Source: Luteimonas granuli (lineage in GTDB: Bacteria; Pseudomonadota; Gammaproteobacteria; Xanthomonadales; Xanthomonadaceae). Taken from it: a stretch of DNA of 64,000 nucleotides. A model generated the notes under the pieces. The model was given only the letters and a program-made list of their open reading frames with translations. It did no database searches and was not told the DNA's origin. Shown piece after piece: positions 1-64,000 of the stretch. Both the position numbers and the translations under genes were made by a program. The stretch spans positions 2,707,001 to 2,771,000 of the forward strand of contig NZ_CP042218.1 of the NCBI RefSeq assembly GCF_007795095.1, given 5' to 3'. Positions within the stretch are counted from its first letter, which is position 1, and each line of letters opens with the position of its first letter.

Positions 1-375
1 CGCGACATGGACCCGGCCGCGCACATCGAAGCCGGTCGGGCCCTGGCCGGGCTGCGCGACGAAGGCGTGCTGATCGTTGGCAGCGGCATGAGCTTCCACA
101 ACATGCGTGGCTACGGCGACCCGCGATACACGCCGGTCTCGGCAAAGTTCGACGAGTGGCTGACCGCAGCGGTCGAAAGCGACACGCAACAGCGCGAGGC
201 CTTGCTGCTCCAGTGGGCGTCCGCCCCGCATGCGCGCGACAGCCATCCGCCCGGTGGCGAGGAGCATCTGCTGCCGCTGCTGGTCGCCGCCGGCGCCGGC
301 GCCGCCTCCGAAGGCCGCAAGGTCTACTCCGAGGAAGTCATGAAGACCACGCTTTCCGCATTCCGCTTCGGCTGA
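1..375 (+). CDS. ygiD: 4,5-DOPA-type extradiol dioxygenase, C-terminal part (5' end outside window)
   Basis: Frame 1 is open from the first base and stops at 373-375, giving the last ~124 residues of a LigB/YgiD-type extradiol ring-cleavage dioxygenase. Recognisable stretches are GSGMSFHNM near residues 26-34 of the fragment, the ASAPHARDSHPPGGEEHLLPL block that carries the C-terminal conserved His, and the closing SAFRFG. The family is a Zn/Fe-dependent dioxygenase acting on catechol-like substrates; the true substrate here is unknown. The N-terminal half with the remaining metal ligands lies outside the window. The stop codon lies directly at the junction with an aldo/keto reductase remnant, so the region downstream has been rearranged. 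Family call confident; substrate inferred. Confidence 0.85.
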   Translation, partial: RDMDPAAHIEAGRALAGLRDEGVLIVGSGMSFHNMRGYGDPRYTPVSAKFDEWLTAAVESDTQQREALLLQWASAPHARDSHPPGGEEHLLPLLVAAGAGAASEGRKVYSEEVMKTTLSAFRFG

Positions 376-553
376 TCGCACCGCTCGTTTTCGGCGGCAA
401 TGTCTTCGGCTGGACCGCCGACGAGGCCACGTCGTTCACGCTGCTCGACCGTTTCGTCGAGCGCGGCTTCCAACGCCATCGACACCGCCGACGTCTACTC
501 GTCCTGGGGCCCGGGCCTGAGCGGCGGCGAGTCCGAGACCGTCATCGGCTCGA
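376..553 (+). pseudogene. aldo/keto reductase remnant (truncated at both ends, frameshifted)
   Basis: Bases 376-470 in frame 3 read LIAPLVFGGNVFGWTADEA and onward to VERGF. From ~475 frame 1 continues with NAIDTADVYSSW and GGESETVIG. Together these match the N-terminal ~60 residues of the aldo/keto reductase family, including the IDTADVY motif with the catalytic Asp and Tyr. The first ~10 residues are missing, an extra C near 473 shifts the frame, and homology stops abruptly at ~553 where the antisense end of the DUF6522 gene begins. About 80% of a normal ~320-residue enzyme is absent, so no function is expected. It looks like a deletion scar between the dioxygenase and the DUF6522 gene. Confidence 0.75.
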
Positions 554-788
554 CCGGGCGTCCGTCGGCGTCCACGACCAGGCGCATGCGCCGGCCCTGG
601 TGGTAGAAGCTCGCGCGGTACAGCCCGTCATCCTCGCCGGTGCCGCGCTCGCACAGCACGCTGATCTTCCGGATTTCCATCAGCCGGCGGAACTCGGCCA
701 CGTCAAGTCCGAGGCCGCGTGCCACCAGGGCGCCGTCGACCTCGATGGACGGTTGTCCGGCAAGCTCGATCGGAATGGGATTGCGCAC
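495..788 (-). CDS. DUF6522 family protein
   Basis: A 97-residue soluble protein with the DUF6522 pattern: an N-terminal strand with IELAG and IEVDGALVARGLGLD, then RRLMEIRKISVLCERGTGEDDG, then a strand-rich end with YHQGRRMRLVVDADG. Function is unknown. It starts at GTG (788), chosen because AGGGAGG lies 7 nt upstream and no ATG fits. The last ~20 residues (from about VEPMTVSDSP) are read antisense through the aldo/keto reductase remnant, so the original C-terminus was probably replaced when the deletion joined the two loci. It lies upstream of the patatin gene's 3' end on the same strand. Confidence 0.6.
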   Translation of the reverse strand: MRNPIPIELAGQPSIEVDGALVARGLGLDVAEFRRLMEIRKISVLCERGTGEDDGLYRASFYHQGRRMRLVVDADGRPVEPMTVSDSPPLRPGPQDE

Positions 789-883
789 GATGATGCCTCC
801 CTGCGGATTCCATCCAGACTCGCCGCGGCGGCGCCGCGGCGCATTGACCTGGGTCAGCCGCTCCCGTCGCTGGCGCCCGTCCT

Positions 884-1756
884 TCAGGCGTCGGGGGCAT
901 CCAGGCCCAGACGCGGGCGCAGCGCCGGCAGCGCTTCGCGCACCGCCTGCCGGCCGGCCTCGATCGCCTCGGGGGCGCGGTGGAAGTCGAGGATGCCGAT
1001 GTGCGCCACGCGCGGGCGGATGATCGCGTCCGGCGGGTCGCCGGCCATGCGGCTGCGGCTGATGCGGATCTGCATGATGTCGATGCTGGACGCGATCACG
1101 GCCATCATCGATGGCCAGCCCGCGGCGTCGGTCGCCGCATCCGTCGCACCCTGGGGGGCGCCGCGGGCGGGCAGCTCGCTGGCCAGGTCCACCGCGATCA
1201 CGACGTCGGCCTCCATCGCCCGCGCCAGCGACACCGGCACCGGGTTGACCAGGCCGCCGTCGACCAGCAGGCGGCCGCCGTACAGGACCGGCGTGAACAG
1301 CCCCGGCAGGGCGATCGACGCGCGCACGGCGTCGAGCGTCGAGCCGCTGCGCAGCCAGACCTCGGCCCCGGTGTGCAGTGCGGTGGCGGTGGCCGCGAAG
1401 GGCAGTCCCAGGTCCTGGATGTCGCGGTCGTGGAAGCGTGTGCGGAAGAAGTCCATCAGCCGCGAGCCCTTGAGCACGCCGCCGCCGAACTGGAAGTCCA
1501 TCAGCGAGAACACGGTCTTGCGCGTGAGCCCGGTGACCCAGGCCTCGAACTCGCCCAGCTGGCCGCCGGCGTGGATCGCGCCGACCAGGGCGCCGATGGA
1601 GGTCCCGGCCACGAGGTGGACCTCGATCCCGAGTGCTTCCAGCTCGCGGATGACGCCGATGTGCGCCCAGCCGCGCGCCGAGCCACCGCCCAGTGCAAGG
1701 CCGACGCAGGGCCGGATACGGTCAGGCAAGGGAAACTCCGCGGGCGCCGAAGCCAT
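884..1756 (-). CDS. patatin-like phospholipase family protein (RssA type)
   Basis: A 290-residue serine hydrolase of the bacterial patatin family. The oxyanion-hole glycine loop is GGGSARG (~23-29), the nucleophile elbow is GTSIG with Ser53, and the dyad Asp sits in DGG (~Asp166). These three elements define a Ser-Asp dyad lipase acting on acyl ester bonds of membrane lipids. No signal peptide is seen, so it is probably cytosolic or membrane-associated. Length is typical of RssA-like proteins. It is transcribed divergently from sstT; the two starts are about 35 bp apart, so their promoters must overlap. The physiological substrate is not evident from the sequence. Confidence 0.85.
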
Positions 1757-1792
1757 ATCATGGCGGATTGCTTACCGTCTGGCAGGTCGAAC

Positions 1793-3040
1793 ATGCTCCT
1801 CCCCGGTGTCCTGCGGCGGCCCAGCCTGGTCACGCAGATCGTGATCGGCCTCGCCGCCGGCATCCTCCTGGCCCTGGCTTCGCCCCGCGCCGGCGCGGCC
1901 GTCGGCCTGCTCGGCACGGTCTTCATTTCCGCGCTCAAGGCGGTGGCGCCGGTCCTGGTGCTGGTGCTGGTGACGGCCTCGATCGCCAACCATCGCCAGG
2001 GCCGGGACACCCGCATGCGCCCGATCCTTGCGCTCTACCTTCTGGGCACGGTGGCGGCGGCACTGGTGGGGGTGGCGGCGAGCTTCCTGTTCCCGACTGC
2101 GCTCACGCTTGCCGTGCCCGCCGACACCGCGCTCAGCGCGCCCGGCGGCATCGGCGAGGTGCTGCGCAGCCTGGTGCTGAAGGTCTTCGACAATCCGCTG
2201 GCGGCGCTGGTCGACGCCAACTACATCGGCCTGCTGGCCTGGGGCGTCGCCCTCGGCCTGGCGCTGCGCCAGGCGGGCGAAGGCACGCGCCGGGTGCTGC
2301 TCGACGTGTCCGATGCGATCACGCGCGTGGTGCGCATGGTGATCCGGCTGGCGCCGCTGGGCGTGTTCGGCATCGTGGCCTCGATCCTGGCCGAAAGCGG
2401 CCTGGCGGCGCTGCTCGACTACGCCCACCTGCTGACCGTGCTGCTCGGGGCGATGCTGTTCGTGGCCCTGGTGGCCAATCCGGCGATCGTGGCCGTGGTG
2501 ACGCGGCGCAATCCCTACCCGCTGGTGCTGCGCTGCCTGCGCGAGAGCGGGATCACGGCGTTCTTCACCCGGTCCTCGGCAGCGAACATCCCGGTCAATC
2601 TGGAGCTGTGCCGCAGGCTCGGCGTGCACCAGGAGACGTGTTCGGTGGCGGTGCCGCTCGGGGCGACCATCAACATGGCCGGCGCGGCCATCACCATCTC
2701 GGTGCTGACCCTGGCCGCGGTGAACACCCTCGGCATCGCCGTGGACCTGCCCACGGCGATGCTGCTCAGCGTGGTCGCGGCGATCGGGGCCTGCGGCGCC
2801 TCCGGCGTGCCCGGCGGCTCGCTGCTGCTGATCCCGCTGGCCTGCGGTCTGTTCGGGATCGGCGACGACATCGCCATGCAGGTGGTGGCGATCGGCTTCA
2901 TCGTGGGCGTCGTGCAGGATTCGGCCGAAACGGCGCTGAATTCGTCGACCGACGTGGTGTTCATCGCCGCCGCCTGCGGTGCGACCTCGGGGCGCGACGC
3001 GACCATGGCCGGGACCGACGGGGCGGCCGCGGAGGCGTAG
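1793..3040 (+). CDS. sstT: Na+/serine-threonine symporter SstT
   Basis: A 415-residue inner-membrane carrier of the dicarboxylate/amino acid:cation symporter family that takes up serine and threonine with sodium. The sequence follows E. coli SstT nearly block by block: [20 protein letters not shown], the [13 protein letters not shown] serine-rich re-entrant loop, [28 protein letters not shown] and the C-terminal [14 protein letters not shown]. The start at 1793 gives the family's usual short N-terminus; an in-frame ATG at 1760 would add 11 residues and overlap the divergent patatin start. It is a single gene on this strand. Confidence 0.93.
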
Positions 3041-3089
3041 GCCATCCGCGGCGGCCCGCGCGGCGAGGCGGGGGGCGGAGGACGCCGGG

Positions 3090-3371
3090 TCAGGACTTCT
3101 TCGCGGCCTTCGCGGCCGGGGTGGCGGCCGTCTTGCGGCTGGCGGTGCGCGAGCTGTAGGGCCGCAGCGGCGTGTTGCCCAGCACCTCGATCCGTCCGCC
3201 GGCCTTCTTGAAGGCCGCGAGATCGGACGCGATGCGCTGGCTCGTGAGCTGGGCGGCGGAGGTGGCTGCGGCGCCGCTGGACTTGCGGCGGAGCGGTGCG
3301 GTGGCGCGCGCGCGCGTGGGCGCGGGCGTGGTGGTGGCGGTGGCGGTCTTCTTCCGGGTGTTGCTGGACAT
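3090..3371 (-). CDS. small basic Lys/Ala/Thr-rich protein
   Basis: A 93-residue, strongly basic protein. The N-terminus is a Thr/Ala/Arg-rich low-complexity region, the middle (TSQRIASDLAAFKKAGGRIEVLGNTPLR) looks folded, and the tail (SRKTAATPAAKAAKKS) resembles histone-H1-like or AlgP-like basic tails. Start 3371 is supported by AGGAGT 6-8 nt upstream. No named family was recognised. A nucleic-acid-binding role is only suggested by charge. It is convergent with sstT, with 49 bp between the ends. Confidence 0.6.
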   Translation of the reverse strand: MSSNTRKKTATATTTPAPTRARATAPLRRKSSGAAATSAAQLTSQRIASDLAAFKKAGGRIEVLGNTPLRPYSSRTASRKTAATPAAKAAKKS

Positions 3372-3613
3372 CTCGACTCCTGTGGTTGGGGATCCCGTAC
3401 GGCGGCGGCCGGCGGGCCTGCGAAGGGCGGCCATGGGCAGTCGGGGGCGCGGAGCCCCTGGGAAACGGTGCGAAAGGCACCCTGGAAGGTGTACTGCCAG
3501 ACCTGGACGCGACCCGCAGCGGGCGCGTGCTTGACGTACATTTTACAAATCGCGCATTAACAAAGCGTTGCCGAGGGCTTGACACGACCCTCCGGGGCTG
3601 CCAGCGCGCGCGT
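3372..3613. other. intergenic region with short hairpins
   Basis: No gene is supported here. On either strand it holds several small GC hairpins, for example around 3448-3462 (GGGGC/GCCCC) and 3469-3483 (GGTGC/GCACC with a GAAAG loop). An unusually AT-rich patch at 3538-3568 could hold the promoter of the small basic protein gene on the minus strand, but no convincing -35/-10 pair could be assigned. Confidence 0.4.
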
Positions 3614-5377
3614 TCAGCCCAGCAGTTCCATGAATCGGGCCGCCGGCATCGGCTTTGCGATGCCGAATCCCTGGCCGCTGTCGCAGCCGGCCGTGGCGAG
3701 CCAGGCGCGCGTGGCCTCGTCCTCGATGCCTTCGGCCACCACGCTGGCGCCCAGTTCGTGGCCGAGCTGGATGGTCGCCCGCACGATCGCGCGATCGGAG
3801 GCGGAGTCCAGCACCGCCGCCACGAAGGAGCGGTCGATCTTGAGTTCGTCGGGTGCCAGACGCCGCAGGTTCACCAGCGAGGAATGGCCGACCCCGAAAT
3901 CGTCGACCGAGATCCGGATGCCGTGCGCGCGCAGGCGGGGCAGCGCCACGGCGACCCGCTCGGGCTCGCGCATCACTGCGGTCTCGGTGATCTCCAGCAT
4001 CAGGCAGTGGCCCTGGCTGCCGGTGGCCTCGATGATGGCATCCACCAGCCGCGGGTCGGCGAGGTCGTTGGCGGAGACGTTGACCGAGACGTGCAGCCGC
4101 TCGCCGGCAGCGGCCCATCGGCGGCACTGCTCAAGGCCGCAGCGTGCCAGGTAGAGCGTCATTTCACCGATGGTGTCCGTCTGCTCGGCGATCGGGACGA
4201 AGGCGTCGGGCTCCAGCGGCCCGAAACGCGGGTGCTCCCAGCGCACCAGCAGCTCGGCGCCGAGCAGGCGCCCGCTGCGGAGGTCGATCTTCGGCTGCAG
4301 GCAGTATCCGAGTTCGCCGCGGGTGATCGCGTCGCGCAGCTCGGCCATCAGCATCGTGTCCCCGGCGGCGGCGTTGCGCATGGCCCCGGCGGTGAGGCGG
4401 GAGGACGAGGCCGGGATGGCGTCGGCGACGCCACGGCGCCGGGTCAGCAGCACGACACCGGCGACCGCCGCCGCCAGCAGTGCGATCGCTCCGCTCGGGC
4501 GGACGGCCTCGCCGGCGAAACCGGGCGCGCGTCGCGGGGCCGGGTGTCCGATCCACTCCTCGTACAGCCGGTTCTGCACCCCGTCCCGCCGCAGGCGCTG
4601 GAGCGAGCGGTTGATGCGGGCCACGAGTGCGGTCTGTCCGGGCCGGACCGCGAACACGTACCGGCGCTCCAGCAGGGGCGGACTCAGCGCCACCACGTCG
4701 GACAGGCGCTGATGCCGGAGCATGTAGTGGCCGATCCCGGTCGGCACCAGTGCGTAGTCGGCTTCGCCACGCGCAACGAGGTCCAGGGTCGCGGCTTCGT
4801 TGTCGAGCGCGACCACGGTGACCCCGGTGCGGTCGAGCTCGCGCAGGGCCTCCCAGGCCAGGCCCGAGCGCTGCACGGCCACGCGCACGTTGGCGAGCCC
4901 GTCCAGCGACTCGACGGTCGGGGTCTCGTAGTGGCCGAAGAGGGCGTGGTGGCGGAGCAGGATGGGCTCGGTGAAGAGGTAGCGCTGTTCGCGTGCCTCC
5001 GACCAGAACATCGGTACCGCGTCGAGTTCGCCGCGGGCGAGGCGTTCGAGGGTGGTACTCCAGTCCCCGAGTTCGAACACCGCCTCCATGCCCAAGTCGG
5101 CGGCGACCGCGCGGACCAGCTCGACATCGAAGCCGTCGGCGCGGCCGAGCGCGTCGAGGAAATGATAGGGCGGGTAATCGGCGTCGCCACCCACGCGCAG
5201 GCGGCCCGGTGTCACCTCGCTTCCAGCCGCCGCCGCTGCAGTCGTACTCGTGACCGCCGTCACGCTCCCTTCCGTCTTCGCGCCAGCCGCGGCGGACAGC
5301 AGCAGGGCCAGTCCGAGCAGCGCGTTCAACGCGGACCGCGCCTGGCGGTGCCTTTGTCCGGTGCACTTGCCTTCCAT
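3614..5377 (-). CDS. EAL-domain protein with periplasmic substrate-binding sensor
   Basis: A 587-residue membrane protein. A signal sequence near the N-terminus (NALLGLALLLSAAAGA) precedes a type-3 extracellular solute-binding domain (~60-295; RLRVGGDADYPPYHFL, GFDVELVRAVAADLGM), then one TM helix (IALLAAAVAGVVLLT), then a cytoplasmic EAL domain (~345-587). EAL residues for c-di-GMP hydrolysis are mostly present: the signature reads AELLVRW (Glu kept, EAL changed to ELL), ITET, DDFGVG, KIDRSF, VAEGIED and QGFG. It probably senses an amino-acid-like ligand in the periplasm and controls c-di-GMP breakdown. Start 5377 has GGGGGA just upstream; an in-frame ATG at 5416 lacks one. It is monocistronic. 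Confidence 0.85.
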   Translation of the reverse strand: MEGKCTGQRHRQARSALNALLGLALLLSAAAGAKTEGSVTAVTSTTAAAAAGSEVTPGRLRVGGDADYPPYHFLDALGRADGFDVELVRAVAADLGMEAVFELGDWSTTLERLARGELDAVPMFWSEAREQRYLFTEPILLRHHALFGHYETPTVESLDGLANVRVAVQRSGLAWEALRELDRTGVTVVALDNEAATLDLVARGEADYALVPTGIGHYMLRHQRLSDVVALSPPLLERRYVFAVRPGQTALVARINRSLQRLRRDGVQNRLYEEWIGHPAPRRAPGFAGEAVRPSGAIALLAAAVAGVVLLTRRRGVADAIPASSSRLTAGAMRNAAAGDTMLMAELRDAITRGELGYCLQPKIDLRSGRLLGAELLVRWEHPRFGPLEPDAFVPIAEQTDTIGEMTLYLARCGLEQCRRWAAAGERLHVSVNVSANDLADPRLVDAIIEATGSQGHCLMLEITETAVMREPERVAVALPRLRAHGIRISVDDFGVGHSSLVNLRRLAPDELKIDRSFVAAVLDSASDRAIVRATIQLGHELGASVVAEGIEDEATRAWLATAGCDSGQGFGIAKPMPAARFMELLG

Positions 5378-5450
5378 CTGTCCCCCATGGATGGACCGCA
5401 TCCGGACTATTAGCACGGTTTGTCCGCGTTTTGATCCAGGGGGTGCCGAT

Positions 5451-5456
5451 TAAGAT
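5451..5456 (+). promoter_or_regulatory. -10-like box of a possible leaderless azlC transcript
   Basis: TAAGAT lies exactly 6 nt before the azlC ATG and no Shine-Dalgarno sequence precedes that ATG. Transcription would begin at or next to the start codon. No -35 box is recognisable, so this is inferred from position and from the same spacing at other genes in the window. Confidence 0.4.
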
Positions 5457-5462
5457 GGCCGC

Positions 5463-6131
5463 ATGAACTTCCAGCCCACACCTGCGGTGCGGATCGGCCT
5501 GTCGGTATCCGCCGCCACCGGCTTGTACGGCGTGTCCTTCGGTGCGCTCGGCGTGGCCGCGGGGCTGGACGTGGTGCAGGTGGTGGCGCTGAGCGCCCTG
5601 ATGTTCACCGGCGGTTCGCAGTTCGCCTACATCGGCGTGGTCGCGGGCGGCGGCAGCGGAGCCGCGGCCTTCGGCGCGGCCACGCTGCTGGGAGTGCGCA
5701 ACGCGGTGTACGGAATGCAGGTCAACCGCATGCTGCGTCCGCGCGGCTGGCGCCGGCTGCTCGCGGCCCAGGTCTGCATCGACGAATCCGTGGCGACCGC
5801 GGTCGGCCAGCGCGATCAGGACGAGCAGCGGCGGGGATTCTGGACCGCCGGGCTCGGCATCTACCTGCTCTGGAACCTCTGCACGGCCGCCGGCGCGCTG
5901 CTGGGCGACGCACTGGGCGATCCGCGGCGCTGGGGCCTGGATGGTGCGGCGGTGGCGGCGTTCCTCGGCCTGCTCTGGCCACGACTGTCGGCGCGCGAAC
6001 CGATCGCGATCGCCGTGGTGTGCGCGCTGGCCACCGTGCTGGCCGTGCCCTTCGTTCCGCCCGGAGTGCCGATCCTGATCGCGGCGTCGGTCGCGGCCGC
6101 ATGGGGCTGGCGTGGCGGGGAGACCGCCTGA
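5463..6131 (+). CDS. azlC: AzlC-type branched-chain amino acid exporter, large subunit
   Basis: A 222-residue integral membrane protein of the AzlC/YgaZ family. Typical features are GVSFGALGVAAGL near the N-terminus, the MFTGGSQFAYIG stretch and LLGVRNAVYGMQVNR. In the family it pairs with AzlD/YgaH to export branched-chain amino acids (valine, leucine and related compounds). Its stop overlaps the azlD start (TGATG at 6129-6133), so the two are translationally coupled. No SD precedes the ATG; see the -10-like box 6 nt upstream. Confidence 0.88.
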   Translation: MNFQPTPAVRIGLSVSAATGLYGVSFGALGVAAGLDVVQVVALSALMFTGGSQFAYIGVVAGGGSGAAAFGAATLLGVRNAVYGMQVNRMLRPRGWRRLLAAQVCIDESVATAVGQRDQDEQRRGFWTAGLGIYLLWNLCTAAGALLGDALGDPRRWGLDGAAVAAFLGLLWPRLSAREPIAIAVVCALATVLAVPFVPPGVPILIAASVAAAWGWRGGETA

Positions 6132-6433
6132 TGTCGCCATGGGGCTGGATCCTGCTGGCCAGCGCGGCGGCATACGCGACCAAGTTCGCCGGCTTCCTGG
6201 TGCCGCCGCGCTGGCTTGACGCACCGCGCGCGCGCGCCGCGGCGATCGCGCTGACCATCGGCCTGCTGGCCTCGCTGACCGCGGTCAACACCTTCGCCAG
6301 CGGGCAGGCGCTGGCCTTCGACGCGCGCATCGCGGCGCTGCTGGCGGCCGGGGTCGCGCTGGCGCTGCGCGCGCCGTTCCTGCTGGTGGTCGTGACAGGT
6401 GCGGTGGCGGCGGCGGTGGTGCGGCTGTTCTGA
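6131..6433 (+). CDS. azlD: AzlD-type branched-chain amino acid exporter, small subunit
   Basis: A 100-residue, very hydrophobic protein with three to four predicted TM helices and the AzlD/YgaH pattern: N-terminal ATKFAGFLVP, a central TAVNTFASG, and a C-terminal VVVTGAVAAAVVRLF. It forms the exporter with AzlC. It starts on the A of the azlC TGA and ends 5 bp before the convergent peroxiredoxin gene. Confidence 0.88.
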   Translation: MSPWGWILLASAAAYATKFAGFLVPPRWLDAPRARAAAIALTIGLLASLTAVNTFASGQALAFDARIAALLAAGVALALRAPFLLVVVTGAVAAAVVRLF

Positions 6434-6437
6434 AGCG

Positions 6438-6986
6438 TCAGTCCGGATCGCCCGGAATGCTCTCGAGCATACGCTTCACGTGCTGCGCCGGGTTCATGTC
6501 CGAATGCACCGCGAGTACCCGCCCGTTCCGGTCGATCAGGTAGGAGGTGCGGCTGGACCTCTCCGGATTGCGTTCCATCACGGCGGAATACCGGGCGGAG
6601 ATCTTCGCGCCTTCGTCGGCGGCGACCGGGAACCGGCCTGCGCAGGTGGCCGTGTCGGCGGAGAACGCGCGCAACTGGTCGATGTTGCCTGCGGTCACTC
6701 CGATCACGGACACGCCGCGGGCCTTGAAGTCGTCGATGGCCTGGGAGAACAGTGCGGCCTCCACGTTGCAACCGGGGGTGTTCGCGGCGGGAAAGAAGTA
6801 CAGCACCACCGGGCCGTCGCGCAGTGCCCTGGACAGCGAGTATTCGAAGGGTTCGCCCGCCAGCCAGGCCGGCGCGGTGAAGTCGGGCGCGGCATCGCCC
6901 GGCTGCAGCGTGGCGCGCGCCTGGAACGAACAGGCCGATGCCAGGGCCAGCGAGGCGATGACGAGGCTGCGCTTGAAGCGGTTCAT
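6438..6986 (-). CDS. exported peroxiredoxin (AhpC/TSA, Bcp-like)
   Basis: A 182-residue thioredoxin-fold peroxidase. A hydrophobic N-terminus (LVIASLALASACSFQARA) indicates export; a Cys at 19 gives a weak lipobox (ASAC), but cleavage after ARA is also possible. The peroxidatic Cys73 lies in FFPAANTPGCNVEA, matching the PxxxTxxC site. The usual Bcp resolving Cys five residues later is replaced (EAALF); Cys115 (DTATCAGRF) is the only other candidate. It would reduce peroxides outside the cytoplasm. Start 6986 is chosen for GAGGAG 6-7 nt upstream. CATAAT on the minus strand (7015-7020) is a plausible -10. Confidence 0.82.
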   Translation of the reverse strand: MNRFKRSLVIASLALASACSFQARATLQPGDAAPDFTAPAWLAGEPFEYSLSRALRDGPVVLYFFPAANTPGCNVEAALFSQAIDDFKARGVSVIGVTAGNIDQLRAFSADTATCAGRFPVAADEGAKISARYSAVMERNPERSSRTSYLIDRNGRVLAVHSDMNPAQHVKRMLESIPGDPD

Positions 6987-7087
6987 GGTGGGCTCCTCAG
7001 GGGGTGGCGGATCGATTATGGACCGGGGCGCGCGCATCGCATCCGGCCGGGATGCGCAGGGATGCGCAGGATGCCACCGTGAGCGGT

Positions 7088-7093
7088 TATCGT
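7088..7093 (+). promoter_or_regulatory. -10-like box 6 nt before the Ca2+ ATPase start
   Basis: TATCGT is followed by 6 nt and the ATG at 7100; no Shine-Dalgarno is present. It fits the leaderless spacing seen elsewhere in the window but matches the -10 consensus weakly. It also supports 7100, rather than the upstream in-frame ATG at 7004, as the start. Confidence 0.3.
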
Positions 7094-7099
7094 CCGGTC

Positions 7100-9940
7100 A
7101 TGGACCCCATCGGGACCGTTGCGCACCCATGGTCCGAGGCTCCGGACGGACTGGCCGCCCGCCTCGGTACCCGGCTCGACGCCGGCCTCTCCGAGGCGGA
7201 GGCGGAACGACGCCTCGCCGCGCACGGCCCGAACGAACTCGCCGCCGAGCCGCCCGTGCCTGCGTGGCGCCGGTTCCTGGCCCGGTTCCGCGACCCGCTG
7301 GTCTATCTGCTGCTGGCCGCGATCGCGATCTCGGCCGGGGCCTGGCTGGCCGAAGGGGCGCCCGGCTGGCCGGTCGACGCCCTGGTGATCGCGATGATCG
7401 TGCTGCTCAACGCGGGGCTCGGCTTCGTGCAGGAGGCGAAGGCCTCGAGTGCGGTCGCCGAACTGGCGAAGATGTCCGCGGTGACCTCGTCGGTGCTGCG
7501 CGACGGCGTCGTCCATCGCGTTCCCAGCCGCGAGCTGGTGCCCGGCGACGTGCTGCTGCTGGCCGAAGGCGATGCCGTCGGCGCGGACGCGCGGCTGGCG
7601 GTGGCCACGGCGCTGCGTCTGCAGGAGGCCTCGCTGACCGGCGAAAGCGCCCCGGTGACGAAAGACGCCGCCGCGCTGCCGGCCGATACCGCGCTGGCCG
7701 AACGGCGGTCCATGGTGTTCAAGGGCACTGCGGTCGCGCAGGGCACCGGCCGCGCGCTGGTCACCGCCACGGGCATGGGCACGGAAATGGGCGCCATCGC
7801 CGGCATGCTCGAGGCGACCGGAGACGAGCCCACGCCGCTGCAGCGCGAGGTCGGCCGCCTGGGCAAGGTGCTGGGTGTCGCCGTGGTCGCGGTAGCGGTC
7901 GTCGTGATGGCGACACTGTTCCTGTTCGCGGACATCGGCAGCCTCGGCGATGCGGTCACCGTGCTGCTGCTGGGCGTCTCGCTGGCGGTGGCGGCGGTGC
8001 CCGAAGGCCTGCCGGCGATCCTGTCGGTGGTGCTGGCGCTGGGCGTGCAGCGCATGGCGCGGCGCCGGGCGATCGTGAAGCGGCTGGCCTCGGTCGAGAC
8101 CCTGGGATCGGCCTCGGTGATCTGCTCGGACAAGACCGGCACCCTGACGCGCTCGGAAATGACCATCCAGCGGGTGGCGACGGCGTCCGGCACCAGTCGC
8201 GTCACCGGCGTCGGCTACGTCCCTGAGGGCGAGGTGCTGGCTGCCGATGGCGAGCTTCCGCCCGCGCAGCGCGCGGAGGGCATCGTGGTCCTCAGCGGCG
8301 GCAGCCTGGCCGGCAACGCTCAGCTGAGCGAGGACGACGAAGGCGGCTGGGAGATCCAGGGCGACCCCACCGAGGCCGCCTTCCTGGTCGCCGAACGCAA
8401 GCTTGGCGTGCACGAGCGCCGCGGCCGGCGCTTCGAGAGGCTCCGCGAGATCCCGTTCTCGTCCGAGCGGAAGATGATGTCGACCATCGAGGTCGACCAT
8501 GAGCACGGCGGCGAGCGGGTCCTGATCGCAAAGGGCGCGCCCGACGTGCTGCTGCGCCGCTGCAGCCACGAGCGCGTGGGCATGGCGCTGGTGCCGCTGG
8601 ACGAGGCCGCGCGGGCGCGGATCCTGGGCGAGGTGGCGGCCATGGGTCGCGATGCGCTGCGCACGCTCGGCGTCGCTTACCGGGCACTGGCCCCGGGCGA
8701 GGAGGAGGCCGGTGACGCGGAGCTGGAGCAGGGCCTGGCCTACGTCGGCACCGTCGGCATCATCGACCCGCCGCGCGAGGAGGCGGCGGTGGCGATCGCC
8801 GAAGCGCGCCGCGCCGGCATCCGTGTGGTGATGATCACCGGCGACCATCCCGACACCGCCGCGCGCATCGCCGCCGACCTCGGCATCACCGCCGGAAGCG
8901 AGGAGTGTGCGCTCACCGGCCGCGACCTGGATGCGCTCGACGACGCCGGTTTCGACGAGGCAGTGCGGCGGGTTTCGGTGTTCGCGCGCGTGGCGCCGGC
9001 GCACAAGCTGCGCATCGTCGACGCGCTGCAGGCCCAGGGCAACGTCGTGGCGATGACCGGGGACGGCGTCAACGACGCGCCGGCGCTGAAGTCGGCCGAC
9101 ATCGGCGTGGCCATGGGCCTCACCGGCACCGAGGTCAGCAAGGAGGCGGCCGACATGATCCTTGCCGACGACAATTTCGCGACCATCGTCGACGCCGTGC
9201 GCGAGGGCCGCGGCATCTTCGACAACATCCGCAAGTTCCTGCGCTATCTGCTGTCGTCGAACATGGGCGAGGTGCTGACCGTGTTCCTGGGCGTGGTGCT
9301 GGCGGGACATATCGGGCTGACCGGCGCCGACGGTGCACTGGTGCTGCCGCTTCTGGCGACCCAGATCCTGTGGATCAACCTGGTCACCGATGCCGGCCCG
9401 GCGTTGGCGATGGGCCTCGACCCGGCGGACGACGACGTGATGGCGCGTCCGCCTCGAAGGCTGGACGAGCGCGTGATCGACGGCCGCATGTGGTCGGGGG
9501 TGCTGCAGGTCGGCCTGGTGATGGCGGCGGCGACCCTGCTGACGCTGGACATCCATCTGCCGGGCGGCCTGATGGAGGGCTCGCGCGACTTGGACAACGC
9601 CCGCACCGCGGCCTTCACCACGCTGGTGTTCGCCCAGCTCTTCAACTGTTTCAACGCGCGTTCCGGCTCGGCCAGCGCGGTCCACGCCCTGTTCACCAAC
9701 GCCTGGCTGTGGGGCGCGGTGGCGCTGTCGGCGCTGCTGCAGGTGGCCGTCGTCCACCTGGGCGTCCTCAACACCGCCTTCAACACCGTGCCGCTCGACG
9801 CAGGGCAGTGGGCGGGATGCATCGCGATGGCGAGCTCGGTGCTGTGGTACGGCGAGCTGCGCAAGCTGGTACTGCGCTCAGTGGCCGCAGGACGCGGCGG
9901 CGATGCCGGTCGACGGGGGAGCGCGGGGGCGGGTGCGTGA
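7100..9940 (+). CDS. P-type Ca2+-transporting ATPase (type II)
   Basis: A 946-residue type II P-type ATPase that uses ATP to export a cation, most likely Ca2+. In order: cation ATPase N-domain (LSEAEAERRLAAHGPNEL), actuator domain with LTGES (~178), TM4 ion site VPEGLP (~300), phosphorylated Asp in CSDKTGTLT (~Asp344), nucleotide-binding domain, the GDGVNDAPALKSADIGVAMG hinge (~652) and C-terminal TM helices. PEGLP favours the Ca2+/PMCA-SERCA type. The stop overlaps the antiporter start (GTGA), so a Ca2+ pump and a Ca2+ antiporter are made together. Ion specificity is inferred. Confidence 0.88.
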   Translation: MDPIGTVAHPWSEAPDGLAARLGTRLDAGLSEAEAERRLAAHGPNELAAEPPVPAWRRFLARFRDPLVYLLLAAIAISAGAWLAEGAPGWPVDALVIAMIVLLNAGLGFVQEAKASSAVAELAKMSAVTSSVLRDGVVHRVPSRELVPGDVLLLAEGDAVGADARLAVATALRLQEASLTGESAPVTKDAAALPADTALAERRSMVFKGTAVAQGTGRALVTATGMGTEMGAIAGMLEATGDEPTPLQREVGRLGKVLGVAVVAVAVVVMATLFLFADIGSLGDAVTVLLLGVSLAVAAVPEGLPAILSVVLALGVQRMARRRAIVKRLASVETLGSASVICSDKTGTLTRSEMTIQRVATASGTSRVTGVGYVPEGEVLAADGELPPAQRAEGIVVLSGGSLAGNAQLSEDDEGGWEIQGDPTEAAFLVAERKLGVHERRGRRFERLREIPFSSERKMMSTIEVDHEHGGERVLIAKGAPDVLLRRCSHERVGMALVPLDEAARARILGEVAAMGRDALRTLGVAYRALAPGEEEAGDAELEQGLAYVGTVGIIDPPREEAAVAIAEARRAGIRVVMITGDHPDTAARIAADLGITAGSEECALTGRDLDALDDAGFDEAVRRVSVFARVAPAHKLRIVDALQAQGNVVAMTGDGVNDAPALKSADIGVAMGLTGTEVSKEAADMILADDNFATIVDAVREGRGIFDNIRKFLRYLLSSNMGEVLTVFLGVVLAGHIGLTGADGALVLPLLATQILWINLVTDAGPALAMGLDPADDDVMARPPRRLDERVIDGRMWSGVLQVGLVMAAATLLTLDIHLPGGLMEGSRDLDNARTAAFTTLVFAQLFNCFNARSGSASAVHALFTNAWLWGAVALSALLQVAVVHLGVLNTAFNTVPLDAGQWAGCIAMASSVLWYGELRKLVLRSVAAGRGGDAGRRGSAGAGA

Positions 9941-10929
9941 TCGCGAACGTCCTGTGGCTGTCGACCGGGTTGGCGGCGCTGATCGCCGGTGCCGAGCTGC
10001 TGACCCGCGGCGGCACCCGCCTGGCCTGGCGCCTCGGCATCCGTCCCGTGCTGATCGGCCTGACCGTGGTCGCGCTGGGCACCAGCATGCCGGAGCTCGC
10101 GGTCGGGCTCTGGTCTTCGGCCGACGGAGAGGGTTCGTTGGCGGTCGGCAACATCGTCGGTGCCAACATCATGAACATGCTGCTGATCCTGGGCCTGAGC
10201 GCGCTGCTGTTGCCGCTGTCGATCGAGATGCACAGCCTCCGCTTCGACCTGCCGATGATGACCGGCGCGGCCCTGGTGCTGCTGATCGTGGCCTGGGATC
10301 TCCACGTCACCCGTACCGAGGGGCTGGTGATGCTGGTGATGGGCGCGGTCTACATCGCGGTGCTGGTGCAGATCTCGCGCAACGAAAGCCGGGCGGTGAA
10401 GGCCGAGTTCGAGCGCGAGTACGGCCCGCGGGCGATGGCCGACGTGCGGCCTGCGCCGCGCGGCCGTGTCACGCTGCTCAACGACCTGGCGTGGCTGATG
10501 GGCGGGATGGCGATCGTGGTGGTGGGCGCGGAATGGCTGGTGGAGGGCGCATCGGGCATCGCCCGTGCGCTGGGCGTGACGGAGGCGGTGATCGGGCTGA
10601 CCATCGTCGCCCTCGGTACCTCGTCGCCGGAGCTCGCGACCACGGTGGTGTCGACGCTGCGCCAGGAGCGCGACATCGCTATCGGCAACCTGCTCGGCAG
10701 CTGCGTGCTCAACACCCTGGTGATCCTCGGCGCTACCGTGGTCTCGGTGCCCGGCGGCATCGGCGTCGATCCGCTGCTGGTGCGGGTCGACATCCCGGTG
10801 ATGGTGCTCGCGACGATCGTCTGCATCCCGGTGTTCGTGACCGGGCGCAGGGTGGGGCGCCTGGAGGGCCTCGCCCTGCTCGCGGCCTACCTCGCCTACA
10901 TGGCCTACCTGCTGGCCGTGCGCGCCTGA
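9937..10929 (+). CDS. calcium/sodium antiporter (YrbG family)
   Basis: A 330-residue cation:Ca2+ antiporter with two inverted Na_Ca_ex repeats. Each carries the alpha-repeat signature: GTSMPELAVG (~48) and GTSSPELATT (~227). About ten TM helices are apparent, with a short charged central loop (SRNESRAVKAEFEREYGP). It exchanges Na+ or H+ for Ca2+ across the inner membrane. It starts at GTG 9937, overlapping the TGA of the ATPase gene by four bases. No own promoter is visible, so it depends on the pump's transcript. Confidence 0.9.
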   Translation: MIANVLWLSTGLAALIAGAELLTRGGTRLAWRLGIRPVLIGLTVVALGTSMPELAVGLWSSADGEGSLAVGNIVGANIMNMLLILGLSALLLPLSIEMHSLRFDLPMMTGAALVLLIVAWDLHVTRTEGLVMLVMGAVYIAVLVQISRNESRAVKAEFEREYGPRAMADVRPAPRGRVTLLNDLAWLMGGMAIVVVGAEWLVEGASGIARALGVTEAVIGLTIVALGTSSPELATTVVSTLRQERDIAIGNLLGSCVLNTLVILGATVVSVPGGIGVDPLLVRVDIPVMVLATIVCIPVFVTGRRVGRLEGLALLAAYLAYMAYLLAVRA

Positions 10930-10944
10930 CCGCGCGACGACGGT

Positions 10945-10960
10945 GCCCGGATCACCGGGC
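10945..10960. terminator. possible weak hairpin between convergent genes
   Basis: GCCCGG-ATCA-CCGGGC lies between the antiporter stop and the end of the MscS gene. It is a 6-bp stem without a T-tract, so it would act poorly as an intrinsic terminator. Confidence 0.25.
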
Positions 10961-10998
10961 TTCGCCCGAGGTCGGTCCCGCCGGACGGAGCGCCCGGA

Positions 10999-11607
10999 TC
11001 AGACGCCGGGCTCCGGTGCCGGTCGCCTGCGTGCGAGGGCCTGGCGCCGGTGCTCGGCGCTGCTCCAGCGGCGCACGCTGCGCTGGAAGAACAGGCTGTT
11101 GGGCACGCGCAACACGCTGCCCGCCGGCTCGCCGGCGTCGTCGACCTCCTGCAGGGTGGTGTAGACAAGGTTGATGTCGGTGACCCGGCCGCCGAGCCCC
11201 GGCTTGTCGCCGCCTTCGAGCAGCTCCACGTGGTCGTGCAGCCGGAACGGTCGCGTGGCGAGGATGAGCATCGTGCAGAAGATGTTCGACAGCACGCTCC
11301 ATGCGGCGAAGAACGCCACCGCGGCCACCGCGGCGAACCCTGTGAAGGCAGTCCACAGCACGGTGCCGGACACGCCCAGGCGTTGCAGGATGAGCAGCAG
11401 GGCCGCGGCCGAGATCAGGAAGGTGACCACGCGCCGCGAGCCCACGACAAGTTCCCGTGGGGCGTCGTAGCGCTTCCAGAGGCGGTCGCCCAACCGGCGG
11501 GCGGCCAGCCGCAGCAGCCAGGCCAGCAGGATGATCAGGACCACGTGCACGAACGGCACGATCACGCCCAGCCATTCCTGGATCCAGACGGGAAGATGTT
11601 CCTTCAT
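10999..11607 (-). CDS. small-conductance mechanosensitive channel family protein (short MscS)
   Basis: A 202-residue inner-membrane protein. An N-terminal TM helix (IVPFVHVVLIILLAWLLRLAA) and a second around 60-75 precede the MscS pore helix region (GFAAVAAVAFFAAWSVLSNIFC), the beta domain (RPFRLHDHVELL, GGRVTDINLVYTTL) and VLRVPNSLFFQ. It lacks the long C-terminal alpha/beta domain of E. coli MscS. It probably opens under membrane tension. A GAGAAT -10-like box lies ~30 nt upstream on the minus strand. Confidence 0.82.
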   Translation of the reverse strand: MKEHLPVWIQEWLGVIVPFVHVVLIILLAWLLRLAARRLGDRLWKRYDAPRELVVGSRRVVTFLISAAALLLILQRLGVSGTVLWTAFTGFAAVAAVAFFAAWSVLSNIFCTMLILATRPFRLHDHVELLEGGDKPGLGGRVTDINLVYTTLQEVDDAGEPAGSVLRVPNSLFFQRSVRRWSSAEHRRQALARRRPAPEPGV

Positions 11608-11747
11608 GCCGGCTCCATGCGGCGACGCGGCGGCTGATTCTCGCAGATCGGTCCGCGGGCGTGGCGCGCGGCGCCGGCCCGCGGGAGTCCGGGAGCATGG
11701 CGCCGGGGCATGACCACGGGCACGTCCGGCGGTTCAGGCGCGGGCGG

Positions 11748-11753
11748 TAGACT
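11748..11753 (+). promoter_or_regulatory. -10-like box upstream of the M13 peptidase
   Basis: TAGACT lies 62 nt before the TTG start. No clear -35 was found, so this is a weak assignment. Confidence 0.25.
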
Positions 11754-11815
11754 GGCCGGCGGCCCCGCCTCCGCGGGGCATCCCACCCGCATCCCTTGCG
11801 CCGGAGATTCCCGCC

Positions 11816-13948
11816 TTGAAGAAGTCGATCCTCAGCCTCGCCACCGTCCTCGCGCTCAGCATCGGCGCCCCAGCGGCCGCGCATGACCGGAATGGGTCCT
11901 GCCTTGACGACGCCTGCAGCATGAGCCTGCTGTTCGCCGCCACCGAAGACGGCGCCGCGGGTGCCGCGGGCGCCGCCACGGTCGCCGCCACCCGCTATGG
12001 CAGCTGGGGCATCGACACCGCCGGCATGGATACCGGGACGAAGCCGGGCGCCGACTTCTTCGCCTACGTCAGCGGCACCTGGGCGGAAAACACCGGAATC
12101 CCGGCCGACAAGTCCATGTACGGCTCCTTCCTGATCCTGCGCGACCTGTCCGAAGCGCGCGTGCGCGGCCTGGTCGAGGGCTACGTGGCCCAGGGCGATG
12201 CGGCCAGCGGCGACGCCGCCAAGGTCGCGACCCTCTACCGCAGCTACATGGACGAGGCCGGGATCGAGGCGAAGGGTGCCGCACCGCTGGTCCCTCACCT
12301 CGATGCCATCCGTGCCGCCGCCGACAAGGACGCGCTGGCGGACCTGATGGGCAAGGCCGCCGGCGGCGCCGGCGCCACCCTGTTCCGCCTGGGTGTGTCC
12401 GACGACCAGCTCGACCCCGACCGCTACACGCTCTACATGAGCCAATCCGGCCTGGGCCTGGGCGACCGCCAGATGTACCTGGACGACAAGTTCGCGCCGC
12501 AGCGCGAGCGCTACGTCGCCTACATCGCGCAGATGCTCGAGCTGGCCGGCTGGGTCGACCCGAAGGGCAACGCGCAGCGCGTCTTCGACTTCGAGAAGGC
12601 CGTGGCCGGAGCGCACTGGACCCGCGCCGAGAGCCGCGACCGCAGCCGCACCTACAACCCGGTCGAGCGTGCCGCGTTCGCGACCACCGCGCCGGGCTTC
12701 CCGTGGGAGCGCTACTTCGTCGCCTCGGGCGTGGGCCAGGCCACGCGTGCCGTTGTCCGCCAGGACAGCGCGATCCCGAAGCTGGCGCAGATCTTCGCCG
12801 ACGCCGACCTCGGCACGCTCCAGGCCTGGCAGGCCTTCCACGTCACCGACCAGGCCGCGTCGCTGCTGTCGAAGGACTTCGTCGACGCCCACTTCGACTT
12901 CCGCTCGAAGTTCCTCTCCGGCCAGCCGGAACAGCGCGAGCGCTGGAAGCGCGCGGTGGCCCACGCCGAGGGCGCCATGGGCGAGGCCATCGGCCGCGAC
13001 TACGTGGCCCAGTACTTCCCGCCGGACGCCAAGGCCAAGATGGACGCACTGGTCGCCAACGTGAAGGCGGCCATGGGCGCACGTCTGGACCAGCTGGAAT
13101 GGATGGGCGAGGACACCAAGGCCGAGGCTCGCGCCAAGCTGGCCGGGTTCGGCCTGAAGATCGGCCACCCCGACACCTGGCGCGACTACGGTGCGCTCGA
13201 GGTCGTGGCCGGCGACGTGGTCGGCAACGCGCTGCGCTCGGCGCAGTTCGAGTGGGACTATCGCCGCGCGCGCATCGGCCAGGAGGTGGACAAGGCGGAG
13301 TGGGGCATGACCCCGCAGACCGTCAACGCCTACTACAACTCGGTCAAGAACGAGATCGTGTTCCCGGCGGCCATCCTGCAGCCGCCGTTCTTCGACCCCG
13401 AGGCCGACCCGGCGGTGAACTACGGCGGCATCGGCGGCGTGATCGGCCACGAGATCATCCACGGCTTCGACGACCAGGGCCGCAAGTCCGACGGCGCCGG
13501 CCTGCTGCGCGACTGGTGGACCGCCGACGACGCCGCCAAGTTCGAGGCCCAGGCCGCGAAGCTCGGCGCACAGTACGAGGCCTACGAGTTCCCGCAGCTG
13601 CCCGGCATGCACATCAACGGGAAGGTGGCGATGGGCGAGAATATCGGCGACCTCGGCGGCCTGACCATCGCGCTCGAGGCCTACCGTCGTTCGCTCGGCG
13701 GCAAGGACGCGCCGGTGATCGACGGCTTCACCGGAGAGCAGCGCTTCTTCATGGGCTGGGCGCAGGTGTGGCGCACGCTCTGGCGCGACGATGCGCTGCG
13801 CCAGCAGCTGGTCAACGGCACGCACTCGCCGGGCCACATCCGTGCGTTCGCGCCGCTGCGCAACATCGACGCCTGGTACGAGGCCTTCGGCGTGAGCGAG
13901 GCCGATCCGCTGTGGATCGCACCGGAGGACCGCGTCCGCATCTGGTGA
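11816..13948 (+). CDS. M13 family zinc metallopeptidase (neprilysin-like)
   Basis: A 710-residue exported endopeptidase. A signal peptide (residues ~1-22, ILSLATVLALSIGAPAAA) leads into an M13 N-terminal domain and the catalytic C-terminal domain. The zinc site is complete: HEIIH (545-549) with GENIGDLGG (Glu608) as third ligand, plus the NAYYNSVKNEIVFPA substrate-binding stretch and the C-terminal HSPGHIRAF segment. It should degrade peptides in the periplasm. The start is TTG (11816) with GGAG ~9 nt upstream; no ATG would keep the signal peptide. It ends before a strong bidirectional hairpin. Confidence 0.9.
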   Translation: MKKSILSLATVLALSIGAPAAAHDRNGSCLDDACSMSLLFAATEDGAAGAAGAATVAATRYGSWGIDTAGMDTGTKPGADFFAYVSGTWAENTGIPADKSMYGSFLILRDLSEARVRGLVEGYVAQGDAASGDAAKVATLYRSYMDEAGIEAKGAAPLVPHLDAIRAAADKDALADLMGKAAGGAGATLFRLGVSDDQLDPDRYTLYMSQSGLGLGDRQMYLDDKFAPQRERYVAYIAQMLELAGWVDPKGNAQRVFDFEKAVAGAHWTRAESRDRSRTYNPVERAAFATTAPGFPWERYFVASGVGQATRAVVRQDSAIPKLAQIFADADLGTLQAWQAFHVTDQAASLLSKDFVDAHFDFRSKFLSGQPEQRERWKRAVAHAEGAMGEAIGRDYVAQYFPPDAKAKMDALVANVKAAMGARLDQLEWMGEDTKAEARAKLAGFGLKIGHPDTWRDYGALEVVAGDVVGNALRSAQFEWDYRRARIGQEVDKAEWGMTPQTVNAYYNSVKNEIVFPAAILQPPFFDPEADPAVNYGGIGGVIGHEIIHGFDDQGRKSDGAGLLRDWWTADDAAKFEAQAAKLGAQYEAYEFPQLPGMHINGKVAMGENIGDLGGLTIALEAYRRSLGGKDAPVIDGFTGEQRFFMGWAQVWRTLWRDDALRQQLVNGTHSPGHIRAFAPLRNIDAWYEAFGVSEADPLWIAPEDRVRIW

Positions 13949-13994
13949 CCGGTCCCACGGCGCCGGGCAGGTCCGGTTCCATGGACTGCTGAAG

Positions 13995-14026
13995 ACGGGA
14001 GGCAGGCGCGAGCGCCTGCCTCCCGT
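13995..14026. terminator. bidirectional hairpin terminator
   Basis: A 14-bp perfect inverted repeat (left arm 13995-14008, right arm 14013-14026) with a 4-nt loop lies between the convergent M13 peptidase and BON-protein genes. A short T-rich stretch follows on the plus side. It probably terminates both transcripts. Confidence 0.7.
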
Positions 14027-14059
14027 TGCCTTTGCGGCGGCCCGGGTGGAGGCTCCGGG

Positions 14060-14875
14060 CTAGGTGGACGCGCCCGGCCTGACGCTGGAGCCCGCGCGCC
14101 CGGCGCCGGGCGTCGTGGCGCTGCCGCTGCCGCGCTCCATGGTCCTGGCGTCCGACGACATGGCGGCGCCGGCACCGCGGGATTCGCCACTGCGGGTGAC
14201 GCGGATCCTGTTCTCCACGTCGCGCACGCCGGCACAGGCCTCGGCCATGTCCTCGGCGCGGTGCTTCATCCAGCGATTGGTGACGGTGCCGGTCAGCGTG
14301 ACCACGCCGTCCTTGACCTGCACCTCGATGTCGCCGGCGTCGACCGCGTCGTCGTCGGTCAAGCGCTCGTTGAGGTCTTCGGTGATGCGCTGGTCGGTGC
14401 GCATGTAGTTCTTCGGGCCCTGGCCGCGGTAACCGCCGCCGCGCGCCTCCCACTGCGGCCGCATGTGCTCGCTGCCGCGGCCCAGATAGCCGCCGCCGGC
14501 GTAATCGCTGCCGTAGTCGGAGCGCGCACCAAGAACGCTTTCCCGCTGGTACCGGCCGCCGGAGCGGTAGTCCTGTTCGGCGCCGCCCATGAACACGCCG
14601 GTCCTGAAGCGGTCCTCGCCCTGCGAGGCACCGAAGCCGCGGCCCTCGCCGTAGCCGCGATCGCCGAACGCGCCGCGCCAGCCCCGGCCCCTGGTGGCGA
14701 GCCCTTCGTCCTCGCGGCCGTAGTCGTCGTCCTGATCCCGGCCGCGCATCCTGTGCGAGCGGCCCTGCTCGCGGTCGGTGTACGGATCCTCGTCCAGCCA
14801 GGATGCGCGCATGCGCTCTTCGCGTCCGTGGTCGCGCGGATGGTCTCGACGCGGATGGTCTCGATATGTCGCCAT
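14060..14875 (-). CDS. BON-domain protein with long disordered Gly/Arg/Asp/Tyr-rich N-terminus
   Basis: A 271-residue protein. Residues 1-~150 are low complexity, rich in Arg, Gly, Asp and Tyr (for example GRGWRGAFGDRGYGEGRGFG), with no signal peptide. A BON domain follows (~160-225): DQRITEDLNERL, IEVQVKDGVVTLTGTV and AGVRDVENRIRV. The tail is Ser/Gly/Ala-rich. BON domains bind membranes or other hydrophobic partners and are common in stress and osmotic proteins. The charged N-terminus resembles intrinsically disordered regions. Start 14875 has CGGAG 6 nt upstream. The precise role is unknown. Confidence 0.8.
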   Translation of the reverse strand: MATYRDHPRRDHPRDHGREERMRASWLDEDPYTDREQGRSHRMRGRDQDDDYGREDEGLATRGRGWRGAFGDRGYGEGRGFGASQGEDRFRTGVFMGGAEQDYRSGGRYQRESVLGARSDYGSDYAGGGYLGRGSEHMRPQWEARGGGYRGQGPKNYMRTDQRITEDLNERLTDDDAVDAGDIEVQVKDGVVTLTGTVTNRWMKHRAEDMAEACAGVRDVENRIRVTRSGESRGAGAAMSSDARTMERGSGSATTPGAGRAGSSVRPGAST

Positions 14876-15068
14876 GTCATGCTCCGTCGTTGGGGAAACC
14901 GCATCGTCGCCCCGGCCGTGTACGGCGGATGCATTGGAAACGTACAGATTCCGTTGCCGCCGGCTGCCCCCTTTCCCTGCGCGCCCGTTTCATGGCGTAA
15001 TCGGGACACCCACGTCGTCCATCCATCCGAGGTACGCAGTCCGAACAGCCACGGGAGCCAGGCACGCA

Positions 15069-15350
15069 ATGGAGCCGGAAGTGATCAGCGAGGAGTACGG
15101 GATTCCCGCAGCGCAGGCGCGGGAGATCATCTGGCGGGAAACGCGGCGCGCGCTGCTGCGCCGCTGGCAGGCATGGGCATGGCTGGGGACGACCCTGGGG
15201 CTGGCGCTGGTGCTGCATCTGGCCCAGCCGGGCAACGGCGTGTATGCGCTGCTGATCGGTGCCGGCGCGCTGCTGGTCTGGTACCAGGTCGGCCGCTTCC
15301 TGGCCGAACCGGCGGTGCACGCTGCGGCCCGGAGCCGTTCCGCGGCCTGA
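15069..15350 (+). CDS. small two-TM membrane protein
   Basis: A 93-residue protein with a charged N-terminal helix (MEPEVISEEYGIPAAQAREIIWRETRR) followed by two hydrophobic segments (AWLGTTLGLALVLHLA and GVYALLIGAGALLVWY) and a short basic tail. No family was recognised. The start is the only reasonable ATG, with AGG ~8 nt upstream. It lies just upstream of the PhnA-type gene on the same strand but has its own spacing, so cotranscription is uncertain. Confidence 0.55.
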   Translation: MEPEVISEEYGIPAAQAREIIWRETRRALLRRWQAWAWLGTTLGLALVLHLAQPGNGVYALLIGAGALLVWYQVGRFLAEPAVHAAARSRSAA

Positions 15351-15374
15351 TCCCGGTCACGGGCCTCCGGCCGT

Positions 15375-15380
15375 TACAAT
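15375..15380 (+). promoter_or_regulatory. -10-like box for the YjdM/PhnA gene
   Basis: TACAAT within TTACAATGAACGG lies 30 nt before the ATG at 15411; a -35 is not evident. It suggests a separate transcript for this gene. Confidence 0.35.
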
Positions 15381-15410
15381 GAACGGCCCCACGCGTCCGC
15401 TGGAGCCGCC

Positions 15411-15755
15411 ATGTCCGCCATTCCCGCCTGCCCGCAATGCGGCCTCGAGAACACCTATCCCGACGGCGCACTGACCGTCTGCGCGGACTGTGGTCACGAA
15501 TGGGCCGCCGGAGATGCCGCGGCAGGGAGCGGTGGTGGCACGGTGGTGCGTGACGTCAACGGCAATGTGCTCGAGGCCGGCGACAGCGTGGTGGTGATCA
15601 AGGATCTCAAGGTCAAGGGTTCGTCGATCCCCCTCAAGCAGGGGACGATGATCCGCAACATCCGCCTGGTCGAGGACGACGCCGAGCACATCGAGGGCCA
15701 TTCCGACCGGATCCGCGACCTCGTCCTGAAGACCTGCTTCCTGCGCAAGGCCTGA
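15411..15755 (+). CDS. yjdM: zinc-ribbon protein YjdM (PhnA family)
   Basis: A 114-residue protein with an N-terminal zinc ribbon (CPQCGLENTY ... VCADCGHEW, four Cys) and the C-terminal PhnA domain (VRDVNGNVLEAGDSVVVIKDLKVKG, IPLKQGTMIRNIRLV). This arrangement is the standard YjdM/PhnA architecture. Despite the old name it does not itself hydrolyse phosphonoacetate; the role is poorly defined. It ends 7 bp before the flavoprotein gene, so the two may be cotranscribed. Confidence 0.9.
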   Translation: MSAIPACPQCGLENTYPDGALTVCADCGHEWAAGDAAAGSGGGTVVRDVNGNVLEAGDSVVVIKDLKVKGSSIPLKQGTMIRNIRLVEDDAEHIEGHSDRIRDLVLKTCFLRKA

Positions 15756-15762
15756 GGCGGCC

Positions 15763-17070
15763 ATGGAGCAGGCGCCCCCGGTACAGGGCGCGTCCGCGGC
15801 GGGCAGGCGGGTGGCCGTCGTCGGTGGCGGACCGGCCGGCCTGTTCGCGGCCGAGACCCTGCGCGCGGCCGGCTGCGAGGTCCACCTCTTCGAGGCCAAG
15901 GGTTCGGTGGGGCGCAAGTTCCTGGTCGCCGGCAAGGGCGGGCTGAATCTCACCCACTCCGACCCGCCGGCGCTGTTCGCCAGCCGCTACCGCGAGCGCG
16001 CCGATGCGGTCGCGCGCTGGCTGGCGGCATTCGACGCCGGCGCCCTGCGGGAATGGGCGCTGGGGCTGGGCGTGCCGACCTTCGTCGGCAGCTCCGGGCG
16101 CGTGTTTCCCGAGGACCTGAAGGCGGTGCCGCTGCTGCGCGGCTGGGTGCGCCGGCTGCGCGCGCAGGGCGTTGAGATCCATGTCCACCATCGCTGGCTC
16201 GGCTGGGACGGCGACGGTGCGCTGCGCTTCGCCACGGACGCCGATGAACGCAGGTTCGTGCCCGAGGCCACGGTGCTCGCGCTGGGTGGAGGCAGTTGGC
16301 CGCAGCTGGGATCCGACGGGACCTGGCAGGAGATCCTGCGCAGGGAGGGGATCGAAGTCGCGCCGCTGCGGCCGGCGAACTGCGGCTTCGACGTCGCCTG
16401 GTCGGCGTATTTCGCACAGCGCCATGCAGGCGCGCCGCTCAAGCCGGTGGTCGCGCACTGGCGCGACGCCGCGGGGCGCTGCCACGCCCTGCAGGGCGAA
16501 TGCGTGGTGTCCGCGCACGGGATCGAAGGCAGCCTGGTCTATGCGATCTCGGCGGAACTGCGCGAGGCCATCGCCCGCGACGGCCATGCCCTGCTTGAAC
16601 TCGATCTCGCACCGGGCCGCGAGCTTGACCGGTTGCGGCGCGAGCTGTCGCGGCCACGCGGCAAGCGCAGCGTGTCCGAACACCTGCGTCGCGCCGCGGG
16701 GCTCGATGGCGCCAAGGCCGGGCTGCTGCGCGAAGTGCTCGATGCCGGCGCCATGCACGATGCCGACGCCGTCGCCAGGGCGACCAAGCGCCTGCCCTTG
16801 CGCCTGTCGGCGCCGCGACCGCTGGCCGAGGCCATCAGCAGCGCCGGGGGCCTGCGCCTGGAGGCCCTGGACGATGACCTCATGCTGCGCGCGCGCCCTG
16901 GCGTGTTCGCCGCGGGCGAGATGCTCGACTGGGAAGCGCCCACGGGCGGATATCTGCTCACCGCCTGTTTCGCCGCTGGCCGGGTTGCGGCCGAAGGCGC
17001 GCTGCGCTGGCTTCGCGTGTCCGCCCGGCCTGCCCCGGGAGGAGAGTCCGGCGCCCGGGCGGGCAGCTAG
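15763..17070 (+). CDS. TIGR03862 family flavoprotein (NAD(P)/FAD-dependent oxidoreductase)
   Basis: A 435-residue HI0933-like flavoprotein. The dinucleotide fold is VAVVGGGPAGLFAAE (~18-32), followed by the family stretch VGRKFLVAGKGGLNLTHSD, the middle domain with SSGRVFPEDLKAVPLLRGW, and the C-terminal FAD segment FAAGEMLDWEAPTGGYLLTACFAAGR. It is the TIGR03862 branch, distinct from the BaiN-type paralogue at 25.0-26.2 kb. The substrate is unknown. Its stop overlaps the end of the convergent 77-residue gene by 4 bp. Confidence 0.86.
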   Translation: MEQAPPVQGASAAGRRVAVVGGGPAGLFAAETLRAAGCEVHLFEAKGSVGRKFLVAGKGGLNLTHSDPPALFASRYRERADAVARWLAAFDAGALREWALGLGVPTFVGSSGRVFPEDLKAVPLLRGWVRRLRAQGVEIHVHHRWLGWDGDGALRFATDADERRFVPEATVLALGGGSWPQLGSDGTWQEILRREGIEVAPLRPANCGFDVAWSAYFAQRHAGAPLKPVVAHWRDAAGRCHALQGECVVSAHGIEGSLVYAISAELREAIARDGHALLELDLAPGRELDRLRRELSRPRGKRSVSEHLRRAAGLDGAKAGLLREVLDAGAMHDADAVARATKRLPLRLSAPRPLAEAISSAGGLRLEALDDDLMLRARPGVFAAGEMLDWEAPTGGYLLTACFAAGRVAAEGALRWLRVSARPAPGGESGARAGS

Positions 17071-17300
17071 TCGAGGCGTCGGGTCGCGCGGCCGTCGGCG
17101 GCCGCCGGCCCGGGCCCGACCAGCACCATCCCGCCCCAGCCCCGGGGCACCACGATGGCGACCGGATGGCCGCATGCCGTGGCGTCCCCGAGCGCCACGG
17201 CGTGCGCGGCCATGGTGGCCTTGAAGCGGCTCTGGAAGATCTCGTCGAAGCCCGGACCCGACACCTGGAACCCCGCTGCGACTTCCTTGATCTCGACCAT
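17067..17300 (-). CDS. conserved-looking 77-residue protein of unknown function
   Basis: A small protein with a strand-rich N-terminus (MVEIKEVAAGFQVSGPGFDEIFQSRFKA), two Cys-poor glycine-rich segments and a C-terminal GGMVLVGPGP. It has no TM segment or known motif. GGGA lies ~8 nt upstream of the ATG. Codon use matches the neighbours and the frame is clean, so it is probably real, but no family was recognised. Confidence 0.5.
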   Translation of the reverse strand: MVEIKEVAAGFQVSGPGFDEIFQSRFKATMAAHAVALGDATACGHPVAIVVPRGWGGMVLVGPGPAAADGRATRRLD

Positions 17301-17501
17301 GGATCTGTCCCGCTGTTGAGGGGGTGCCCCGGCCCAGCTTCACGACTTGCTCAAGGTCGCGGCCAGTTCCGTTGCTGAGCGGCATCCGTGACCGATGCAG
17401 GGCCGTGCTGCCGGGGCGGGCAAAGCATGCGCCGACGGCGAAGAAAGGCCCGTCGGTGAGCGGGCGATAGAAGGGTAGGAAAATTCCGAAAATGTGCCTG
17501 A

Positions 17502-18857
17502 CTAGCGGTCTCGGCCCGGCCCGGCCTCTCCCGGGAGCAGGTCCTCGCCGGCGTGGGCACGCTGCTCGGCGGCCAGGTGGGCATCGAGGTCGCGGTTGAC
17601 CGAGGTGTCGCCGCGGCTGGTCCCGTCCGCGGGTGCCTGCGTCATACCGGCGACCGGCGGTGCGGCCACCTCGGCTGCCGGGAGGCTGGCAGTGAACTGG
17701 ATGTTTCGCGGCGGGCTGATCCCGGCCTGCTGCAGGCGGGTGCGCACTGCGTGGATCGCCTCGCTGCGCACCTTGCCGAGGTCGCTCTCGCGCTGGTCCA
17801 CCCAGGCGAAGAAGCGCAGGGTGATGGCCGTCGCGTCGTAGCCGTCCACGGTCCACGACGGCCCCGGGTCGGCGAGCACGCCGTCCGTGCCGCGGATCGC
17901 CTCCATGGCCAGCTCGTGCACGCAGCGTATGGATTCGGACACGTCCACCGGGACCGCGAATTCGAGCCGTCTCCTGGCATTGCTCGAGAAATTGAGCACC
18001 ACGGATTTGAACACCAGCGCGTTGGGCAGGGTCAGGCGGTTGCCGTCGTGGGTGACCAGGACCGTGGCCCGCGGGGTGAGCGCGGCCACGCGGCCCTCGT
18101 GGGTGTTGTCGATGCGCAGCAGTTCGCCGGGTGCGAACGGGCGCCGGATGCTCAGCAGCACGCCGGCGACATAGTTCTCGGCGATGTCCTTGAACGCGAA
18201 GCCCAGGGCGAGGCCGATCACGCCGGCCGAGCCCATCACCGCGCCGACCAGGGCCGTCGCCCCGAGCAGGTCGAGCGCCACCAGCACGCCGCCGAGCAGC
18301 GCGAGCCACTGCACCAGCTGCTGCATGAGGCTGGCGAAATAGGGATTCTCGGACTGCCAGTTGCGCCGCGCGATGCGCTGGCCGGCGCGGCGGCCCAGCC
18401 ACCTGCCGGCCCACCAGGCAAGCGCCACCACCAGCAGGGCCACCAGCAGCAGCGGCAGCGCGGCGATCAGGCGCGTCAGCTTGTCCATGGCGAGCGTGGT
18501 CGCCAGGGCGAGGCGTTCGGACAGCCGCGTGCTCAGGATCACGCGGTTCTCGACCCGGGAGATCCCGGGCTGCTGGCTGGCCACCTGTTCGGCTCGTTCG
18601 CGATCCCCGGCGTCCAGGACCACGCCCTCGAGCTCGGCCACGCCATCGCGCACGGTGACGGTGACATCGCGCAGCCCGTCGGTCTCCCGCAGCCGGCGCG
18701 CCAGATCCCGGCTTCCGGCGAGGTCGGCGTCCGTGGAGGCCTCCGGCGCCGGACCGGCGCCGGCATCGCGGGCCAGTACGTGCACCCCCGCGGCGGACGC
18801 CAGCGCCAGGAGCAGGATCAGCAGCGCGGGACGGACGTGTCGCAGGTACGGTCGCAT
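17502..18857 (-). CDS. BON-domain mechanosensitive channel (MscS family)
   Basis: A 451-residue membrane protein. A signal-like TM (ALLILLLALASAAGVHVLA) is followed by a periplasmic BON domain (~45-110; LRDVTVTVRDGVAELEGVVLDAGDRERA), two or three TM helices (~128-210), the MscS pore helix (LVGAVMGSAGVIGLALGFAFKDIAENYVAG), the beta domain (IRRPFAPGELLRID, TVLVTHDGNRLTLPNALVF) and the C-terminal alpha/beta domain. BON-MscS fusions are known; the BON part may sense the envelope. The acidic or polar tail (~400-451) is low complexity. It is separate from the short MscS gene at 11 kb. Confidence 0.86.
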   Translation of the reverse strand: MRPYLRHVRPALLILLLALASAAGVHVLARDAGAGPAPEASTDADLAGSRDLARRLRETDGLRDVTVTVRDGVAELEGVVLDAGDRERAEQVASQQPGISRVENRVILSTRLSERLALATTLAMDKLTRLIAALPLLLVALLVVALAWWAGRWLGRRAGQRIARRNWQSENPYFASLMQQLVQWLALLGGVLVALDLLGATALVGAVMGSAGVIGLALGFAFKDIAENYVAGVLLSIRRPFAPGELLRIDNTHEGRVAALTPRATVLVTHDGNRLTLPNALVFKSVVLNFSSNARRRLEFAVPVDVSESIRCVHELAMEAIRGTDGVLADPGPSWTVDGYDATAITLRFFAWVDQRESDLGKVRSEAIHAVRTRLQQAGISPPRNIQFTASLPAAEVAAPPVAGMTQAPADGTSRGDTSVNRDLDAHLAAEQRAHAGEDLLPGEAGPGRDR

Positions 18858-18903
18858 GCCCGGAATGGTCGCATGGATGCGCGAGGCGGATGAGCGCGGC
18901 GGC

Positions 18904-21900
18904 TCAGCACCCGAGCCGGGGCGGCTTCTCGCCCGAGTACAGCATGCGCACCGTGTGCTCGCCGACGTCGTCGGGATGTGCCCCGGCCAGCAGTGCCTGG
19001 ATCGCCTCGGCCTTCGGGGCGTCCCCGGGCACCACGCCGACCCAGCCGTTCTTGCTGCCGCGCTTGACCGTATACAGGCAGCGGTCGGCCAGGCCCACGC
19101 AGGCGCTCCAGTCGCCGATGTCGGGCCATTCGATCGAGAACGGCCAGGGCGCGAAGCCGATCGAGCAGGTCAGCTCCAGCGATACCCCCCGCCCGATGCG
19201 GACCGGCTGCCCGGCGATGGCGGCGCGGATGCGCTCGGCCAGCTGGGGGGCGTCCTCGAGGTGGGCGAAGCGCGAGATCAGCAGGAACTCCTCGCCACCC
19301 CAGCGCACCAGCAGGTCGTCGTCGCGGCTGAGCAGGCGCAGGCGGTCGGCGAGATGCACCAGGACTTCGTCCCCCGCCTGGTGGCCATAGACGTCGTTGA
19401 CCTGCTTGAAGTCGTCGATGTCGATCATCAGGAACACCAGGCGGTCGCCGCCGCCGTTGGTGTCCTCCAGCCGGCTGCGCAGCGCAGCCGCCTCGCGGCC
19501 CAGCCATTCCTGCAGATCGCGGCGATTGGAGATGCGGGTCAGCGGATCGCGGCGGGTATCGATGCTCAGGCGGGCGTTGGCCCGGCTCAGGCGCTGGTTG
19601 GCCAGCTGCAACTGTGCGGTGCGCTCGGCCACGGTGCGCTCGAGCAGCTCGACCTGCCTGCGTTCCCGGCGCACCGCGGCGTCGACGCGGCGCACCACCA
19701 GGCCCAACAGCAGCAGCAGGGCCAGGGCGTAGGCGACATAGGCGACGGGATGGCGCCACCACGGCGGCGCCATCTCCAGCCCGAACCTGCGCGGCTGGCC
19801 GAACCGGCCGTCGCGACCGGCGGCCTCGACTTCCAGCACGTAGCCGCCGGGTGGCAGGCCGGTCACCGAGAACTCCGCCGTCGGCGCGTGCGGATACACC
19901 CAGTCGTCGTGCAGGCCGAGCACGCGGTAGCGGAGCCGGGCCGCGTCCGGCGCGGCGAAATCGATCGCGGTCATGCGCACCGTGATCATGCGGTCGCGAT
20001 GCGCGAGCTGCGCGGCGCTGTCGTAGACGATGCCGATCTCCCGCGGGCCGCCGCCATCGGCGTCCAGCGGCGACGTGCGCAGCGTGGTCAGGACCGGGCG
20101 TGCCGGAGCGCTGTGCCGGGGCAGGCCGGACGGATCGAGGACGTCGACTCCACGGGTGCCGCCGAAGTAGAGCAGGCCGCGGGCATCGCGGTACGCTGAA
20201 CCGCTGTTGTACTCGCGGTTCGCGAGACCGTCCCGCGGCCCGAGCACCTGGATCGAGCCGTTGCCGGGATCGATCACCGACAGACCGTTGTTGGTGCTGG
20301 CCCACAGCCGGCCCAGGTCGTCGGTCAGCATCGAATAGATCACGTCGTTGCCCAGGCCGTCGCTGTGGCGGATGTTGGTCACGGCCGATGTGGCGAGGTC
20401 GATGCGGTAGATGCCGCGCGCGTAGCTGCCCGCCCAGAGCGCCCCGTCGTCCGCCAGCAGCGACCACAGCGAGTTGTGCAGGGCCTCGGGGAACACGCGC
20501 GCCGGGGCCTGGCCCGGATCCAGTCGCCAGAGGCCGTTGGCATTGGTCGCGATCCAGAGCCGCGGGCCCATGCGCAGCAGCGCCGTCACTTGGCTGTCGC
20601 GCAGCGGCGCCAGCGCCGGATCGTCGACGATCTTCCCGGCCTGCATCCGGACCAGGCCGCCGTGGGTGCCGATCCAGCCGTCGCCGCCAGGCTCCAGCAG
20701 CAGGGTTTCGACCCGATTGTCAGGCAGCCCGTCCATCGCCCGCGCCGGACCCCGGCCCGACCAATGGAACAGGCCGTCATGGGTGCCGATCCACCAGCCG
20801 CCGCGGCCTTCGCCTTCGCGGGCGATGGCGCGCACCGAATGGCCGTCGAATCCGGGCACCTCCCGCCAGTCCACGGCGGTGCCGCGGCGCTCGAGGAGGC
20901 CGCCGTCGGTGCCCAGCAGGATGTGGTCGCCGGCGCGCCAGATCGCCCGCATGCTCGCCTTCGGCCAGCCGCCGGGGGCGCCCGCCTCCGAGCGGCCGAC
21001 GCGGACGGTCGCGGACAGCGGGCGGGCGTAGTGCAGTCCCGAGGTGTAGGTGCCGATCCACAGCGAGCCGGCAGCGTCCTCGTGCAGCGTCGTGACCGAG
21101 CTGTCCAGCCGGCGGTCGAGCGACAGAGGGAAGGGTGCGTCGGCCGTGGCGCTGTCCAGCCGGGCCACCCGCCCGTCGCGGAAGCCGATGAGCAGGCTGC
21201 CGTCGCCGCGGCGCAGCAGGGTGGTGACCGGCGCGGCCTGCTGCAGCGGCAGCGACCGGCGCATCTTCCCGTCGGCCACGGCGAACAGGAACACGCCGGC
21301 GTGCGCGCTCGCCGCCCAGGCGCCCTCGGGACCGGCCTGCAGCGCGACGCAGTCGTCCGCGGGCGATGGCAGGGTGGCGAGCAGGTCCAGGCTGGTGCGG
21401 GTCGCGCGCCAGAGTCGGCAGTCGCGGCCCAGCGCGAGCGCGACGCCGGAGCCAGGCAGTGCGGCGAGGCCCGCGATCTCGCCGCCTCCGAGCGACGTCA
21501 CTGCGCCCGTCTCCGCAACGACATGGTCGAGCCCGCCCCGGGTGCCGATCCAGGCGCCGTCGTCGCCGTCGAGTGCGATGCCTTCGATCTGGTTGTGCGC
21601 CAGCCCGGAGCGCGCGTCGAGCCGGACCTGGTCCCAGGTGGGCAGGTGCACCACCTCGAGGCCGCTGTCGTTGGTTCCCAGCCACAGGCGGCGCGTCGCC
21701 GGGTCGAAGGCCATCGAGTCGATGCTTCCGCTGGCGAGGTCCTGCGCGTCGTCGCCGGCGCGCCAGACCTGGAACCGGTGACCGTCGAAGCGCGCCAGTC
21801 CGTCCTGGGTCGCGACCCAGAGGAATCCCTGGTCGTCATTGGCCAGGGCCCGGACCGTGGATTGCGGCAGTCCTTCGTCGGGGCCGTGGGACTCCAGGCG

Positions 21901-22014
21901 CAACAGTCCGGGGTCGGCCGCCTGCGCACCGGAGCACGCGGCCAGCGCCAGCAGCGCGAGCGCGACGGCCGATGGCCGGCGGACAGTGGCTTCATTGGTC
22001 TGGGTGCAGATCAT
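18904..22014 (-). CDS. ligand-binding sensor-type diguanylate cyclase
   Basis: A 1036-residue hybrid sensor. The N-terminus is a signal or lipoprotein-like segment (VALALLALAACSGAQA). It is followed by repeated beta-propeller units of the two-component-regulator type (DDQGFLWVATQDGLARFDG and about 12 similar GxWxGT repeats, ~45-640), a Y_Y_Y domain (~650-740), one TM helix (YVAYALALLLLLGLVV), a coiled coil (VELLERTVAERTAQLQLANQRL) and a GGDEF domain (~845-1000). The active site reads RWGGEEF, so c-di-GMP synthesis is expected. It senses an extracytoplasmic signal, possibly a polysaccharide by analogy with other propeller sensors. Start 22014 is one of several possible. Confidence 0.86.
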   Translation of the reverse strand: MICTQTNEATVRRPSAVALALLALAACSGAQAADPGLLRLESHGPDEGLPQSTVRALANDDQGFLWVATQDGLARFDGHRFQVWRAGDDAQDLASGSIDSMAFDPATRRLWLGTNDSGLEVVHLPTWDQVRLDARSGLAHNQIEGIALDGDDGAWIGTRGGLDHVVAETGAVTSLGGGEIAGLAALPGSGVALALGRDCRLWRATRTSLDLLATLPSPADDCVALQAGPEGAWAASAHAGVFLFAVADGKMRRSLPLQQAAPVTTLLRRGDGSLLIGFRDGRVARLDSATADAPFPLSLDRRLDSSVTTLHEDAAGSLWIGTYTSGLHYARPLSATVRVGRSEAGAPGGWPKASMRAIWRAGDHILLGTDGGLLERRGTAVDWREVPGFDGHSVRAIAREGEGRGGWWIGTHDGLFHWSGRGPARAMDGLPDNRVETLLLEPGGDGWIGTHGGLVRMQAGKIVDDPALAPLRDSQVTALLRMGPRLWIATNANGLWRLDPGQAPARVFPEALHNSLWSLLADDGALWAGSYARGIYRIDLATSAVTNIRHSDGLGNDVIYSMLTDDLGRLWASTNNGLSVIDPGNGSIQVLGPRDGLANREYNSGSAYRDARGLLYFGGTRGVDVLDPSGLPRHSAPARPVLTTLRTSPLDADGGGPREIGIVYDSAAQLAHRDRMITVRMTAIDFAAPDAARLRYRVLGLHDDWVYPHAPTAEFSVTGLPPGGYVLEVEAAGRDGRFGQPRRFGLEMAPPWWRHPVAYVAYALALLLLLGLVVRRVDAAVRRERRQVELLERTVAERTAQLQLANQRLSRANARLSIDTRRDPLTRISNRRDLQEWLGREAAALRSRLEDTNGGGDRLVFLMIDIDDFKQVNDVYGHQAGDEVLVHLADRLRLLSRDDDLLVRWGGEEFLLISRFAHLEDAPQLAERIRAAIAGQPVRIGRGVSLELTCSIGFAPWPFSIEWPDIGDWSACVGLADRCLYTVKRGSKNGWVGVVPGDAPKAEAIQALLAGAHPDDVGEHTVRMLYSGEKPPRLGC

Positions 22015-22124
22015 TGGATATCCACTCCAGCAAGGAACATGCCACGCGGTCCGGAAGCCGGCCTTGCGAAGCGGCCCATGCGCCCCGATCAAGTATCCAC
22101 CAGGACAGCAGTGGAGCAGACATC

Positions 22125-22391
22125 ATGGCCACCGGTTGGGCCGGCGACGGCGCGGTACAGGACCAGATCGACGCCACCGTGAAGGACGCCATCCAGCGCG
22201 CGCGCAGCCGCCTGGGCAGCGGGCCCGGGCGCGAGGACTGCGAGGAGTGCGGCGAGCCCATTCCCGAGGGCCGGCGCAAGGCCGTGCCGGGCGTCCGCCT
22301 GTGCCTGGCCTGCCAGTCCGCGCGCGACGCGGAGGAGGCGGCCGCTTCCGGCTACAACCGGCGCGGCAGCAAGGACAGCCAGCTGCGCTAG
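22125..22391 (+). CDS. DksA/TraR-type C4 zinc finger protein (YbiI-like)
   Basis: An 88-residue protein. An N-terminal helix (DQIDATVKDAIQRARSRL) leads to a C4 zinc finger CEECGEPIPEGRRKAVPGVR-LCLACQ, the DksA/TraR signature, and a polar tail. It is shorter than DksA and lacks the coiled-coil tip. Family members may bind RNA polymerase; that role is inferred. GGAG lies ~9 nt upstream of the ATG. It is divergent from the diguanylate cyclase gene. Confidence 0.85.
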   Translation: MATGWAGDGAVQDQIDATVKDAIQRARSRLGSGPGREDCEECGEPIPEGRRKAVPGVRLCLACQSARDAEEAAASGYNRRGSKDSQLR

Positions 22392-22419
22392 GCTTCCGGG
22401 GATCGCGGCGGAGGTGCAG

Positions 22420-23250
22420 GTGACAGAAAGCACAGGCTGGTTCCGGAGGTTGGCGGAGCGGTTCGCGCGGATGCGCGGCACGGGACCGTTGGATCCGGAC
22501 GGCAAGCGGCTGCCACCGGCCCGTCTGCACCGGCATGGCGAGTATGTCTCGCTGCAGTTCCGCCGCGGACAGACCCAGAGCCGGATGCGCGGCGACGCTC
22601 CCGAGCGCCTGCTGATCGACTACACGCGGACCATGCTGGCGGCGCTGCTGTGGCAGCCGCGCCCGGCGCACATCGGCATCGTCGGACTGGGGGGCGGCTC
22701 GCAGGTGAAGTTCCTCCACCGGCACGTTCCCGGAACCCGGCTGGAGGTAGTGGAAAACCATCCCGGCGTGATCGAGCTGCGCCGCGAATTCGGCATTCCC
22801 GACGACGACGGCCGGCTGCAGGTGGTATTCGACGACGGCGCCCGCTTCGTCGCCGCGCGTCCGGGCCGCTACGACCTGCTGCTGATCGATGGCTATGACG
22901 CCGGGGGTATTCCGGAGGCGCTGTCGACGCCGGCCTTCCATACCGCCTGCCGCGAGGCGCTGGCGCCCGGCGGCGTGATGGCGACCAACCTCCATGGCGA
23001 CGATCCATCCCACCATGTCGAACGGCTGCGCGCGACCTTCGGACGGGACCGGGTGCTGGTGCTGGCCGAGCCGAAGATGAGCAACCGCGTCGCCTTTGCC
23101 TGGATCGGGGCCACCCCGGCCGGCGATGCCGCCACGGTCGAGGCCGCGCGCGCCGCGCTCGGCGAACAGGGGCGGCGGGAACTCGCCCCGGCCCTGGAAC
23201 GGGTGGCGGGCGCGCTGCGCCAGCGCCGGAAGGCGGAATGCGCGAACTGA
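22420..23250 (+). CDS. spermidine synthase-like methyltransferase-fold protein
   Basis: A 276-residue Rossmann-fold protein of the spermine/spermidine synthase superfamily. Motifs: IGIVGLGGGSQVKFL (cofactor loop), LEVVENHPGVIELRREFGIP (acidic residue binding the cofactor), VVFDDGARFV and YDLLLIDGYDAGGIPEAL. The Asp of LLIDGYD matches the catalytic region. It lacks the N-terminal beta domain of true spermidine synthases, so polyamine synthesis is not certain. GTG 22420 is chosen for GGAGG 5 nt upstream; GTG 22414 is alternative. It overlaps the next gene by 13 bp. Confidence 0.78.
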   Translation: MTESTGWFRRLAERFARMRGTGPLDPDGKRLPPARLHRHGEYVSLQFRRGQTQSRMRGDAPERLLIDYTRTMLAALLWQPRPAHIGIVGLGGGSQVKFLHRHVPGTRLEVVENHPGVIELRREFGIPDDDGRLQVVFDDGARFVAARPGRYDLLLIDGYDAGGIPEALSTPAFHTACREALAPGGVMATNLHGDDPSHHVERLRATFGRDRVLVLAEPKMSNRVAFAWIGATPAGDAATVEAARAALGEQGRRELAPALERVAGALRQRRKAECAN

Positions 23251-23870
23251 TCCCGCTGCCTCCGGACATGCTCGCGGGCCTGCGCGAGGCCCATGCGACG
23301 CCGCCGCGCGCCTACCACCACTTCGGCCATGTCCAGGCGGTCCTCGCGCATTACGGGGCGGTGGCCGCCGGGCCGGGCTGGGCACGGCCGCGCGAGGTCT
23401 GGCTGGCGGTGCTTTACCACGATGCGGTGTACAAGGCAGGGCGCCGCGACAACGAGGCGCGCTCCGCGGCGCTGGCCGCGGCGGACATCGCGCGCTGGCT
23501 GTCCGGCGCGGGCCTGGACACGGGATTCGTGGTCGAGCTGATCGAACTGACCGCGCGCCACGGCGCGCTCGCGCCCGGAGATCTCGGCCCCGGCGCGGAA
23601 GGCGACGACCGCCGCCACTTCCTCGACTGCGACATGGCCATCCTCGGTGCCGATGCCGCGACCTTCGATGCCTACGACCGGGCGATCGCCGAGGAATACC
23701 GGAGCGTGGTGCCGGCGTGGCTGTTCCGCATCCGGCGCCGCCGCTTCCTGCGCGGGCTGCTGCACAGCGAGCGCATCTACCTGAGCGCCTTCTTCCACGA
23801 ACGCCTCGACGCTCCCGCCCGCGCCAACCTCCGCCGCGTCCTGGGCGACCCGCCCACCGCCGCGGCCTGA
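23238..23870 (+). CDS. HD-superfamily predicted metal-dependent phosphohydrolase
   Basis: A 210-residue protein of the COG4339 type. Conserved His residues in RAYHHFGHV (27, 28, 31) and the HD pair in YHDAVY (61-62) would bind metal; RHG (~110) and FLDCDMAILG (~130) complete the pattern. The substrate is unknown. It starts inside the end of the spermidine-synthase-like gene, so the two are probably translationally coupled. Confidence 0.82.
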   Translation: MRELIPLPPDMLAGLREAHATPPRAYHHFGHVQAVLAHYGAVAAGPGWARPREVWLAVLYHDAVYKAGRRDNEARSAALAAADIARWLSGAGLDTGFVVELIELTARHGALAPGDLGPGAEGDDRRHFLDCDMAILGADAATFDAYDRAIAEEYRSVVPAWLFRIRRRRFLRGLLHSERIYLSAFFHERLDAPARANLRRVLGDPPTAAA

Positions 23871-23923
23871 CCGCCATCACCCCGGCACGGAGAGCCGCGC
23901 CGACCGATGCACGCGGCGCCCGG

Positions 23924-23929
23924 TATCCT
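23924..23929 (+). promoter_or_regulatory. -10-like box 6 nt before the DUF6164 start
   Basis: TATCCT, then 6 nt, then ATG 23936; no SD sequence. This is a candidate leaderless promoter without a recognisable -35. Confidence 0.4.
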
Positions 23930-23935
23930 GTGCGC

Positions 23936-24313
23936 ATGGCGAAGCTGCTCCTCAACATGCGCATGGTCCCCGACGACGAGGCCGACGACGTCCGCGGCTT
24001 CCTGGACGCGAACGGCATCGGCTGGCACGAGACCCGGCCGAGCCGCTGGGGCATCTCCCACGGCGGCATCTGGATCTCCGAGGACGGTGACTACCCCCGC
24101 GCGAGGGCCCTGATGGACGACTATCAGGCCGGCCGGCAGGCGCGCGCCCGCGCCGAGCGCGCCGCGGCGCTGCGCGACGGAAGCGCCGAGACCTTCGCCG
24201 ACATGCTGCGCCGCGAGCCGGTGCGCGTCGTGGGCCTGCTGCTGGGCATCGCGCTGGGGCTGGCCCTGGTGGCGCTGCCGGTGCTGCTGCTGTGGCGTGC
24301 GGGCGGCGGCTGA
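23936..24313 (+). CDS. DUF6164 family protein
   Basis: A 125-residue protein. A small N-terminal domain (MAKLLLNMRMVPDDEADDVRGFLDANGIGWHET, then GGIWISEDGDYPRARALMDDYQAGRQ) is followed by a helix and a C-terminal TM segment (VVGLLLGIALGLALVALPVLLLW). This matches the DUF6164 family of unknown function; the N-terminal part resembles signal-transducing PII-like or DUF2007 folds. The ATG has no SD but a TATCCT box 6 nt upstream, suggesting leaderless expression. Confidence 0.78.
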   Translation: MAKLLLNMRMVPDDEADDVRGFLDANGIGWHETRPSRWGISHGGIWISEDGDYPRARALMDDYQAGRQARARAERAAALRDGSAETFADMLRREPVRVVGLLLGIALGLALVALPVLLLWRAGGG

Positions 24314-24411
24314 GCCCGACACGGGGGCTGGCAGCCGCGGACGGCCCCGCTGACGCGCAGTGAATGCCCGGTGTTTATCATCGGCCGTTGCACGAACCCA
24401 CGGATGCCGAC

Positions 24412-25032
24412 TTGGACCTGCCGATCCGCCGCTTCGCTCCGGCCTGTCTCGCGATCGCCTGCCTCGCACTCGGGAGCTGCGTGCGCGACGACCGGGCGGT
24501 CGCTCCCGGTGCGGACCAGCCGCCGGCCACCAGCGCGCCGCCGCCGACGCCCCGCGCGTCGCTCGAACCCGATCCCGCCAATGCACCGATCGAGCGCGCC
24601 GCACCGCCGACGCTGCAGGCCGTGGCCCTGGGCCGCTTCGAACCCGTCGATCCGGTGGCCGGGGCGATGACGGGTGCGCTCGAGATCGGGGACTCGCGGA
24701 TCGCCTGCGACAGCGGCATCGTCTTCGTCACGGAGCGCGTGGCCATCGTCCGTGGTGGCGACGAGTTCAGTGCCGGCCAGCGCTACGCCGACGTGATGAT
24801 GGTCGACGCCCTGCAGCCGGTCGAGCTGCGCCGGGTGCTCGACGAGACCCGGGCCGACGACGGTCGGGGCCTCTGCGGGAGCATGAAGACCGGCTTCCTG
24901 GCGCTGTCCAGCCAGGTCGAGCAGGACGGGCGGGTGGTCAAACTGGTCGCGCTGCAGGGCGACGGCATTCCCGCGGCCACCGCCGAGGACACGGCCCTGT
25001 GCGCAGCGGTGACCTACGTGAGCGAGGACTGA
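24412..25032 (+). CDS. putative lipoprotein of unknown function
   Basis: A ~206-residue exported protein. The start region has a basic n-region (LPIRRFAP), a hydrophobic core (CLAIACLA) and a lipobox LGSC, so lipid attachment is expected. A Pro/Ala-rich linker follows, then a strand-rich domain with four Cys (DSRIACDSG, GRGLCGS, DTALCAA) that could form disulfides. TTG 24412 is preferred because it gives a normal signal peptide; ATG 24364 would add 16 residues before it, and a TATCAT box at 24376-24381 lies downstream of that ATG. TTG 24388 is another option. No family was recognised. Confidence 0.6.
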   Translation: MDLPIRRFAPACLAIACLALGSCVRDDRAVAPGADQPPATSAPPPTPRASLEPDPANAPIERAAPPTLQAVALGRFEPVDPVAGAMTGALEIGDSRIACDSGIVFVTERVAIVRGGDEFSAGQRYADVMMVDALQPVELRRVLDETRADDGRGLCGSMKTGFLALSSQVEQDGRVVKLVALQGDGIPAATAEDTALCAAVTYVSED

Positions 25033-25045
25033 GCCGCCGGCTCAG
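25029..25045. terminator. small inverted repeat spanning two convergent stop codons
   Basis: CTGAGCC-GCC-GGCTCAG is a perfect 7-bp stem containing the stop codons of both the lipoprotein gene and the BaiN-type gene. It has no T-tract, so any terminator action would be weak. Confidence 0.35.
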
Positions 25046-26223
25046 GCGACTCCGCCGGCCGCGTGGCCGGAGGCCCAGGCCCACTGGAAGTTGTAGCCGC
25101 CGAGCCAGCCGGTGACGTCCACCACTTCGCCGATGAAGTACAGGCCGGGTACCAGGCGCGACATCATCGTCGATGAGGACAGCCCCCCGGTGTCGACGCC
25201 ACCGAGCGTGACCTCGGCGGTGCGGTAGCCCTCGGTGCCGCTGGCGACCACCGGCCAGGCGTGGAGTGCCGCGGCCGCGTGCGCCAGCGCGGGTTCATCG
25301 AACTGTCGCAGCGGACGGTCGCCGAGCCAGTGCTCGCACAGGCGCTGGGCGAAGCGCCGCGGCATGCATTCCGCGAGTACGGTGCGCAGCTCGCTGGCCG
25401 GACGCGCCGCGCGCTGTTCGCGCAGGAAGGCGAGGGCGTCGATACCCGGCAGCAGGTCGATGGCCAGGGGCTCGCCGGCGTCCCAGTACGACGAGACCTG
25501 CAGGATCGCGGGGCCGCTGAGGCCGCGATGCGTGACCAGCATGGCATTGCGGAAGGACTGGCCGCGGCTGCAGGCCTCGACCTCGAGCGAGACGCCGCTC
25601 AGCCCCTCGAGCCGTTCGGCGTGGCTGCCGGTGAGCACCAGCGGCACCAGGCCGGCGCGCGTGGGCAGCACGGTGTGGCCGAACTGCCGCGCCAGCGCGT
25701 AGCCGAGGCCGCTGCCGCCAAGGCTGGGGATCGACAGCCCGCCACTGGCGACCACCAGCGAGTGCGCCACGACGCGGCCGTGCGCGGTGTCGACCTGGAA
25801 GCCTTCGCCTTCGCGTGCCACGGCGGACACGTCGCAGTCGACATCGACCGCGACGCCGGCGTCGGCGCACTCGTCGAGCAGCATGCGCACGATCTGCTTC
25901 GAGGAGTCGTCGCAGAACAGCTGGCCCAGCTCCTTCTCGTGCCAGGCGATGCCGTGACGGTCGACCATGTCGATGAAGTCCGCGGGGGTGTAGCGCGCCA
26001 GGGCCGATTTGCAGAAGTGCGGGTTGGCCGAGATGAAGTTCGCGGGCGTGGTACCGGTGTTGGTGAAATTGCAGCGGCCGCCGCCGGACATCAGGATCTT
26101 CTTGCCGGGGCGGTTCGCGCGCTCGATCACGCGCACGCTGCGGCCGCGGCGGCCGGCGGTCATCGCGCACATCAGTCCGGCGGCGCCGGCCCCGATGACC
26201 AGCACGTCGCAGGAAATCGTCAT
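25042..26223 (-). CDS. BaiN/RdsA-type NAD(P)/FAD-dependent oxidoreductase
   Basis: A 393-residue flavoprotein of the HI0933/TIGR00275 family. Features in order: VLVIGAGAAGLMCAMTAGRRG (FAD fold, ~7-27), GKKILMSGGGRCNFTNTG (family signature, ~40-57), the inserted substrate domain, and C-terminal YFIGEVVDVTGWLGGYNFQWAWASGHAAG. The family acts on unsaturated ring or bile-acid-like compounds in some bacteria and on rRNA-related or unknown substrates in others; the substrate here is not known. The ATG has no SD; TATCCT lies 6 nt upstream on the same strand. Confidence 0.87.
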   Translation of the reverse strand: MTISCDVLVIGAGAAGLMCAMTAGRRGRSVRVIERANRPGKKILMSGGGRCNFTNTGTTPANFISANPHFCKSALARYTPADFIDMVDRHGIAWHEKELGQLFCDDSSKQIVRMLLDECADAGVAVDVDCDVSAVAREGEGFQVDTAHGRVVAHSLVVASGGLSIPSLGGSGLGYALARQFGHTVLPTRAGLVPLVLTGSHAERLEGLSGVSLEVEACSRGQSFRNAMLVTHRGLSGPAILQVSSYWDAGEPLAIDLLPGIDALAFLREQRAARPASELRTVLAECMPRRFAQRLCEHWLGDRPLRQFDEPALAHAAAALHAWPVVASGTEGYRTAEVTLGGVDTGGLSSSTMMSRLVPGLYFIGEVVDVTGWLGGYNFQWAWASGHAAGGVA

Positions 26224-26229
26224 CGCGAC

Positions 26230-26235
26230 AGGATA
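26230..26235 (-). promoter_or_regulatory. -10-like box 6 nt before the BaiN-type start
   Basis: On the minus strand TATCCT is followed by GTCGCG and the ATG at 26223. Same spacing and box as the DUF6164 gene, suggesting a leaderless mRNA. Confidence 0.4.
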
Positions 26236-26510
26236 GCGGCAGCGTGCGCCCGCTGCGCCTTGCGGTTGCGCGGCTGCGCCGATGTTCTGTGTCGTGGCGT
26301 CCGGTCTCCGGGGCACGGACGTCCTCTTCCAGGGAGTCGGGGAAATGGGCCATCCATGGCCCACTCTCCGCACTCCGCCGCCAGCCACCTCCCGCCCGAT
26401 CGTCCGCGGCTTCGTGAAGATTCCTCTCCCGACTCGGGGTGGTGGCGTGCAGTTGGCGCGTTGTCGCACTTCTGGCGCACCGTCGCGCCTTGAAATCGCT
26501 TCGTCGGGGT

Positions 26511-26636
26511 CCGCGCAGCCGGTCCCGCGCTCAGGAGCGGCTCCGTTGTGGCCCGCGCAGCCCGTCCCCCGCACAGGAGCGGCTCCGTTGTGGCCCGCGC
26601 AGCCCGTCCCCCGCACAGGAGCGGCTCCGTTGTGGT
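26511..26636 (+). repeat. 42-bp tandem repeat, three units plus a diverged fourth
   Basis: Units start at 26511, 26553 and 26595, each beginning CCGCGCAGCC and ending CTCCGTTGTGG; the fourth start at 26637 merges into the left arm of R1. Two related units lie at 61431-61505. The period is a multiple of three, which is why spurious frames stay open. Confidence 0.85.
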
Positions 26637-26643
26637 CCGCGCT

Positions 26644-26760
26644 GCCCGTCCCGCGCACAGGGGGTGTGCTCCCCCGGCCGTCTCCGCGTCCTGCTCCCAT
26701 CGGCCGGCCGCCGGCCATCCATGGCCGGCTGTCCGCACACCCCCTGTGCGCGGGACGGGC
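26644..26760 (+). repeat. stem-loop repeat element, copy R1
   Basis: Perfect 26-bp inverted repeat (26644-26669 with 26735-26760; starts GCCCGTCCCG, ends GGGGGTGTGC) enclosing a 65-nt core with further palindromes (GGCCATCCATGGCC). The whole 117 bp is repeated at 61506-61622 with one change. Confidence 0.9.
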
Positions 26761-26884
26761 TCCAACGTTCTGCGGCTTCGGGACGGAAGATCAAAAGCGG
26801 CGGAGCCGGGCAGCTCCCGGTCATGACGCCCCGTTTCAACGTCGACGTCGACGTGGCCCTCTTCCCGACCGCACGAAAGGTCGT

Positions 26885-26999
26885 GCCCGCCGCGGATGCA
26901 GGGGGGATGCCCAGAGCCGGCCATGGATGGCCGGCGGCCGGATCTGGGAGCAGGACGCGGAGAATCCGCTGGGCATCCCCCCCTGCGTCCGTGGCGGGC
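26885..26999 (-). repeat. stem-loop repeat element, copy R2, inverted orientation
   Basis: Arms 26885-26912 and 26971-26999 pair over 28 nt with two G-U wobbles and one bulge in a G run. The enclosed 58 nt is the reverse complement of the R1 core over ~45 nt (TCTCCGCGTCCTGCTCCCA, then GCCGGCCATCCATGGCCGG). Arm sequences differ from R1 but stay complementary. Confidence 0.85.
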
Positions 27000-27055
27000 G
27001 GCCAGGACTCGAACGGAGCGTCAGTGGCGGCCGGCCAGGACTCGAACGGAGCGTC
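27000..27055 (+). repeat. 33-bp tandem repeat, two units
   Basis: GGCCAGGACTCGAACGGAGC begins at 27000 and again at 27033, identical over 23 bp, with a GC-rich spacer between. Confidence 0.8.
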
Positions 27056-27061
27056 CCCCCG

Positions 27062-27067
27062 TAGAAT
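27062..27067 (+). promoter_or_regulatory. -10-like box 6 nt before a leader reading frame
   Basis: TAGAAT, then GCGCGG, then ATG 27074. It is nearly identical to the trhO start region (TAGAATGCGGCGATG at 33985). It marks a probable transcription start at the ATG. Confidence 0.45.
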
Positions 27068-27073
27068 GCGCGG

Positions 27074-27142
27074 ATGCGAAACGCAGCCCGACATTCCCTG
27101 GAGCCCCCTGCAGCCGCGACTCCCTGCGGAGCGCACGCATGA
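27074..27142 (+). CDS. possible 22-residue leader peptide
   Basis: ATG 27074 to TGA 27140-27142 encodes MRNAARHSLEPPAAATPCGA plus two more residues. The ATG sits 6 nt behind a TAGAAT box, so it would be the first codon of a leaderless mRNA. Its TGA overlaps the ATG of the downstream membrane-protein gene (ATGA), an arrangement typical of translational coupling. Conservation is unknown; this could also be just the 5' UTR of the downstream gene. Confidence 0.35.
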   Translation: MRNAARHSLEPPAAATPCGAHA

Positions 27143-27315
27143 GCTGGCTCGGCCTGGTCGCGATCATCATCGGCCTCTACCTGGCGTTCAAGGTCGCCGG
27201 CATGGTGCTGAAGCTCGCGCTGTGGCTGCTGATCGTGGTCGCCGCCTACTGGTGGCTCGCGCCGCTCTTCGGCTGGCCGGCGCTGGAGGAAGTCATCCAC
27301 GTCCTCGGTCCCTGA
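27139..27315 (+). CDS. 58-residue membrane protein
   Basis: A small protein with one long or two short hydrophobic segments (LGLVAIIIGLYLAFKVAGMV and LKLALWLLIVVAAYWWLAPL) ending in a short soluble tail. GGAG lies ~8-10 nt before the ATG. No family is certain. It is convergent with the helicase gene and may be cotranslated with the 22-codon frame that overlaps its start. Confidence 0.6.
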   Translation: MSWLGLVAIIIGLYLAFKVAGMVLKLALWLLIVVAAYWWLAPLFGWPALEEVIHVLGP

Positions 27316-27378
27316 GCGGGATCGCCGCGATGGCGGCTCCCACCCCGCCAGGGCGGCTGCAGGATCGCGGAACAGCGC

Positions 27379-29200
27379 TTATTCCGGGCGGGGACCCTTG
27401 CGGTGCGGCTTGCGTGGCGGGAAGGGCTTCTTGCCGAATCCCTTCTTCGCGAACGGTTTGCGCGCCGGCGCCTTGCCGGCGGTGTCGGGCGCTTCGCCAT
27501 CCGGGGTGATGCGCAGCTGCTGCCCCGCGCACCGCACGCCCTTGAGATGGGCCATGGTCTGCGGCGGCATGCCCTCGGGCAGGTCGATCAGGCTGTGGTC
27601 CTCGAAGATCTCGATGCGACCGATGTGCCGGGAATCGATGTTGGCCTCGTTCGCGATCGCGCCGACGATGTTGCCCGGCTTGACGCCATGGTCGTAGCCG
27701 ACCTCGACCCGGAAGGTCTGCATGCCCGGCTGCGGCGGACGCGGCACGCGCTCCTTCTTCGGGAAGGCGGGGCGGTCGCCGCGGTCGGCGTACTCGCCGC
27801 GTTCGTGGCGGCCCGGACGCTCGCGGAAGCCGCGCTCGTCGCCGAAGGGCGCGGCGGGGCGTGGCTCGCGCTTCGGCGCCTCCATCAGCAGCGGCACGTC
27901 GCCGCGGGCCATCTTCGCCAGCGCCGCGGCGATCTCCACCGCCGGCACGTTGAATTCCTGCTCGTAGTCCTCGACCAGGGACTGGAACAGCGCCAGTTCG
28001 CCGGCCGCCAGGGTGTCGGTGATCGCCTGCTTGAACTTTCCGATGCGGGCGTCGTTGACGTTCTCCACGGTCGGCAGGTCCATCTGCTCGATCGGCTGCC
28101 GGGTCGCGCGCTCGATCGCGCGCAGCAGGTTGCGTTCGCGCGGAGCGATGAACAGGATCGCCTCGCCGCTGCGCCCGGCGCGGCCGGTGCGGCCGATGCG
28201 GTGGACGTAGCTCTCGGTGTCGTAGGGCACGTCGTAGTTCAGCACGTGGCTGATGCGGTCGACGTCCAGGCCGCGCGCGGCGACGTCGGTCGCGACCAGG
28301 ATGTCGATCTTGCCGTCCTTGAGCTGGGCGATCGTGCGCTCGCGCTGGACCTGCGCGATGTCGCCGTTGATCGCGGCGGCGGCGAAGCCGCGCGCCTGCA
28401 GCTTCTCGGCCAGTTCCTCGGTCGCGATCTTGGTGCGCGTGAACACGATCATGCCATCGAAGGGTTCGGCCTCCAGGATCCGCGTCACCGCGTCAAGCTT
28501 GTTGGTGCCGCTGACCATCCAGTAGCGCTGGCGGATGTTGCGTGCGGTCGTGGTGGCGGCCTTGATCGAGACCTCCACCGGATCCTTCAGGTAGGTCTGG
28601 GCGATGCGCCGGATCGGCGGCGGCATGGTGGCCGAAAACAGCGCGACCTGGCGGGTCTCCGGGGTGCGCGCGAGCACCGCCTCGACGTCGTCGATGAAGC
28701 CCATGCGCAGCATTTCGTCGGCCTCGTCGAGCACCAGCATGCGCAGCTCGGAGAGGTCCAGCGAGCCCTTCTCGATGTGGTCGATCACACGCCCCGGGGT
28801 GCCCACGATCACCTGCACCCCGCGGCGCAGCGCCTGCAGCTGTGGGCCGTAGCCCTGGCCGCCGTAGATCGGAAGCACCTGGAAGCCGGGCATGAAGGCG
28901 GCGTACTTCTGGAAGGCCTCGGCGACCTGGATCGCCAGTTCGCGGGTGGGCGCGAGCACCAGCACCTGGGGCTTGCGCGCGGCCGGGTCGAGGCGCGCCA
29001 TCGCCGGCAGGGCGAAGGCGGCGGTCTTGCCGGTGCCGGTCTGCGCCTGGCCGAGCACGTCGCGCCCTTCCATGAGCGGCGGGATGGTGGCGGCCTGGAT
29101 CGGCGAGGGGGGATTCATAGCCGACCGCGGCCAGCGCCTGCAGCAGCGGCTGCGGCAGGCCAAGGTCGGTGAACAGCGGAGTGGGGGTGTCGGAACTCAT
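27379..29200 (-). pseudogene. DEAD-box ATP-dependent RNA helicase (CsdA/DeaD-like), single-base frameshift
   Basis: About 607 residues across two frames. The N-terminus (MSSDTPTPLFTDLGLPQPLL to GYESP) starts at 29200; after a run of six C (G on plus strand, 29107-29112) the frame changes and continues PSPIQAATIPPL. With five C the protein is intact. All motifs are present: Q motif, AQTGTGKT, PTRELA, TPGR, DEAD, SAT, ARGLD, HRIGRTGR. A DbpA-type RNA-binding domain follows (GVKPGNIVGAIANEANIDSR, IGRIEIFEDHSLIDLP), then a basic tail. It should unwind RNA in ribosome assembly or cold response. A TAGAAT -10 lies at 29241-29246 (minus). A sequence error is the most likely explanation of the shift. 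Confidence 0.82.
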
Positions 29201-29240
29201 CGGCGGCCTCTTGCGGGCCGGATGGCCTGGCGGGGTGGGG

Positions 29241-29246
29241 ATTCTA
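29241..29246 (-). promoter_or_regulatory. -10-like box of the helicase gene
   Basis: TAGAAT on the minus strand lies ~40 nt before the ATG at 29200. No -35 is obvious. Confidence 0.35.
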
Positions 29247-29269
29247 CGCGCGACGGCGCGCGTGCGCCG

Positions 29270-30115
29270 TCAGGAGGTGCGCGTGGCCAGTCGCTGGCCG
29301 AGCTTCACGGGTGTTTCCGCGCCCAGCCCCGGCGCGAGCGCGGCCACGCCCGGCGGCAGCAGCACGATCACGGTCGAGCCGTAGTTGAAGCGGGCCATCT
29401 CGTCGAAGCGCGCCAGTTCGACCGTCGAGTCCGCGTAGTCCTTGCCGGTCACGCGATCGCCGTAAGCCGGGATCTCCTCTCCGCTCCAGACCGTCTCCAC
29501 GCCCGACACGAGAAGCGCGCCCACCATCACCACCGCCATCGGGCCGAAGTCGGTTTCGAAATGGCAGACCAGGCGCTCGTTGCGCGCGAACAGCCGCGGC
29601 ACCTTGGCCACCGCGCGTGGTCCCACGCTGAACAGGCGGCCGGGCACGTGCACCGTGCGCAACAGCCGCCCGCTCCAGGGCATGTGCACCCGGTGGTAGT
29701 CGCGCGGCGAGAGATAGACCGTGGCGAACAGGCCCCCGTCGTAGGGCGCGGCGGCGGCACCTTCGCCCAGCAGTTCCGCGGCGGTGAACCAGCGTCCCTT
29801 GGCCTGGAAGATCCGCCCGTCCTCGATCGGTCCGCACTGGCTGATGCGGCCGTCGGCCGGCATCAGGATCGCGGCCGGATCGGGATCGGGCACGCGCGCG
29901 CCGGGACGCAGGGCGCGGGTGAAGAAGGCGTTGAACGTCGGGTAGGCGGCAGGGTCGGCGTCCGCCGCTTCCTCCAGGTCCACCCCGAAGCGCCGGACCA
30001 CGGTGTCGATCAGCCAGCGGCTGACGCGGGGATGGTCGGACCAGGCCAGGCGGCGTGCCATCGATGAGAGCAGCCTGTGCGGCAGCACATGGGTCAGCGC
30101 GGTGACCAGGCTCAT
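29270..30115 (-). CDS. psd: phosphatidylserine decarboxylase proenzyme
   Basis: A 281-residue inner-membrane enzyme that makes phosphatidylethanolamine from phosphatidylserine. Features include [44 protein letters not shown] (catalytic His region) and the self-cleavage site NYGST with Ser247, which becomes the pyruvoyl group; the alpha chain is the last 35 residues. Length fits the short (type I) family. Its ATG overlaps the stop of the upstream SCO gene by 4 bp. Confidence 0.93.
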
Positions 30116-30756
30116 CTCGCGGGCGCCCCGGTGAGCGCGATGAGATCGGCGGCGATCGCGGCCGGATCCAGGGGGCCCTGCACCACGCCGGCCATGCGTC
30201 CTTCGGGATCCAGTACGGCGAGCGCGGCGGAGTGGTCGATGGTGTAGGCATCCGCCGGCGCACCCTCTGGCCCCGGCGCCTTCATGAACACCAGCGACAG
30301 CGAGCGCGCGAAGTCCTCCAGCGCCGGGATGTCGGCGGTGGCCGCCAGGGTGTCACGGTGGAAGAAGGCGGCGTACTCGCCGATGCGGTCCGGGCTGTCG
30401 CGCTCGGGGTCCACCGAGACGAACAGCACCCGCGGCCGCTGCGCCTCGGGCAGCGGTTCCCATTCCTTCTGCGCGCGGGAGAGGTCGGCCAGCGTGGTCG
30501 GGCAGACATCGGGGCAGTGGGTGAAGCCCAGGAAGACCAGGGTCCAGTGGCCGTGCAGCTCGCCCGGCACCAGCTGGGTGCCGTCGGACTGTTGCAGGGC
30601 GAAGGGCGGCAGCTCGCGCGGCTGCGGGAACAGGCGCACCGCGGCGAGTTCCGGGGCGGGCGCGCTCTCGCGGCCGAACCACTGCTGCGACGCCACCAGG
30701 CCGAGGCCTGCGGCGAGGGCGACCACGAGCACGATCAGGACGCTACGGTTGAACAT
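30112..30756 (-). CDS. SCO family protein (copper chaperone/redox protein)
   Basis: A 214-residue membrane-anchored thioredoxin-fold protein. TM helix ~5-24 ([17 protein letters not shown]), copper site [12 protein letters not shown] (Cys81, Cys85) and His175 in [12 protein letters not shown]/SenC proteins deliver copper to the CuA centre of cytochrome c oxidase or act as disulfide reductases in the periplasm. Start 30756 has GAGG ~5 nt upstream. It is the first gene of a two-gene unit with psd. Confidence 0.9.
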
Positions 30757-30864
30757 GTGGCCTCGGCGGAACGGCAAGGCCGGCCATGATAGCGGCTGCG
30801 CGCAGGCCCGGCAGCGGCTCGCCTATACTGCGGAACCCGGCGAAAAGGGCCGCGAACGCGCGCC

Positions 30865-31852
30865 ATGACCACGCACCAGCTCCTGACCATCATCGACCTG
30901 ATCCGCTATGGCGCCAGCCGGTTCAACGCGGCGGGCCTGACCTTCGGCCACAGCTACGACAACGCCCTGGACGAGGCGACCCAGCTCACCCTCCACGCCC
31001 TGCACCTGCCGCACGACCTGAGTCCGGTCTACGGCCAGGCCCGGGTGACCGAGGCCGAAAAGGAAGAGGTGCTGGGCCTGTTCATCCGCCGCATCGAGGA
31101 GCGGATCCCGGCCGCCTATCTCTGCGGCGAGGCCTGGTTCGCGGGGCTGAGCTTCAAGAGCGACCGCCGAGCCCTGGTGCCGCGCTCGCCGATCGCCGAA
31201 CTGATCGAGTCCGGCTTCTGAACCCTGGCTGGCCGGGCGCGAGGTGCGCCGGGCGCTCGACCTCTGCACCGGCTCGGGCTGCATCGCCATCGCCATGGCG
31301 CACTACAACCCGGACTGGCACGTCGATGGCGTCGACCTGAGCCCCGAGGCGCTGTCGCTGGCGAAGGAGAACGAGCGCAGGCTGGGGGTACGCAACGTCC
31401 GCTTCCTCGAGTCCGACCTGTTCTCCTCGCTGCAGGGCGAACACTACGACCTGATCGTCAGCAACCCGCCCTACGTCACCAATGCCGAGACCGACGCGCT
31501 CCCGCGGGAGTATTCGTACGAGCCCGAGATGGGCCTGCGCGCCGGCAACGACGGCCTGGACCTGGTGCTGAGGATCCTGCGCGACGCTCCGCTGCATCTG
31601 TCCGAGGACGGCCTGCTGGTCTGCGAGGTCGGCGAGGCCGAGCGCGCGCTGTCGGCCCTGCTGCCGGAACTGCCGCTGATGTGGGTGGAGTTCAAGGTCG
31701 GGCAGATGGGCGTGTTCGTGGCCGAACGCCACGACCTGGTGACGCACAACCGGCGCATCGCCGCGCTGGCGGCGGAGCGCCAGGGCGGCGTGGCCGCCGG
31801 CGCCGCGGCTCCGGCTCCCGCCCCGGCCAGCGGGCCGGACGGCCTGTTCTGA
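30865..31852 (+). pseudogene. prmB: 50S ribosomal protein L3 glutamine methyltransferase PrmB, frameshifted
   Basis: First part 30865-31221 (MTTHQLLTIIDLIRYGASRF to ELIESGF, then TGA); second part continues without a gap from GAA at 31222 (EPWLAGREVRRALDLCTGSGCIAIA). Removing one T at 31219-31221 restores a ~328-residue enzyme. The methyltransferase fold shows DLCTGSGCIAIA and the catalytic NPPY (VSNPPYVTNAE). PrmB methylates a Gln of ribosomal protein L3. The tail ([19 protein letters not shown]) is low complexity. TATACT at 30824-30829 may be the -10. The clean join argues for a sequence error; a programmed +1 shift at TTC-TGA is the alternative. Confidence 0.82.
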
Positions 31853-31895
31853 TGGGCGCGCCCGCGGGCCGGTCGCGGCGCCACGGGGCGCGGCC

Positions 31896-33005
31896 ATGAA
31901 CACCTTCGGGCAGCTGCTGCGGGTCACGACCTTCGGCGAGTCGCACGGACCGGCCATCGGCTGCGTGGTCGACGGCTGCCCCCCGGGCATCCCCCTGGCT
32001 CCGGAGGACTTCGCGCGCGACCTCGAGCGCCGCGCCACCGGGCGCACGCGCCACACCTCGGCGCGGCGCGAGGAGGACGCGATCGAGATCCTCTCCGGCG
32101 TGTATGAGGGCCTCACCACCGGCACCCCGATCGCGCTGCTCGTCCGCAACACCGACGCGCGCAGCCGCGACTACGCCGCGATCGCCGGGCAGTTCCGTCC
32201 GGGCCACGCCGACTACGCCTACTGGCAGAAATACGGCATCCGCGACCCGCGCGGCGGCGGCCGCAGTTCCGCGCGCGAGACCACCATGCGGGTCGCCGCG
32301 GGGGTGATCGCGAAGAAGTGGCTGGCCGACCGTCACGGCGTGCGGGTGCGCGGCCACCTGGCGCAGATCGGCGACATCATGCCGCGAAGCCACGACTGGG
32401 ATGCGGTCGAAGGCAATCCGTTCTTCTGGCCCGACGCGGCCCAGGTGCCGGAGCTGGAGGCGTACATGGACGCACTGCGCAAGTCCGGTGATTCGGTGGG
32501 CGCACGCGTCGCCGTGGTCGCCGACGGCGTGCCGCCCGGATGGGGCGAGCCGGTCTACGGCAAGCTCGACGCCGGCATCGCCGCGGCGATGATGTCGATC
32601 AACGCGGTCAAGGGCGTGGAGATCGGGGACGGTTTCGCCAGCGTCGCGCAGAGGGGCAGCGCCCACCGCGATCCGATGACGCCCGCGGGCTTCCTGTCCA
32701 ACCATGCAGGCGGTGTGCTCGGCGGCATCAGCAGCGGCCAGCAGGTCGTCTGTTCGGTGGCGTTCAAGCCGACCTCGAGCCTGCGCCTGCCGGTGGCAGG
32801 CCTGGACGTCGACGGGCAGGTCGTGGACATCGTCACCACCGGCCGCCACGACCCCTGCGTCGGCATCCGCGCGACGCCGATCTGCGAGGCCATGCTGGCG
32901 CTGGAGCTGATGGACCAGGCGCTTCGCCACCGCGCCCAGTGCGGCGACGTCGGCGAGGTCGCGCCGCGCATCCCGGCGTCGGCCGGCGGCCGGGATGATG
33001 GCTGA
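31896..33005 (+). CDS. aroC: chorismate synthase
   Basis: A 369-residue enzyme of normal length that converts EPSP to chorismate, the last shared step of aromatic biosynthesis, using reduced FMN. Signatures: [65 protein letters not shown], and [25 protein letters not shown]. The end overlaps the next gene's start by 11 bp. It feeds the trp genes found 6 kb downstream. Confidence 0.96.
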
Positions 33006-33987
33006 GCCGCGTCCCCGGGTCTGGGTGTCGCAGCCGCTGTACGCGGACCTCGAGGCGCGGCTGGACGAATGGTTCGAGGTCGCGCGCACGCCGCGGGTCA
33101 CCGACCACGCGCCCGGGGCGATCGCCGCAGCGCTCGCCGATGCCGATGGTGCCCTGGTCACGCTCAACGACCGGATCGGCGAAACCGAGGTGGCCGGCGC
33201 GTCGCGGCTGCGCGCGGTGGCCAACGTCGGCGTCGGCTACGACAACCTCGATGTCGCGGCGCTGGCGGCGCGCGGCATCGTCGCCACCAACACGCCCGGC
33301 GTGCTCACCGAAACCACCGCCGACTTCGGCTTCGCGCTGATGATGGCCGCGGCGCGCCGCATCACCGAGGCCGAACACTGGCTGCGCGACGGGCGCTGGC
33401 AGGGCTGGGGCTTCCATGAGCTGCTCGGCGCCGAGATCCACGGCAGCACGCTGGGCATCCTCGGCATGGGCCGGATCGGCCAGGGCATCGCCCGGCGCGC
33501 GCGCGGCTTCGGCATGCGCGTGCTGTACCACAACCGCCACCGGCTGCCCGAGGCCGTGGAGGAGGCCTGCGCCGCGACGTGGACCACGCGCGCGGCGCTG
33601 CTGGCAGACTCCGACCACCTCGTGCTGGTGCTGCCGTACACCGCGGACAACCACCACATCATCGACGCCGGGGCGCTGGCCGCGATGAAGCCGACGGCCA
33701 CGCTGACCAATATCGCCCGCGGCGGCCTGGTCGACGAGGGCGCGCTGGCCGAGGCCTTGCAGTCCGGCCGCCTGGCCGCCGCCGGGCTCGACGTGTTCGA
33801 GGGCGAGCCGGCGGTGGATCCGCGGCTGCTCGCGTGCCGCAACGTGGTGCTGACGCCACACGTCGCGAGCGCCAGCCTGCCCACGCGCCGCGCGATGGTG
33901 GCGCTGGCGGTGGACAACCTGGTCGCGGCGATGGGATTCGGCCCCGATGCCGGACATCCGCCGAGCCCGGTGACGCGCATTCCGTAG
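32995..33987 (+). CDS. D-2-hydroxyacid dehydrogenase (glyoxylate/hydroxypyruvate reductase-like)
   Basis: A 330-residue NAD(P)-dependent D-isomer-specific dehydrogenase. NAD fold GMGRIGQG (157-164); catalytic Arg242 (NIARGG), Glu271 (DVFEGEP) and His289 (TPHVASA) are all present. The N-terminal half has [10 protein letters not shown], as in glyoxylate reductases such as GhrB. It probably reduces glyoxylate or hydroxypyruvate in the cytoplasm; the exact substrate is inferred. It overlaps aroC by 11 bp and likely shares its transcript. Confidence 0.88.
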
Positions 33988-33990
33988 AAT
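33985..33990 (+). promoter_or_regulatory. -10-like box 6 nt before trhO
   Basis: TAGAAT-GCGGCG-ATG with no SD; candidate leaderless promoter. It sits at the stop codon of the dehydrogenase gene. Confidence 0.45.
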
Positions 33991-33996
33991 GCGGCG

Positions 33997-34739
33997 ATGT
34001 ACACCAGCATCGCCGCCTACCACTTCGTTGCCATCGACGACCCGGCCGCGCTCGCGGCACGCCTGCGTGTCCTCGCGGAGGAGCGCGCGCTGCTCGGCAC
34101 CGTCCTGGTCGCGGGCGAGGGCATCAACCTGTTCCTCGCGGGCGATGGTGGCGATATCGATGCCTTCCTCGCCCGCCTGCGGGGGACGCGCGCTTCGCGA
34201 CCCTGCATGCGAAGGTCAGCCACAGCCGCACCCGGCCGTTCGCGCGCCTGAAGGTCAAGGTCAAGCCGGAGATCATCAGCTTCCGGCGCGAAGGCACGTC
34301 GCCCCTGGGCGGGCGGGCGCCCGCGGTGCCCCCGGAGGACCTCGCGCGCTGGATCGCGAAGGGCCATGACGATGACGGACGGCGCCTGGTCCTGCTCGAT
34401 ACCCGCAACCGCGAGGAGATCGGCCACGGCAGCTTCGCCGGCGCGCTGACCCTGCCGATCGATAACTTCACCGACCTGCCGGCGGCGCTGGAGCCGCACC
34501 GGGACGCCCTGGCCGACGCCACCGTGGTTGGCTTCTGCACCGGCGGCATCCGCTGCGAGAAGGCGGTGACCTGGATGCGCGCGGAAGGCTATGCCGGCGC
34601 AGTGCAGCTCGAAGGCGGGATCTTGGGCTATTTCGAAGCCGTGGGCGGTTTCGGCTATGAGGGGCGCTGCTTCGTCTTCGACGAGCGGGTGGCCCTGGAT
34701 CCGGACCTGCGCGCCGCGGCCGACCTCGACGCGCGATAA
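33997..34739 (+). pseudogene. trhO: tRNA uridine(34) hydroxylase TrhO (rhodanese family), frameshifted
   Basis: About 247 residues in two frames. The first (MYTSIAAYHFVAIDDPAALAAR to FLARLRG) runs to ~34180; the second continues RFATLHAKVSHSRTRPFARLKVKVK. One missing G in the run at 34176-34181 explains the break: six G would read LRGDARFATLHAK. The rhodanese domain has LLDTRNREEIGHGSF and the active-site loop CTGGIRCEKA. TrhO/YceA hydroxylates U34 of certain tRNAs. The rest of the gene is intact, so a sequence error in the homopolymer is likely. It appears leaderless, with TAGAAT 6 nt before the ATG. Confidence 0.82.
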
Positions 34740-34785
34740 TGGCGTGCTGCGCGGCACCGTCGCGCGACCAGTCAACGGAGTTCCG

Positions 34786-35802
34786 ATGGACAGGAAGTAC
34801 AAGGTGGCCGTGGTCGGCGCGACCGGCGCGGTAGGCGAGACCATGCTTTCGATCCTGGCCGAGCGCGGCTTCCCGGTCGGCGAGCTCGTGGCCCTGGCCA
34901 GCGAGCGTTCCGCCGGCGGCATGGTCGCCTTCGGCGACGACGAGGTGATGGTGCGCGACCTCGCGGGCTTCGACCCCGCCGGCGTCGACATCGCGCTGTT
35001 CTCCGCGGGCGGCGCGATCTCGAAGGAATACGCGCCGAAGTTCGCCGCCGCCGGCGCGGTGGTGATCGACAACTCCTCGGCCTTCCGCCTGGACCCGGAC
35101 GTGCCGCTGGTGGTCGCGGAGGTCAATCCGGAGATGGTGAAGCAGCGCCCGCGCGGCATCATCGCCAATCCCAACTGCTCGACCATGCAGATGGTGGTGG
35201 CGCTGGCGCCGATCCACCGCCGGGCCGGCATCGAGCGCATCAACGTGGCGACCTACCAGTCGGTGTCGGGCGCGGGGCGCTTGGCGCTGGAGGAGCTCGG
35301 ACGGCAGACCGCCAGCCTGCTGAGCTTCCAGGGCGCGGAGCCGGAGCGGTTCCCGGTCCAGATCGCCTTCAACCTGATCCCGCACATCGACGAATTCATG
35401 GACAACGGCTACACCCGCGAGGAGATGAAGCTGGTGTGGGAAACCCGCAGGATCCTCGGCGACGAGCGCATCCAGGTGAACCCGACGGCGGTGCGGGTGC
35501 CCGTGTTCTACGGCCACGCCGAGGCGTTGCACATCGAAACGCGCGAGAAGCTCACCGCCGGGGAAGCGCGCGCGCTGCTCGAGGCCGCGCCGGGGGTGGA
35601 AGTGGTGGACGAGCGCGCGCCGGGCGGTTATCCGACGCCGGTGACCCATGCCTCGGGCAGGGACGCGGTCTTCGTCGGTCGCATCCGCGAAGATCTCTCC
35701 CATCCGCGCGGCCTGGACCTGTGGGTCGTGGCCGACAACATCCGCAAGGGTGCGGCCCTGAACGCGGTGCAGATCGCGGAACTGGTCGCAGGCGAAGGCT
35801 GA
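34786..35802 (+). CDS. asd: aspartate-semialdehyde dehydrogenase
   Basis: A 338-residue NADP-dependent enzyme forming aspartate semialdehyde from aspartyl phosphate, the branch point for lysine/diaminopimelate, threonine and methionine. NADP loop VVGATGAVGETML, FSAGG, the catalytic Cys131 in ANPNCSTMQM and the C-terminal GLDLWVVADNIRKGAALNAVQIAE identify it. ATG 34786 has GGAG 6 nt upstream. A single gene between trhO and fimV, the usual Xanthomonadaceae order. Confidence 0.95.
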   Translation: MDRKYKVAVVGATGAVGETMLSILAERGFPVGELVALASERSAGGMVAFGDDEVMVRDLAGFDPAGVDIALFSAGGAISKEYAPKFAAAGAVVIDNSSAFRLDPDVPLVVAEVNPEMVKQRPRGIIANPNCSTMQMVVALAPIHRRAGIERINVATYQSVSGAGRLALEELGRQTASLLSFQGAEPERFPVQIAFNLIPHIDEFMDNGYTREEMKLVWETRRILGDERIQVNPTAVRVPVFYGHAEALHIETREKLTAGEARALLEAAPGVEVVDERAPGGYPTPVTHASGRDAVFVGRIREDLSHPRGLDLWVVADNIRKGAALNAVQIAELVAGEG

Positions 35803-35840
35803 TGCGCGGCCTCGCGTTGCCATGCATGGCCCGGGACCGC

Positions 35841-35846
35841 TAGAGT
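35841..35846 (+). promoter_or_regulatory. -10-like box 7 nt before the fimV ATG
   Basis: TAGAGT, then 7 nt, then ATG 35854. It suggests leaderless transcription from that ATG, though a GTG at 35872 with GGGGGAA upstream is an alternative start. Confidence 0.3.
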
Positions 35847-35853
35847 CCACGCG

Positions 35854-37779
35854 ATGCAACCGGGGGAACGAGTGGCCAATCCGCGCATGAAGCGAGCGAT
35901 CCGCTGGGCGGGCCTGTGCGGCCTGCTGCTGGTGCTGTTCGCCGGCCAGGCGCTGGCGCTGGGGCTGGGCCGGATCGAGGTCAGGTCGCGCGCCGGCGAG
36001 CCGCTGTTGGCCGAGATCCAGGTGATCTCCGGAGATCCCGCGGAGCTCGACGCGCTGCGCGCTCGCCTGGCATCGCCGGACACCTTCCGCCGCATCGGCC
36101 TGCCCGCGCCTGACGCGATGCTCTCGGAGCTCGAGTTCGCAGTGGCGATGGACGTCCGTGGCAACCCGGTGATCCGCGTCACCACGCGCGAACCGGTCAC
36201 CCGGCCCGCCCTGACCTTCCTGGTGGAAGTGGACTGGGGACAGGGCCGTCTGGTGCGCGAATACTCGGCGCTGATCGACACGCCGCAGACGGTGGCCGCG
36301 CCCTCGCAGCCCGCCATCGACGCCCCGGTCGCGGCGCCTTCGAACACCATCGTGCGCGGTCCCGCTCCGGCGCCCGCGCCCGCCGCACCCGAAGAAGCCG
36401 GGCCGGGGCCGGCCCAGGGACCGGTCGCGGTCGGCGACGCCCGGCAGGGCTCCGCCGGCAAGGACAGGGCTGCTGCGGCGCCCGTGCCAGCGCCCGCCGC
36501 GCCCCGGACCGTGCCGGCACCGCCCACGGCCGCCGCCCCGGCGCCGGCCCCCGGAGACCGGCGGGTCGCTGCCGGCGAGACGCTCGGCGAGATCGCCCGG
36601 CAGTTGGTCGACGACGGCATCCGCCGCGAGCAGGCCATCGTGGCCCTGTTCCGCGCCAACCCCGAAGCCTTCATCGCCAACAACCTCAATCTGGTGCGCG
36701 AGGGCGCCGTGCTGCGCATTCCGGACCGCAGCGAGATCGCGGGGCTGGACCTGGGCGAGTCGCGCGCGCTGATGCGCGAGCAGATCGCGGCATGGCGCGC
36801 CATGGCGGGGCCGGCGCCGCAGCCCGAGGCGGCTGCGCTGGCTGACGAAGGCGCTTCCGGACAGTCCGCAGATGCGGATCCGAGGAGCCGGGCGGCCGCG
36901 TCGCCGGTCGCGGACGCGCGCCTGGAGATCGTGCCGCCATCGGCCGCCGGCGCGCGGCAGGCAGGCATACGATCCGGCATCCAGGCCGGTGGCGAGGGCG
37001 AAATGCTGCGACAGGAACTGCAACAGGAACTGCAACAGGAACTGCAACAGAGCCGCGAGACGCTGGCGGCGAGCAACGCCGAGGTGGAGGAGCTCAAGGC
37101 CCGGGTCGCCGACCTCGAGCGACTGCAGGCGCAGCAGGCCCGGCTCATCGAACTCAAGGACAGCGAACTGGCCGCGGCCCAGGAACGGTTGGCGGAGACC
37201 GGCGAAGCCGCGGCCGCCGCACCGGAGACGGGGGCCCCGGGCGGCGGCGCGCTGCCCTGGTCCTGGATCGGCCTGGGCCTGGTGCTGGTGGCGGTAGTGG
37301 CCTGGCTGCTCGCGCGCCGCGCGCCGAAGCCGACGCCGCGGCCGCGCTTCGATTCCGCGACCCTGGACGCGGCGGCACAGGCCCCCTGGGGTGCGGCCGG
37401 GCTGTCCGGTGCAGGCGAGGCGGCGGTCGCCGACAGCGCGATCGAGCCGGGCACCACGCCTTCTCCGCAGCCTGCGGAAGTCGCGGAGCCGGGGCCGGCA
37501 TGGCATTCACGGGTCGCGGTACCCACTGGCGTCTCCGTCCCGCCCCCGGCGGGCGAAGCGCTGCACGCTTCAACCGCAGCGGCTGGCGAAGACGTTGCCG
37601 GCAGCCGCTCCGCTTCGCCGGGAACCCTCCAGGGAGGCAGCGAGCGCATCGAGCTGGCGCGTGCCTACCTCGATCTCGGCGACATCGATACCGCGCGCGA
37701 CCTGCTGCGCGAGGTCGCCCACGCCGGCGACCCGGTCGACCGTGCCGAGGCTTCGCGCCTGCTGGACGGGATCGCCTGA
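35854..37779 (+). CDS. fimV: FimV/TspA-like pilus and polar-assembly protein
   Basis: A 641-residue inner-membrane protein with a large periplasmic part. Signal peptide (GLCGLLLVLFAGQALA), FimV N-terminal domain (LGLGRIEVRSRAGEPLLAEIQV, ~35-140), a Pro/Ala-rich linker, a LysM motif (~235-290; VAAGETLGEIARQLV, NLNLVREGAVLRIP), a coiled coil with four QQEL repeats (~385-455), one TM helix (WSWIGLGLVLVAVVAWLLA) and a short cytoplasmic tail ending in the FimV C-terminal TPR motif (IELARAYLDLGDIDTARDLLREV). FimV organises type IV pili and cell-pole proteins. The start may be ATG 35854 or GTG 35872. Confidence 0.88.
   Translation: MQPGERVANPRMKRAIRWAGLCGLLLVLFAGQALALGLGRIEVRSRAGEPLLAEIQVISGDPAELDALRARLASPDTFRRIGLPAPDAMLSELEFAVAMDVRGNPVIRVTTREPVTRPALTFLVEVDWGQGRLVREYSALIDTPQTVAAPSQPAIDAPVAAPSNTIVRGPAPAPAPAAPEEAGPGPAQGPVAVGDARQGSAGKDRAAAAPVPAPAAPRTVPAPPTAAAPAPAPGDRRVAAGETLGEIARQLVDDGIRREQAIVALFRANPEAFIANNLNLVREGAVLRIPDRSEIAGLDLGESRALMREQIAAWRAMAGPAPQPEAAALADEGASGQSADADPRSRAAASPVADARLEIVPPSAAGARQAGIRSGIQAGGEGEMLRQELQQELQQELQQSRETLAASNAEVEELKARVADLERLQAQQARLIELKDSELAAAQERLAETGEAAAAAPETGAPGGGALPWSWIGLGLVLVAVVAWLLARRAPKPTPRPRFDSATLDAAAQAPWGAAGLSGAGEAAVADSAIEPGTTPSPQPAEVAEPGPAWHSRVAVPTGVSVPPPAGEALHASTAAAGEDVAGSRSASPGTLQGGSERIELARAYLDLGDIDTARDLLREVAHAGDPVDRAEASRLLDGIA
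37012..37052 (+). repeat. 12-bp tandem repeat inside fimV
   Basis: CAACAGGAACTG repeats about 3.5 times, encoding QQEL units of the coiled coil. Repeat-number change by slippage would keep the frame and only alter coiled-coil length. Confidence 0.85.
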
Positions 37780-37830
37780 GGCCGGTTCCGCGCCGCGGCG
37801 GTCCGCGGTGCGGCCGGTTCCGTGGACGCC

Positions 37831-38664
37831 ATGCGCTACGCCCTGGGCATCGAGTACGACGGCGGCGGTTTCCTGGGCTGGCAACGCCTGACCCAGCCCG
37901 GCGTGGAAAGCACGCAGACCCTGCAGGCGGCGCTGGAAACCGCCCTGTCCAGGGTGGCCGATGCGCCGGTGGCGACCACCTGCGCCGGACGCACCGATGC
38001 CGGCGTGCATGCCCGCTGCAACGTGGTGCACTTCGACAGCGATGCCGGGCGCAGCCCGCGCAACTGGATGCTGGGCACGACCTCGCTGCTGCCGCCGTCG
38101 ATGTCGGTGCGCTGGTGCCGCGAGGTCGCCCCGGACTTCAACGCACGCTTTTCCGCGCGCGCGCGGCGCTATCGCTACAGCATCCTGAACCGCCCGGTCC
38201 GGCCAGCGCTCGGCCGGCAGTATCTGGCCTGGACGCGCAGGCCGCTCGACGCCGGGGCCATGCACCGCGCGGCCCAGGCCCTGGTCGGCGAGCTGGACTT
38301 CTCCTCGTTCCGCACCGTGCACTGCCAGGCCCCGCACGCGCGCCGCGACCTGCAGGAAATCAGCGTCAGGCGCGAGGGCGACGTGGTCGTGGTCGAAGTG
38401 CAGGCCAACGCTTTCCTGCATCATATGGTCCGCAACATCGTCGGCTCCCTGCTCGAGGTCGGTGACGGATCCCGTCCTGGGCACTGGATCGCCGACGTGC
38501 TGGCCGCGCGCGACCGCAGGCGCGCCGGGCCCACCGCACCCGCGGGTGGCCTGGTGTTCCTCGGGCCGCTGTACCCGGCCGGATGCGACCTTCCCGCGGA
38601 GGTCACGCTGGGCGCCGAAGGCGCCGGCGCGTCGGCCGCTTTCCTGCCGTTTCCAACCCCCTGA
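37831..38664 (+). CDS. truA: tRNA pseudouridine(38-40) synthase TruA
   Basis: A 277-residue enzyme that isomerises uridines 38, 39 and 40 in the anticodon stem. Catalytic Asp56 lies in [11 protein letters not shown]; other signatures are [20 protein letters not shown] and [14 protein letters not shown] 37831 is preferred; GTG 37822 would add three residues. No strong SD is seen. It ends 1 bp before trpF. Confidence 0.94.
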
Positions 38665-38665
38665 C

Positions 38666-39348
38666 ATGCCACGCACCCTGTTCCGCACCCGCATCAAGTT
38701 CTGCGGCCTGACCCGCGCCGGCGACGTCCGCCTCGCCGGCGAGCTCGGCGTCGACGCCGTCGGATTCGTGTTCGCCCACGGCAGCCCGCGCCGCGTGCAC
38801 GCCCGCGAGGCGCGCGCCCTGCGCGAGGCCCTGGCGCCGCTGGTGGACGCGGTCGCAGTGTTCCGCGACAACACCGCGGACGAGGTGCGCGAGGTGGTGA
38901 GGGAGGTGAAGCCGAGCCTGCTGCAGTTCCATGGCGACGAGGACGATGCCTTCTGCAGCCGCTTCGACCTGCCGTACGTGAAGGCGGTGGCGATGGGCGC
39001 GGGTGCGCGGGTCGGCGGAGCGGAGCTGGCGGCCGCGCATCCAGGCGCCTCGGCCTTCCTCTTCGACAGCCACGGCGGGGGCCACGACGGCGGCAGTGGC
39101 CGCCGCTTCGACTGGTCCGCGCTCCCGACGGACCTCGAGCGTCCATTCCTGCTTTCGGGCGGCCTGGCGCCGGACAACATCCATGATGCGGTGGCCGCGA
39201 TCCAGCCCTGGGGCGTGGACGTGAGCAGCGGCATCGAATCCTCGCCGGGGCGGAAGGACGGCGACCTGATGCGCGCCTTCGTGAGCGAAGTGCGCCGCGC
39301 GGACTGCCGACCCGACCACGCCCCGGCGGCTGCCCACGGAGCCCTGCG

Positions 39349-39352
<4 letters not shown>
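38666..39352 (+). CDS. trpF: phosphoribosylanthranilate isomerase
   Basis: A 228-residue TIM-barrel enzyme of tryptophan synthesis. The catalytic Cys is in [29 protein letters not shown] and [10 protein letters not shown] are family motifs. It ends with a short nonconserved tail ([18 protein letters not shown]). The stop overlaps the trpB ATG (ATGA). The pathway genes trpE/G/D/C are not in the window. Confidence 0.94.
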
Positions 39353-40559
<1,207 letters not shown>

Positions 40560-40563
<4 letters not shown>

Positions 40564-41402
40564 GCGCCGCGGCCGAGGTCGCACCGCGCATCGCGCGCCG
40601 CTTCGCCGCGCTGCGCGCCGCCGGGCGCAAGGCCCTGGTGCCCTTCATCACCGCCGGCGATCCGGGCCTGGACGACACCGTGCCGGTGATGCATGCGATG
40701 GTCGGGGCCGGGGCCGACGCAATCGAGCTGGGCGTGCCGTTCTCCGATCCGATGGCCGACGGTCCCACGATCCAGCGCAGCTCCGAGCGCGCGCTGGCGC
40801 GCGGCGCGGGCATGGCCTGGGTGCTGGAGCGGGTGCGCGAGTTCCGCCGGCGCGACGACGACACGCCGGTGACCCTGATGGGCTACCTGAATCCGATCGA
40901 GATCCGGGGCGCGGAGACCTTCGCCGCCGCGGCCGCCGATGCCGGCGTGGACGGCGTGCTGCTGGTCGATTTGCCGCCCGAGGAGGCCGCGGAGTTCCGC
41001 GACGCCTTCTCCGCCCACGGCGTGGCCCTGGTGCTGCTGGCTTCGCCGACGACGGACCCGGCGCGCCTGGAGATGCTCTGCGGCCTGGCCCAGGGCTACC
41101 TCTACTACGTGAGCATGGCCGGGGTGACCGGCGATCCGGCCCGTCTGGACACCGCCGCCGCCGCCGCCCACCTGCGCGCCATCCGGGCCCGCAGCCCGGT
41201 GCCGGTGGTCGTCGGCTTCGGCATCCAGGACGCCGCCAGCGCCGCCGCCATGGCCGTCGACGCCGACGGCGTCGTGGTCGGCAGCGCCCTGGTCAAGGCC
41301 ATGGACGCGGCCGGAAGCGGCCTGGCCGCCGCCGCGGCCGCCGACTTCCTCGCCCCGCTGCGCCGGGCGCTGGATGCCGGCGCACCCGGGTCGGTGGGCT
41401 AA
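40560..41402 (+). CDS. trpA: tryptophan synthase alpha chain
   Basis: A 280-residue TIM-barrel subunit that cleaves indole-3-glycerol phosphate and channels indole to TrpB. Signatures: [26 protein letters not shown] (catalytic Glu and Asp), [23 protein letters not shown] and [13 protein letters not shown] overlap with trpB. A TAAACT box at its very end (41400-41405) could start the accD transcript. Confidence 0.96.
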
Positions 41403-41447
41403 ACTCCCCGGGTTCGCGGCCCGGCCCGCAAAGGATCAGAGCAACGC

Positions 41448-42334
<887 letters not shown>

Positions 42335-42338
<4 letters not shown>

Positions 42339-43714
42339 GCGCGGCCGGGGACGGGACCGGCAGGCGCCGCTGGTTCGGTACCGACGGCATCCGCGGTCGC
42401 GTCGGCGAGGGCCCGATCTCGGCGGACTTCATGCTGCGGCTTGGCAACGCCTACGGCCATGCGCTGACCGCGGCGGTCAAGAACGGCGGCGAGTGGCGCA
42501 AGCCGATGGTCATCATCGGCAAGGACACGCGCATCTCGAACTACATGTTCGAGGCCGCGCTCGAGGCGGGCCTGGTCGCGGCCGGCGTGGACGTGCAGCT
42601 GATGGGGCCGATGCCGACGCCGGCGGTCGCGCACCTGACGCACTCGATGCGCGCCGACGGCGGCATCGTCATCTCGGCGTCGCACAACCCGCACCACGAC
42701 AACGGCATCAAGTTCTTCTCCGCCGAGGGCGAGAAGCTCGACGACGCCACCGAGCTGGCGATCGAAGCGGCGCTGGAACAGCCTTTCCGGACCGTGGCTT
42801 CCGGTGCGCTGGGCAAGGCGGTGCGCACCCGCGACGCCGTCGGCCGCTACGTCGAAGCCTGCAAGGGCTCGGTGCCGCGCAGCTTCGACCTCGGCGGCAT
42901 GCGGATCGTGGTCGACTGCGCGCACGGCGCGACGTACCAGATCGCGCCTATGGTGCTGCGCGAGCTGGGGGCGCGGGTGGACGCGATCGGCGTGGACCCT
43001 GACGGCACCAACATCAACGACGGCGTCGGCTCGACGCACCCGGAGGGCCTGGCCGCGCGCGTGCGCGAGACCGGCGCGGAACTCGGCATCGCCTTCGACG
43101 GGGACGGCGACCGGGTCATGTTCGTCGACGGGGACGGCGTGGTGCGCGACGGCGACGACCTGGTCTATCTGCTGGCCTGCGACTGGCAGGACAGCGGCCG
43201 CCTGCGCGGCCCGGTGGCCGGCACGCTGATGACCAACTTCTCCCTGGAACAGGCGCTGGCGAAGCGCGGCATCGGCTTCATGCGCACCCGGGTCGGCGAC
43301 CGCTACGTGCACCAGGCGCTGGTGGAGCACGGTGGCATCCTCGGCGGCGAGGCGTCGGGCCACCTGCTGTGCCTGGACCGCGCCACCACCGGCGACGGCA
43401 TCGTCAGCGCCCTGCAGGTGCTGGAGGTGCTGCGCCGGCGCGGCGTGCCGCTGGCCGAGGCCCTGCGCGAGCTGCGCAAGGTGCCGCAGCGCACGGTCAA
43501 CGTGCGCGTCACCAAAGGCGCGCGGCCGACCGAGGATGCGGGCGTGATGTCGGCCCTGGCCGAGGCCGAGCGCGCCGTCTCCGGGCGGGGCAGGGCGTTC
43601 CTGAGGCCTTCCGGCACCGAGCCGGTGGTCCGGGTGACCGTCGAAGCCGACGACGAGGCGCTGGTCTCCGCCACCCTGGAGCGGCTGGCGGAGGCGGTGC
43701 GGGCAGCCGTTTGA
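42335..43714 (+). CDS. glmM: phosphoglucosamine mutase
   Basis: A 459-residue enzyme that interconverts glucosamine-6- and -1-phosphate for UDP-GlcNAc, peptidoglycan and [14 protein letters not shown] at the N-terminus, phosphoserine Ser116 in [12 protein letters not shown], the metal loop DGDGDR, GEASGH and the phosphate-binding [11 protein letters not shown] are all intact. GTG 42335 overlaps the accD stop (GTGA), so translation is coupled. Confidence 0.95.
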
Positions 43715-43801
43715 CCGGCGGGATCCGCAGGGCTGCCGCCGCCGTGCGGGGTATCATGTGCGGCCCGTTTCCCGCCGAAACCGCACGTCCCCGAGCACGC
43801 C

Positions 43802-44755
43802 ATGGCCCCGCGCATCCCGACCCTCGACATCCGCCGCTTCACCCATCCCGCCGGCCCTGCGGAGCGCCAGGCCTTCGTCGATGAGCTCGGCGCCGCGTAC
43901 CGGGAGTGGGGCTTCGCGGGCATCCGCAACCACGGCATCCCGCAGACGCTGATCGACGAGGCCTACGCGGCCTTCAAGGCCTTCTTCGCGCTGCCGGAGG
44001 AGACCAAGAAGAAGTACCACGTCCCCGGTGGCGGCGGTGCCCGGGGCTACACGCCGTTCGGCATCGAGACCGCCAAGGACTCGAAGCACTTCGACCTCAA
44101 GGAGTTCTGGCACGTCGGCCGCGAGATCCCGGACGATTCGGGCTACCGCGACGTGATGCCGCCCAACCTGTGGCCCGACGAGGTGCCGGAGTTCCGCGCG
44201 AAGGGCTATGCCCTGTACCAGGCGCTGGACCACCTCGGTTCGCAGGTGCTGCGCGCGCTCGCGCTGCACATCGGCCTGCCCGAGGACTACTTCGCCGACA
44301 AGACCGACTCCGGCAACTCGATCCTGCGTCCGATCCACTATCCGCCGATCACCGCCGACGACATCCCCAACGTGCGCGCCGGCGCCCATGGCGACATCAA
44401 CCTGATCACGCTGCTGGTCGGCGCCAGCGCCGCGGGCCTGGAAGTGCTGTCGCACGACGGTGAATGGGTGCCCTTCACCTCCGACGAGGACACCATCGTG
44501 GTCAACATCGGCGACATGCTGCAGCGCCTGACCAACCACGTGTACCCGTCGACCATCCACCGCGTGGTCAATCCCCCGGGCGAGCTGGCGCGCCAGCCGC
44601 GCTATTCGGTGCCGTTCTTCCTGCATCCGAACCCCGACTTCCTGATCGACGTGCTGCCGTCGTGCGTGACCGCGGACAACCCGAGCCGCTATCCCGAGCC
44701 GATCACGGCGCAGGCTTACCTCGAGGAGCGGCTGCGCGAGATCAAGCTGGCCTGA
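43802..44755 (+). CDS. isopenicillin N synthase-family 2OG/Fe(II) oxygenase
   Basis: A 317-residue nonhaem iron dioxygenase. Iron ligands His196 and Asp198 (AHGDIN) and His253 (STIHRV), with Arg268 in RYSVPFF for 2-oxoglutarate, follow the DIOX_N region (WGFAGIRNHGIP) and GYTPFGIE. Substrate unknown; the family hydroxylates many small molecules and this member is unlikely to make penicillin. TATCAT at 43753-43758 may be a -10. It sits between glmM and tpiA. Confidence 0.85.
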   Translation: MAPRIPTLDIRRFTHPAGPAERQAFVDELGAAYREWGFAGIRNHGIPQTLIDEAYAAFKAFFALPEETKKKYHVPGGGGARGYTPFGIETAKDSKHFDLKEFWHVGREIPDDSGYRDVMPPNLWPDEVPEFRAKGYALYQALDHLGSQVLRALALHIGLPEDYFADKTDSGNSILRPIHYPPITADDIPNVRAGAHGDINLITLLVGASAAGLEVLSHDGEWVPFTSDEDTIVVNIGDMLQRLTNHVYPSTIHRVVNPPGELARQPRYSVPFFLHPNPDFLIDVLPSCVTADNPSRYPEPITAQAYLEERLREIKLA

Positions 44756-44828
44756 GTCGCGGACCGGGCCAGGCACCGCGCGTGCTCCGTGGAAGCGGCG
44801 CGCGCATGCAGGAACCCGCGCGAACGCC

Positions 44829-44834
44829 TAGAAT
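44829..44834 (+). promoter_or_regulatory. -10-like box of tpiA
   Basis: TAGAAT lies 33 nt before the tpiA ATG; -35 not clear. Confidence 0.4.
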
Positions 44835-44867
44835 CTCCGGCCCCGCCACACACCCCGAGGTCTGAAC

Positions 44868-45620
44868 ATGCGCGCACGCATCGTCGCCGGCAACTGGAAG
44901 CTCAACGGCAGCCGCGGCTTTGCCGATGGCCTGCTGTCGGACGTGGCGGCGGGGCTGCCGGTCGCGGGCGTGGAGGTGGTGGTGCTGCCGCCGGCCACGC
45001 ACCTTGCCGCGCTGGTGGATGCGTATGGCGGCCGTGGCATCGGCTTCGGCGGCCAGGACGTCAGCGAGCACGCGGAGGGCGCGTACACCGGCGAGGTCTC
45101 GGCCGCGATGCTGGCCGACGTCGGCGCGCGCTTCGCCCTGGTCGGCCACTCCGAGCGCCGCCAGTACCACGCCGAGGACAGCGCCCTGGTCGCGCGCAAG
45201 TTCGCCGCCGCCCTGCAGGCCGGCCTCCGGCCGATCCTGTGCGTGGGCGAGTCGCGGGCCGAGCGCGAGGGCGGCGCGACCGAGGCGGCCATCGCCCGCC
45301 AACTCCGGCCGGTGCTTGACCTGGCAGGCGCGGACGGCTTCGCCGATGCCGTGGTGGCCTACGAGCCGGTCTGGGCGATCGGCACCGGCCTGACCGCCAG
45401 CCCGCAGCAGGCGCAGGACGTCCATGCCTTCATCCGTAGCGTGGTTGCTTCGCGGGATGCTAAGATCGCGAATTCCCTGCCGATCCTCTACGGCGGCAGC
45501 GTGAAGCCCGCCAACGCCGCCGAGCTGTTCGCCAGGCCCGACGTCGACGGAGGCCTCATTGGCGGTGCATCGCTGGTGGCCGCGGACTTCATGGCCATCG
45601 TGGCCGCGGCGGCCCGCTGA
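44868..45620 (+). CDS. tpiA: triosephosphate isomerase
   Basis: A 250-residue glycolytic/gluconeogenic enzyme. N-terminal GNWKLNG with the catalytic Lys, His94 in LVGHSERR, Glu166 in AYEPVWAIGTG and the phosphate loop ILYGGSVKPANA are all present. Probably transcribed from the TAGAAT box upstream, with secG following 27 bp downstream. Confidence 0.96.
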   Translation: MRARIVAGNWKLNGSRGFADGLLSDVAAGLPVAGVEVVVLPPATHLAALVDAYGGRGIGFGGQDVSEHAEGAYTGEVSAAMLADVGARFALVGHSERRQYHAEDSALVARKFAAALQAGLRPILCVGESRAEREGGATEAAIARQLRPVLDLAGADGFADAVVAYEPVWAIGTGLTASPQQAQDVHAFIRSVVASRDAKIANSLPILYGGSVKPANAAELFARPDVDGGLIGGASLVAADFMAIVAAAAR

Positions 45621-45647
45621 CCGCCCGGCGCAAGAGAACCCGAGAAC

Positions 45648-46097
45648 ATGCTGCAGCTCATCCTCAACATCGCCTTCGTGCTCATCGCCATCGCGATGAT
45701 CGCGCTGATCCTCATGCAGCGCGGCGCCGGCGCGCAGGCCGGCTCAGGCTTCGGTGGCGGGGCTTCGGCCACGGTGTTCGGCGCGCGTGGCGCGTCCAGC
45801 TTCCTGACCAAGTCCACCAAGTGGCTGGCCATCACCTTCTTCGCGCTGACCCTGTTCATGGCCTGGCAGGCGACGCGCACGGCGCGAGACGCCGGTCCCG
45901 TCGCCACGGACCTGGGCGTGATGTCCGAGGTGCCGGCGGCCCCCGCTGCACCGGCCGCGAACGGCGCGGTCCCCGCGGCGCCCGCCGCCACGCCCGCGCC
46001 GGAATCCACGGTCCCGGCCGTGCCCGAGGGCCAGCCGCCCGCCGCATCGCCCCCTGTGCAGGGGGAAGCGGGACAGGAAGTCCCTCAGGGCGGCTGA
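45648..46097 (+). CDS. secG: Sec translocon subunit SecG
   Basis: A 149-residue protein. Two TM helices (ILNIAFVLIAIAMIALILMQ and WLAITFFALTLFMAW) flank the typical SecG loop RGAGAQAGSGFGGGASATVFG and SFLTKSTKWLA. A Pro/Ala-rich C-terminal tail (~95-149) is longer than in E. coli. SecG aids protein export through SecYE. tpiA-secG-tRNA-Leu is the common arrangement in gammaproteobacteria. Confidence 0.93.
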   Translation: MLQLILNIAFVLIAIAMIALILMQRGAGAQAGSGFGGGASATVFGARGASSFLTKSTKWLAITFFALTLFMAWQATRTARDAGPVATDLGVMSEVPAAPAAPAANGAVPAAPAATPAPESTVPAVPEGQPPAASPPVQGEAGQEVPQGG

Positions 46098-46104
46098 TAG
46101 CGAT

Positions 46105-46110
46105 TACAAT
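46105..46110 (+). promoter_or_regulatory. -10-like box upstream of tRNA-Leu and nuoA
   Basis: TACAAT 52 nt before the tRNA. It may drive both the tRNA and the nuo operon; the -35 is poor. Confidence 0.4.
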
Positions 46111-46161
46111 GTCGCGGCTCCGCGCAGCGATCGCAGCGCGGGGATCAAGAACGAAAAAATT

Positions 46162-46246
46162 GCCCAGGTGGCGGAATTGGTAGACGCACTACCTTGAGGT
46201 GGTAGCGGCTTCGGTCGTGGGGGTTCGAGTCCCCCCTTGGGCACCA
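46162..46246 (+). tRNA. tRNA-Leu (GAG anticodon)
   Basis: An 85-nt class II tRNA with encoded CCA. Acceptor GCCCAGG pairs with CTTGGGC (one G-U). The anticodon stem-loop CTACC-TTGAGGT-GGTAG gives anticodon GAG, reading CUC/CUU. A variable arm (CGGCTTCGGTCG) and T-arm GGGGGTTCGAGTCCCCC follow. It lies between secG and nuoA, so the nuo mRNA leader may be freed by tRNA processing. Confidence 0.95.
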
Positions 46247-46333
46247 AACACAGCGTCGGGCGGACCGGTCACGGTCCCGCCCGGCAAAAGCAAGCACAGG
46301 GTCGCGAATGCGGCCCGCAGTCGAGAGAACATC

Positions 46334-46690
46334 GTGCTGGCCGAGTACCTGCCGTCCCTGTTGTTCCTGTTCGTCGCCACCGGAATCGGTGTCGCCCTGA
46401 TCCTGATAGGCAATACCCTCGGGCCGAAGTTCCACTTCGACGAGAAGTACACTGCCTTCGAGTGCGGCTTCCCCGCGTTCGAGGATTCGCGGATGCAGTT
46501 CGACATCCGCTACTACCTGATCGCCATCCAGTTCATCGTCTTCGACCTGGAAATCATCTTCATCGTGCCCTGGGCCACAGTGTTCCGTGAACTGGGCGTG
46601 CTCGGCCTGATCGAGATGGGCATCTTCGTCGGCATGCTGCTGATCGGTTTCATCTACGTGTGGAAGAAGGGAGCGCTCGAATGGGAGTGA
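46334..46690 (+). CDS. nuoA: NADH-quinone oxidoreductase subunit A
   Basis: A 118-residue, three-TM subunit of respiratory complex [39 protein letters not shown] is the conserved TM2 region. GTG 46334 with GAGAG ~6 nt upstream gives the usual length. First gene of the 14-gene operon; its end overlaps nuoB by 10 bp. Confidence 0.95.
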
Positions 46691-47268
46691 TCCAGGCTGC
46701 GCGCAGCCTTGCGGATGCAGCGAGCAATCCGCTGTCCGAAGGTCGCGTCGACGACATCCTGCGCCCCGAGGGCGAGAACCCGGTGCTGGAGCAGGGCTTC
46801 GTCACCACGAGTTCGGACATTTTGCTGAACTGGGCGCGGACGGGTTCGATGTGGCCGGTGACCTTCGGCCTGGCCTGCTGCGCGGTGGAGATGATGCATG
46901 CGGGCGCCGCACGCATCGACATGGACCGCTTCGGCGTGATCTTCCGCCCGTCGCCGCGCCAGTCCGACGTGATGATCGTCGCCGGCACGCTGTGCAACAA
47001 GATGGCGCCGGCGCTGCGCAGGGTCTACGACCAGATGCCCAACCCCAAGTGGGTGATCTCGATGGGCAGCTGCGCCAACGGCGGCGGCTACTACCACTAC
47101 TCGTACTCGGTGGTGCGCGGCTGCGACCGCGTGGTGCCGGTCGACATCTATGTGCCGGGCTGCCCGCCGACGGCCGAGGCCCTGGTGCACGGCATCCTGC
47201 AGTTGCAGCGCAAGATCCGCCGTTCGACCAACTTCGGCGACGAGAAGACGGGACAGCGCAATGTCTGA
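46681..47268 (+). CDS. nuoB: NADH-quinone oxidoreductase subunit B
   Basis: A 195-residue subunit holding iron-sulfur cluster N2, next to the quinone site. The four ligands are Cys66-Cys67 (LACCAVEMM), Cys131 ([13 protein letters not shown]) and Cys161 (GCPPTAEAL). ATG 46681 lies within the end of nuoA. Overlaps nuoC by 8 bp. Confidence 0.96.
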
Positions 47269-48049
47269 GTCCGCGACCGCGTTCGCCGCGCGCCTGCGCG
47301 CGCGTTTCCCGCAGGCCTTCGTCGACGTCACGCTGCCGCGTGGCGAGGTCGGCATCGTGCTGGCGGCATCGGAATGGCGCGAGTCCTGCCGCGCGCTGCG
47401 CGACGAGTTCGGTTTCGAGGTCCTCGCCGACCTCTGCGGCGTCGACCACCTGGGCTACGGCACCGACGAGTGGGACACCGACGTCTCCTCGGAAGGCTTC
47501 AGCCGCGGCGTCGAGGGCAGGGGGCCGGGCCGCTTCCGCTACGGCGAGTCCTTCACCCGGCAGCTCGAGCAGCCGGACGGAGAGGGCGCGATCCCGCTGC
47601 CCGAGAACCGCTTCTCGGTGGTGGTGCAACTGCTCTCGATCGGCAACAACCGCCGCCTGCGCGTGACCTGCTTCGCGCCCGACGACGTCCTGCCCGTGGT
47701 CGACTCGCTGTGCGACGTCTGGCCGGGCGTGAACTGGTTCGAACGCGAGGCCTTCGATCTGTTCGGCATCGTGTTCCCGGGCCATCCGGACCTGCGCCGG
47801 CTGCTCACCGACTACGGCTTCATCGGCCATCCGTTCCGCAAGGATTTCCCGCTGATCGGCAACGTAGAAGTGCGCTACGACCAGGAGAAGGGGCGCGTGG
47901 TGTACGAGCCGGTGACGTCGGTCGAGCCGCGGGTGCTGGTGCCCCGCGTGATCCGCGACGACGCCCGCTACCAGACCACGGCAGGCGAGGCCCGCGACCT
48001 CAGGGTCGGCACGGTGCGCGGCCATGGCGTCGCAGGAGAGAGCAAGTGA
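47261..48049 (+). CDS. nuoC: NADH-quinone oxidoreductase subunit C
   Basis: A 262-residue peripheral-arm subunit (30 kDa). [45 protein letters not shown] and HPFRKDFPL are diagnostic. An insert (~70-105: [17 protein letters not shown]) is typical of the Xanthomonadaceae form. C and D are separate genes, unlike E. coli's NuoCD. Confidence 0.95.
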
Positions 48050-48051
48050 GC

Positions 48052-49350
48052 ATGCAGCCCCCGAGCGAGCTGCTGGCGAGCAACCCTTCCGAGGCCCGCC
48101 AGGAGATCCGCAACTACACGCTGAACTTCGGCCCGCAGCACCCGGCGGCGCACGGCGTGCTGCGCCTGATCCTGGAGATGGACGGCGAAGTCGTGCAGCG
48201 CGCCGACCCGCACGTGGGCCTGCTCCACCGCGGCACCGAGAAGTTGGCCGAGTCCAAGCCGTTCAACCAGTCCATCGGCTACATGGATCGCCTCGACTAC
48301 GTGTCGATGATGTGCAACGAGCACGCCTACGTGCGCGCGATCGAGGCCCTGCTGGGCATCGAGGCGCCCGAGCGCGCGCAGTGGATCCGCACGATGTTCG
48401 ACGAGATCACGCGGATCCTGAACCACCTCATGTGGCTCGGCTCCAACGGCCTCGACCTCGGCGCGATGGCGGTGATGCTGTACGCGTTCCGCGAGCGCGA
48501 GGAGCTGATGGACGTCTACGAGGCGGTCAGCGGCGCGCGCATGCACGCGACCTACTACCGCCCCGGCGGCGTCTATCGCGACCTCCCGGACCGCATGCCG
48601 CAGTACCGCGAGTCGCCGTGGCGCAAGGGCGAGAAGCTCAAGCGCTTCAACGAGTGGCGTGGCGGCTCGATGCTCGACTTCCTGGAAGCCTTCACCAGGG
48701 ACTTCCCGACGCGCATCGACGAGTACGAAGTACTGCTCACCGAGAACCGGATCTGGAAGCAGCGCACCGTCGGCATCGGCGTGATCAGCCCCGAGCAGGC
48801 CAAGGCCTGGGGCATGTCGGGGGTGATGCTGCGCGGTTCGGGCATCGAGTGGGACCTGCGCAAGAAGCAGCCCTACGCCAAGTACGACGCGGTCGACTTC
48901 AAGGTGCCGGTGGGCACCAACGGCGACTGCTACGACCGCTACCTGGTCCGCGTGGCCGAGATGCGCGAATCCAACCGGATCATCGCCCAGTGCGTCGACT
49001 GGCTGCGCGCCAACCCCGGCCCGGTGATGGTCGACAACTTCAAGGTCGCCCCTCCTTCCCGCGAGGAGATGAAGGACGACATGGAAGCCCTGATCCACCA
49101 CTTCAAGCTGTTCTCCGAGGGCTATTGCGTGCCCGCCGGCGAGACCTACCAGGCCGTCGAGGCGCCGAAGGGCGAGTTCGGCTGCTACCTGGTCAGCGAC
49201 GGCGCCAACAAGCCGTTCCGCGTGCACCTGCGCGCCCCCGGGTTCGCGCACCTGTCCTCGATGGACTCGGTGGTGAAGGGGCACATGCTGTCCGACGTCG
49301 TGGCGATGGTCGGCACCTATGACCTCGTCTTCGGAGAAGTGGACCGATGA
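48052..49350 (+). CDS. nuoD: NADH-quinone oxidoreductase subunit D
   Basis: A 432-residue subunit that forms the quinone-binding pocket with Nuo[16 protein letters not shown] (quinone His), [20 protein letters not shown] and the C-terminal [30 protein letters not shown] are intact. ATG 48052 used; GTG 48046, overlapping the nuoC stop and with GGAG 8 nt upstream, is an equally good start. Confidence 0.95.
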
Positions 49351-49874
49351 AAGCGACCGGCAACTTCGAGAACGCGCGCAACGTCGACCCGCTGGAAGTG
49401 CTCAGCGACGACACCCGCGCGCACATCGACCACTGGGTGGCCAAGTTCCCGCCCGACCGCAAGCGCTCGGCCGTCATCCAGGGCCTGTTCGCGACCCAGC
49501 AGCAGAACGGCGGCTACCTGACCGACGAGCTGATCGCGGCGGTGGCGAAGTACCTCGGCATTCCGCCGGTCTGGGCCTACGAGGTCGCGACCTTCTACTC
49601 GATGTTCGAGACGCGGGAGGTCGGCCGCAACAACGTCGCCTTCTGCACCAACATCAGCTGCTGGCTCAACGGCGCCGAGGAACTGGTCGCGCACGCCGAG
49701 AAGAAGCTCGGCTGCAAGCTGGGCGAGACCACCGCCGACGGCCGCGTCTACCTCAAGCGCGAGGAAGAGTGCGTGGCCGCGTGCTGCGGCGCCCCGGTGG
49801 TCGTGATCAACGGCCATTACCACGAGAAGCTCGACGCGGCGAAGGTCGACGAGCTGCTCGACGGACTGAAGTGA
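49347..49874 (+). CDS. nuoE: NADH-quinone oxidoreductase subunit E
   Basis: A 175-residue thioredoxin-like subunit with the [2Fe-2S] cluster N1a: [11 protein letters not shown] and [12 protein letters not shown] supply the Cys ligands. [13 protein letters not shown] is a family motif. ATGA overlap with nuoD. Part of the NADH-input module with NuoF and NuoG. Confidence 0.95.
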
Positions 49875-49888
49875 GGCTGGACGCAGGC

Positions 49889-51235
49889 ATGGCGCATCAC
49901 ACTCCCCACGTCTCAGAAGGCTACGGCCCCGTCGGCCCCGCGCCGAAGGAGCACCAGGCCGTCTACACCACGCTGCATTTCGACAAGCCGTGGTCGTACG
50001 AGAACTACCTCAAGACCGGCGGCTACCAGGCGCTGCGCAAGGTGCTGACGGAGAAGATCCCGCCGGCCGAGATCATCGAGATGGTCAAGCAGTCGGGCCT
50101 GCGCGGCCGCGGCGGCGCGGGCTTCCCGACCGGCCTGAAGTGGAGCTTCATGCCCAAGGGCGACATGCAGAAGTACATCCTCTGCAACTCCGACGAATCC
50201 GAGCCCGGCACCTGCAAGGACCGCGACATCCTGCGCTACAACCCGCACTCGGTGATCGAGGGCATGGCGATCGCCTGCTACGCCACCGGGTCCACGGTCG
50301 CCTACAACTACCTGCGCGGCGAGTTCCACCACGAGCCCTTCGAGCATCTCGAAGAGGCGCTGGCGGAGGCGTATGCGCACGGCTGGCTGGGCAAGGACAT
50401 CCTCGGCAGCGGCGTGGACATCGACATCCACAACGCGCTGGGCGCCGGCGCCTACATCTGCGGCGAGGAAACCGCGCTGATGGAGTCGCTGGAAGGCAAG
50501 AAGGGCCAGCCGCGCTACAAGCCGCCGTTCCCGGCCAACTTCGGCCTGTTCGGCAAGCCGACGACGATCAACAACACCGAGACCTATGCCTCGGTGCCGG
50601 CGATCATCCGCAACGGTCCCGAGTGGTTCGCGGGCCTGGGCAAGCCCAACAACGGCGGCTGCAAGATCTTCTCGGTCTCGGGCCACGTGATGAAGCCGGG
50701 CAACTACGAGGTCCGCCTCGGCACGCCGTTCGCAGAGCTGCTGGAGATGGCCGGCGGCCTGCGTCCGGGCCGCACGCTCAAGGGCGTGATCCCCGGTGGT
50801 TCGTCGATGCCGGTGCTGCCGGGCGAGACGATGATGGGCCTGACGATGGATTACGACGCCCTGCAGAAAGCGGGCTCGGGCCTGGGTTCGGGCGCGGTGA
50901 TCGTGATGGACGACAGCACCTGCATGGTGCGCGCCTGCCAGCGCATCTCGCGCTTCTACTGGCAGGAATCCTGCGGCCAGTGCACGCCCTGCCGCGAAGG
51001 CACGGGCTGGATGTACCGCATGGTGAGCCGAATGGTGGAAGGCAAGGCGACGATGGAGGACGTCGAGATGCTGCGCGCGTCCGCCGGCCAGATCGAGGGT
51101 CATACCATCTGCGCCTTCGGCGAGGCCGCGGCCTGGCCGGTGCAGGGCTTCCTGCGCCACTTCTGGCACGAGTTCGAGTACTTCATCGAGCACGGCCGCT
51201 CGATCGTCGACGGCAACCGGGAGGTCGCGGCATGA
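49889..51235 (+). CDS. nuoF: NADH-quinone oxidoreductase subunit F
   Basis: A 448-residue subunit that binds NADH and FMN and one [4Fe-4S] cluster. NADH/FMN loop [49 protein letters not shown] and cluster Cys in [14 protein letters not shown] plus [11 protein letters not shown]-like end. ATG 49889 is 14 bp after nuoE. Ends with an ATGA overlap with nuoG. Confidence 0.95.
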
Positions 51236-53478
51236 GCGCGCAGCCCGTGAACCCGAGCCTGCCGCCCGACCACGTCACCGTCTTCATCGACGGCGTGGAG
51301 CTGGCGGCACCCAAGGGCTCGATGATCATCCAGGCCGCCGACAAGGCCGGCATCCCGATCCCGCGCTTCTGCTACCACGACAAGCTCGCCATCGCGGCCA
51401 ACTGCCGCATGTGCCTGGTCGAGGTGGAGAAGATGGGCAAGCCGGCACCGGCCTGCGCGACCCCGGTCATGGACGGCATGCGCGTGCAGACGCGCAGCGA
51501 CAAGGCGCTGAAGTCGCAGCGCAACGTCATGGAGTTCCTCCTGATCAACCATCCTCTCGACTGTCCGGTCTGCGACCAGGGCGGCGAGTGCGAACTGCAG
51601 GACCTGTCGCTGGGCTACGGCCGTTCGGTCAGCCGCTTCGCCGAGCGCAAGCGCGTGGTCGCCGACGAGGACCTCGGCCCGTTGGTGGCCTCCGAGATGA
51701 CGCGCTGCATCCACTGCACGCGCTGCATCCGCGTCACCGCCGAGATCGCGGGCACCTACGAGCTGGGCGGCATGCAGCGCGGCGAGAGCCTGCAGATCGG
51801 CACCTACGACGGCAAGCCGCTGACCACCGAACTGTCGGGCAACGTGATCGACGTCTGCCCGGTGGGCGCGTTGACCAACAAGGTGTTCCGCTTCCGCGCC
51901 CGCCCCTGGGAGCTGATCGCGAAGGAATCGCTGGGCTACCACGACGCGCTTGGCAGCAACCTGTTCCTGCACGCCCGCCGGGGCGAGGTGATGCGCACTG
52001 TCCCGCGCGACAACGAGGCGGTCAACGAGTGCTGGCTGTCCGACCGTGACCGCTATTCGCACCAGGGCATGTACGCCGATGACCGCGCCGTGCGGCCGCT
52101 GGTCCGCGTGGCCTCGAACGGTGACGAAGGCGACTGGCGCGAGGCCAGCTGGGACGAGGCACTGGCGAAGGCGGCGCAGATCCTGCGCGACAACGCCGCG
52201 GACGACCTCGGCATCCTGGTCCACCCCGCGACCCCGAACGAGGAGGGCGCGCTGATCGCGCGCCTGGCCGAGGGCCTGGGCACCGGCAACCTGGACCACC
52301 GTATCGCCCAGCATGACCTGTCCGACGGCGCCGTGGCCGAGGCCTTCGGCATGCCGGTCGAGGACATCGAGAAGGCCGACGCCATCGTCATCGTCGGCAG
52401 CAACCTGCGCCACGAACTGCCGCTGGTCAACCAGCGCGTGCGCAAGGCGTGGCGCGCCGGCGCGAAGGTGCACGTGGTCAATCCGGTGGACTTCGAGTTC
52501 ACCTTCGACATCAGCCACAAGGCGATCGTCGCGCCGTCGAGGATCGCCGACGCCCTGGGCTCCGGTGAGCTGGCCGGGGCGCTGAAGGACGCGGCGCGTC
52601 CGGTGGTGATCGTCGGCGCGCTCGCGGAGTGCGGCATCCATGCCGCCGCCATCCGTCGGGCCGCCGCGGATCTCGCCGGCCGTGCGAACGCCGCACTGTG
52701 CCGCGTCCCGCAGGGCGCGAACGCGGTCGGCCTGGCGCGCCTGGGCGTGCTGCCGGCCTCGCGCGACGCCAACGCCATGCTGGCGCAGCCGCGGGCGGGC
52801 TACGTGATCTACGGCATCGAGCCGGGCCTCGACTTCGCCGACCCGGCGGTGGCGATGCAGGCCCTGGCTGGCGCGCAGGTCGTGGCCTTCAGTCATTTCG
52901 CCTGCCAGTCCACCCGCCGTGTGGCCGACGTGATCCTGCCCATCGGCCTGCTTCCGGAACTCGACGCCAGCCTGACCAACCTCGACGGCCGCGAACAGCG
53001 CACCGTCGCCGGAGGCAAGCTGCCGGGCGAGGCGCGACCCGGCTGGAAGGCCCTGCGCGCGCTCGGCGGCGTGCTCGGCGTCGAAGGCTTCGACTTCGTC
53101 GACTTCGCCGGCGCACGGGCGCTGGTGCAGCCGCGCCAGGTCCAGGTCGCGCGCGGCGCGGCTCCCGCTGCGGCCGGCGGAGGCCTCGAACTCGCGGTGG
53201 CCCAGGCGATCTACCGCGTCGACGGCGTCACCCGTCGCGCCGCGGCGCTGCAGGCGCACCCGCTGACGGTCGGGCCGCGAATCACCCTCAACCCCGATGA
53301 CGCATCGGCCGCCGGCGTGGCTGACGGTGCGATGGCGCGGGTGTCCAACGGTGCCGGCACCGGCACCCTGCAGGTCGCCATCAGCGCGGGCGTCGCCCGC
53401 GGCACGGCCCTGATCGAATCCGGCTATGGCGCCACTGCCGCGCTCGGCGCTGGCACGGTGCGGGTGGAGGCCGCATGA
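51232..53478 (+). CDS. nuoG: NADH-quinone oxidoreductase subunit G
   Basis: A 748-residue iron-sulfur subunit. N-terminal ferredoxin domain ([20 protein letters not shown]), His/Cys cluster ([13 protein letters not shown]), [4Fe-4S] site ([23 protein letters not shown]) and a molybdopterin-oxidoreductase-like domain without molybdenum. Links NuoF electrons to NuoI. Overlaps nuoH by 4 bp. Confidence 0.95.
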
Positions 53479-54584
53479 GCACGACCACGACCAACACTTC
53501 CACCGTGCTGCTCGGCTGGCTCGAGCCGGTCCGCTCGTGGCTCGAGTCGCTCGGACCGATGGGCACCGTCGTCTGGCTGGTGCTGCTGATCCTGGCGATC
53601 ATGATGCCGGTGATCACCACCGTGGCGTTCTACGTGGTCTGGGAGCGCAAGCTGATCGGCTGGATGCACATCCGCCACGGGCCGATGTACGTCGGTTTCG
53701 GCGTGCTGCAGGCCTTCGCCGACGTCTTCAAGCTGCTGTTCAAGGAAGTCATCCGGCCCAGCAGTGCGCACAAGGTGCTCTACATCCTGGCCCCGATGAT
53801 CACCATGGTGCCGGCGCTGGCCGCCTGGGCCGTTGTGCCCTTCGACACAGGGATGGTGCTGTCCAACGCCAACGTCGGCCTGCTGTACCTGCTGGCGATG
53901 ACCTCGATGGGCGTGTACGGCGTGATCATCGCCGGCTGGGCCTCGAACTCGAAGTACGCCTTCCTCGGCGCCATGCGCTCGGCGGCGCAGGTCGTCAGCT
54001 ACGAGATCGCGATGGGCTTCGCCCTGGTCGGGGTCATGGTCGCCGCGGGCAGCCTCAACCTGACCGAGATCGTGATGGCGCAGTCCGGCAACGGAGGCTT
54101 CCTGGAATGGTTCTGGGTGCCGTTGCTGCCGCTGTTCGTCGTCTACTTCGTATCCGGCGTGGCCGAGGTCAACCGGGCGCCGTTCGACGTGGTCGAGGGC
54201 GAGAGCGAGATCGTGGCCGGCCACATGGTCGAGTACTCGGGCTCCGTGTTCGCGCTGTTCTTCCTGGCCGAGTACGCGAACATGATCCTGGTGAGCTTCC
54301 TCACCGCGATCTTCTTCCTCGGCGGCTGGCTGTCGCCGGTCCCGGCGGCGTGGATCCCGGATGTCCCGGTGCTTTCGGTCGTGCTCGGTGACGGCTGGTG
54401 GTGGCTGTTCGCCAAGGTGTTCTTCTTCGCCAGCTGCTTCATCTGGTTCCGCGCGACCTTCCCGCGCTACCGCTACGACCAGATCATGCGCCTGGGCTGG
54501 AAGGTGTTCATTCCGCTGTCCATCGCCTGGATCGCGGTGACGGCGCTGATGGCGTACTTCGGCGTGTTCGAGGCAGGTGCGTGA
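53475..54584 (+). CDS. nuoH: NADH-quinone oxidoreductase subunit H
   Basis: A 369-residue, eight-TM subunit near the quinone entry. [35 protein letters not shown] (charged quinone-channel loop) and [21 protein letters not shown] are typical. Overlaps nuoG (ATGA) and nuoI (TGATG). Confidence 0.95.
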
Positions 54585-55072
54585 TGGACAAGTTCGTATC
54601 CCGGGCCCGGAGCCTGCTGCTGGTCGAGATGATCCAGGGCATGGCGCTGACCTTCAAATACCTGTGGCGCCCCAAGTACACGATGATGTACCCGATGGAG
54701 AAGATCCCGCAGTCTCCGCGGTTCCGCGGGCTGCACGCGCTGCGCCGCTACCCGAACGGCGAGGAGCGCTGCATCGCCTGCAAGCTGTGCGAGGCCGTGT
54801 GCCCGGCGCTGGCGATCACGATCGACTCCGAGCAGCGCGAGGACAACACGCGCCGCACGACGCGCTATGAGATCGACCTGTTCAAGTGCATCTTCTGCGG
54901 CTTCTGCGAGGAGTCGTGCCCGGTGGACTCGATCGTCGAGACCCACATCCACGAGTACCACTTCGAGAACCGCGGCGAGAACATCGTCACCAAGCCGCAG
55001 TTGCTTGCGATCGGCGACCGCCTGGAGGCGGAGATCGCCGAGCGCCGCGCCGCCGACGCCGCATACAGGTAA
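54584..55072 (+). CDS. nuoI: NADH-quinone oxidoreductase subunit I
   Basis: A 162-residue peripheral subunit with two [4Fe-4S] clusters: [12 protein letters not shown] and [12 protein letters not shown]. It passes electrons from NuoG to NuoB. The start shares the A of the nuoH TGA. Confidence 0.96.
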
Positions 55073-55075
55073 GCC

Positions 55076-55726
55076 ATGGACTTCGTACAGTTCGCATTCT
55101 TCGCATTCGCCGCGCTCGCGGTCGGCTCCGCCGGCGCCGTGATCAGCGCGCGCAGCCCGGTCCACTCGGCGCTGTTCCTTGTGCTGACGTTCTTCAGCGT
55201 CGCCTGCACCTGGATCATCGCCGGCGCCGAATTCCTGGGCGTCGCCCTGGTGATCGTCTACGTGGGCGCGGTGATGGTGCTGTTCCTGTTCGTGGTGATG
55301 ATGCTCGACATCGACCTGGTGTCGATCAACGAAGGCTTCGTGAGCCACCTGCCGATCGGACTCGTGGTGGCGGTGGTGATGCTGCTCGAGCTGCTGGCGC
55401 TGATCGGAGTCATGGCCTTCGTCCAGACACCACTGTCGCCCATCGTGCCCGAGGCCGAGGTATCGAATACCGCCTGGATCGCGCGCCGCCTGTTCACGGA
55501 CTTCCTGCTGCCGTTCGAGGTCGCCGCGGTGATCCTGACGGTGGCGGTGGTGGCCGCGGTCACGCTGACGCTGCGCCGCCGCCCGGGCACCAAGCACCAG
55601 ATCGTGGGCGAGCAGGTGCGCACGCGCCCCGGCGACCGCCTGCGCATGCTCGACATGCCGGTATCGGTCCACGTCGCCGACGACCCGCCGGCGCCCGCCG
55701 CCCCCGTCGACGGGGAGGAGAAGTAA
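55076..55726 (+). CDS. nuoJ: NADH-quinone oxidoreductase subunit J
   Basis: A 216-residue membrane subunit with five TM helices ([37 protein letters not shown] with the pi-bulge helix TM3). The C-terminal ~45 residues are a polar tail. Overlaps nuoK by one base (TAATG). Confidence 0.94.
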
Positions 55727-56049
55727 TGGAGTTCCTCGGACAGGGCCTTGCGCTCGGCCACTACCTGACGCTTGCCACCGTGCTGTTCTGCATCAGCGTG
55801 GCCGGCATCTTCCTGAACCGGAAGAACGTCATCATCCTGCTGATGTGCATCGAGCTGATGCTGCTCTCGGTGAACATCAACTTCGTCGCCTTCTCGCGCG
55901 AGTTCGGCGACGCGGCGGGGCAGGTCTTCGTGTTCTTCATCCTCACCGTGGCCGCGGCCGAGGCCGCGATCGGCCTGGCGATCCTGGTCACGCTGTTCCG
56001 CAACCGGCGCACCATCAACGTCGCCGAACTCGACACGCTGAAGGGCTGA
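55726..56049 (+). CDS. nuoK: NADH-quinone oxidoreductase subunit K
   Basis: A 107-residue, three-TM subunit. The conserved Glu residues for proton transfer lie in [18 protein letters not shown] and [17 protein letters not shown]. Slightly longer N-terminus than E. coli. GGAGGAG precedes the ATG. Confidence 0.95.
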
Positions 56050-56053
56050 CGGA

Positions 56054-58168
56054 ATGCCTGGCATGGATATCGTGATTTCCAAGACCGTACTGCTGGCGAT
56101 CGTGCTGGCGCCGCTGTTCGGCGCCATCGTCGCCGGCCTGTTCGGCCGCCAGGTCGGCCGCGTGGGCGCGCAATCGGTGACCATCCTCGGCGTCGCGGCG
56201 AGCTGCGCGCTGTCGTGCTACGTGCTGTGGCAGCTGATCCAGGGCGCGGCGCCCTTCAACGAGAACGTCTACACCTGGTTCTCGGTGGCGGGCTTCGAGG
56301 CGCACGCCGGCTTCATGGTCGACAGGCTGACCGCGATGATGATGGTGGTGGTGACCTTCGTCTCGCTGCTGGTCCACGTCTACACGATCGGCTACATGGC
56401 GGACGATCCGGGCTACCAGCGCTTCTTCAGCTACATCAGCCTGTTCACCTTCTCCATGCTGGCGCTGGTGATGGCCAACAACTTCCTGCAGCTGTTCTTC
56501 GGTTGGGAAGCGGTGGGCCTGGTGTCGTACCTGCTGATCGGTTTCTGGTTCAAGCGCCCGACCGCGGTGTTCGCCAACCTGAAGGCTTTCCTGGTCAACC
56601 GCGTCGGCGACTTCGGCATGTTGCTGGGAATCGCCGGCGTGGCGTACTGGTTCGGGACCCTGGACTACGCCACGGTGTTCGCCAATGCCGGCCCGGTCCT
56701 CGGCGGCGGGCAGGTCATCGAGATCTTCGAGGGCCATGCCTGGTCGGTCGCGACCCTGATCTGCATCCTGCTGTTCATCGGTGCCATGGGCAAGTCGGCG
56801 CAGGTGCCGCTGCACGTGTGGCTCCCGGACTCGATGGAGGGCCCGACCCCGATCTCGGCGCTGATCCACGCCGCGACCATGGTCACCGCCGGCATCTTCA
56901 TGGTGGCGCGCATGTCGCCGCTGTTCGAGCTCAGCGAAGTGGCGCTGCAGTTCATCCTCTTCATCGGCGCCACCACGGCCTTCTTCACCGGCCTGATCGG
57001 CATCGTCCAGAACGACATCAAGCGCGTGGTGGCGTACTCCACGCTGTCGCAGCTCGGCTACATGACCGTGGCGCTGGGCGTGTCCGCGTACTCGGCGGCC
57101 GTGTTCCACCTGATGACCCACGCGTTCTTCAAGGCCCTGCTGTTCCTGGGCGCGGGCTCGGTGATCATCGCCATGCACCACGAGCAGGACATGCGCCGCA
57201 TGGGCGGCCTGCGCAGGTACATGCCGATCACCTTCTGGACCATGGTGATCGGCACCCTGGCCCTGGTGGCGACGCCGTTCTTCAGCGGCTTCTATTCCAA
57301 GGACACCATCATCGAGGCGGCGAAGTACGGCGCCGAGGGGATGGGCTGGGTCGGCACGTACGGCTACTGGGCGGTCCTGCTGGGTGCGTTCGTGACCTCG
57401 TTCTACAGCTTCCGCCTGCTGTACCTGACCTTCTTCGGCCGGGAACGCTTCCGCGACGCGGCACCCGCGCACGAGGATGCGCACGGCAAGCACGATCACG
57501 AAACCCATCACGAGCCCTCGAGCCTCGACGCCTACGGCCATGACGACCATGGCGTGCACGAGCCGCGCGAGTCGCCCTGGGTGGTGACCCTGCCCCTGGT
57601 GCTGCTGGCGATCCCCTCGATCGCGATCGGCTTCTTCACCGCCGGCCCGATGCTGTTCGGCACCGACTGGAGCGGCAGGGAGCAGGTGCTGCCGTTCTTC
57701 CTCGGCGCCATCGAGGTGCTCCCGCAGCACGACACCCTGGCGCGCATCGCGTCCGAACTCTGGCACGGTCCGGTGGCGTTCGCGCTGCATGGCTTCCTCA
57801 CGCCCGCGTTCTGGCTGACGCTCGCCGGCTTCGTGCTCGCGACGGTCATGTACTGGTGGCGTCCGGAGCTGGCGGCGAAGGCCCGGCGTGCATTCGCGCT
57901 GCCGGTCAAGGTGCTCGAGAACAAGTACTGGGCGGACGACTTCTGGATCGGTGGCCTGGCCGGCGGCAGCCTGCAGCTGGGCAAGGCCTCCGACCTCGTC
58001 GACCGCCGTGCGATCGACGGCGTGGCGGTGAACGGCACCGCCGGTTTCATCGGTCTCGCGTCGCGCGTCCTGCGCCGCCTGCAGTCGGGGCGCCTGTACG
58101 ACTATGCATTCACGATGATCGTCGGCCTGATCGTGCTCCTGGCCGTGCTCATCCACCACTGGACCTGA
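56054..58168 (+). CDS. nuoL: NADH-quinone oxidoreductase subunit L
   Basis: A 704-residue proton-pumping antiporter-like subunit with the long lateral helix at its C-terminus. FFGWEAVGLVSYLLIGFWF (key Glu), VPLHVWLPDSMEGPTPISALIHAATMV (Lys/His) and TTAFFTGLIGIVQNDIKRVVAYSTLSQLGYM are diagnostic. A His/Asp/Glu-rich cytosolic or periplasmic loop (~475-505, HEDAHGKHDHETHHEP) is unusual. ATG 56054 used; ATG 56063 possible. Confidence 0.95.
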   Translation: MPGMDIVISKTVLLAIVLAPLFGAIVAGLFGRQVGRVGAQSVTILGVAASCALSCYVLWQLIQGAAPFNENVYTWFSVAGFEAHAGFMVDRLTAMMMVVVTFVSLLVHVYTIGYMADDPGYQRFFSYISLFTFSMLALVMANNFLQLFFGWEAVGLVSYLLIGFWFKRPTAVFANLKAFLVNRVGDFGMLLGIAGVAYWFGTLDYATVFANAGPVLGGGQVIEIFEGHAWSVATLICILLFIGAMGKSAQVPLHVWLPDSMEGPTPISALIHAATMVTAGIFMVARMSPLFELSEVALQFILFIGATTAFFTGLIGIVQNDIKRVVAYSTLSQLGYMTVALGVSAYSAAVFHLMTHAFFKALLFLGAGSVIIAMHHEQDMRRMGGLRRYMPITFWTMVIGTLALVATPFFSGFYSKDTIIEAAKYGAEGMGWVGTYGYWAVLLGAFVTSFYSFRLLYLTFFGRERFRDAAPAHEDAHGKHDHETHHEPSSLDAYGHDDHGVHEPRESPWVVTLPLVLLAIPSIAIGFFTAGPMLFGTDWSGREQVLPFFLGAIEVLPQHDTLARIASELWHGPVAFALHGFLTPAFWLTLAGFVLATVMYWWRPELAAKARRAFALPVKVLENKYWADDFWIGGLAGGSLQLGKASDLVDRRAIDGVAVNGTAGFIGLASRVLRRLQSGRLYDYAFTMIVGLIVLLAVLIHHWT

Positions 58169-58181
58169 CGGAAGACGATAC

Positions 58182-59696
58182 GTGTCGAACTGGCCTCTCC
58201 TCAGCCTCCTCATCTGGCTGCCGATCATCGGCGGTGCGGGGGTGCTCGCGCTCGGCAACCGCGCCGGCGCCGCCCGCTGGCTGTCGCTGGCGATCGCCCT
58301 CGTGGTGCTCGCCATCAGCATCCCCCTGTTCACCGGCTACGACGCCTCGGCGGCCGCGGCCACGATGCAGTTCGTCGAGGCCCGGGAGTGGATCCCGGCC
58401 TATGACATCCAGTACCACCTGGGCGCGGACGGCATCTCGGTCGCGCTGATCGTGCTGACCACCCTGGTCACGGTGCTGGTGCTGATCGGGGCCTGGACCT
58501 CGATCGACAAGCGCGTCAGCCAGTACTACGCCTCGATGCTGATCCTCGAGGGCCTGATGATCGGCGTGTTCTCGGCCGTGGACGCGATGCTGTTCTACGT
58601 GTTCTTCGAGGGCATGCTGATCCCGATGTTCATCATCATCGGCGTCTGGGGCGGGCCGCGTCGCGTGTACGCGTCGGTGAAGTTCTTCCTGTACACCTTC
58701 CTCGGCTCGGTCTTCATGCTGGTCGGCCTGGTGTACCTCTACCTGAAGTCGGGCAGCTGGCAGCTGCCCGACCTGTACGCGCTGCCGCTGACCGCGACCG
58801 AGCAGATGTGGCTGTTCTTCGCCTTCCTGATCGCGTTCGCGGTCAAGGTGCCGATGTTCCCGGTGCACACCTGGCTCCCGGACGCGCACGTCGAGGCGCC
58901 CACCGGCGGTTCGGTGATCCTGGCGGCGATCATGCTGAAGATCGGCGGCTACGGCTTCCTGCGCTTCAGCCTGCCGATCACGCCCGACGCCGGCCACGAG
59001 TGGGCCTGGCTGCTGATCGCGCTGTCGCTGGTGGCGGTGGTCTACGTCGGCCTGGTGGCGCTGGTCCAGCAGGACATGAAGAAGCTGATCGCGTACTCCT
59101 CGGTCTCGCACATGGGCTTCGTGACCCTGGGCATCTTCATCGCCTTCGCGCTGGTGCGTGACACCGGCAACCCCGAGGCCGCGCGCCTGGGCATGCAGGG
59201 CGCGATGGTGCAGATGGTTTCCCACGGCTTCGTATCGGGCGCCATGTTCTCCTGCGTCGGAGTGCTGTACGACCGCATGCACACGCGCATGATCCGGGAC
59301 TACGGCGGCGTGGCGAACGTGATGCCGGTGTTCGCGGCGTTCTACGTGCTGTTCGCGTTCGCCAACTCCGGCCTGCCGGGCACCTCCGGCTTCGTGGGTG
59401 AGTTCATGGTCATCGTGGCCTCGTTCCAGCATCATCCGCTGATCGCCTTCGTGGCCGCCATCACCCTGATCCTGGGCGCCGGCTACACGCTGTGGCTGGT
59501 CAAGCGCGTGATGTACGGCGAGGTCGGCAACGCGCACGTCGCGGAGATGAAGGACATCAACGGCCGCGAGGCCCTCGTGCTTGGCGTGTTCGCCGCGGGC
59601 GTTCTGCTCATCGGCTTCTACCCCAGGCCCCTGACCGACCTGATGGAACCGTCCATCGCGCAGCTGGCGGGCATGCTCGCCAACAGCAAGCTTTGA
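58182..59696 (+). CDS. nuoM: NADH-quinone oxidoreductase subunit M
   Basis: A 504-residue proton-pumping antiporter-like subunit. FFEGMLIPMFIIIGVWGG (key Glu), FPVHTWLPDAHVEAPTGGSVILA and LIAYSSVSHMGFVTLGIF are family motifs. Starts at GTG 58182, 14 bp after nuoL. Confidence 0.95.
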   Translation: MSNWPLLSLLIWLPIIGGAGVLALGNRAGAARWLSLAIALVVLAISIPLFTGYDASAAAATMQFVEAREWIPAYDIQYHLGADGISVALIVLTTLVTVLVLIGAWTSIDKRVSQYYASMLILEGLMIGVFSAVDAMLFYVFFEGMLIPMFIIIGVWGGPRRVYASVKFFLYTFLGSVFMLVGLVYLYLKSGSWQLPDLYALPLTATEQMWLFFAFLIAFAVKVPMFPVHTWLPDAHVEAPTGGSVILAAIMLKIGGYGFLRFSLPITPDAGHEWAWLLIALSLVAVVYVGLVALVQQDMKKLIAYSSVSHMGFVTLGIFIAFALVRDTGNPEAARLGMQGAMVQMVSHGFVSGAMFSCVGVLYDRMHTRMIRDYGGVANVMPVFAAFYVLFAFANSGLPGTSGFVGEFMVIVASFQHHPLIAFVAAITLILGAGYTLWLVKRVMYGEVGNAHVAEMKDINGREALVLGVFAAGVLLIGFYPRPLTDLMEPSIAQLAGMLANSKL

Positions 59697-59709
59697 GGAA
59701 TGTGACGCG

Positions 59710-61173
59710 ATGATGCCTGGAGCGATGACCCCTCCCGTCCGGACGCTGGCCGACATCGCGCCGCTGGCGCCCGAGCTCGTGGTCGTGATCGGCGCGTTCG
59801 CGCTGCTGATGCTGGACCTGTTCATCGGCGAGCGCCGCCGGGTCGTGACCCACGGCCTGGCCGTGGCCGTGCTGCTGGCCGCCGCCGCCATGATCGTCGC
59901 CGGCGTGGGCGGGCACGGCATGGTGCTGGCCGACATGTTCGTGCGCGACACCGTCGCCGATGTGCTGAAGGTGATCATCCTGGTGATCACCGCGGCCTCG
60001 CTGGGCTATGCCTGGCCGTTCATGCAGGAGCGCGGCCTGTACAAGGGCGAGCTGCCGGTCCTGGTGCTGTTCGCGACGCTGGGCATGATGCTGCTGGTCT
60101 CGGCGCCCAACCTGACCACGGTCTACGTCGGCCTGGAACTGCTTGCGCTGTGCCAGTACGCACTGGTCGCGATCGACCGCGACAATCCGGTCGCTTCCGA
60201 AGCGGCGATGAAGTATTTCGTGCTCGGCTCGCTGGCATCCGGCCTGCTGCTGTTCGGCATGTCGCTGGTCTACGGCGCCACCGGCAGCCTGGACCTGTCC
60301 GCGATCAGCAGCGCCGCGGCCACCGTCGAAGGCGGGACCCGCACCCTGCTGCTGACCGGGACGGTGTTCCTCGTGGTCGGCATCTGCTTCAAGTTCGGCG
60401 CTGCGCCTTTCCACATGTGGCTGCCCGACGCCTACCACGGCGCACCGACCCCAATGACCCTGTTCATCGGTTCGGCGCCCAAGCTCGCGGTGTTCGGCAT
60501 GGCCTACAGGCTGCTCGAGTCGGGTGTCGGCCCGCTGCAGGACCAGTGGCAGCTGATGCTGGCCCTGATCGCCGCGCTGTCGCTGGTGGTCGGCAACGTG
60601 TTCGCGATCGCCCAGACCAACCTCAAGCGCATGCTGGCGTACTCGACCGTCTCGCACGTCGGCTTCCTGCTGCTCGGCCTTGCCGGCGGCGGCGCCGAAG
60701 GCTACGCCGCGGCGATGTTCTACGCGATCAGCTACGCGGTCATGGCCGCCGCGGGCTTCGGTGCCATCGTGCTGCTGTCGCGGCGCGGCTTCGAGGCCGA
60801 CCGCATCGATGATTTCAAGGGCCTCAACGCCCGAAGCCCGTGGATGGCGGCGATGGTCCTGGTGATCATGGCCTCGCTCGCCGGCGTGCCGCCCTTCCTC
60901 GGCTTCTGGGCCAAGCTCGTGGTGCTGCGCGCGGCGATCGGCGGCGACATGCTGTGGCTGGCGATCGTGGGCATCGTGTTCGCGGTGGTGGGCGCGTTCT
61001 ACTACCTGCGCGTGATCAAGGTGATGTACTTCGACGAGCCTGCCGGCGAGGCCATCGAGGTCCGCGACAACGGCCCGTTGAAGGTGCTGTTCTCCGCCAA
61101 CGCGCTGGCCCTGCTGGTGCTGGGCATCGCATGGAATCCGATCATGGCCCTGTGCCAGGCGGCGTTCGCCTGA
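59710..61173 (+). CDS. nuoN: NADH-quinone oxidoreductase subunit N
   Basis: A 487-residue proton-pumping antiporter-like subunit. GLELLALCQYALVAIDRDN (key Glu), AAPFHMWLPDAYHGAPTPMTLFIGSAPKLA and MLAYSTVSHVGFLLLGLAGG identify it. GAGGAA lies ~10 nt upstream of ATG 59710. Last gene of the operon; the tRNA-fMet follows 83 bp later with its own promoter. Confidence 0.95.
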   Translation: MMPGAMTPPVRTLADIAPLAPELVVVIGAFALLMLDLFIGERRRVVTHGLAVAVLLAAAAMIVAGVGGHGMVLADMFVRDTVADVLKVIILVITAASLGYAWPFMQERGLYKGELPVLVLFATLGMMLLVSAPNLTTVYVGLELLALCQYALVAIDRDNPVASEAAMKYFVLGSLASGLLLFGMSLVYGATGSLDLSAISSAAATVEGGTRTLLLTGTVFLVVGICFKFGAAPFHMWLPDAYHGAPTPMTLFIGSAPKLAVFGMAYRLLESGVGPLQDQWQLMLALIAALSLVVGNVFAIAQTNLKRMLAYSTVSHVGFLLLGLAGGGAEGYAAAMFYAISYAVMAAAGFGAIVLLSRRGFEADRIDDFKGLNARSPWMAAMVLVIMASLAGVPPFLGFWAKLVVLRAAIGGDMLWLAIVGIVFAVVGAFYYLRVIKVMYFDEPAGEAIEVRDNGPLKVLFSANALALLVLGIAWNPIMALCQAAFA

Positions 61174-61215
61174 TCGCGCGCTGAGCGTCCGCAGGCGCGC
61201 GACGCGATCGCGGGC

Positions 61216-61244
61216 TTGCAAGACATCCGGCATTCCGTCATAAT
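61216..61244 (+). promoter_or_regulatory. promoter of tRNA-fMet
   Basis: TTGCAA (61216-61221), 17 nt, CATAAT (61239-61244), 11 nt before the tRNA. The discriminator is GC-rich (GTCGGCC), typical of stringently controlled stable-RNA promoters. Confidence 0.75.
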
Positions 61245-61255
61245 TGTCGGCCTGC

Positions 61256-61332
61256 TGCGGGGTGGAGCAGTCTGGCAGCTCGTCGGGCTCATAACCCGAA
61301 GGTCGCAGGTTCAAATCCTGCCCCCGCTACCA
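61256..61332 (+). tRNA. initiator tRNA-fMet (CAT)
   Basis: A 77-nt tRNA with encoded CCA. The anticodon stem TCGGG/CCCGA around CTCATAA has the three G-C pairs of initiators. Acceptor positions 2-7 (GCGGGG) pair with CCCCGC; position 1 is T and position 72 is T, so the end is a U-U mismatch instead of the usual C-A. T-arm GCAGG-TTCAAAT-CCTGC. Confidence 0.96.
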
Positions 61333-61347
61333 GTTTTGCAGCAGTCC

Positions 61348-61384
61348 GAACGGCGCGCCTGATACCAGGCGCGCCGTTCTTTTT
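61348..61384 (+). terminator. intrinsic terminator after tRNA-fMet
   Basis: A perfect 14-bp stem (61348-61361 with 61366-61379, starting GAACGGCGCG) with loop ATAC, followed by TTTTT. Strong Rho-independent terminator. Confidence 0.92.
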
Positions 61385-61747
61385 GGTTCCTCGTCAGGCT
61401 CCGGGACGCGGGCGTGCAGTCGCCGCGTTGTTGCACCCGGGAGCGGCTCCGTTGTGGTCTGGCGCCAGTCCCGCGCTCAGGAGCGGCTCCCTTCTGGTCC
61501 GCGCAGCCCGTCCCGCGCACAGGGGGTGTGCTCCCCCGGCCGTCTCCGCGTCCTGCTCCCATCGGCCGGCCGCCGGCCATCCATGGCCGGCTGTCCGCAC
61601 ACCCCCTGTACGCGGGACGGGCTCCAACGTTCTGCGGCTTCGGGACGGAAGATCAAGAGCGGTCGCGAGCAGGGCGGCGCGCACTCACATCCGATCCGCC
61701 TGCGTCCGCGGCGGACTCCAGGGGAACGTCTCCCCGATAACGTGCCC
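61385..61747. repeat. intergenic region with second copy of the repeat mosaic, no gene
   Basis: From ~61408 this 340-bp region repeats the layout of 26.44-26.80 kb in the same orientation: the GGCGTGCAGT segment (61409), two diverged 42-bp units (61431-61505), stem-loop R3 (61506-61622) and the tail to 61662. The rest (61663-61747) is partly similar to the end of the 26-kb mosaic but lacks R2. Confidence 0.85.
61506..61622 (+). repeat. stem-loop repeat element, copy R3
   Basis: The arms 61506-61531 and 61597-61622 pair over 26 nt with one mismatch (C-A on plus, G-U on minus). The 65-nt core is identical to R1. The next 40 bp after the element also match R1's flank with one change. Confidence 0.9.
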
Positions 61748-62953
61748 TCAGGCCTCCAGGACCATCCGCCCGCGGCTTCCGCGACGGTCACGCCCCTCGC
61801 CAACGATCACATGCGGCACGAAGCGCGCGGTGTCGCGGGTGATCGGCGAATCGTCTTCGCGAATGCCCATGCCGCAGGCGCGGTCGCCCACGACCCAGCT
61901 GCCGATCAGCGGATACGCGCCGCCATGCTCGGGGAGCGCGTGCAGCGCCTGGCGGATGGCGGGGCCGCCATAGGGACCGGGCTGGTGCAGCGTGCGGCCG
62001 TCGGAAAAGCGCATCTCGATGTTCGCGCCTTCGCGCGAGAACAGGGGTTTGCGCACCCAGCCGCCGGGCAGCGGGGCGGCGCCGTCGTCGAACTCGGCCG
62101 GCAGGAGATTCGGATGGCCGCGATGGCGCTCCCACAGCAGCGGCAGCACGCCCTTGTTGCTGAGCAGCAGCTTCCAGGCCGGCTCGAGCAGCCGCATGCC
62201 CGAGCCGGGCAGGGCCTGCGCGAACTCGTCGGCGAACAGGTCCTCGAGCGGGTAGAGCTTGAACAGGCTGGCGATCACCACGTCGTCGCCCGCGGTGAAG
62301 CGGCCATCGGCCGCCAGTCCGATGTCCTCGATCGCCACCGTGCCCGACTCGATGCCGGCCTGCGCGGCGCAGTCGCGCAGGTAGTCGACGGTGCCCTGGT
62401 CCTCGGCGCTGCCCTGGGAGGCGGCGAAGAACAGGGGCCGCGGCAGCCTGCCGCCGATCTCGGCGAAGCGCTCCACCAGGGCCTCGTGGATGGCGTTGAA
62501 CTGGTCGGCGTCCGGCGGCAGGGCGCCGGATTCGCGTTGCCGCTCCAGCCAGTCCCACTGGAAGAAGGCCGCCTCGAACAGCGAAGTCGGGGTGTCGTAG
62601 TTGAGCTCGTACAGCTTCGCCGGGCCGCGGCCGTCGTAGGCCAGGTCGATGCGCCCGTAGAGGTGGGGATCGCGGCGCCGCCAGCTGTCGGCGACCTGGT
62701 CGCGGGCAGCCATCGGGATCGCCAGCCGTTCCATCAGCTCCTGGCTGCCGGCAGCCTCGGCCGCGAGTTCCATCGCCATGGAGTGCAGCTCGGCGCTGGG
62801 GTCCTCGATGTCGTCCTCGATCTGGCGCAGGTCGAAGGCGTAGTACGCGCTTTCATCCCAGTACGGGGCGCCGTCGATGGTGTGGAAGGCGAAGCCGCAG
62901 TCCGCGGCGCGCCGGCGCCAGTCCGGGCGTGGCTCGATCGCGATCCGGCGCAT
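61748..62953 (-). CDS. glutathionylspermidine synthase family protein (YgiC-like)
   Basis: A 401-residue ATP-grasp enzyme of the GSP-synthase family. Features: GRIDLAYDGRGPAKLYELNYDTPTSLFEAAFFQWDW, FAASQGSAEDQGTVDYLRDCA, WKLLLSNKGVLPLLWE and SREGANIEMRF (ATP/Mg site), PLIGSWVVGDRACGMGIREDDSPIT. It lacks the amidase domain of E. coli Gss. Its likely role is peptide-bond formation with an unknown amine; YgiC itself did not show GSP synthesis in vitro. Its start overlaps the stop of the DUF1190 gene (ATGA). Confidence 0.88.
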   Translation of the reverse strand: MRRIAIEPRPDWRRRAADCGFAFHTIDGAPYWDESAYYAFDLRQIEDDIEDPSAELHSMAMELAAEAAGSQELMERLAIPMAARDQVADSWRRRDPHLYGRIDLAYDGRGPAKLYELNYDTPTSLFEAAFFQWDWLERQRESGALPPDADQFNAIHEALVERFAEIGGRLPRPLFFAASQGSAEDQGTVDYLRDCAAQAGIESGTVAIEDIGLAADGRFTAGDDVVIASLFKLYPLEDLFADEFAQALPGSGMRLLEPAWKLLLSNKGVLPLLWERHRGHPNLLPAEFDDGAAPLPGGWVRKPLFSREGANIEMRFSDGRTLHQPGPYGGPAIRQALHALPEHGGAYPLIGSWVVGDRACGMGIREDDSPITRDTARFVPHVIVGEGRDRRGSRGRMVLEA

Positions 62954-63516
62954 CAGCCGCCGGCGCTGCGGCCGGCGCCGGAACGGCCGAAGCCGCCGCG
63001 GCGCACGGTGGGCGCACGATCGGGCTGTAGGTCGGTGCGGGCGAGGGCGATGGCGCCACCGGGGCCCGCCTGGGGACGCAGCCAGCCCGACTGGTTGGAG
63101 AGGAAGGCGGGCGCCGCGCGCGTATTGCCCGCCGCCGCCGCCGGCGCGCCCGAAGGCGCGGGGCCGGGAGCCATCGCGCCGCCGCGGCCGCCGAGCATCT
63201 GCGAGAGCACGAAGCCGGCCATCATCGGTCCGACGAAGCTGCCACCTGCGCTCTGCCGGGTCTCGCACCGGCCCTCGCCGAACTCCGCCTCGCATTCGGC
63301 CACCGACGCGTAGCGCGGCGCGACGGCGTCTGCCTGGGCCTGCGCCTGGTCGAAGGCCTGGCGGCACATCGATGGATTCATGGTTTCGGTCGCGCAAGCC
63401 TCGACCGAGGTGAACAGGCCCTCCGATGTCTGCACTTCGGGCTGCTTCGCGCAGGCCACCAGCAGCAGCGGGGCCGAGCCCATGAGGACGAGAGCGGTCT
63501 TGCGGGAGCGTTTCAT
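62953..63516 (-). CDS. DUF1190 family lipoprotein (YgiB-like)
   Basis: A 187-residue lipoprotein. Basic n-region, hydrophobic core and lipobox-like LLVACAKQP. The mature part has paired Cys motifs (SVEACATETMNPSMCRQAF and SVAECEAEFGEGRCE), a glycine-rich SFVGPMMAGFVLSQMLGG and a low-complexity tail. Matches DUF1190. YgiB and YgiC occur as a pair in enterobacteria; the same order and coupling here support a joint envelope function. Start 63516; ATG 63537 is upstream without better support. Confidence 0.83.
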   Translation of the reverse strand: MKRSRKTALVLMGSAPLLLVACAKQPEVQTSEGLFTSVEACATETMNPSMCRQAFDQAQAQADAVAPRYASVAECEAEFGEGRCETRQSAGGSFVGPMMAGFVLSQMLGGRGGAMAPGPAPSGAPAAAAGNTRAAPAFLSNQSGWLRPQAGPGGAIALARTDLQPDRAPTVRRGGFGRSGAGRSAGG

Positions 63517-63598
63517 CGAAGCATTGCACCGGCGCATGGCTGGACGCCAAGATTAACCGATGGCGCCTGCGGGAGGGCGGAAGGGGGCGTTGTCTATC

Positions 63599-63627
63599 TT
63601 GCGGGAAGACGGCGCCACGCCTATAAT
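63599..63627 (+). promoter_or_regulatory. strong sigma-70 promoter
   Basis: TTGCGG (63599-63604), 17 nt, TATAAT (63622-63627). The -10 is a perfect consensus in otherwise GC-rich DNA. Transcription would start at ~63634. Confidence 0.8.
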
Positions 63628-63633
63628 CCAGCG

Positions 63634-63735
63634 GCTCGGCGGGATCCGCAGGGCCGGCGCGGCGCCAGCGGCGCAGGGGCCGGCATCCGCCGCAAGCTTT
63701 TCGCAGTCGCCGGAGAGCCTCCAAGGAGGCTTTTT
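63634..63735 (+). ncRNA. candidate ~100-nt small RNA or rimP leader attenuator
   Basis: The stretch from the predicted start to the terminator at 63716-63735 lacks an SD-preceded frame and is GC-rich with internal complementarity (GCGCGGCGCC, CCGGC/GCCGG). It could be a free small RNA or an attenuated leader of the rimP-nusA-infB operon. No known RNA family was recognised. Confidence 0.45.
63716..63735 (+). terminator. intrinsic terminator of the leader/small RNA
   Basis: AGCCTCC-AA-GGAGGCT followed by TTTT. Short but GC-rich, typical intrinsic terminator shape. Confidence 0.75.
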
Positions 63736-63807
63736 CGATTGCGGGAGTCGGGCTCGCGCGGTGCGCAACGAGGCGCGCCGGCACCGGATCCAGCAGCATC
63801 GGACAAG

Positions 63808-63836
63808 GGGCCCGTCGGGCCCTTTTTCGTTTTTCG
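63808..63836 (+). terminator. second hairpin-T tract before rimP
   Basis: GGGCCC-GTC-GGGCCC followed by TTTTTCGTTTTT, 43 nt before the rimP start. It can act as a second terminator or attenuator of readthrough into rimP. Confidence 0.65.
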
Positions 63837-63878
63837 TTCCCCGGCGCGGCCGGTACTTGACCAGACAGGAGGAAGCCA

Positions 63879-64000
63879 GTGGCCGACAAGTCGACCGACA
63901 TCGCGGAACTCCTGTCGCCGACCGTTTCCGCGATGGGCCTGGAACTGCTCGGCGTCGAATACCTGCCGTCGCCCGGCGGCGCCCTGCTGCGCCTGTACAT
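63879..64000 (+). CDS. rimP: ribosome maturation factor RimP, N-terminal part (continues beyond window)
   Basis: The first ~40 residues (GTG start; [41 protein letters not shown]) match the N-terminus of RimP, a 30S assembly factor. AGGAGG lies 6-7 nt upstream. In related genomes rimP is followed by nusA and infB, which lie outside the window. No promoter is visible directly before it other than the one upstream of the two hairpins. Confidence 0.93.

What the first reader, a model, noticed from the sequence alone, without database searches (positions are those of the whole stretch)
26644..61622. Stem-loop repeat family with a conserved core and covarying arms (R1, R2, R3)
Three elements share a ~45-65-nt core (contains TCTCCGCGTCCTGCTCCCA and GGCCATCCATGGCC) enclosed by 26-29-nt complementary arms: R1 26644-26760, R2 26885-26999 (inverted), R3 61506-61622. 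R1 and R3 are near-identical. R2 has clearly different arm sequence, yet both arms changed together, and its two non-Watson-Crick pairs are G-U. Conserved core plus compensatory arm changes suggests selection on a folded RNA or cruciform DNA, not just copying. R1 and R2 in opposite orientation resemble a BIME-type pair, but no RAYT or other transposase is nearby.
Basis: seen in the sequence. Interest (0 to 1): 0.8.

Follow-up and report, generated by a model that had tools for sequence, protein, structure and literature searches.

The report
Repeat family carrying CsrA-type RNA hairpins
The three stem-loops belong to a repeat present in dozens of copies in this Luteimonas-group genome, carried by a defective transposon that inserts beside transcription terminators, and each copy looks like a folded RNA displaying two hairpins of the kind bound by the global regulator CsrA/RsmA.

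Summary
R1, R2 and R3 are 3 of 88 core copies recovered from this 2.9-Mb genome (genus Luteimonas), mostly inverted R1...R2 pairs. Where both ends survive (23 elements) the pair lies in a 0.35-0.87-kb MITE with ISL3-family ends, A/T-rich 8-bp target duplications and terminator T-tracts beside it. The covariance model matches 27 of 52 genomes of the genus, and two nuoN loci of Pseudoxanthomonas-like MAGs. Arms covary strongly. Non-Watson-Crick arm pairs are nearly all G.U on one strand (135 v 8; in divergent copies 52 v 5), pointing to selection on a folded single strand of fixed polarity. On that strand each half is a long stem with two hairpins whose loops read CANGGANG or CAGGANG, the published CsrA/RsmA site; the layout resembles Rfam TwoAYGGAY (end-to-end but below its threshold, in divergent copies only). 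The genome encodes CsrA. Best reading: a transposon-carried family of RsmA/CsrA-binding RNA structures at gene 3' ends. Structure, strand polarity and ISL3 ends are shown from sequence; transcription and CsrA binding are inferred. This genome has no ISL3 or Y1 transposase match; no empty site was found.

The parts
26644..26760 (-). R1 half: T-shaped structure; the strand with CsrA-type loops (purine strand) is the minus strand
   Evidence: model match 26641-26761 minus, 119.9 bits; fold -97.3 kcal/mol
26885..26999 (+). R2 half, inverted relative to R1; purine strand is the plus strand
   Evidence: model match 26884-27002 plus, 106.0 bits; fold -93.7 kcal/mol
61506..61622 (-). R3: single R1-type half behind tRNA-Met; its R2 partner is missing
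   Evidence: model match 61503-61623 minus, 120.8 bits; tRNA 61256-61332
26713..26726 (-). H2 of R1; on the minus strand the loop reads CCAUGGAUGG, fitting CANGGANG
26681..26699 (-). H1 loop of R1; on the minus strand it contains GCAGGACGC (GGA in a small loop)
26761..26884 (.). spacer between the halves, much more variable than H1 and H2 among copies
26419..26439 (+). left terminal repeat of the MITE, decayed (2 mismatches to GGTTCTTCTCCNNACTCNGGG)
   Evidence: genome 2733419-2733439
26517..26643 (+). left tandem units of about 42 nt that share about 22 nt with the outer R1 arm
   Evidence: read; partial matches; edges approximate
27000..27061 (+). right tandem units; the right MITE end is not recognisable here
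   Evidence: read; edges approximate
61381..61401 (+). decayed left MITE end of R3, at the T-tract of the terminator behind tRNA-Met
   Evidence: L139; read; edges approximate

Best explanation
R1 and R2 are the two inverted halves of a dispersed repeat. In this clade the pair is cargo of a MITE whose ends match an ISL3-family insertion sequence and which lies at the A/T tracts of intrinsic terminators, so most copies are downstream of genes. Each half specifies, on the strand that reads outward from the spacer, a T-shaped RNA: a long stem holding two hairpins with CsrA/RsmA-type loops (CANGGANG in H2; CAGGACG here, CANGGANG in most divergent copies, in H1), which would suit the two RNA-binding faces of one CsrA dimer. 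Because the halves are inverted, read-through from either side would contain one such structure. Most likely these RNAs, made as read-through 3' ends or processed 3'UTR RNAs, bind RsmA/CsrA, titrating it or marking the host transcript. Shown from sequence: copy number, ISL3 ends, target preference, gene 3'-end position, covariation, strand asymmetry, loop conservation, a csrA gene. Inferred: transcription, CsrA binding, physiological effect.
For: Copies: 93 core matches, control 3. ISL3 ends: 42 nt at 90% to a full IS; duplications 5.39 of 8 v 2.66 shuffled, A/T run beside 20 of 23 elements. Covariation. Strand polarity: A.C 135 v G.T 8 on the loop-sense strand; 51 v 8 as distinct species-site-pair states, p 9e-9; independently G.U 52 v A.C 5 on the purine strand. 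Spacer mutation bias is only 1.3 to 1.9 fold. Loops: H2 fits CANGGANG in 129 of 130 clade-1 halves and 44 of 45 divergent ones; H1 fits CANGGANG or CAGGANG in 40 of 45 divergent ones. Consensus (A/U)CANGGANG(U/A) and RUACARGGAUGU: passages of PMC6692469. Two-hairpin Rfam family TwoAYGGAY aligns end to end with 3 of 7 divergent loci; it was proposed to bind CsrA (PMC4333381 passages). csrA in the genome, E 1.9e-25 (protein). 46 of 50 resolved sites lie downstream of at least one gene. RsmU is a 3'UTR-derived RsmA-binding RNA in Xanthomonas (PMC7694677 passages).
Against: No expression data. The two purine strands are opposite, so no single transcript shows all four hairpins. No promoter was identified. 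TwoAYGGAY stays below its gathering score (33-38 v 43 bits) and was not reported for the window, for the Pseudoxanthomonas pair, or at gathering level in 17 further loci. In clade 1 the H1 loop is larger and lacks the A two bases before GGA. Changing all four GGA of RsmU did not abolish RsmA binding, so GGA alone is not a sure guide. The window's own R1/R2 lies between divergent genes. Model-based orientation may slightly favour G.U in the divergent set.
Confidence: 0.55

Rival explanations
1. The halves act as folded single-stranded DNA recognised by a transposition or replication factor, in the manner of REPINs and Y1 transposases; conserved loops are protein contacts on ssDNA, and G.T is tolerated over A.C because it is the more stable DNA mismatch.
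For: High copy number; inverted pairs in 15 of 15 divergent loci with two separate halves, all with the same outward polarity; in divergent species the homologous unit is about 310-335 nt without evident ISL3 ends.
Against: No Y1 transposase match in three of eight strong carriers including this genome. Loop variation follows the free positions of the CsrA site. A 106-bp element with the MITE ends but no halves exists.
Confidence: 0.2
2. Only a MITE with palindromes: arms are kept complementary by template switching during replication, and copies are homogenised by recombination; there is no function.
For: Fused halves (L098, L136) and a triple copy (L110) show palindrome turnover; species-specific variants at shared sites.
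Against: Template switching makes perfect arms and does not predict G.U over A.C at 135 v 8 or 52 v 5. H1 and H2 vary far less than the spacer of the same copies. Loops are conserved across genera.
Confidence: 0.12
3. The pair works as a bidirectional 3'-end element that blocks read-through or protects mRNA ends, irrespective of CsrA.
For: 25 of 50 resolved sites lie between convergent genes against 9 of 55 gene pairs in the window (home-made gene caller); very stable folds.
Against: No U-tract follows the halves in the copies read. A host terminator-like hairpin often already lies beside the insertion. It does not explain fixed GGA loops or the two-hairpin layout.
Confidence: 0.1

Closest known systems
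TwoAYGGAY RNA (Rfam RF01731; in clan CL00106 with RsmW and rsmX)
   Same: Outer stem enclosing two hairpins, each with an AYGGAY loop; three divergent loci align over model positions 1-168
   Different: Below the gathering score; here inverted pairs in dozens of copies per genome, much higher G+C, carried by a MITE in one clade; the host clade's H1 loop is different
MITE of an ISL3-family insertion sequence
   Same: Terminal repeats GGTTCTTCTCC, about 42 nt of the IS left end, A/T-rich 8-bp duplications
   Different: Carries structured cargo conserved beyond the MITE; no transposase gene in this genome; ends mostly not recognisable in divergent species
RsmA/CsrA-sequestering RNAs, RsmU of Xanthomonas (PMC7694677) and CsrB-type
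   Same: GGA hairpins; 3'-end location, as RsmU comes from a 3'UTR
   Different: Those are single-locus RNAs; here a dispersed repeat; binding untested
REP/BIME/REPIN elements
   Same: Palindromes in inverted pairs, high copy number, mostly at gene 3' ends
   Different: No Y1 transposase in three carriers; ISL3-type ends and duplications instead; a GTAG-type REP was not searched for

Membership tests
MITE of ISL3-family IS | Terminal inverted repeats shared with an autonomous ISL3 element | tested here: met
   L111 left end v L206 IS, 42 nt at 90.5%, E 5e-12; right end 23 nt at 87% to L208, weaker
MITE of ISL3-family IS | 8-bp target duplication | tested here: met
   23 elements: mean 5.39 of 8 v 2.66 shuffled; 8 of 8 in 2, 6 or more in 10, 0 of 8 in L135; exact in the IS of L206
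MITE of ISL3-family IS | No transposase gene of its own, mobilised in trans | tested here: inconclusive
   No PF01610 match in G000; full copies in some congeners; movement not observed and no empty site found
TwoAYGGAY (RF01731) | Score at or above the gathering threshold (43 bits) | tested here: not met
   33.1 to 37.7 bits in 4 of 7 loci; none at gathering level in 17 more; not reported for the window or L335
TwoAYGGAY (RF01731) | Two hairpins with AYGGAY loops within a long stem | tested here: met
   Most divergent halves; clade 1 meets it in H2 only
CsrA/RsmA-binding RNA | GGA in hairpin loops fitting CANGGANG | tested here: met
CsrA/RsmA-binding RNA | CsrA/RsmA encoded in the genome | tested here: met
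CsrA/RsmA-binding RNA | Transcribed and bound by the protein | not testable with these tools
   Needs RNA-seq and binding assays
REP/REPIN with RAYT | Y1 (RAYT-type) transposase in the genome | tested here: not met
   0 matches in G000, G200 and G214; 1 to 3 in the other five strong carriers

The most novel reading that the evidence does not exclude
A transposon-built RsmA/CsrA sponge: an ISL3 MITE has planted dozens of two-hairpin CsrA-binding RNA units at the 3' ends of genes, in inverted pairs so that transcription from either side exposes one unit, turning a selfish repeat into a genome-wide post-transcriptional network in Luteimonas and relatives.
Probability: 0.4. Interest if true: 0.87.

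Novelty: new variant of a known kind. Interest (0 to 1): 0.74.

Why it matters
RsmU of Xanthomonas was described in 2020 as the first member of a new RsmA-sequestering family limited to that genus (PMC7694677 passages), so how RsmA is antagonised in other Lysobacteraceae is open. A mobile repeat that spreads predicted CsrA sites at gene 3' ends would be a new route by which transposons shape post-transcriptional control, and would explain why a high-copy bacterial palindrome keeps a covarying fold of one polarity. A simple binding test decides it.

Tried and rejected
RAYT-driven REP: not favoured, no Y1 gene in three carriers. An autonomous copy between an isolated terminal repeat at 1307117 and a half at 1310306: ORFs there read as ordinary host genes. 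Rfam on 26000-27500: two chance-level hits. Empty site: the neighbourhood behind nuoN is rearranged in the relatives listed; flank comparison gave shared occupied sites instead, some with the element in opposite orientation, so re-insertion at hot spots cannot be told from inheritance. R1-R2 loop pairing as the reason for loop conservation: the loops of R1 and R2 differ within G240. Mutational bias as cause of the G.U excess: spacer bias is only 1.3 to 1.9 fold. Carrier in divergent species: ISL3-like ends with one mismatch only near L258 and L238 of 30 loci, no control run; homology there ends near CTTCGGA...TCCGAAG, so what moves those copies is open. Literature: the listings showed no paper on this repeat in titles or abstract openings; the library lacks most subscription journals. 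Passages only, of PMC9208149, PMC6692469, PMC4679880, PMC4333381, PMC7694677, PMC2864571 and PMC5955585.
Full report
What was checked. R1, R2 and R3 are real. The window is 2707001-2771000 of a 2,917,404-base single contig. Relatives retrieved by nuoN place it in or next to Luteimonas: the best named record is L. arsenica 26-35, 91% over 487 residues. Contig lengths identify G200 with L. arsenica and G225 with isolate NML91-0213.

Copy number. The core has 53 forward and 40 reverse matches at up to 3 mismatches, control 1 and 2. In 51 stretches fetched around them, 88 lie within 2 mismatches. R1-type and R2-type halves often form an inverted pair about 262 nt apart, core to core. Some copies are single (R3), fused (L098, L136) or triple (L110).

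The carrier. Reading copies side by side showed a larger element beginning GGTTCTTCTCC and ending GGAGAAGAACC. Among 71 fetched stretches (51 of G000, 20 of seven congeners), 23 elements have both ends within 2 substitutions each, 19 in G000 and 4 in congeners; they measure 349-871 bp. Flanking octamers agree at 5.39 of 8 positions against 2.66 shuffled (largest of 5000 shuffles 4.35); 20 of 23 abut an A/T run of 5 or more, and a terminator-like hairpin lies beside many, for which no control was run. ISL3 transposase (PF01610) is over its cut-off in 18 of 52 genomes of the genus and has no match in G000. Full copies in L206, L208, L209 and L212 have the same kind of ends; the copy in L206 has an exact 8-bp duplication and a 407-aa ORF ending 3 nt inside the left end. 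L111 shares 42 nt at 90.5% with that end. A 106-bp element with MITE ends but no halves exists (L153).

Relatives. A DNA search with one full element matched 29 of 52 genomes of the genus, host included; seven besides the host were clearly homologous (E below 1e-40). A covariance model was built from 59 halves, chosen from 130: every fourth G000 copy, three rearranged loci and one hybrid half left out. It matches 27 of 52 genomes at E<=0.001: 8 with best E below 1e-20 and 18 to 69 matches (69 is the scoring cap), 19 with best E between 4e-7 and 2e-12. Nine of these 19 were searched again: 107 matches at E<=1e-5. In the 30 loci taken, 15 hold two separate halves, all 15 with the same outward polarity. 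Scanning 80 nuoN loci of the family gave matches in 2, L335 (a pair, 83.6 and 69.6 bits, near an ISL3-like end) and L334, both Pseudoxanthomonas-type MAGs. An earlier exact-core search found more than 2 hits only in G000 among 198 family genomes; it sampled none of the seven close species, and the single hits in seven other genomes were not examined.

Fold. On 57 distinct rows 97.5% of cells pair and 17 of 40 pairs change on both sides; 0 of 500 shuffles reach any of the five measures. On the 49 divergent matches 36 of 40 pairs change on both sides, score 0.620 v 0.157; that alignment was fitted to the model and leans towards its structure.

Polarity. Call the strand with TCTCCGCG loop-sense and its complement purine. 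In the outer arms of 128 typed clade-1 halves (2 untyped and 1 misplaced row dropped) the mismatches on the loop-sense strand are A.C 135, G.T 8, other 20; as distinct species-site-pair states, inner stems included, 51 v 8 (p 9e-9); as bare sites 22 v 8. On the purine strand these are G.U. In 45 divergent halves (4 antisense overlaps dropped) the purine strand has G.U 52, A.C 5, other 11; a model that scores G.U above A.C helped choose these, a mild bias. R1 and R2 lie oppositely within an element, so chromosomal strand bias should cancel. The purine strand of each half reads outward from the spacer.

Loops. In clade 1 the purine-strand H2 loop is CAUGGAUG in 122 of 130, CAGGGAUG 4, CAAGGAUG 1, CACGGAUG 1, CAUGGAAG 1, CGUGGAUG 1. 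In divergent halves H2 fits in 44 of 45 (in the remaining row the motif is visible but outside the script's search range) and H1 in 40 of 45: CAUGGAUG 27, CAGGAUG 7, CAGGGAUG 3, CAGGAAG 2, CCAGGAUG 1. Of the 5 H1 misses two hold unreadable letters, two have one base changed within GGA, one is truncated. This is the published CsrA/RsmA site with variation at its free positions. Clade-1 H1 holds GC[A/U]GGACGC in a larger loop; that this resembles the CsrB repeat is from memory, not from a call. H1 and H2 of G000 copies show far fewer transitions than their spacer.

Function. TwoAYGGAY aligns end to end with three divergent loci and in part with a fourth of seven, always below its gathering score, and was proposed to bind CsrA. 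It was not reported for the window or the Pseudoxanthomonas pair, and nothing of the clan reached gathering in 17 further loci. G000 has a csrA gene. With a home-made gene caller, 25 of 50 resolved sites are convergent, 21 tandem, 4 divergent (1 unresolved), against 9, 38 and 8 of 55 gene pairs in the window; the window's R1/R2 is one of the four exceptions, R3 follows the tRNA-Met terminator. RsmU shows that a 3'UTR-derived RNA can bind RsmA in this family. I therefore favour CsrA-binding RNA, with transcription and binding inferred.

Limits. No RNA data, no empty site, no promoter found, and in divergent species no clear carrier. Sites shared on both flanks exist (L135/L190, L136/L189, L110/L200, L135/L201; one flank for L128/L199), but L201 v L135 and L245 v L251 have opposite orientation, so re-insertion, inversion and inheritance are not separated. 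On rechecking I corrected counts of genera-wide carriers, of shared sites and of ISL3-like ends in divergent loci; the odds did not change.

Noticed in passing
window 26291-26389: A further H2-like palindrome GGGCCATCCATGGCCC (26348-26361 core) with a weak model match (15.6 bits, E 0.24), perhaps a decayed half beside R1.
   Followed up: partly
L112 and L113 (G000 about 1243.9 and 1254.2 kb): The two flanks of one element site in G214 (L188) and G240 (L196) match two G000 sites about 10 kb apart, each with an element: a segment flanked by two copies, or a deletion in the others.
   Followed up: no
L245 (G228) and L251 (G220): Same site by both flanks, with the element in opposite orientation: inversion in place or independent insertion.
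   Followed up: no
L220 and five other G225 places: Six short ISL3 C-terminal matches (28-29 positions) in one genome, suggesting another ISL3-derived MITE with ends like GGTTCTTCGCGGATCAGCGGGG.
   Followed up: partly
L098 and L136: Halves fused at their cores, as expected from collapse of an inverted pair.
   Followed up: no
L106 (G000 about 1000.2-1000.6 kb): One MITE lies directly beside the end of another of the same type.
   Followed up: no
window 26220-27136: Long open frames run through the repeat on several frames; automatic annotation may call false proteins there.
   Followed up: no
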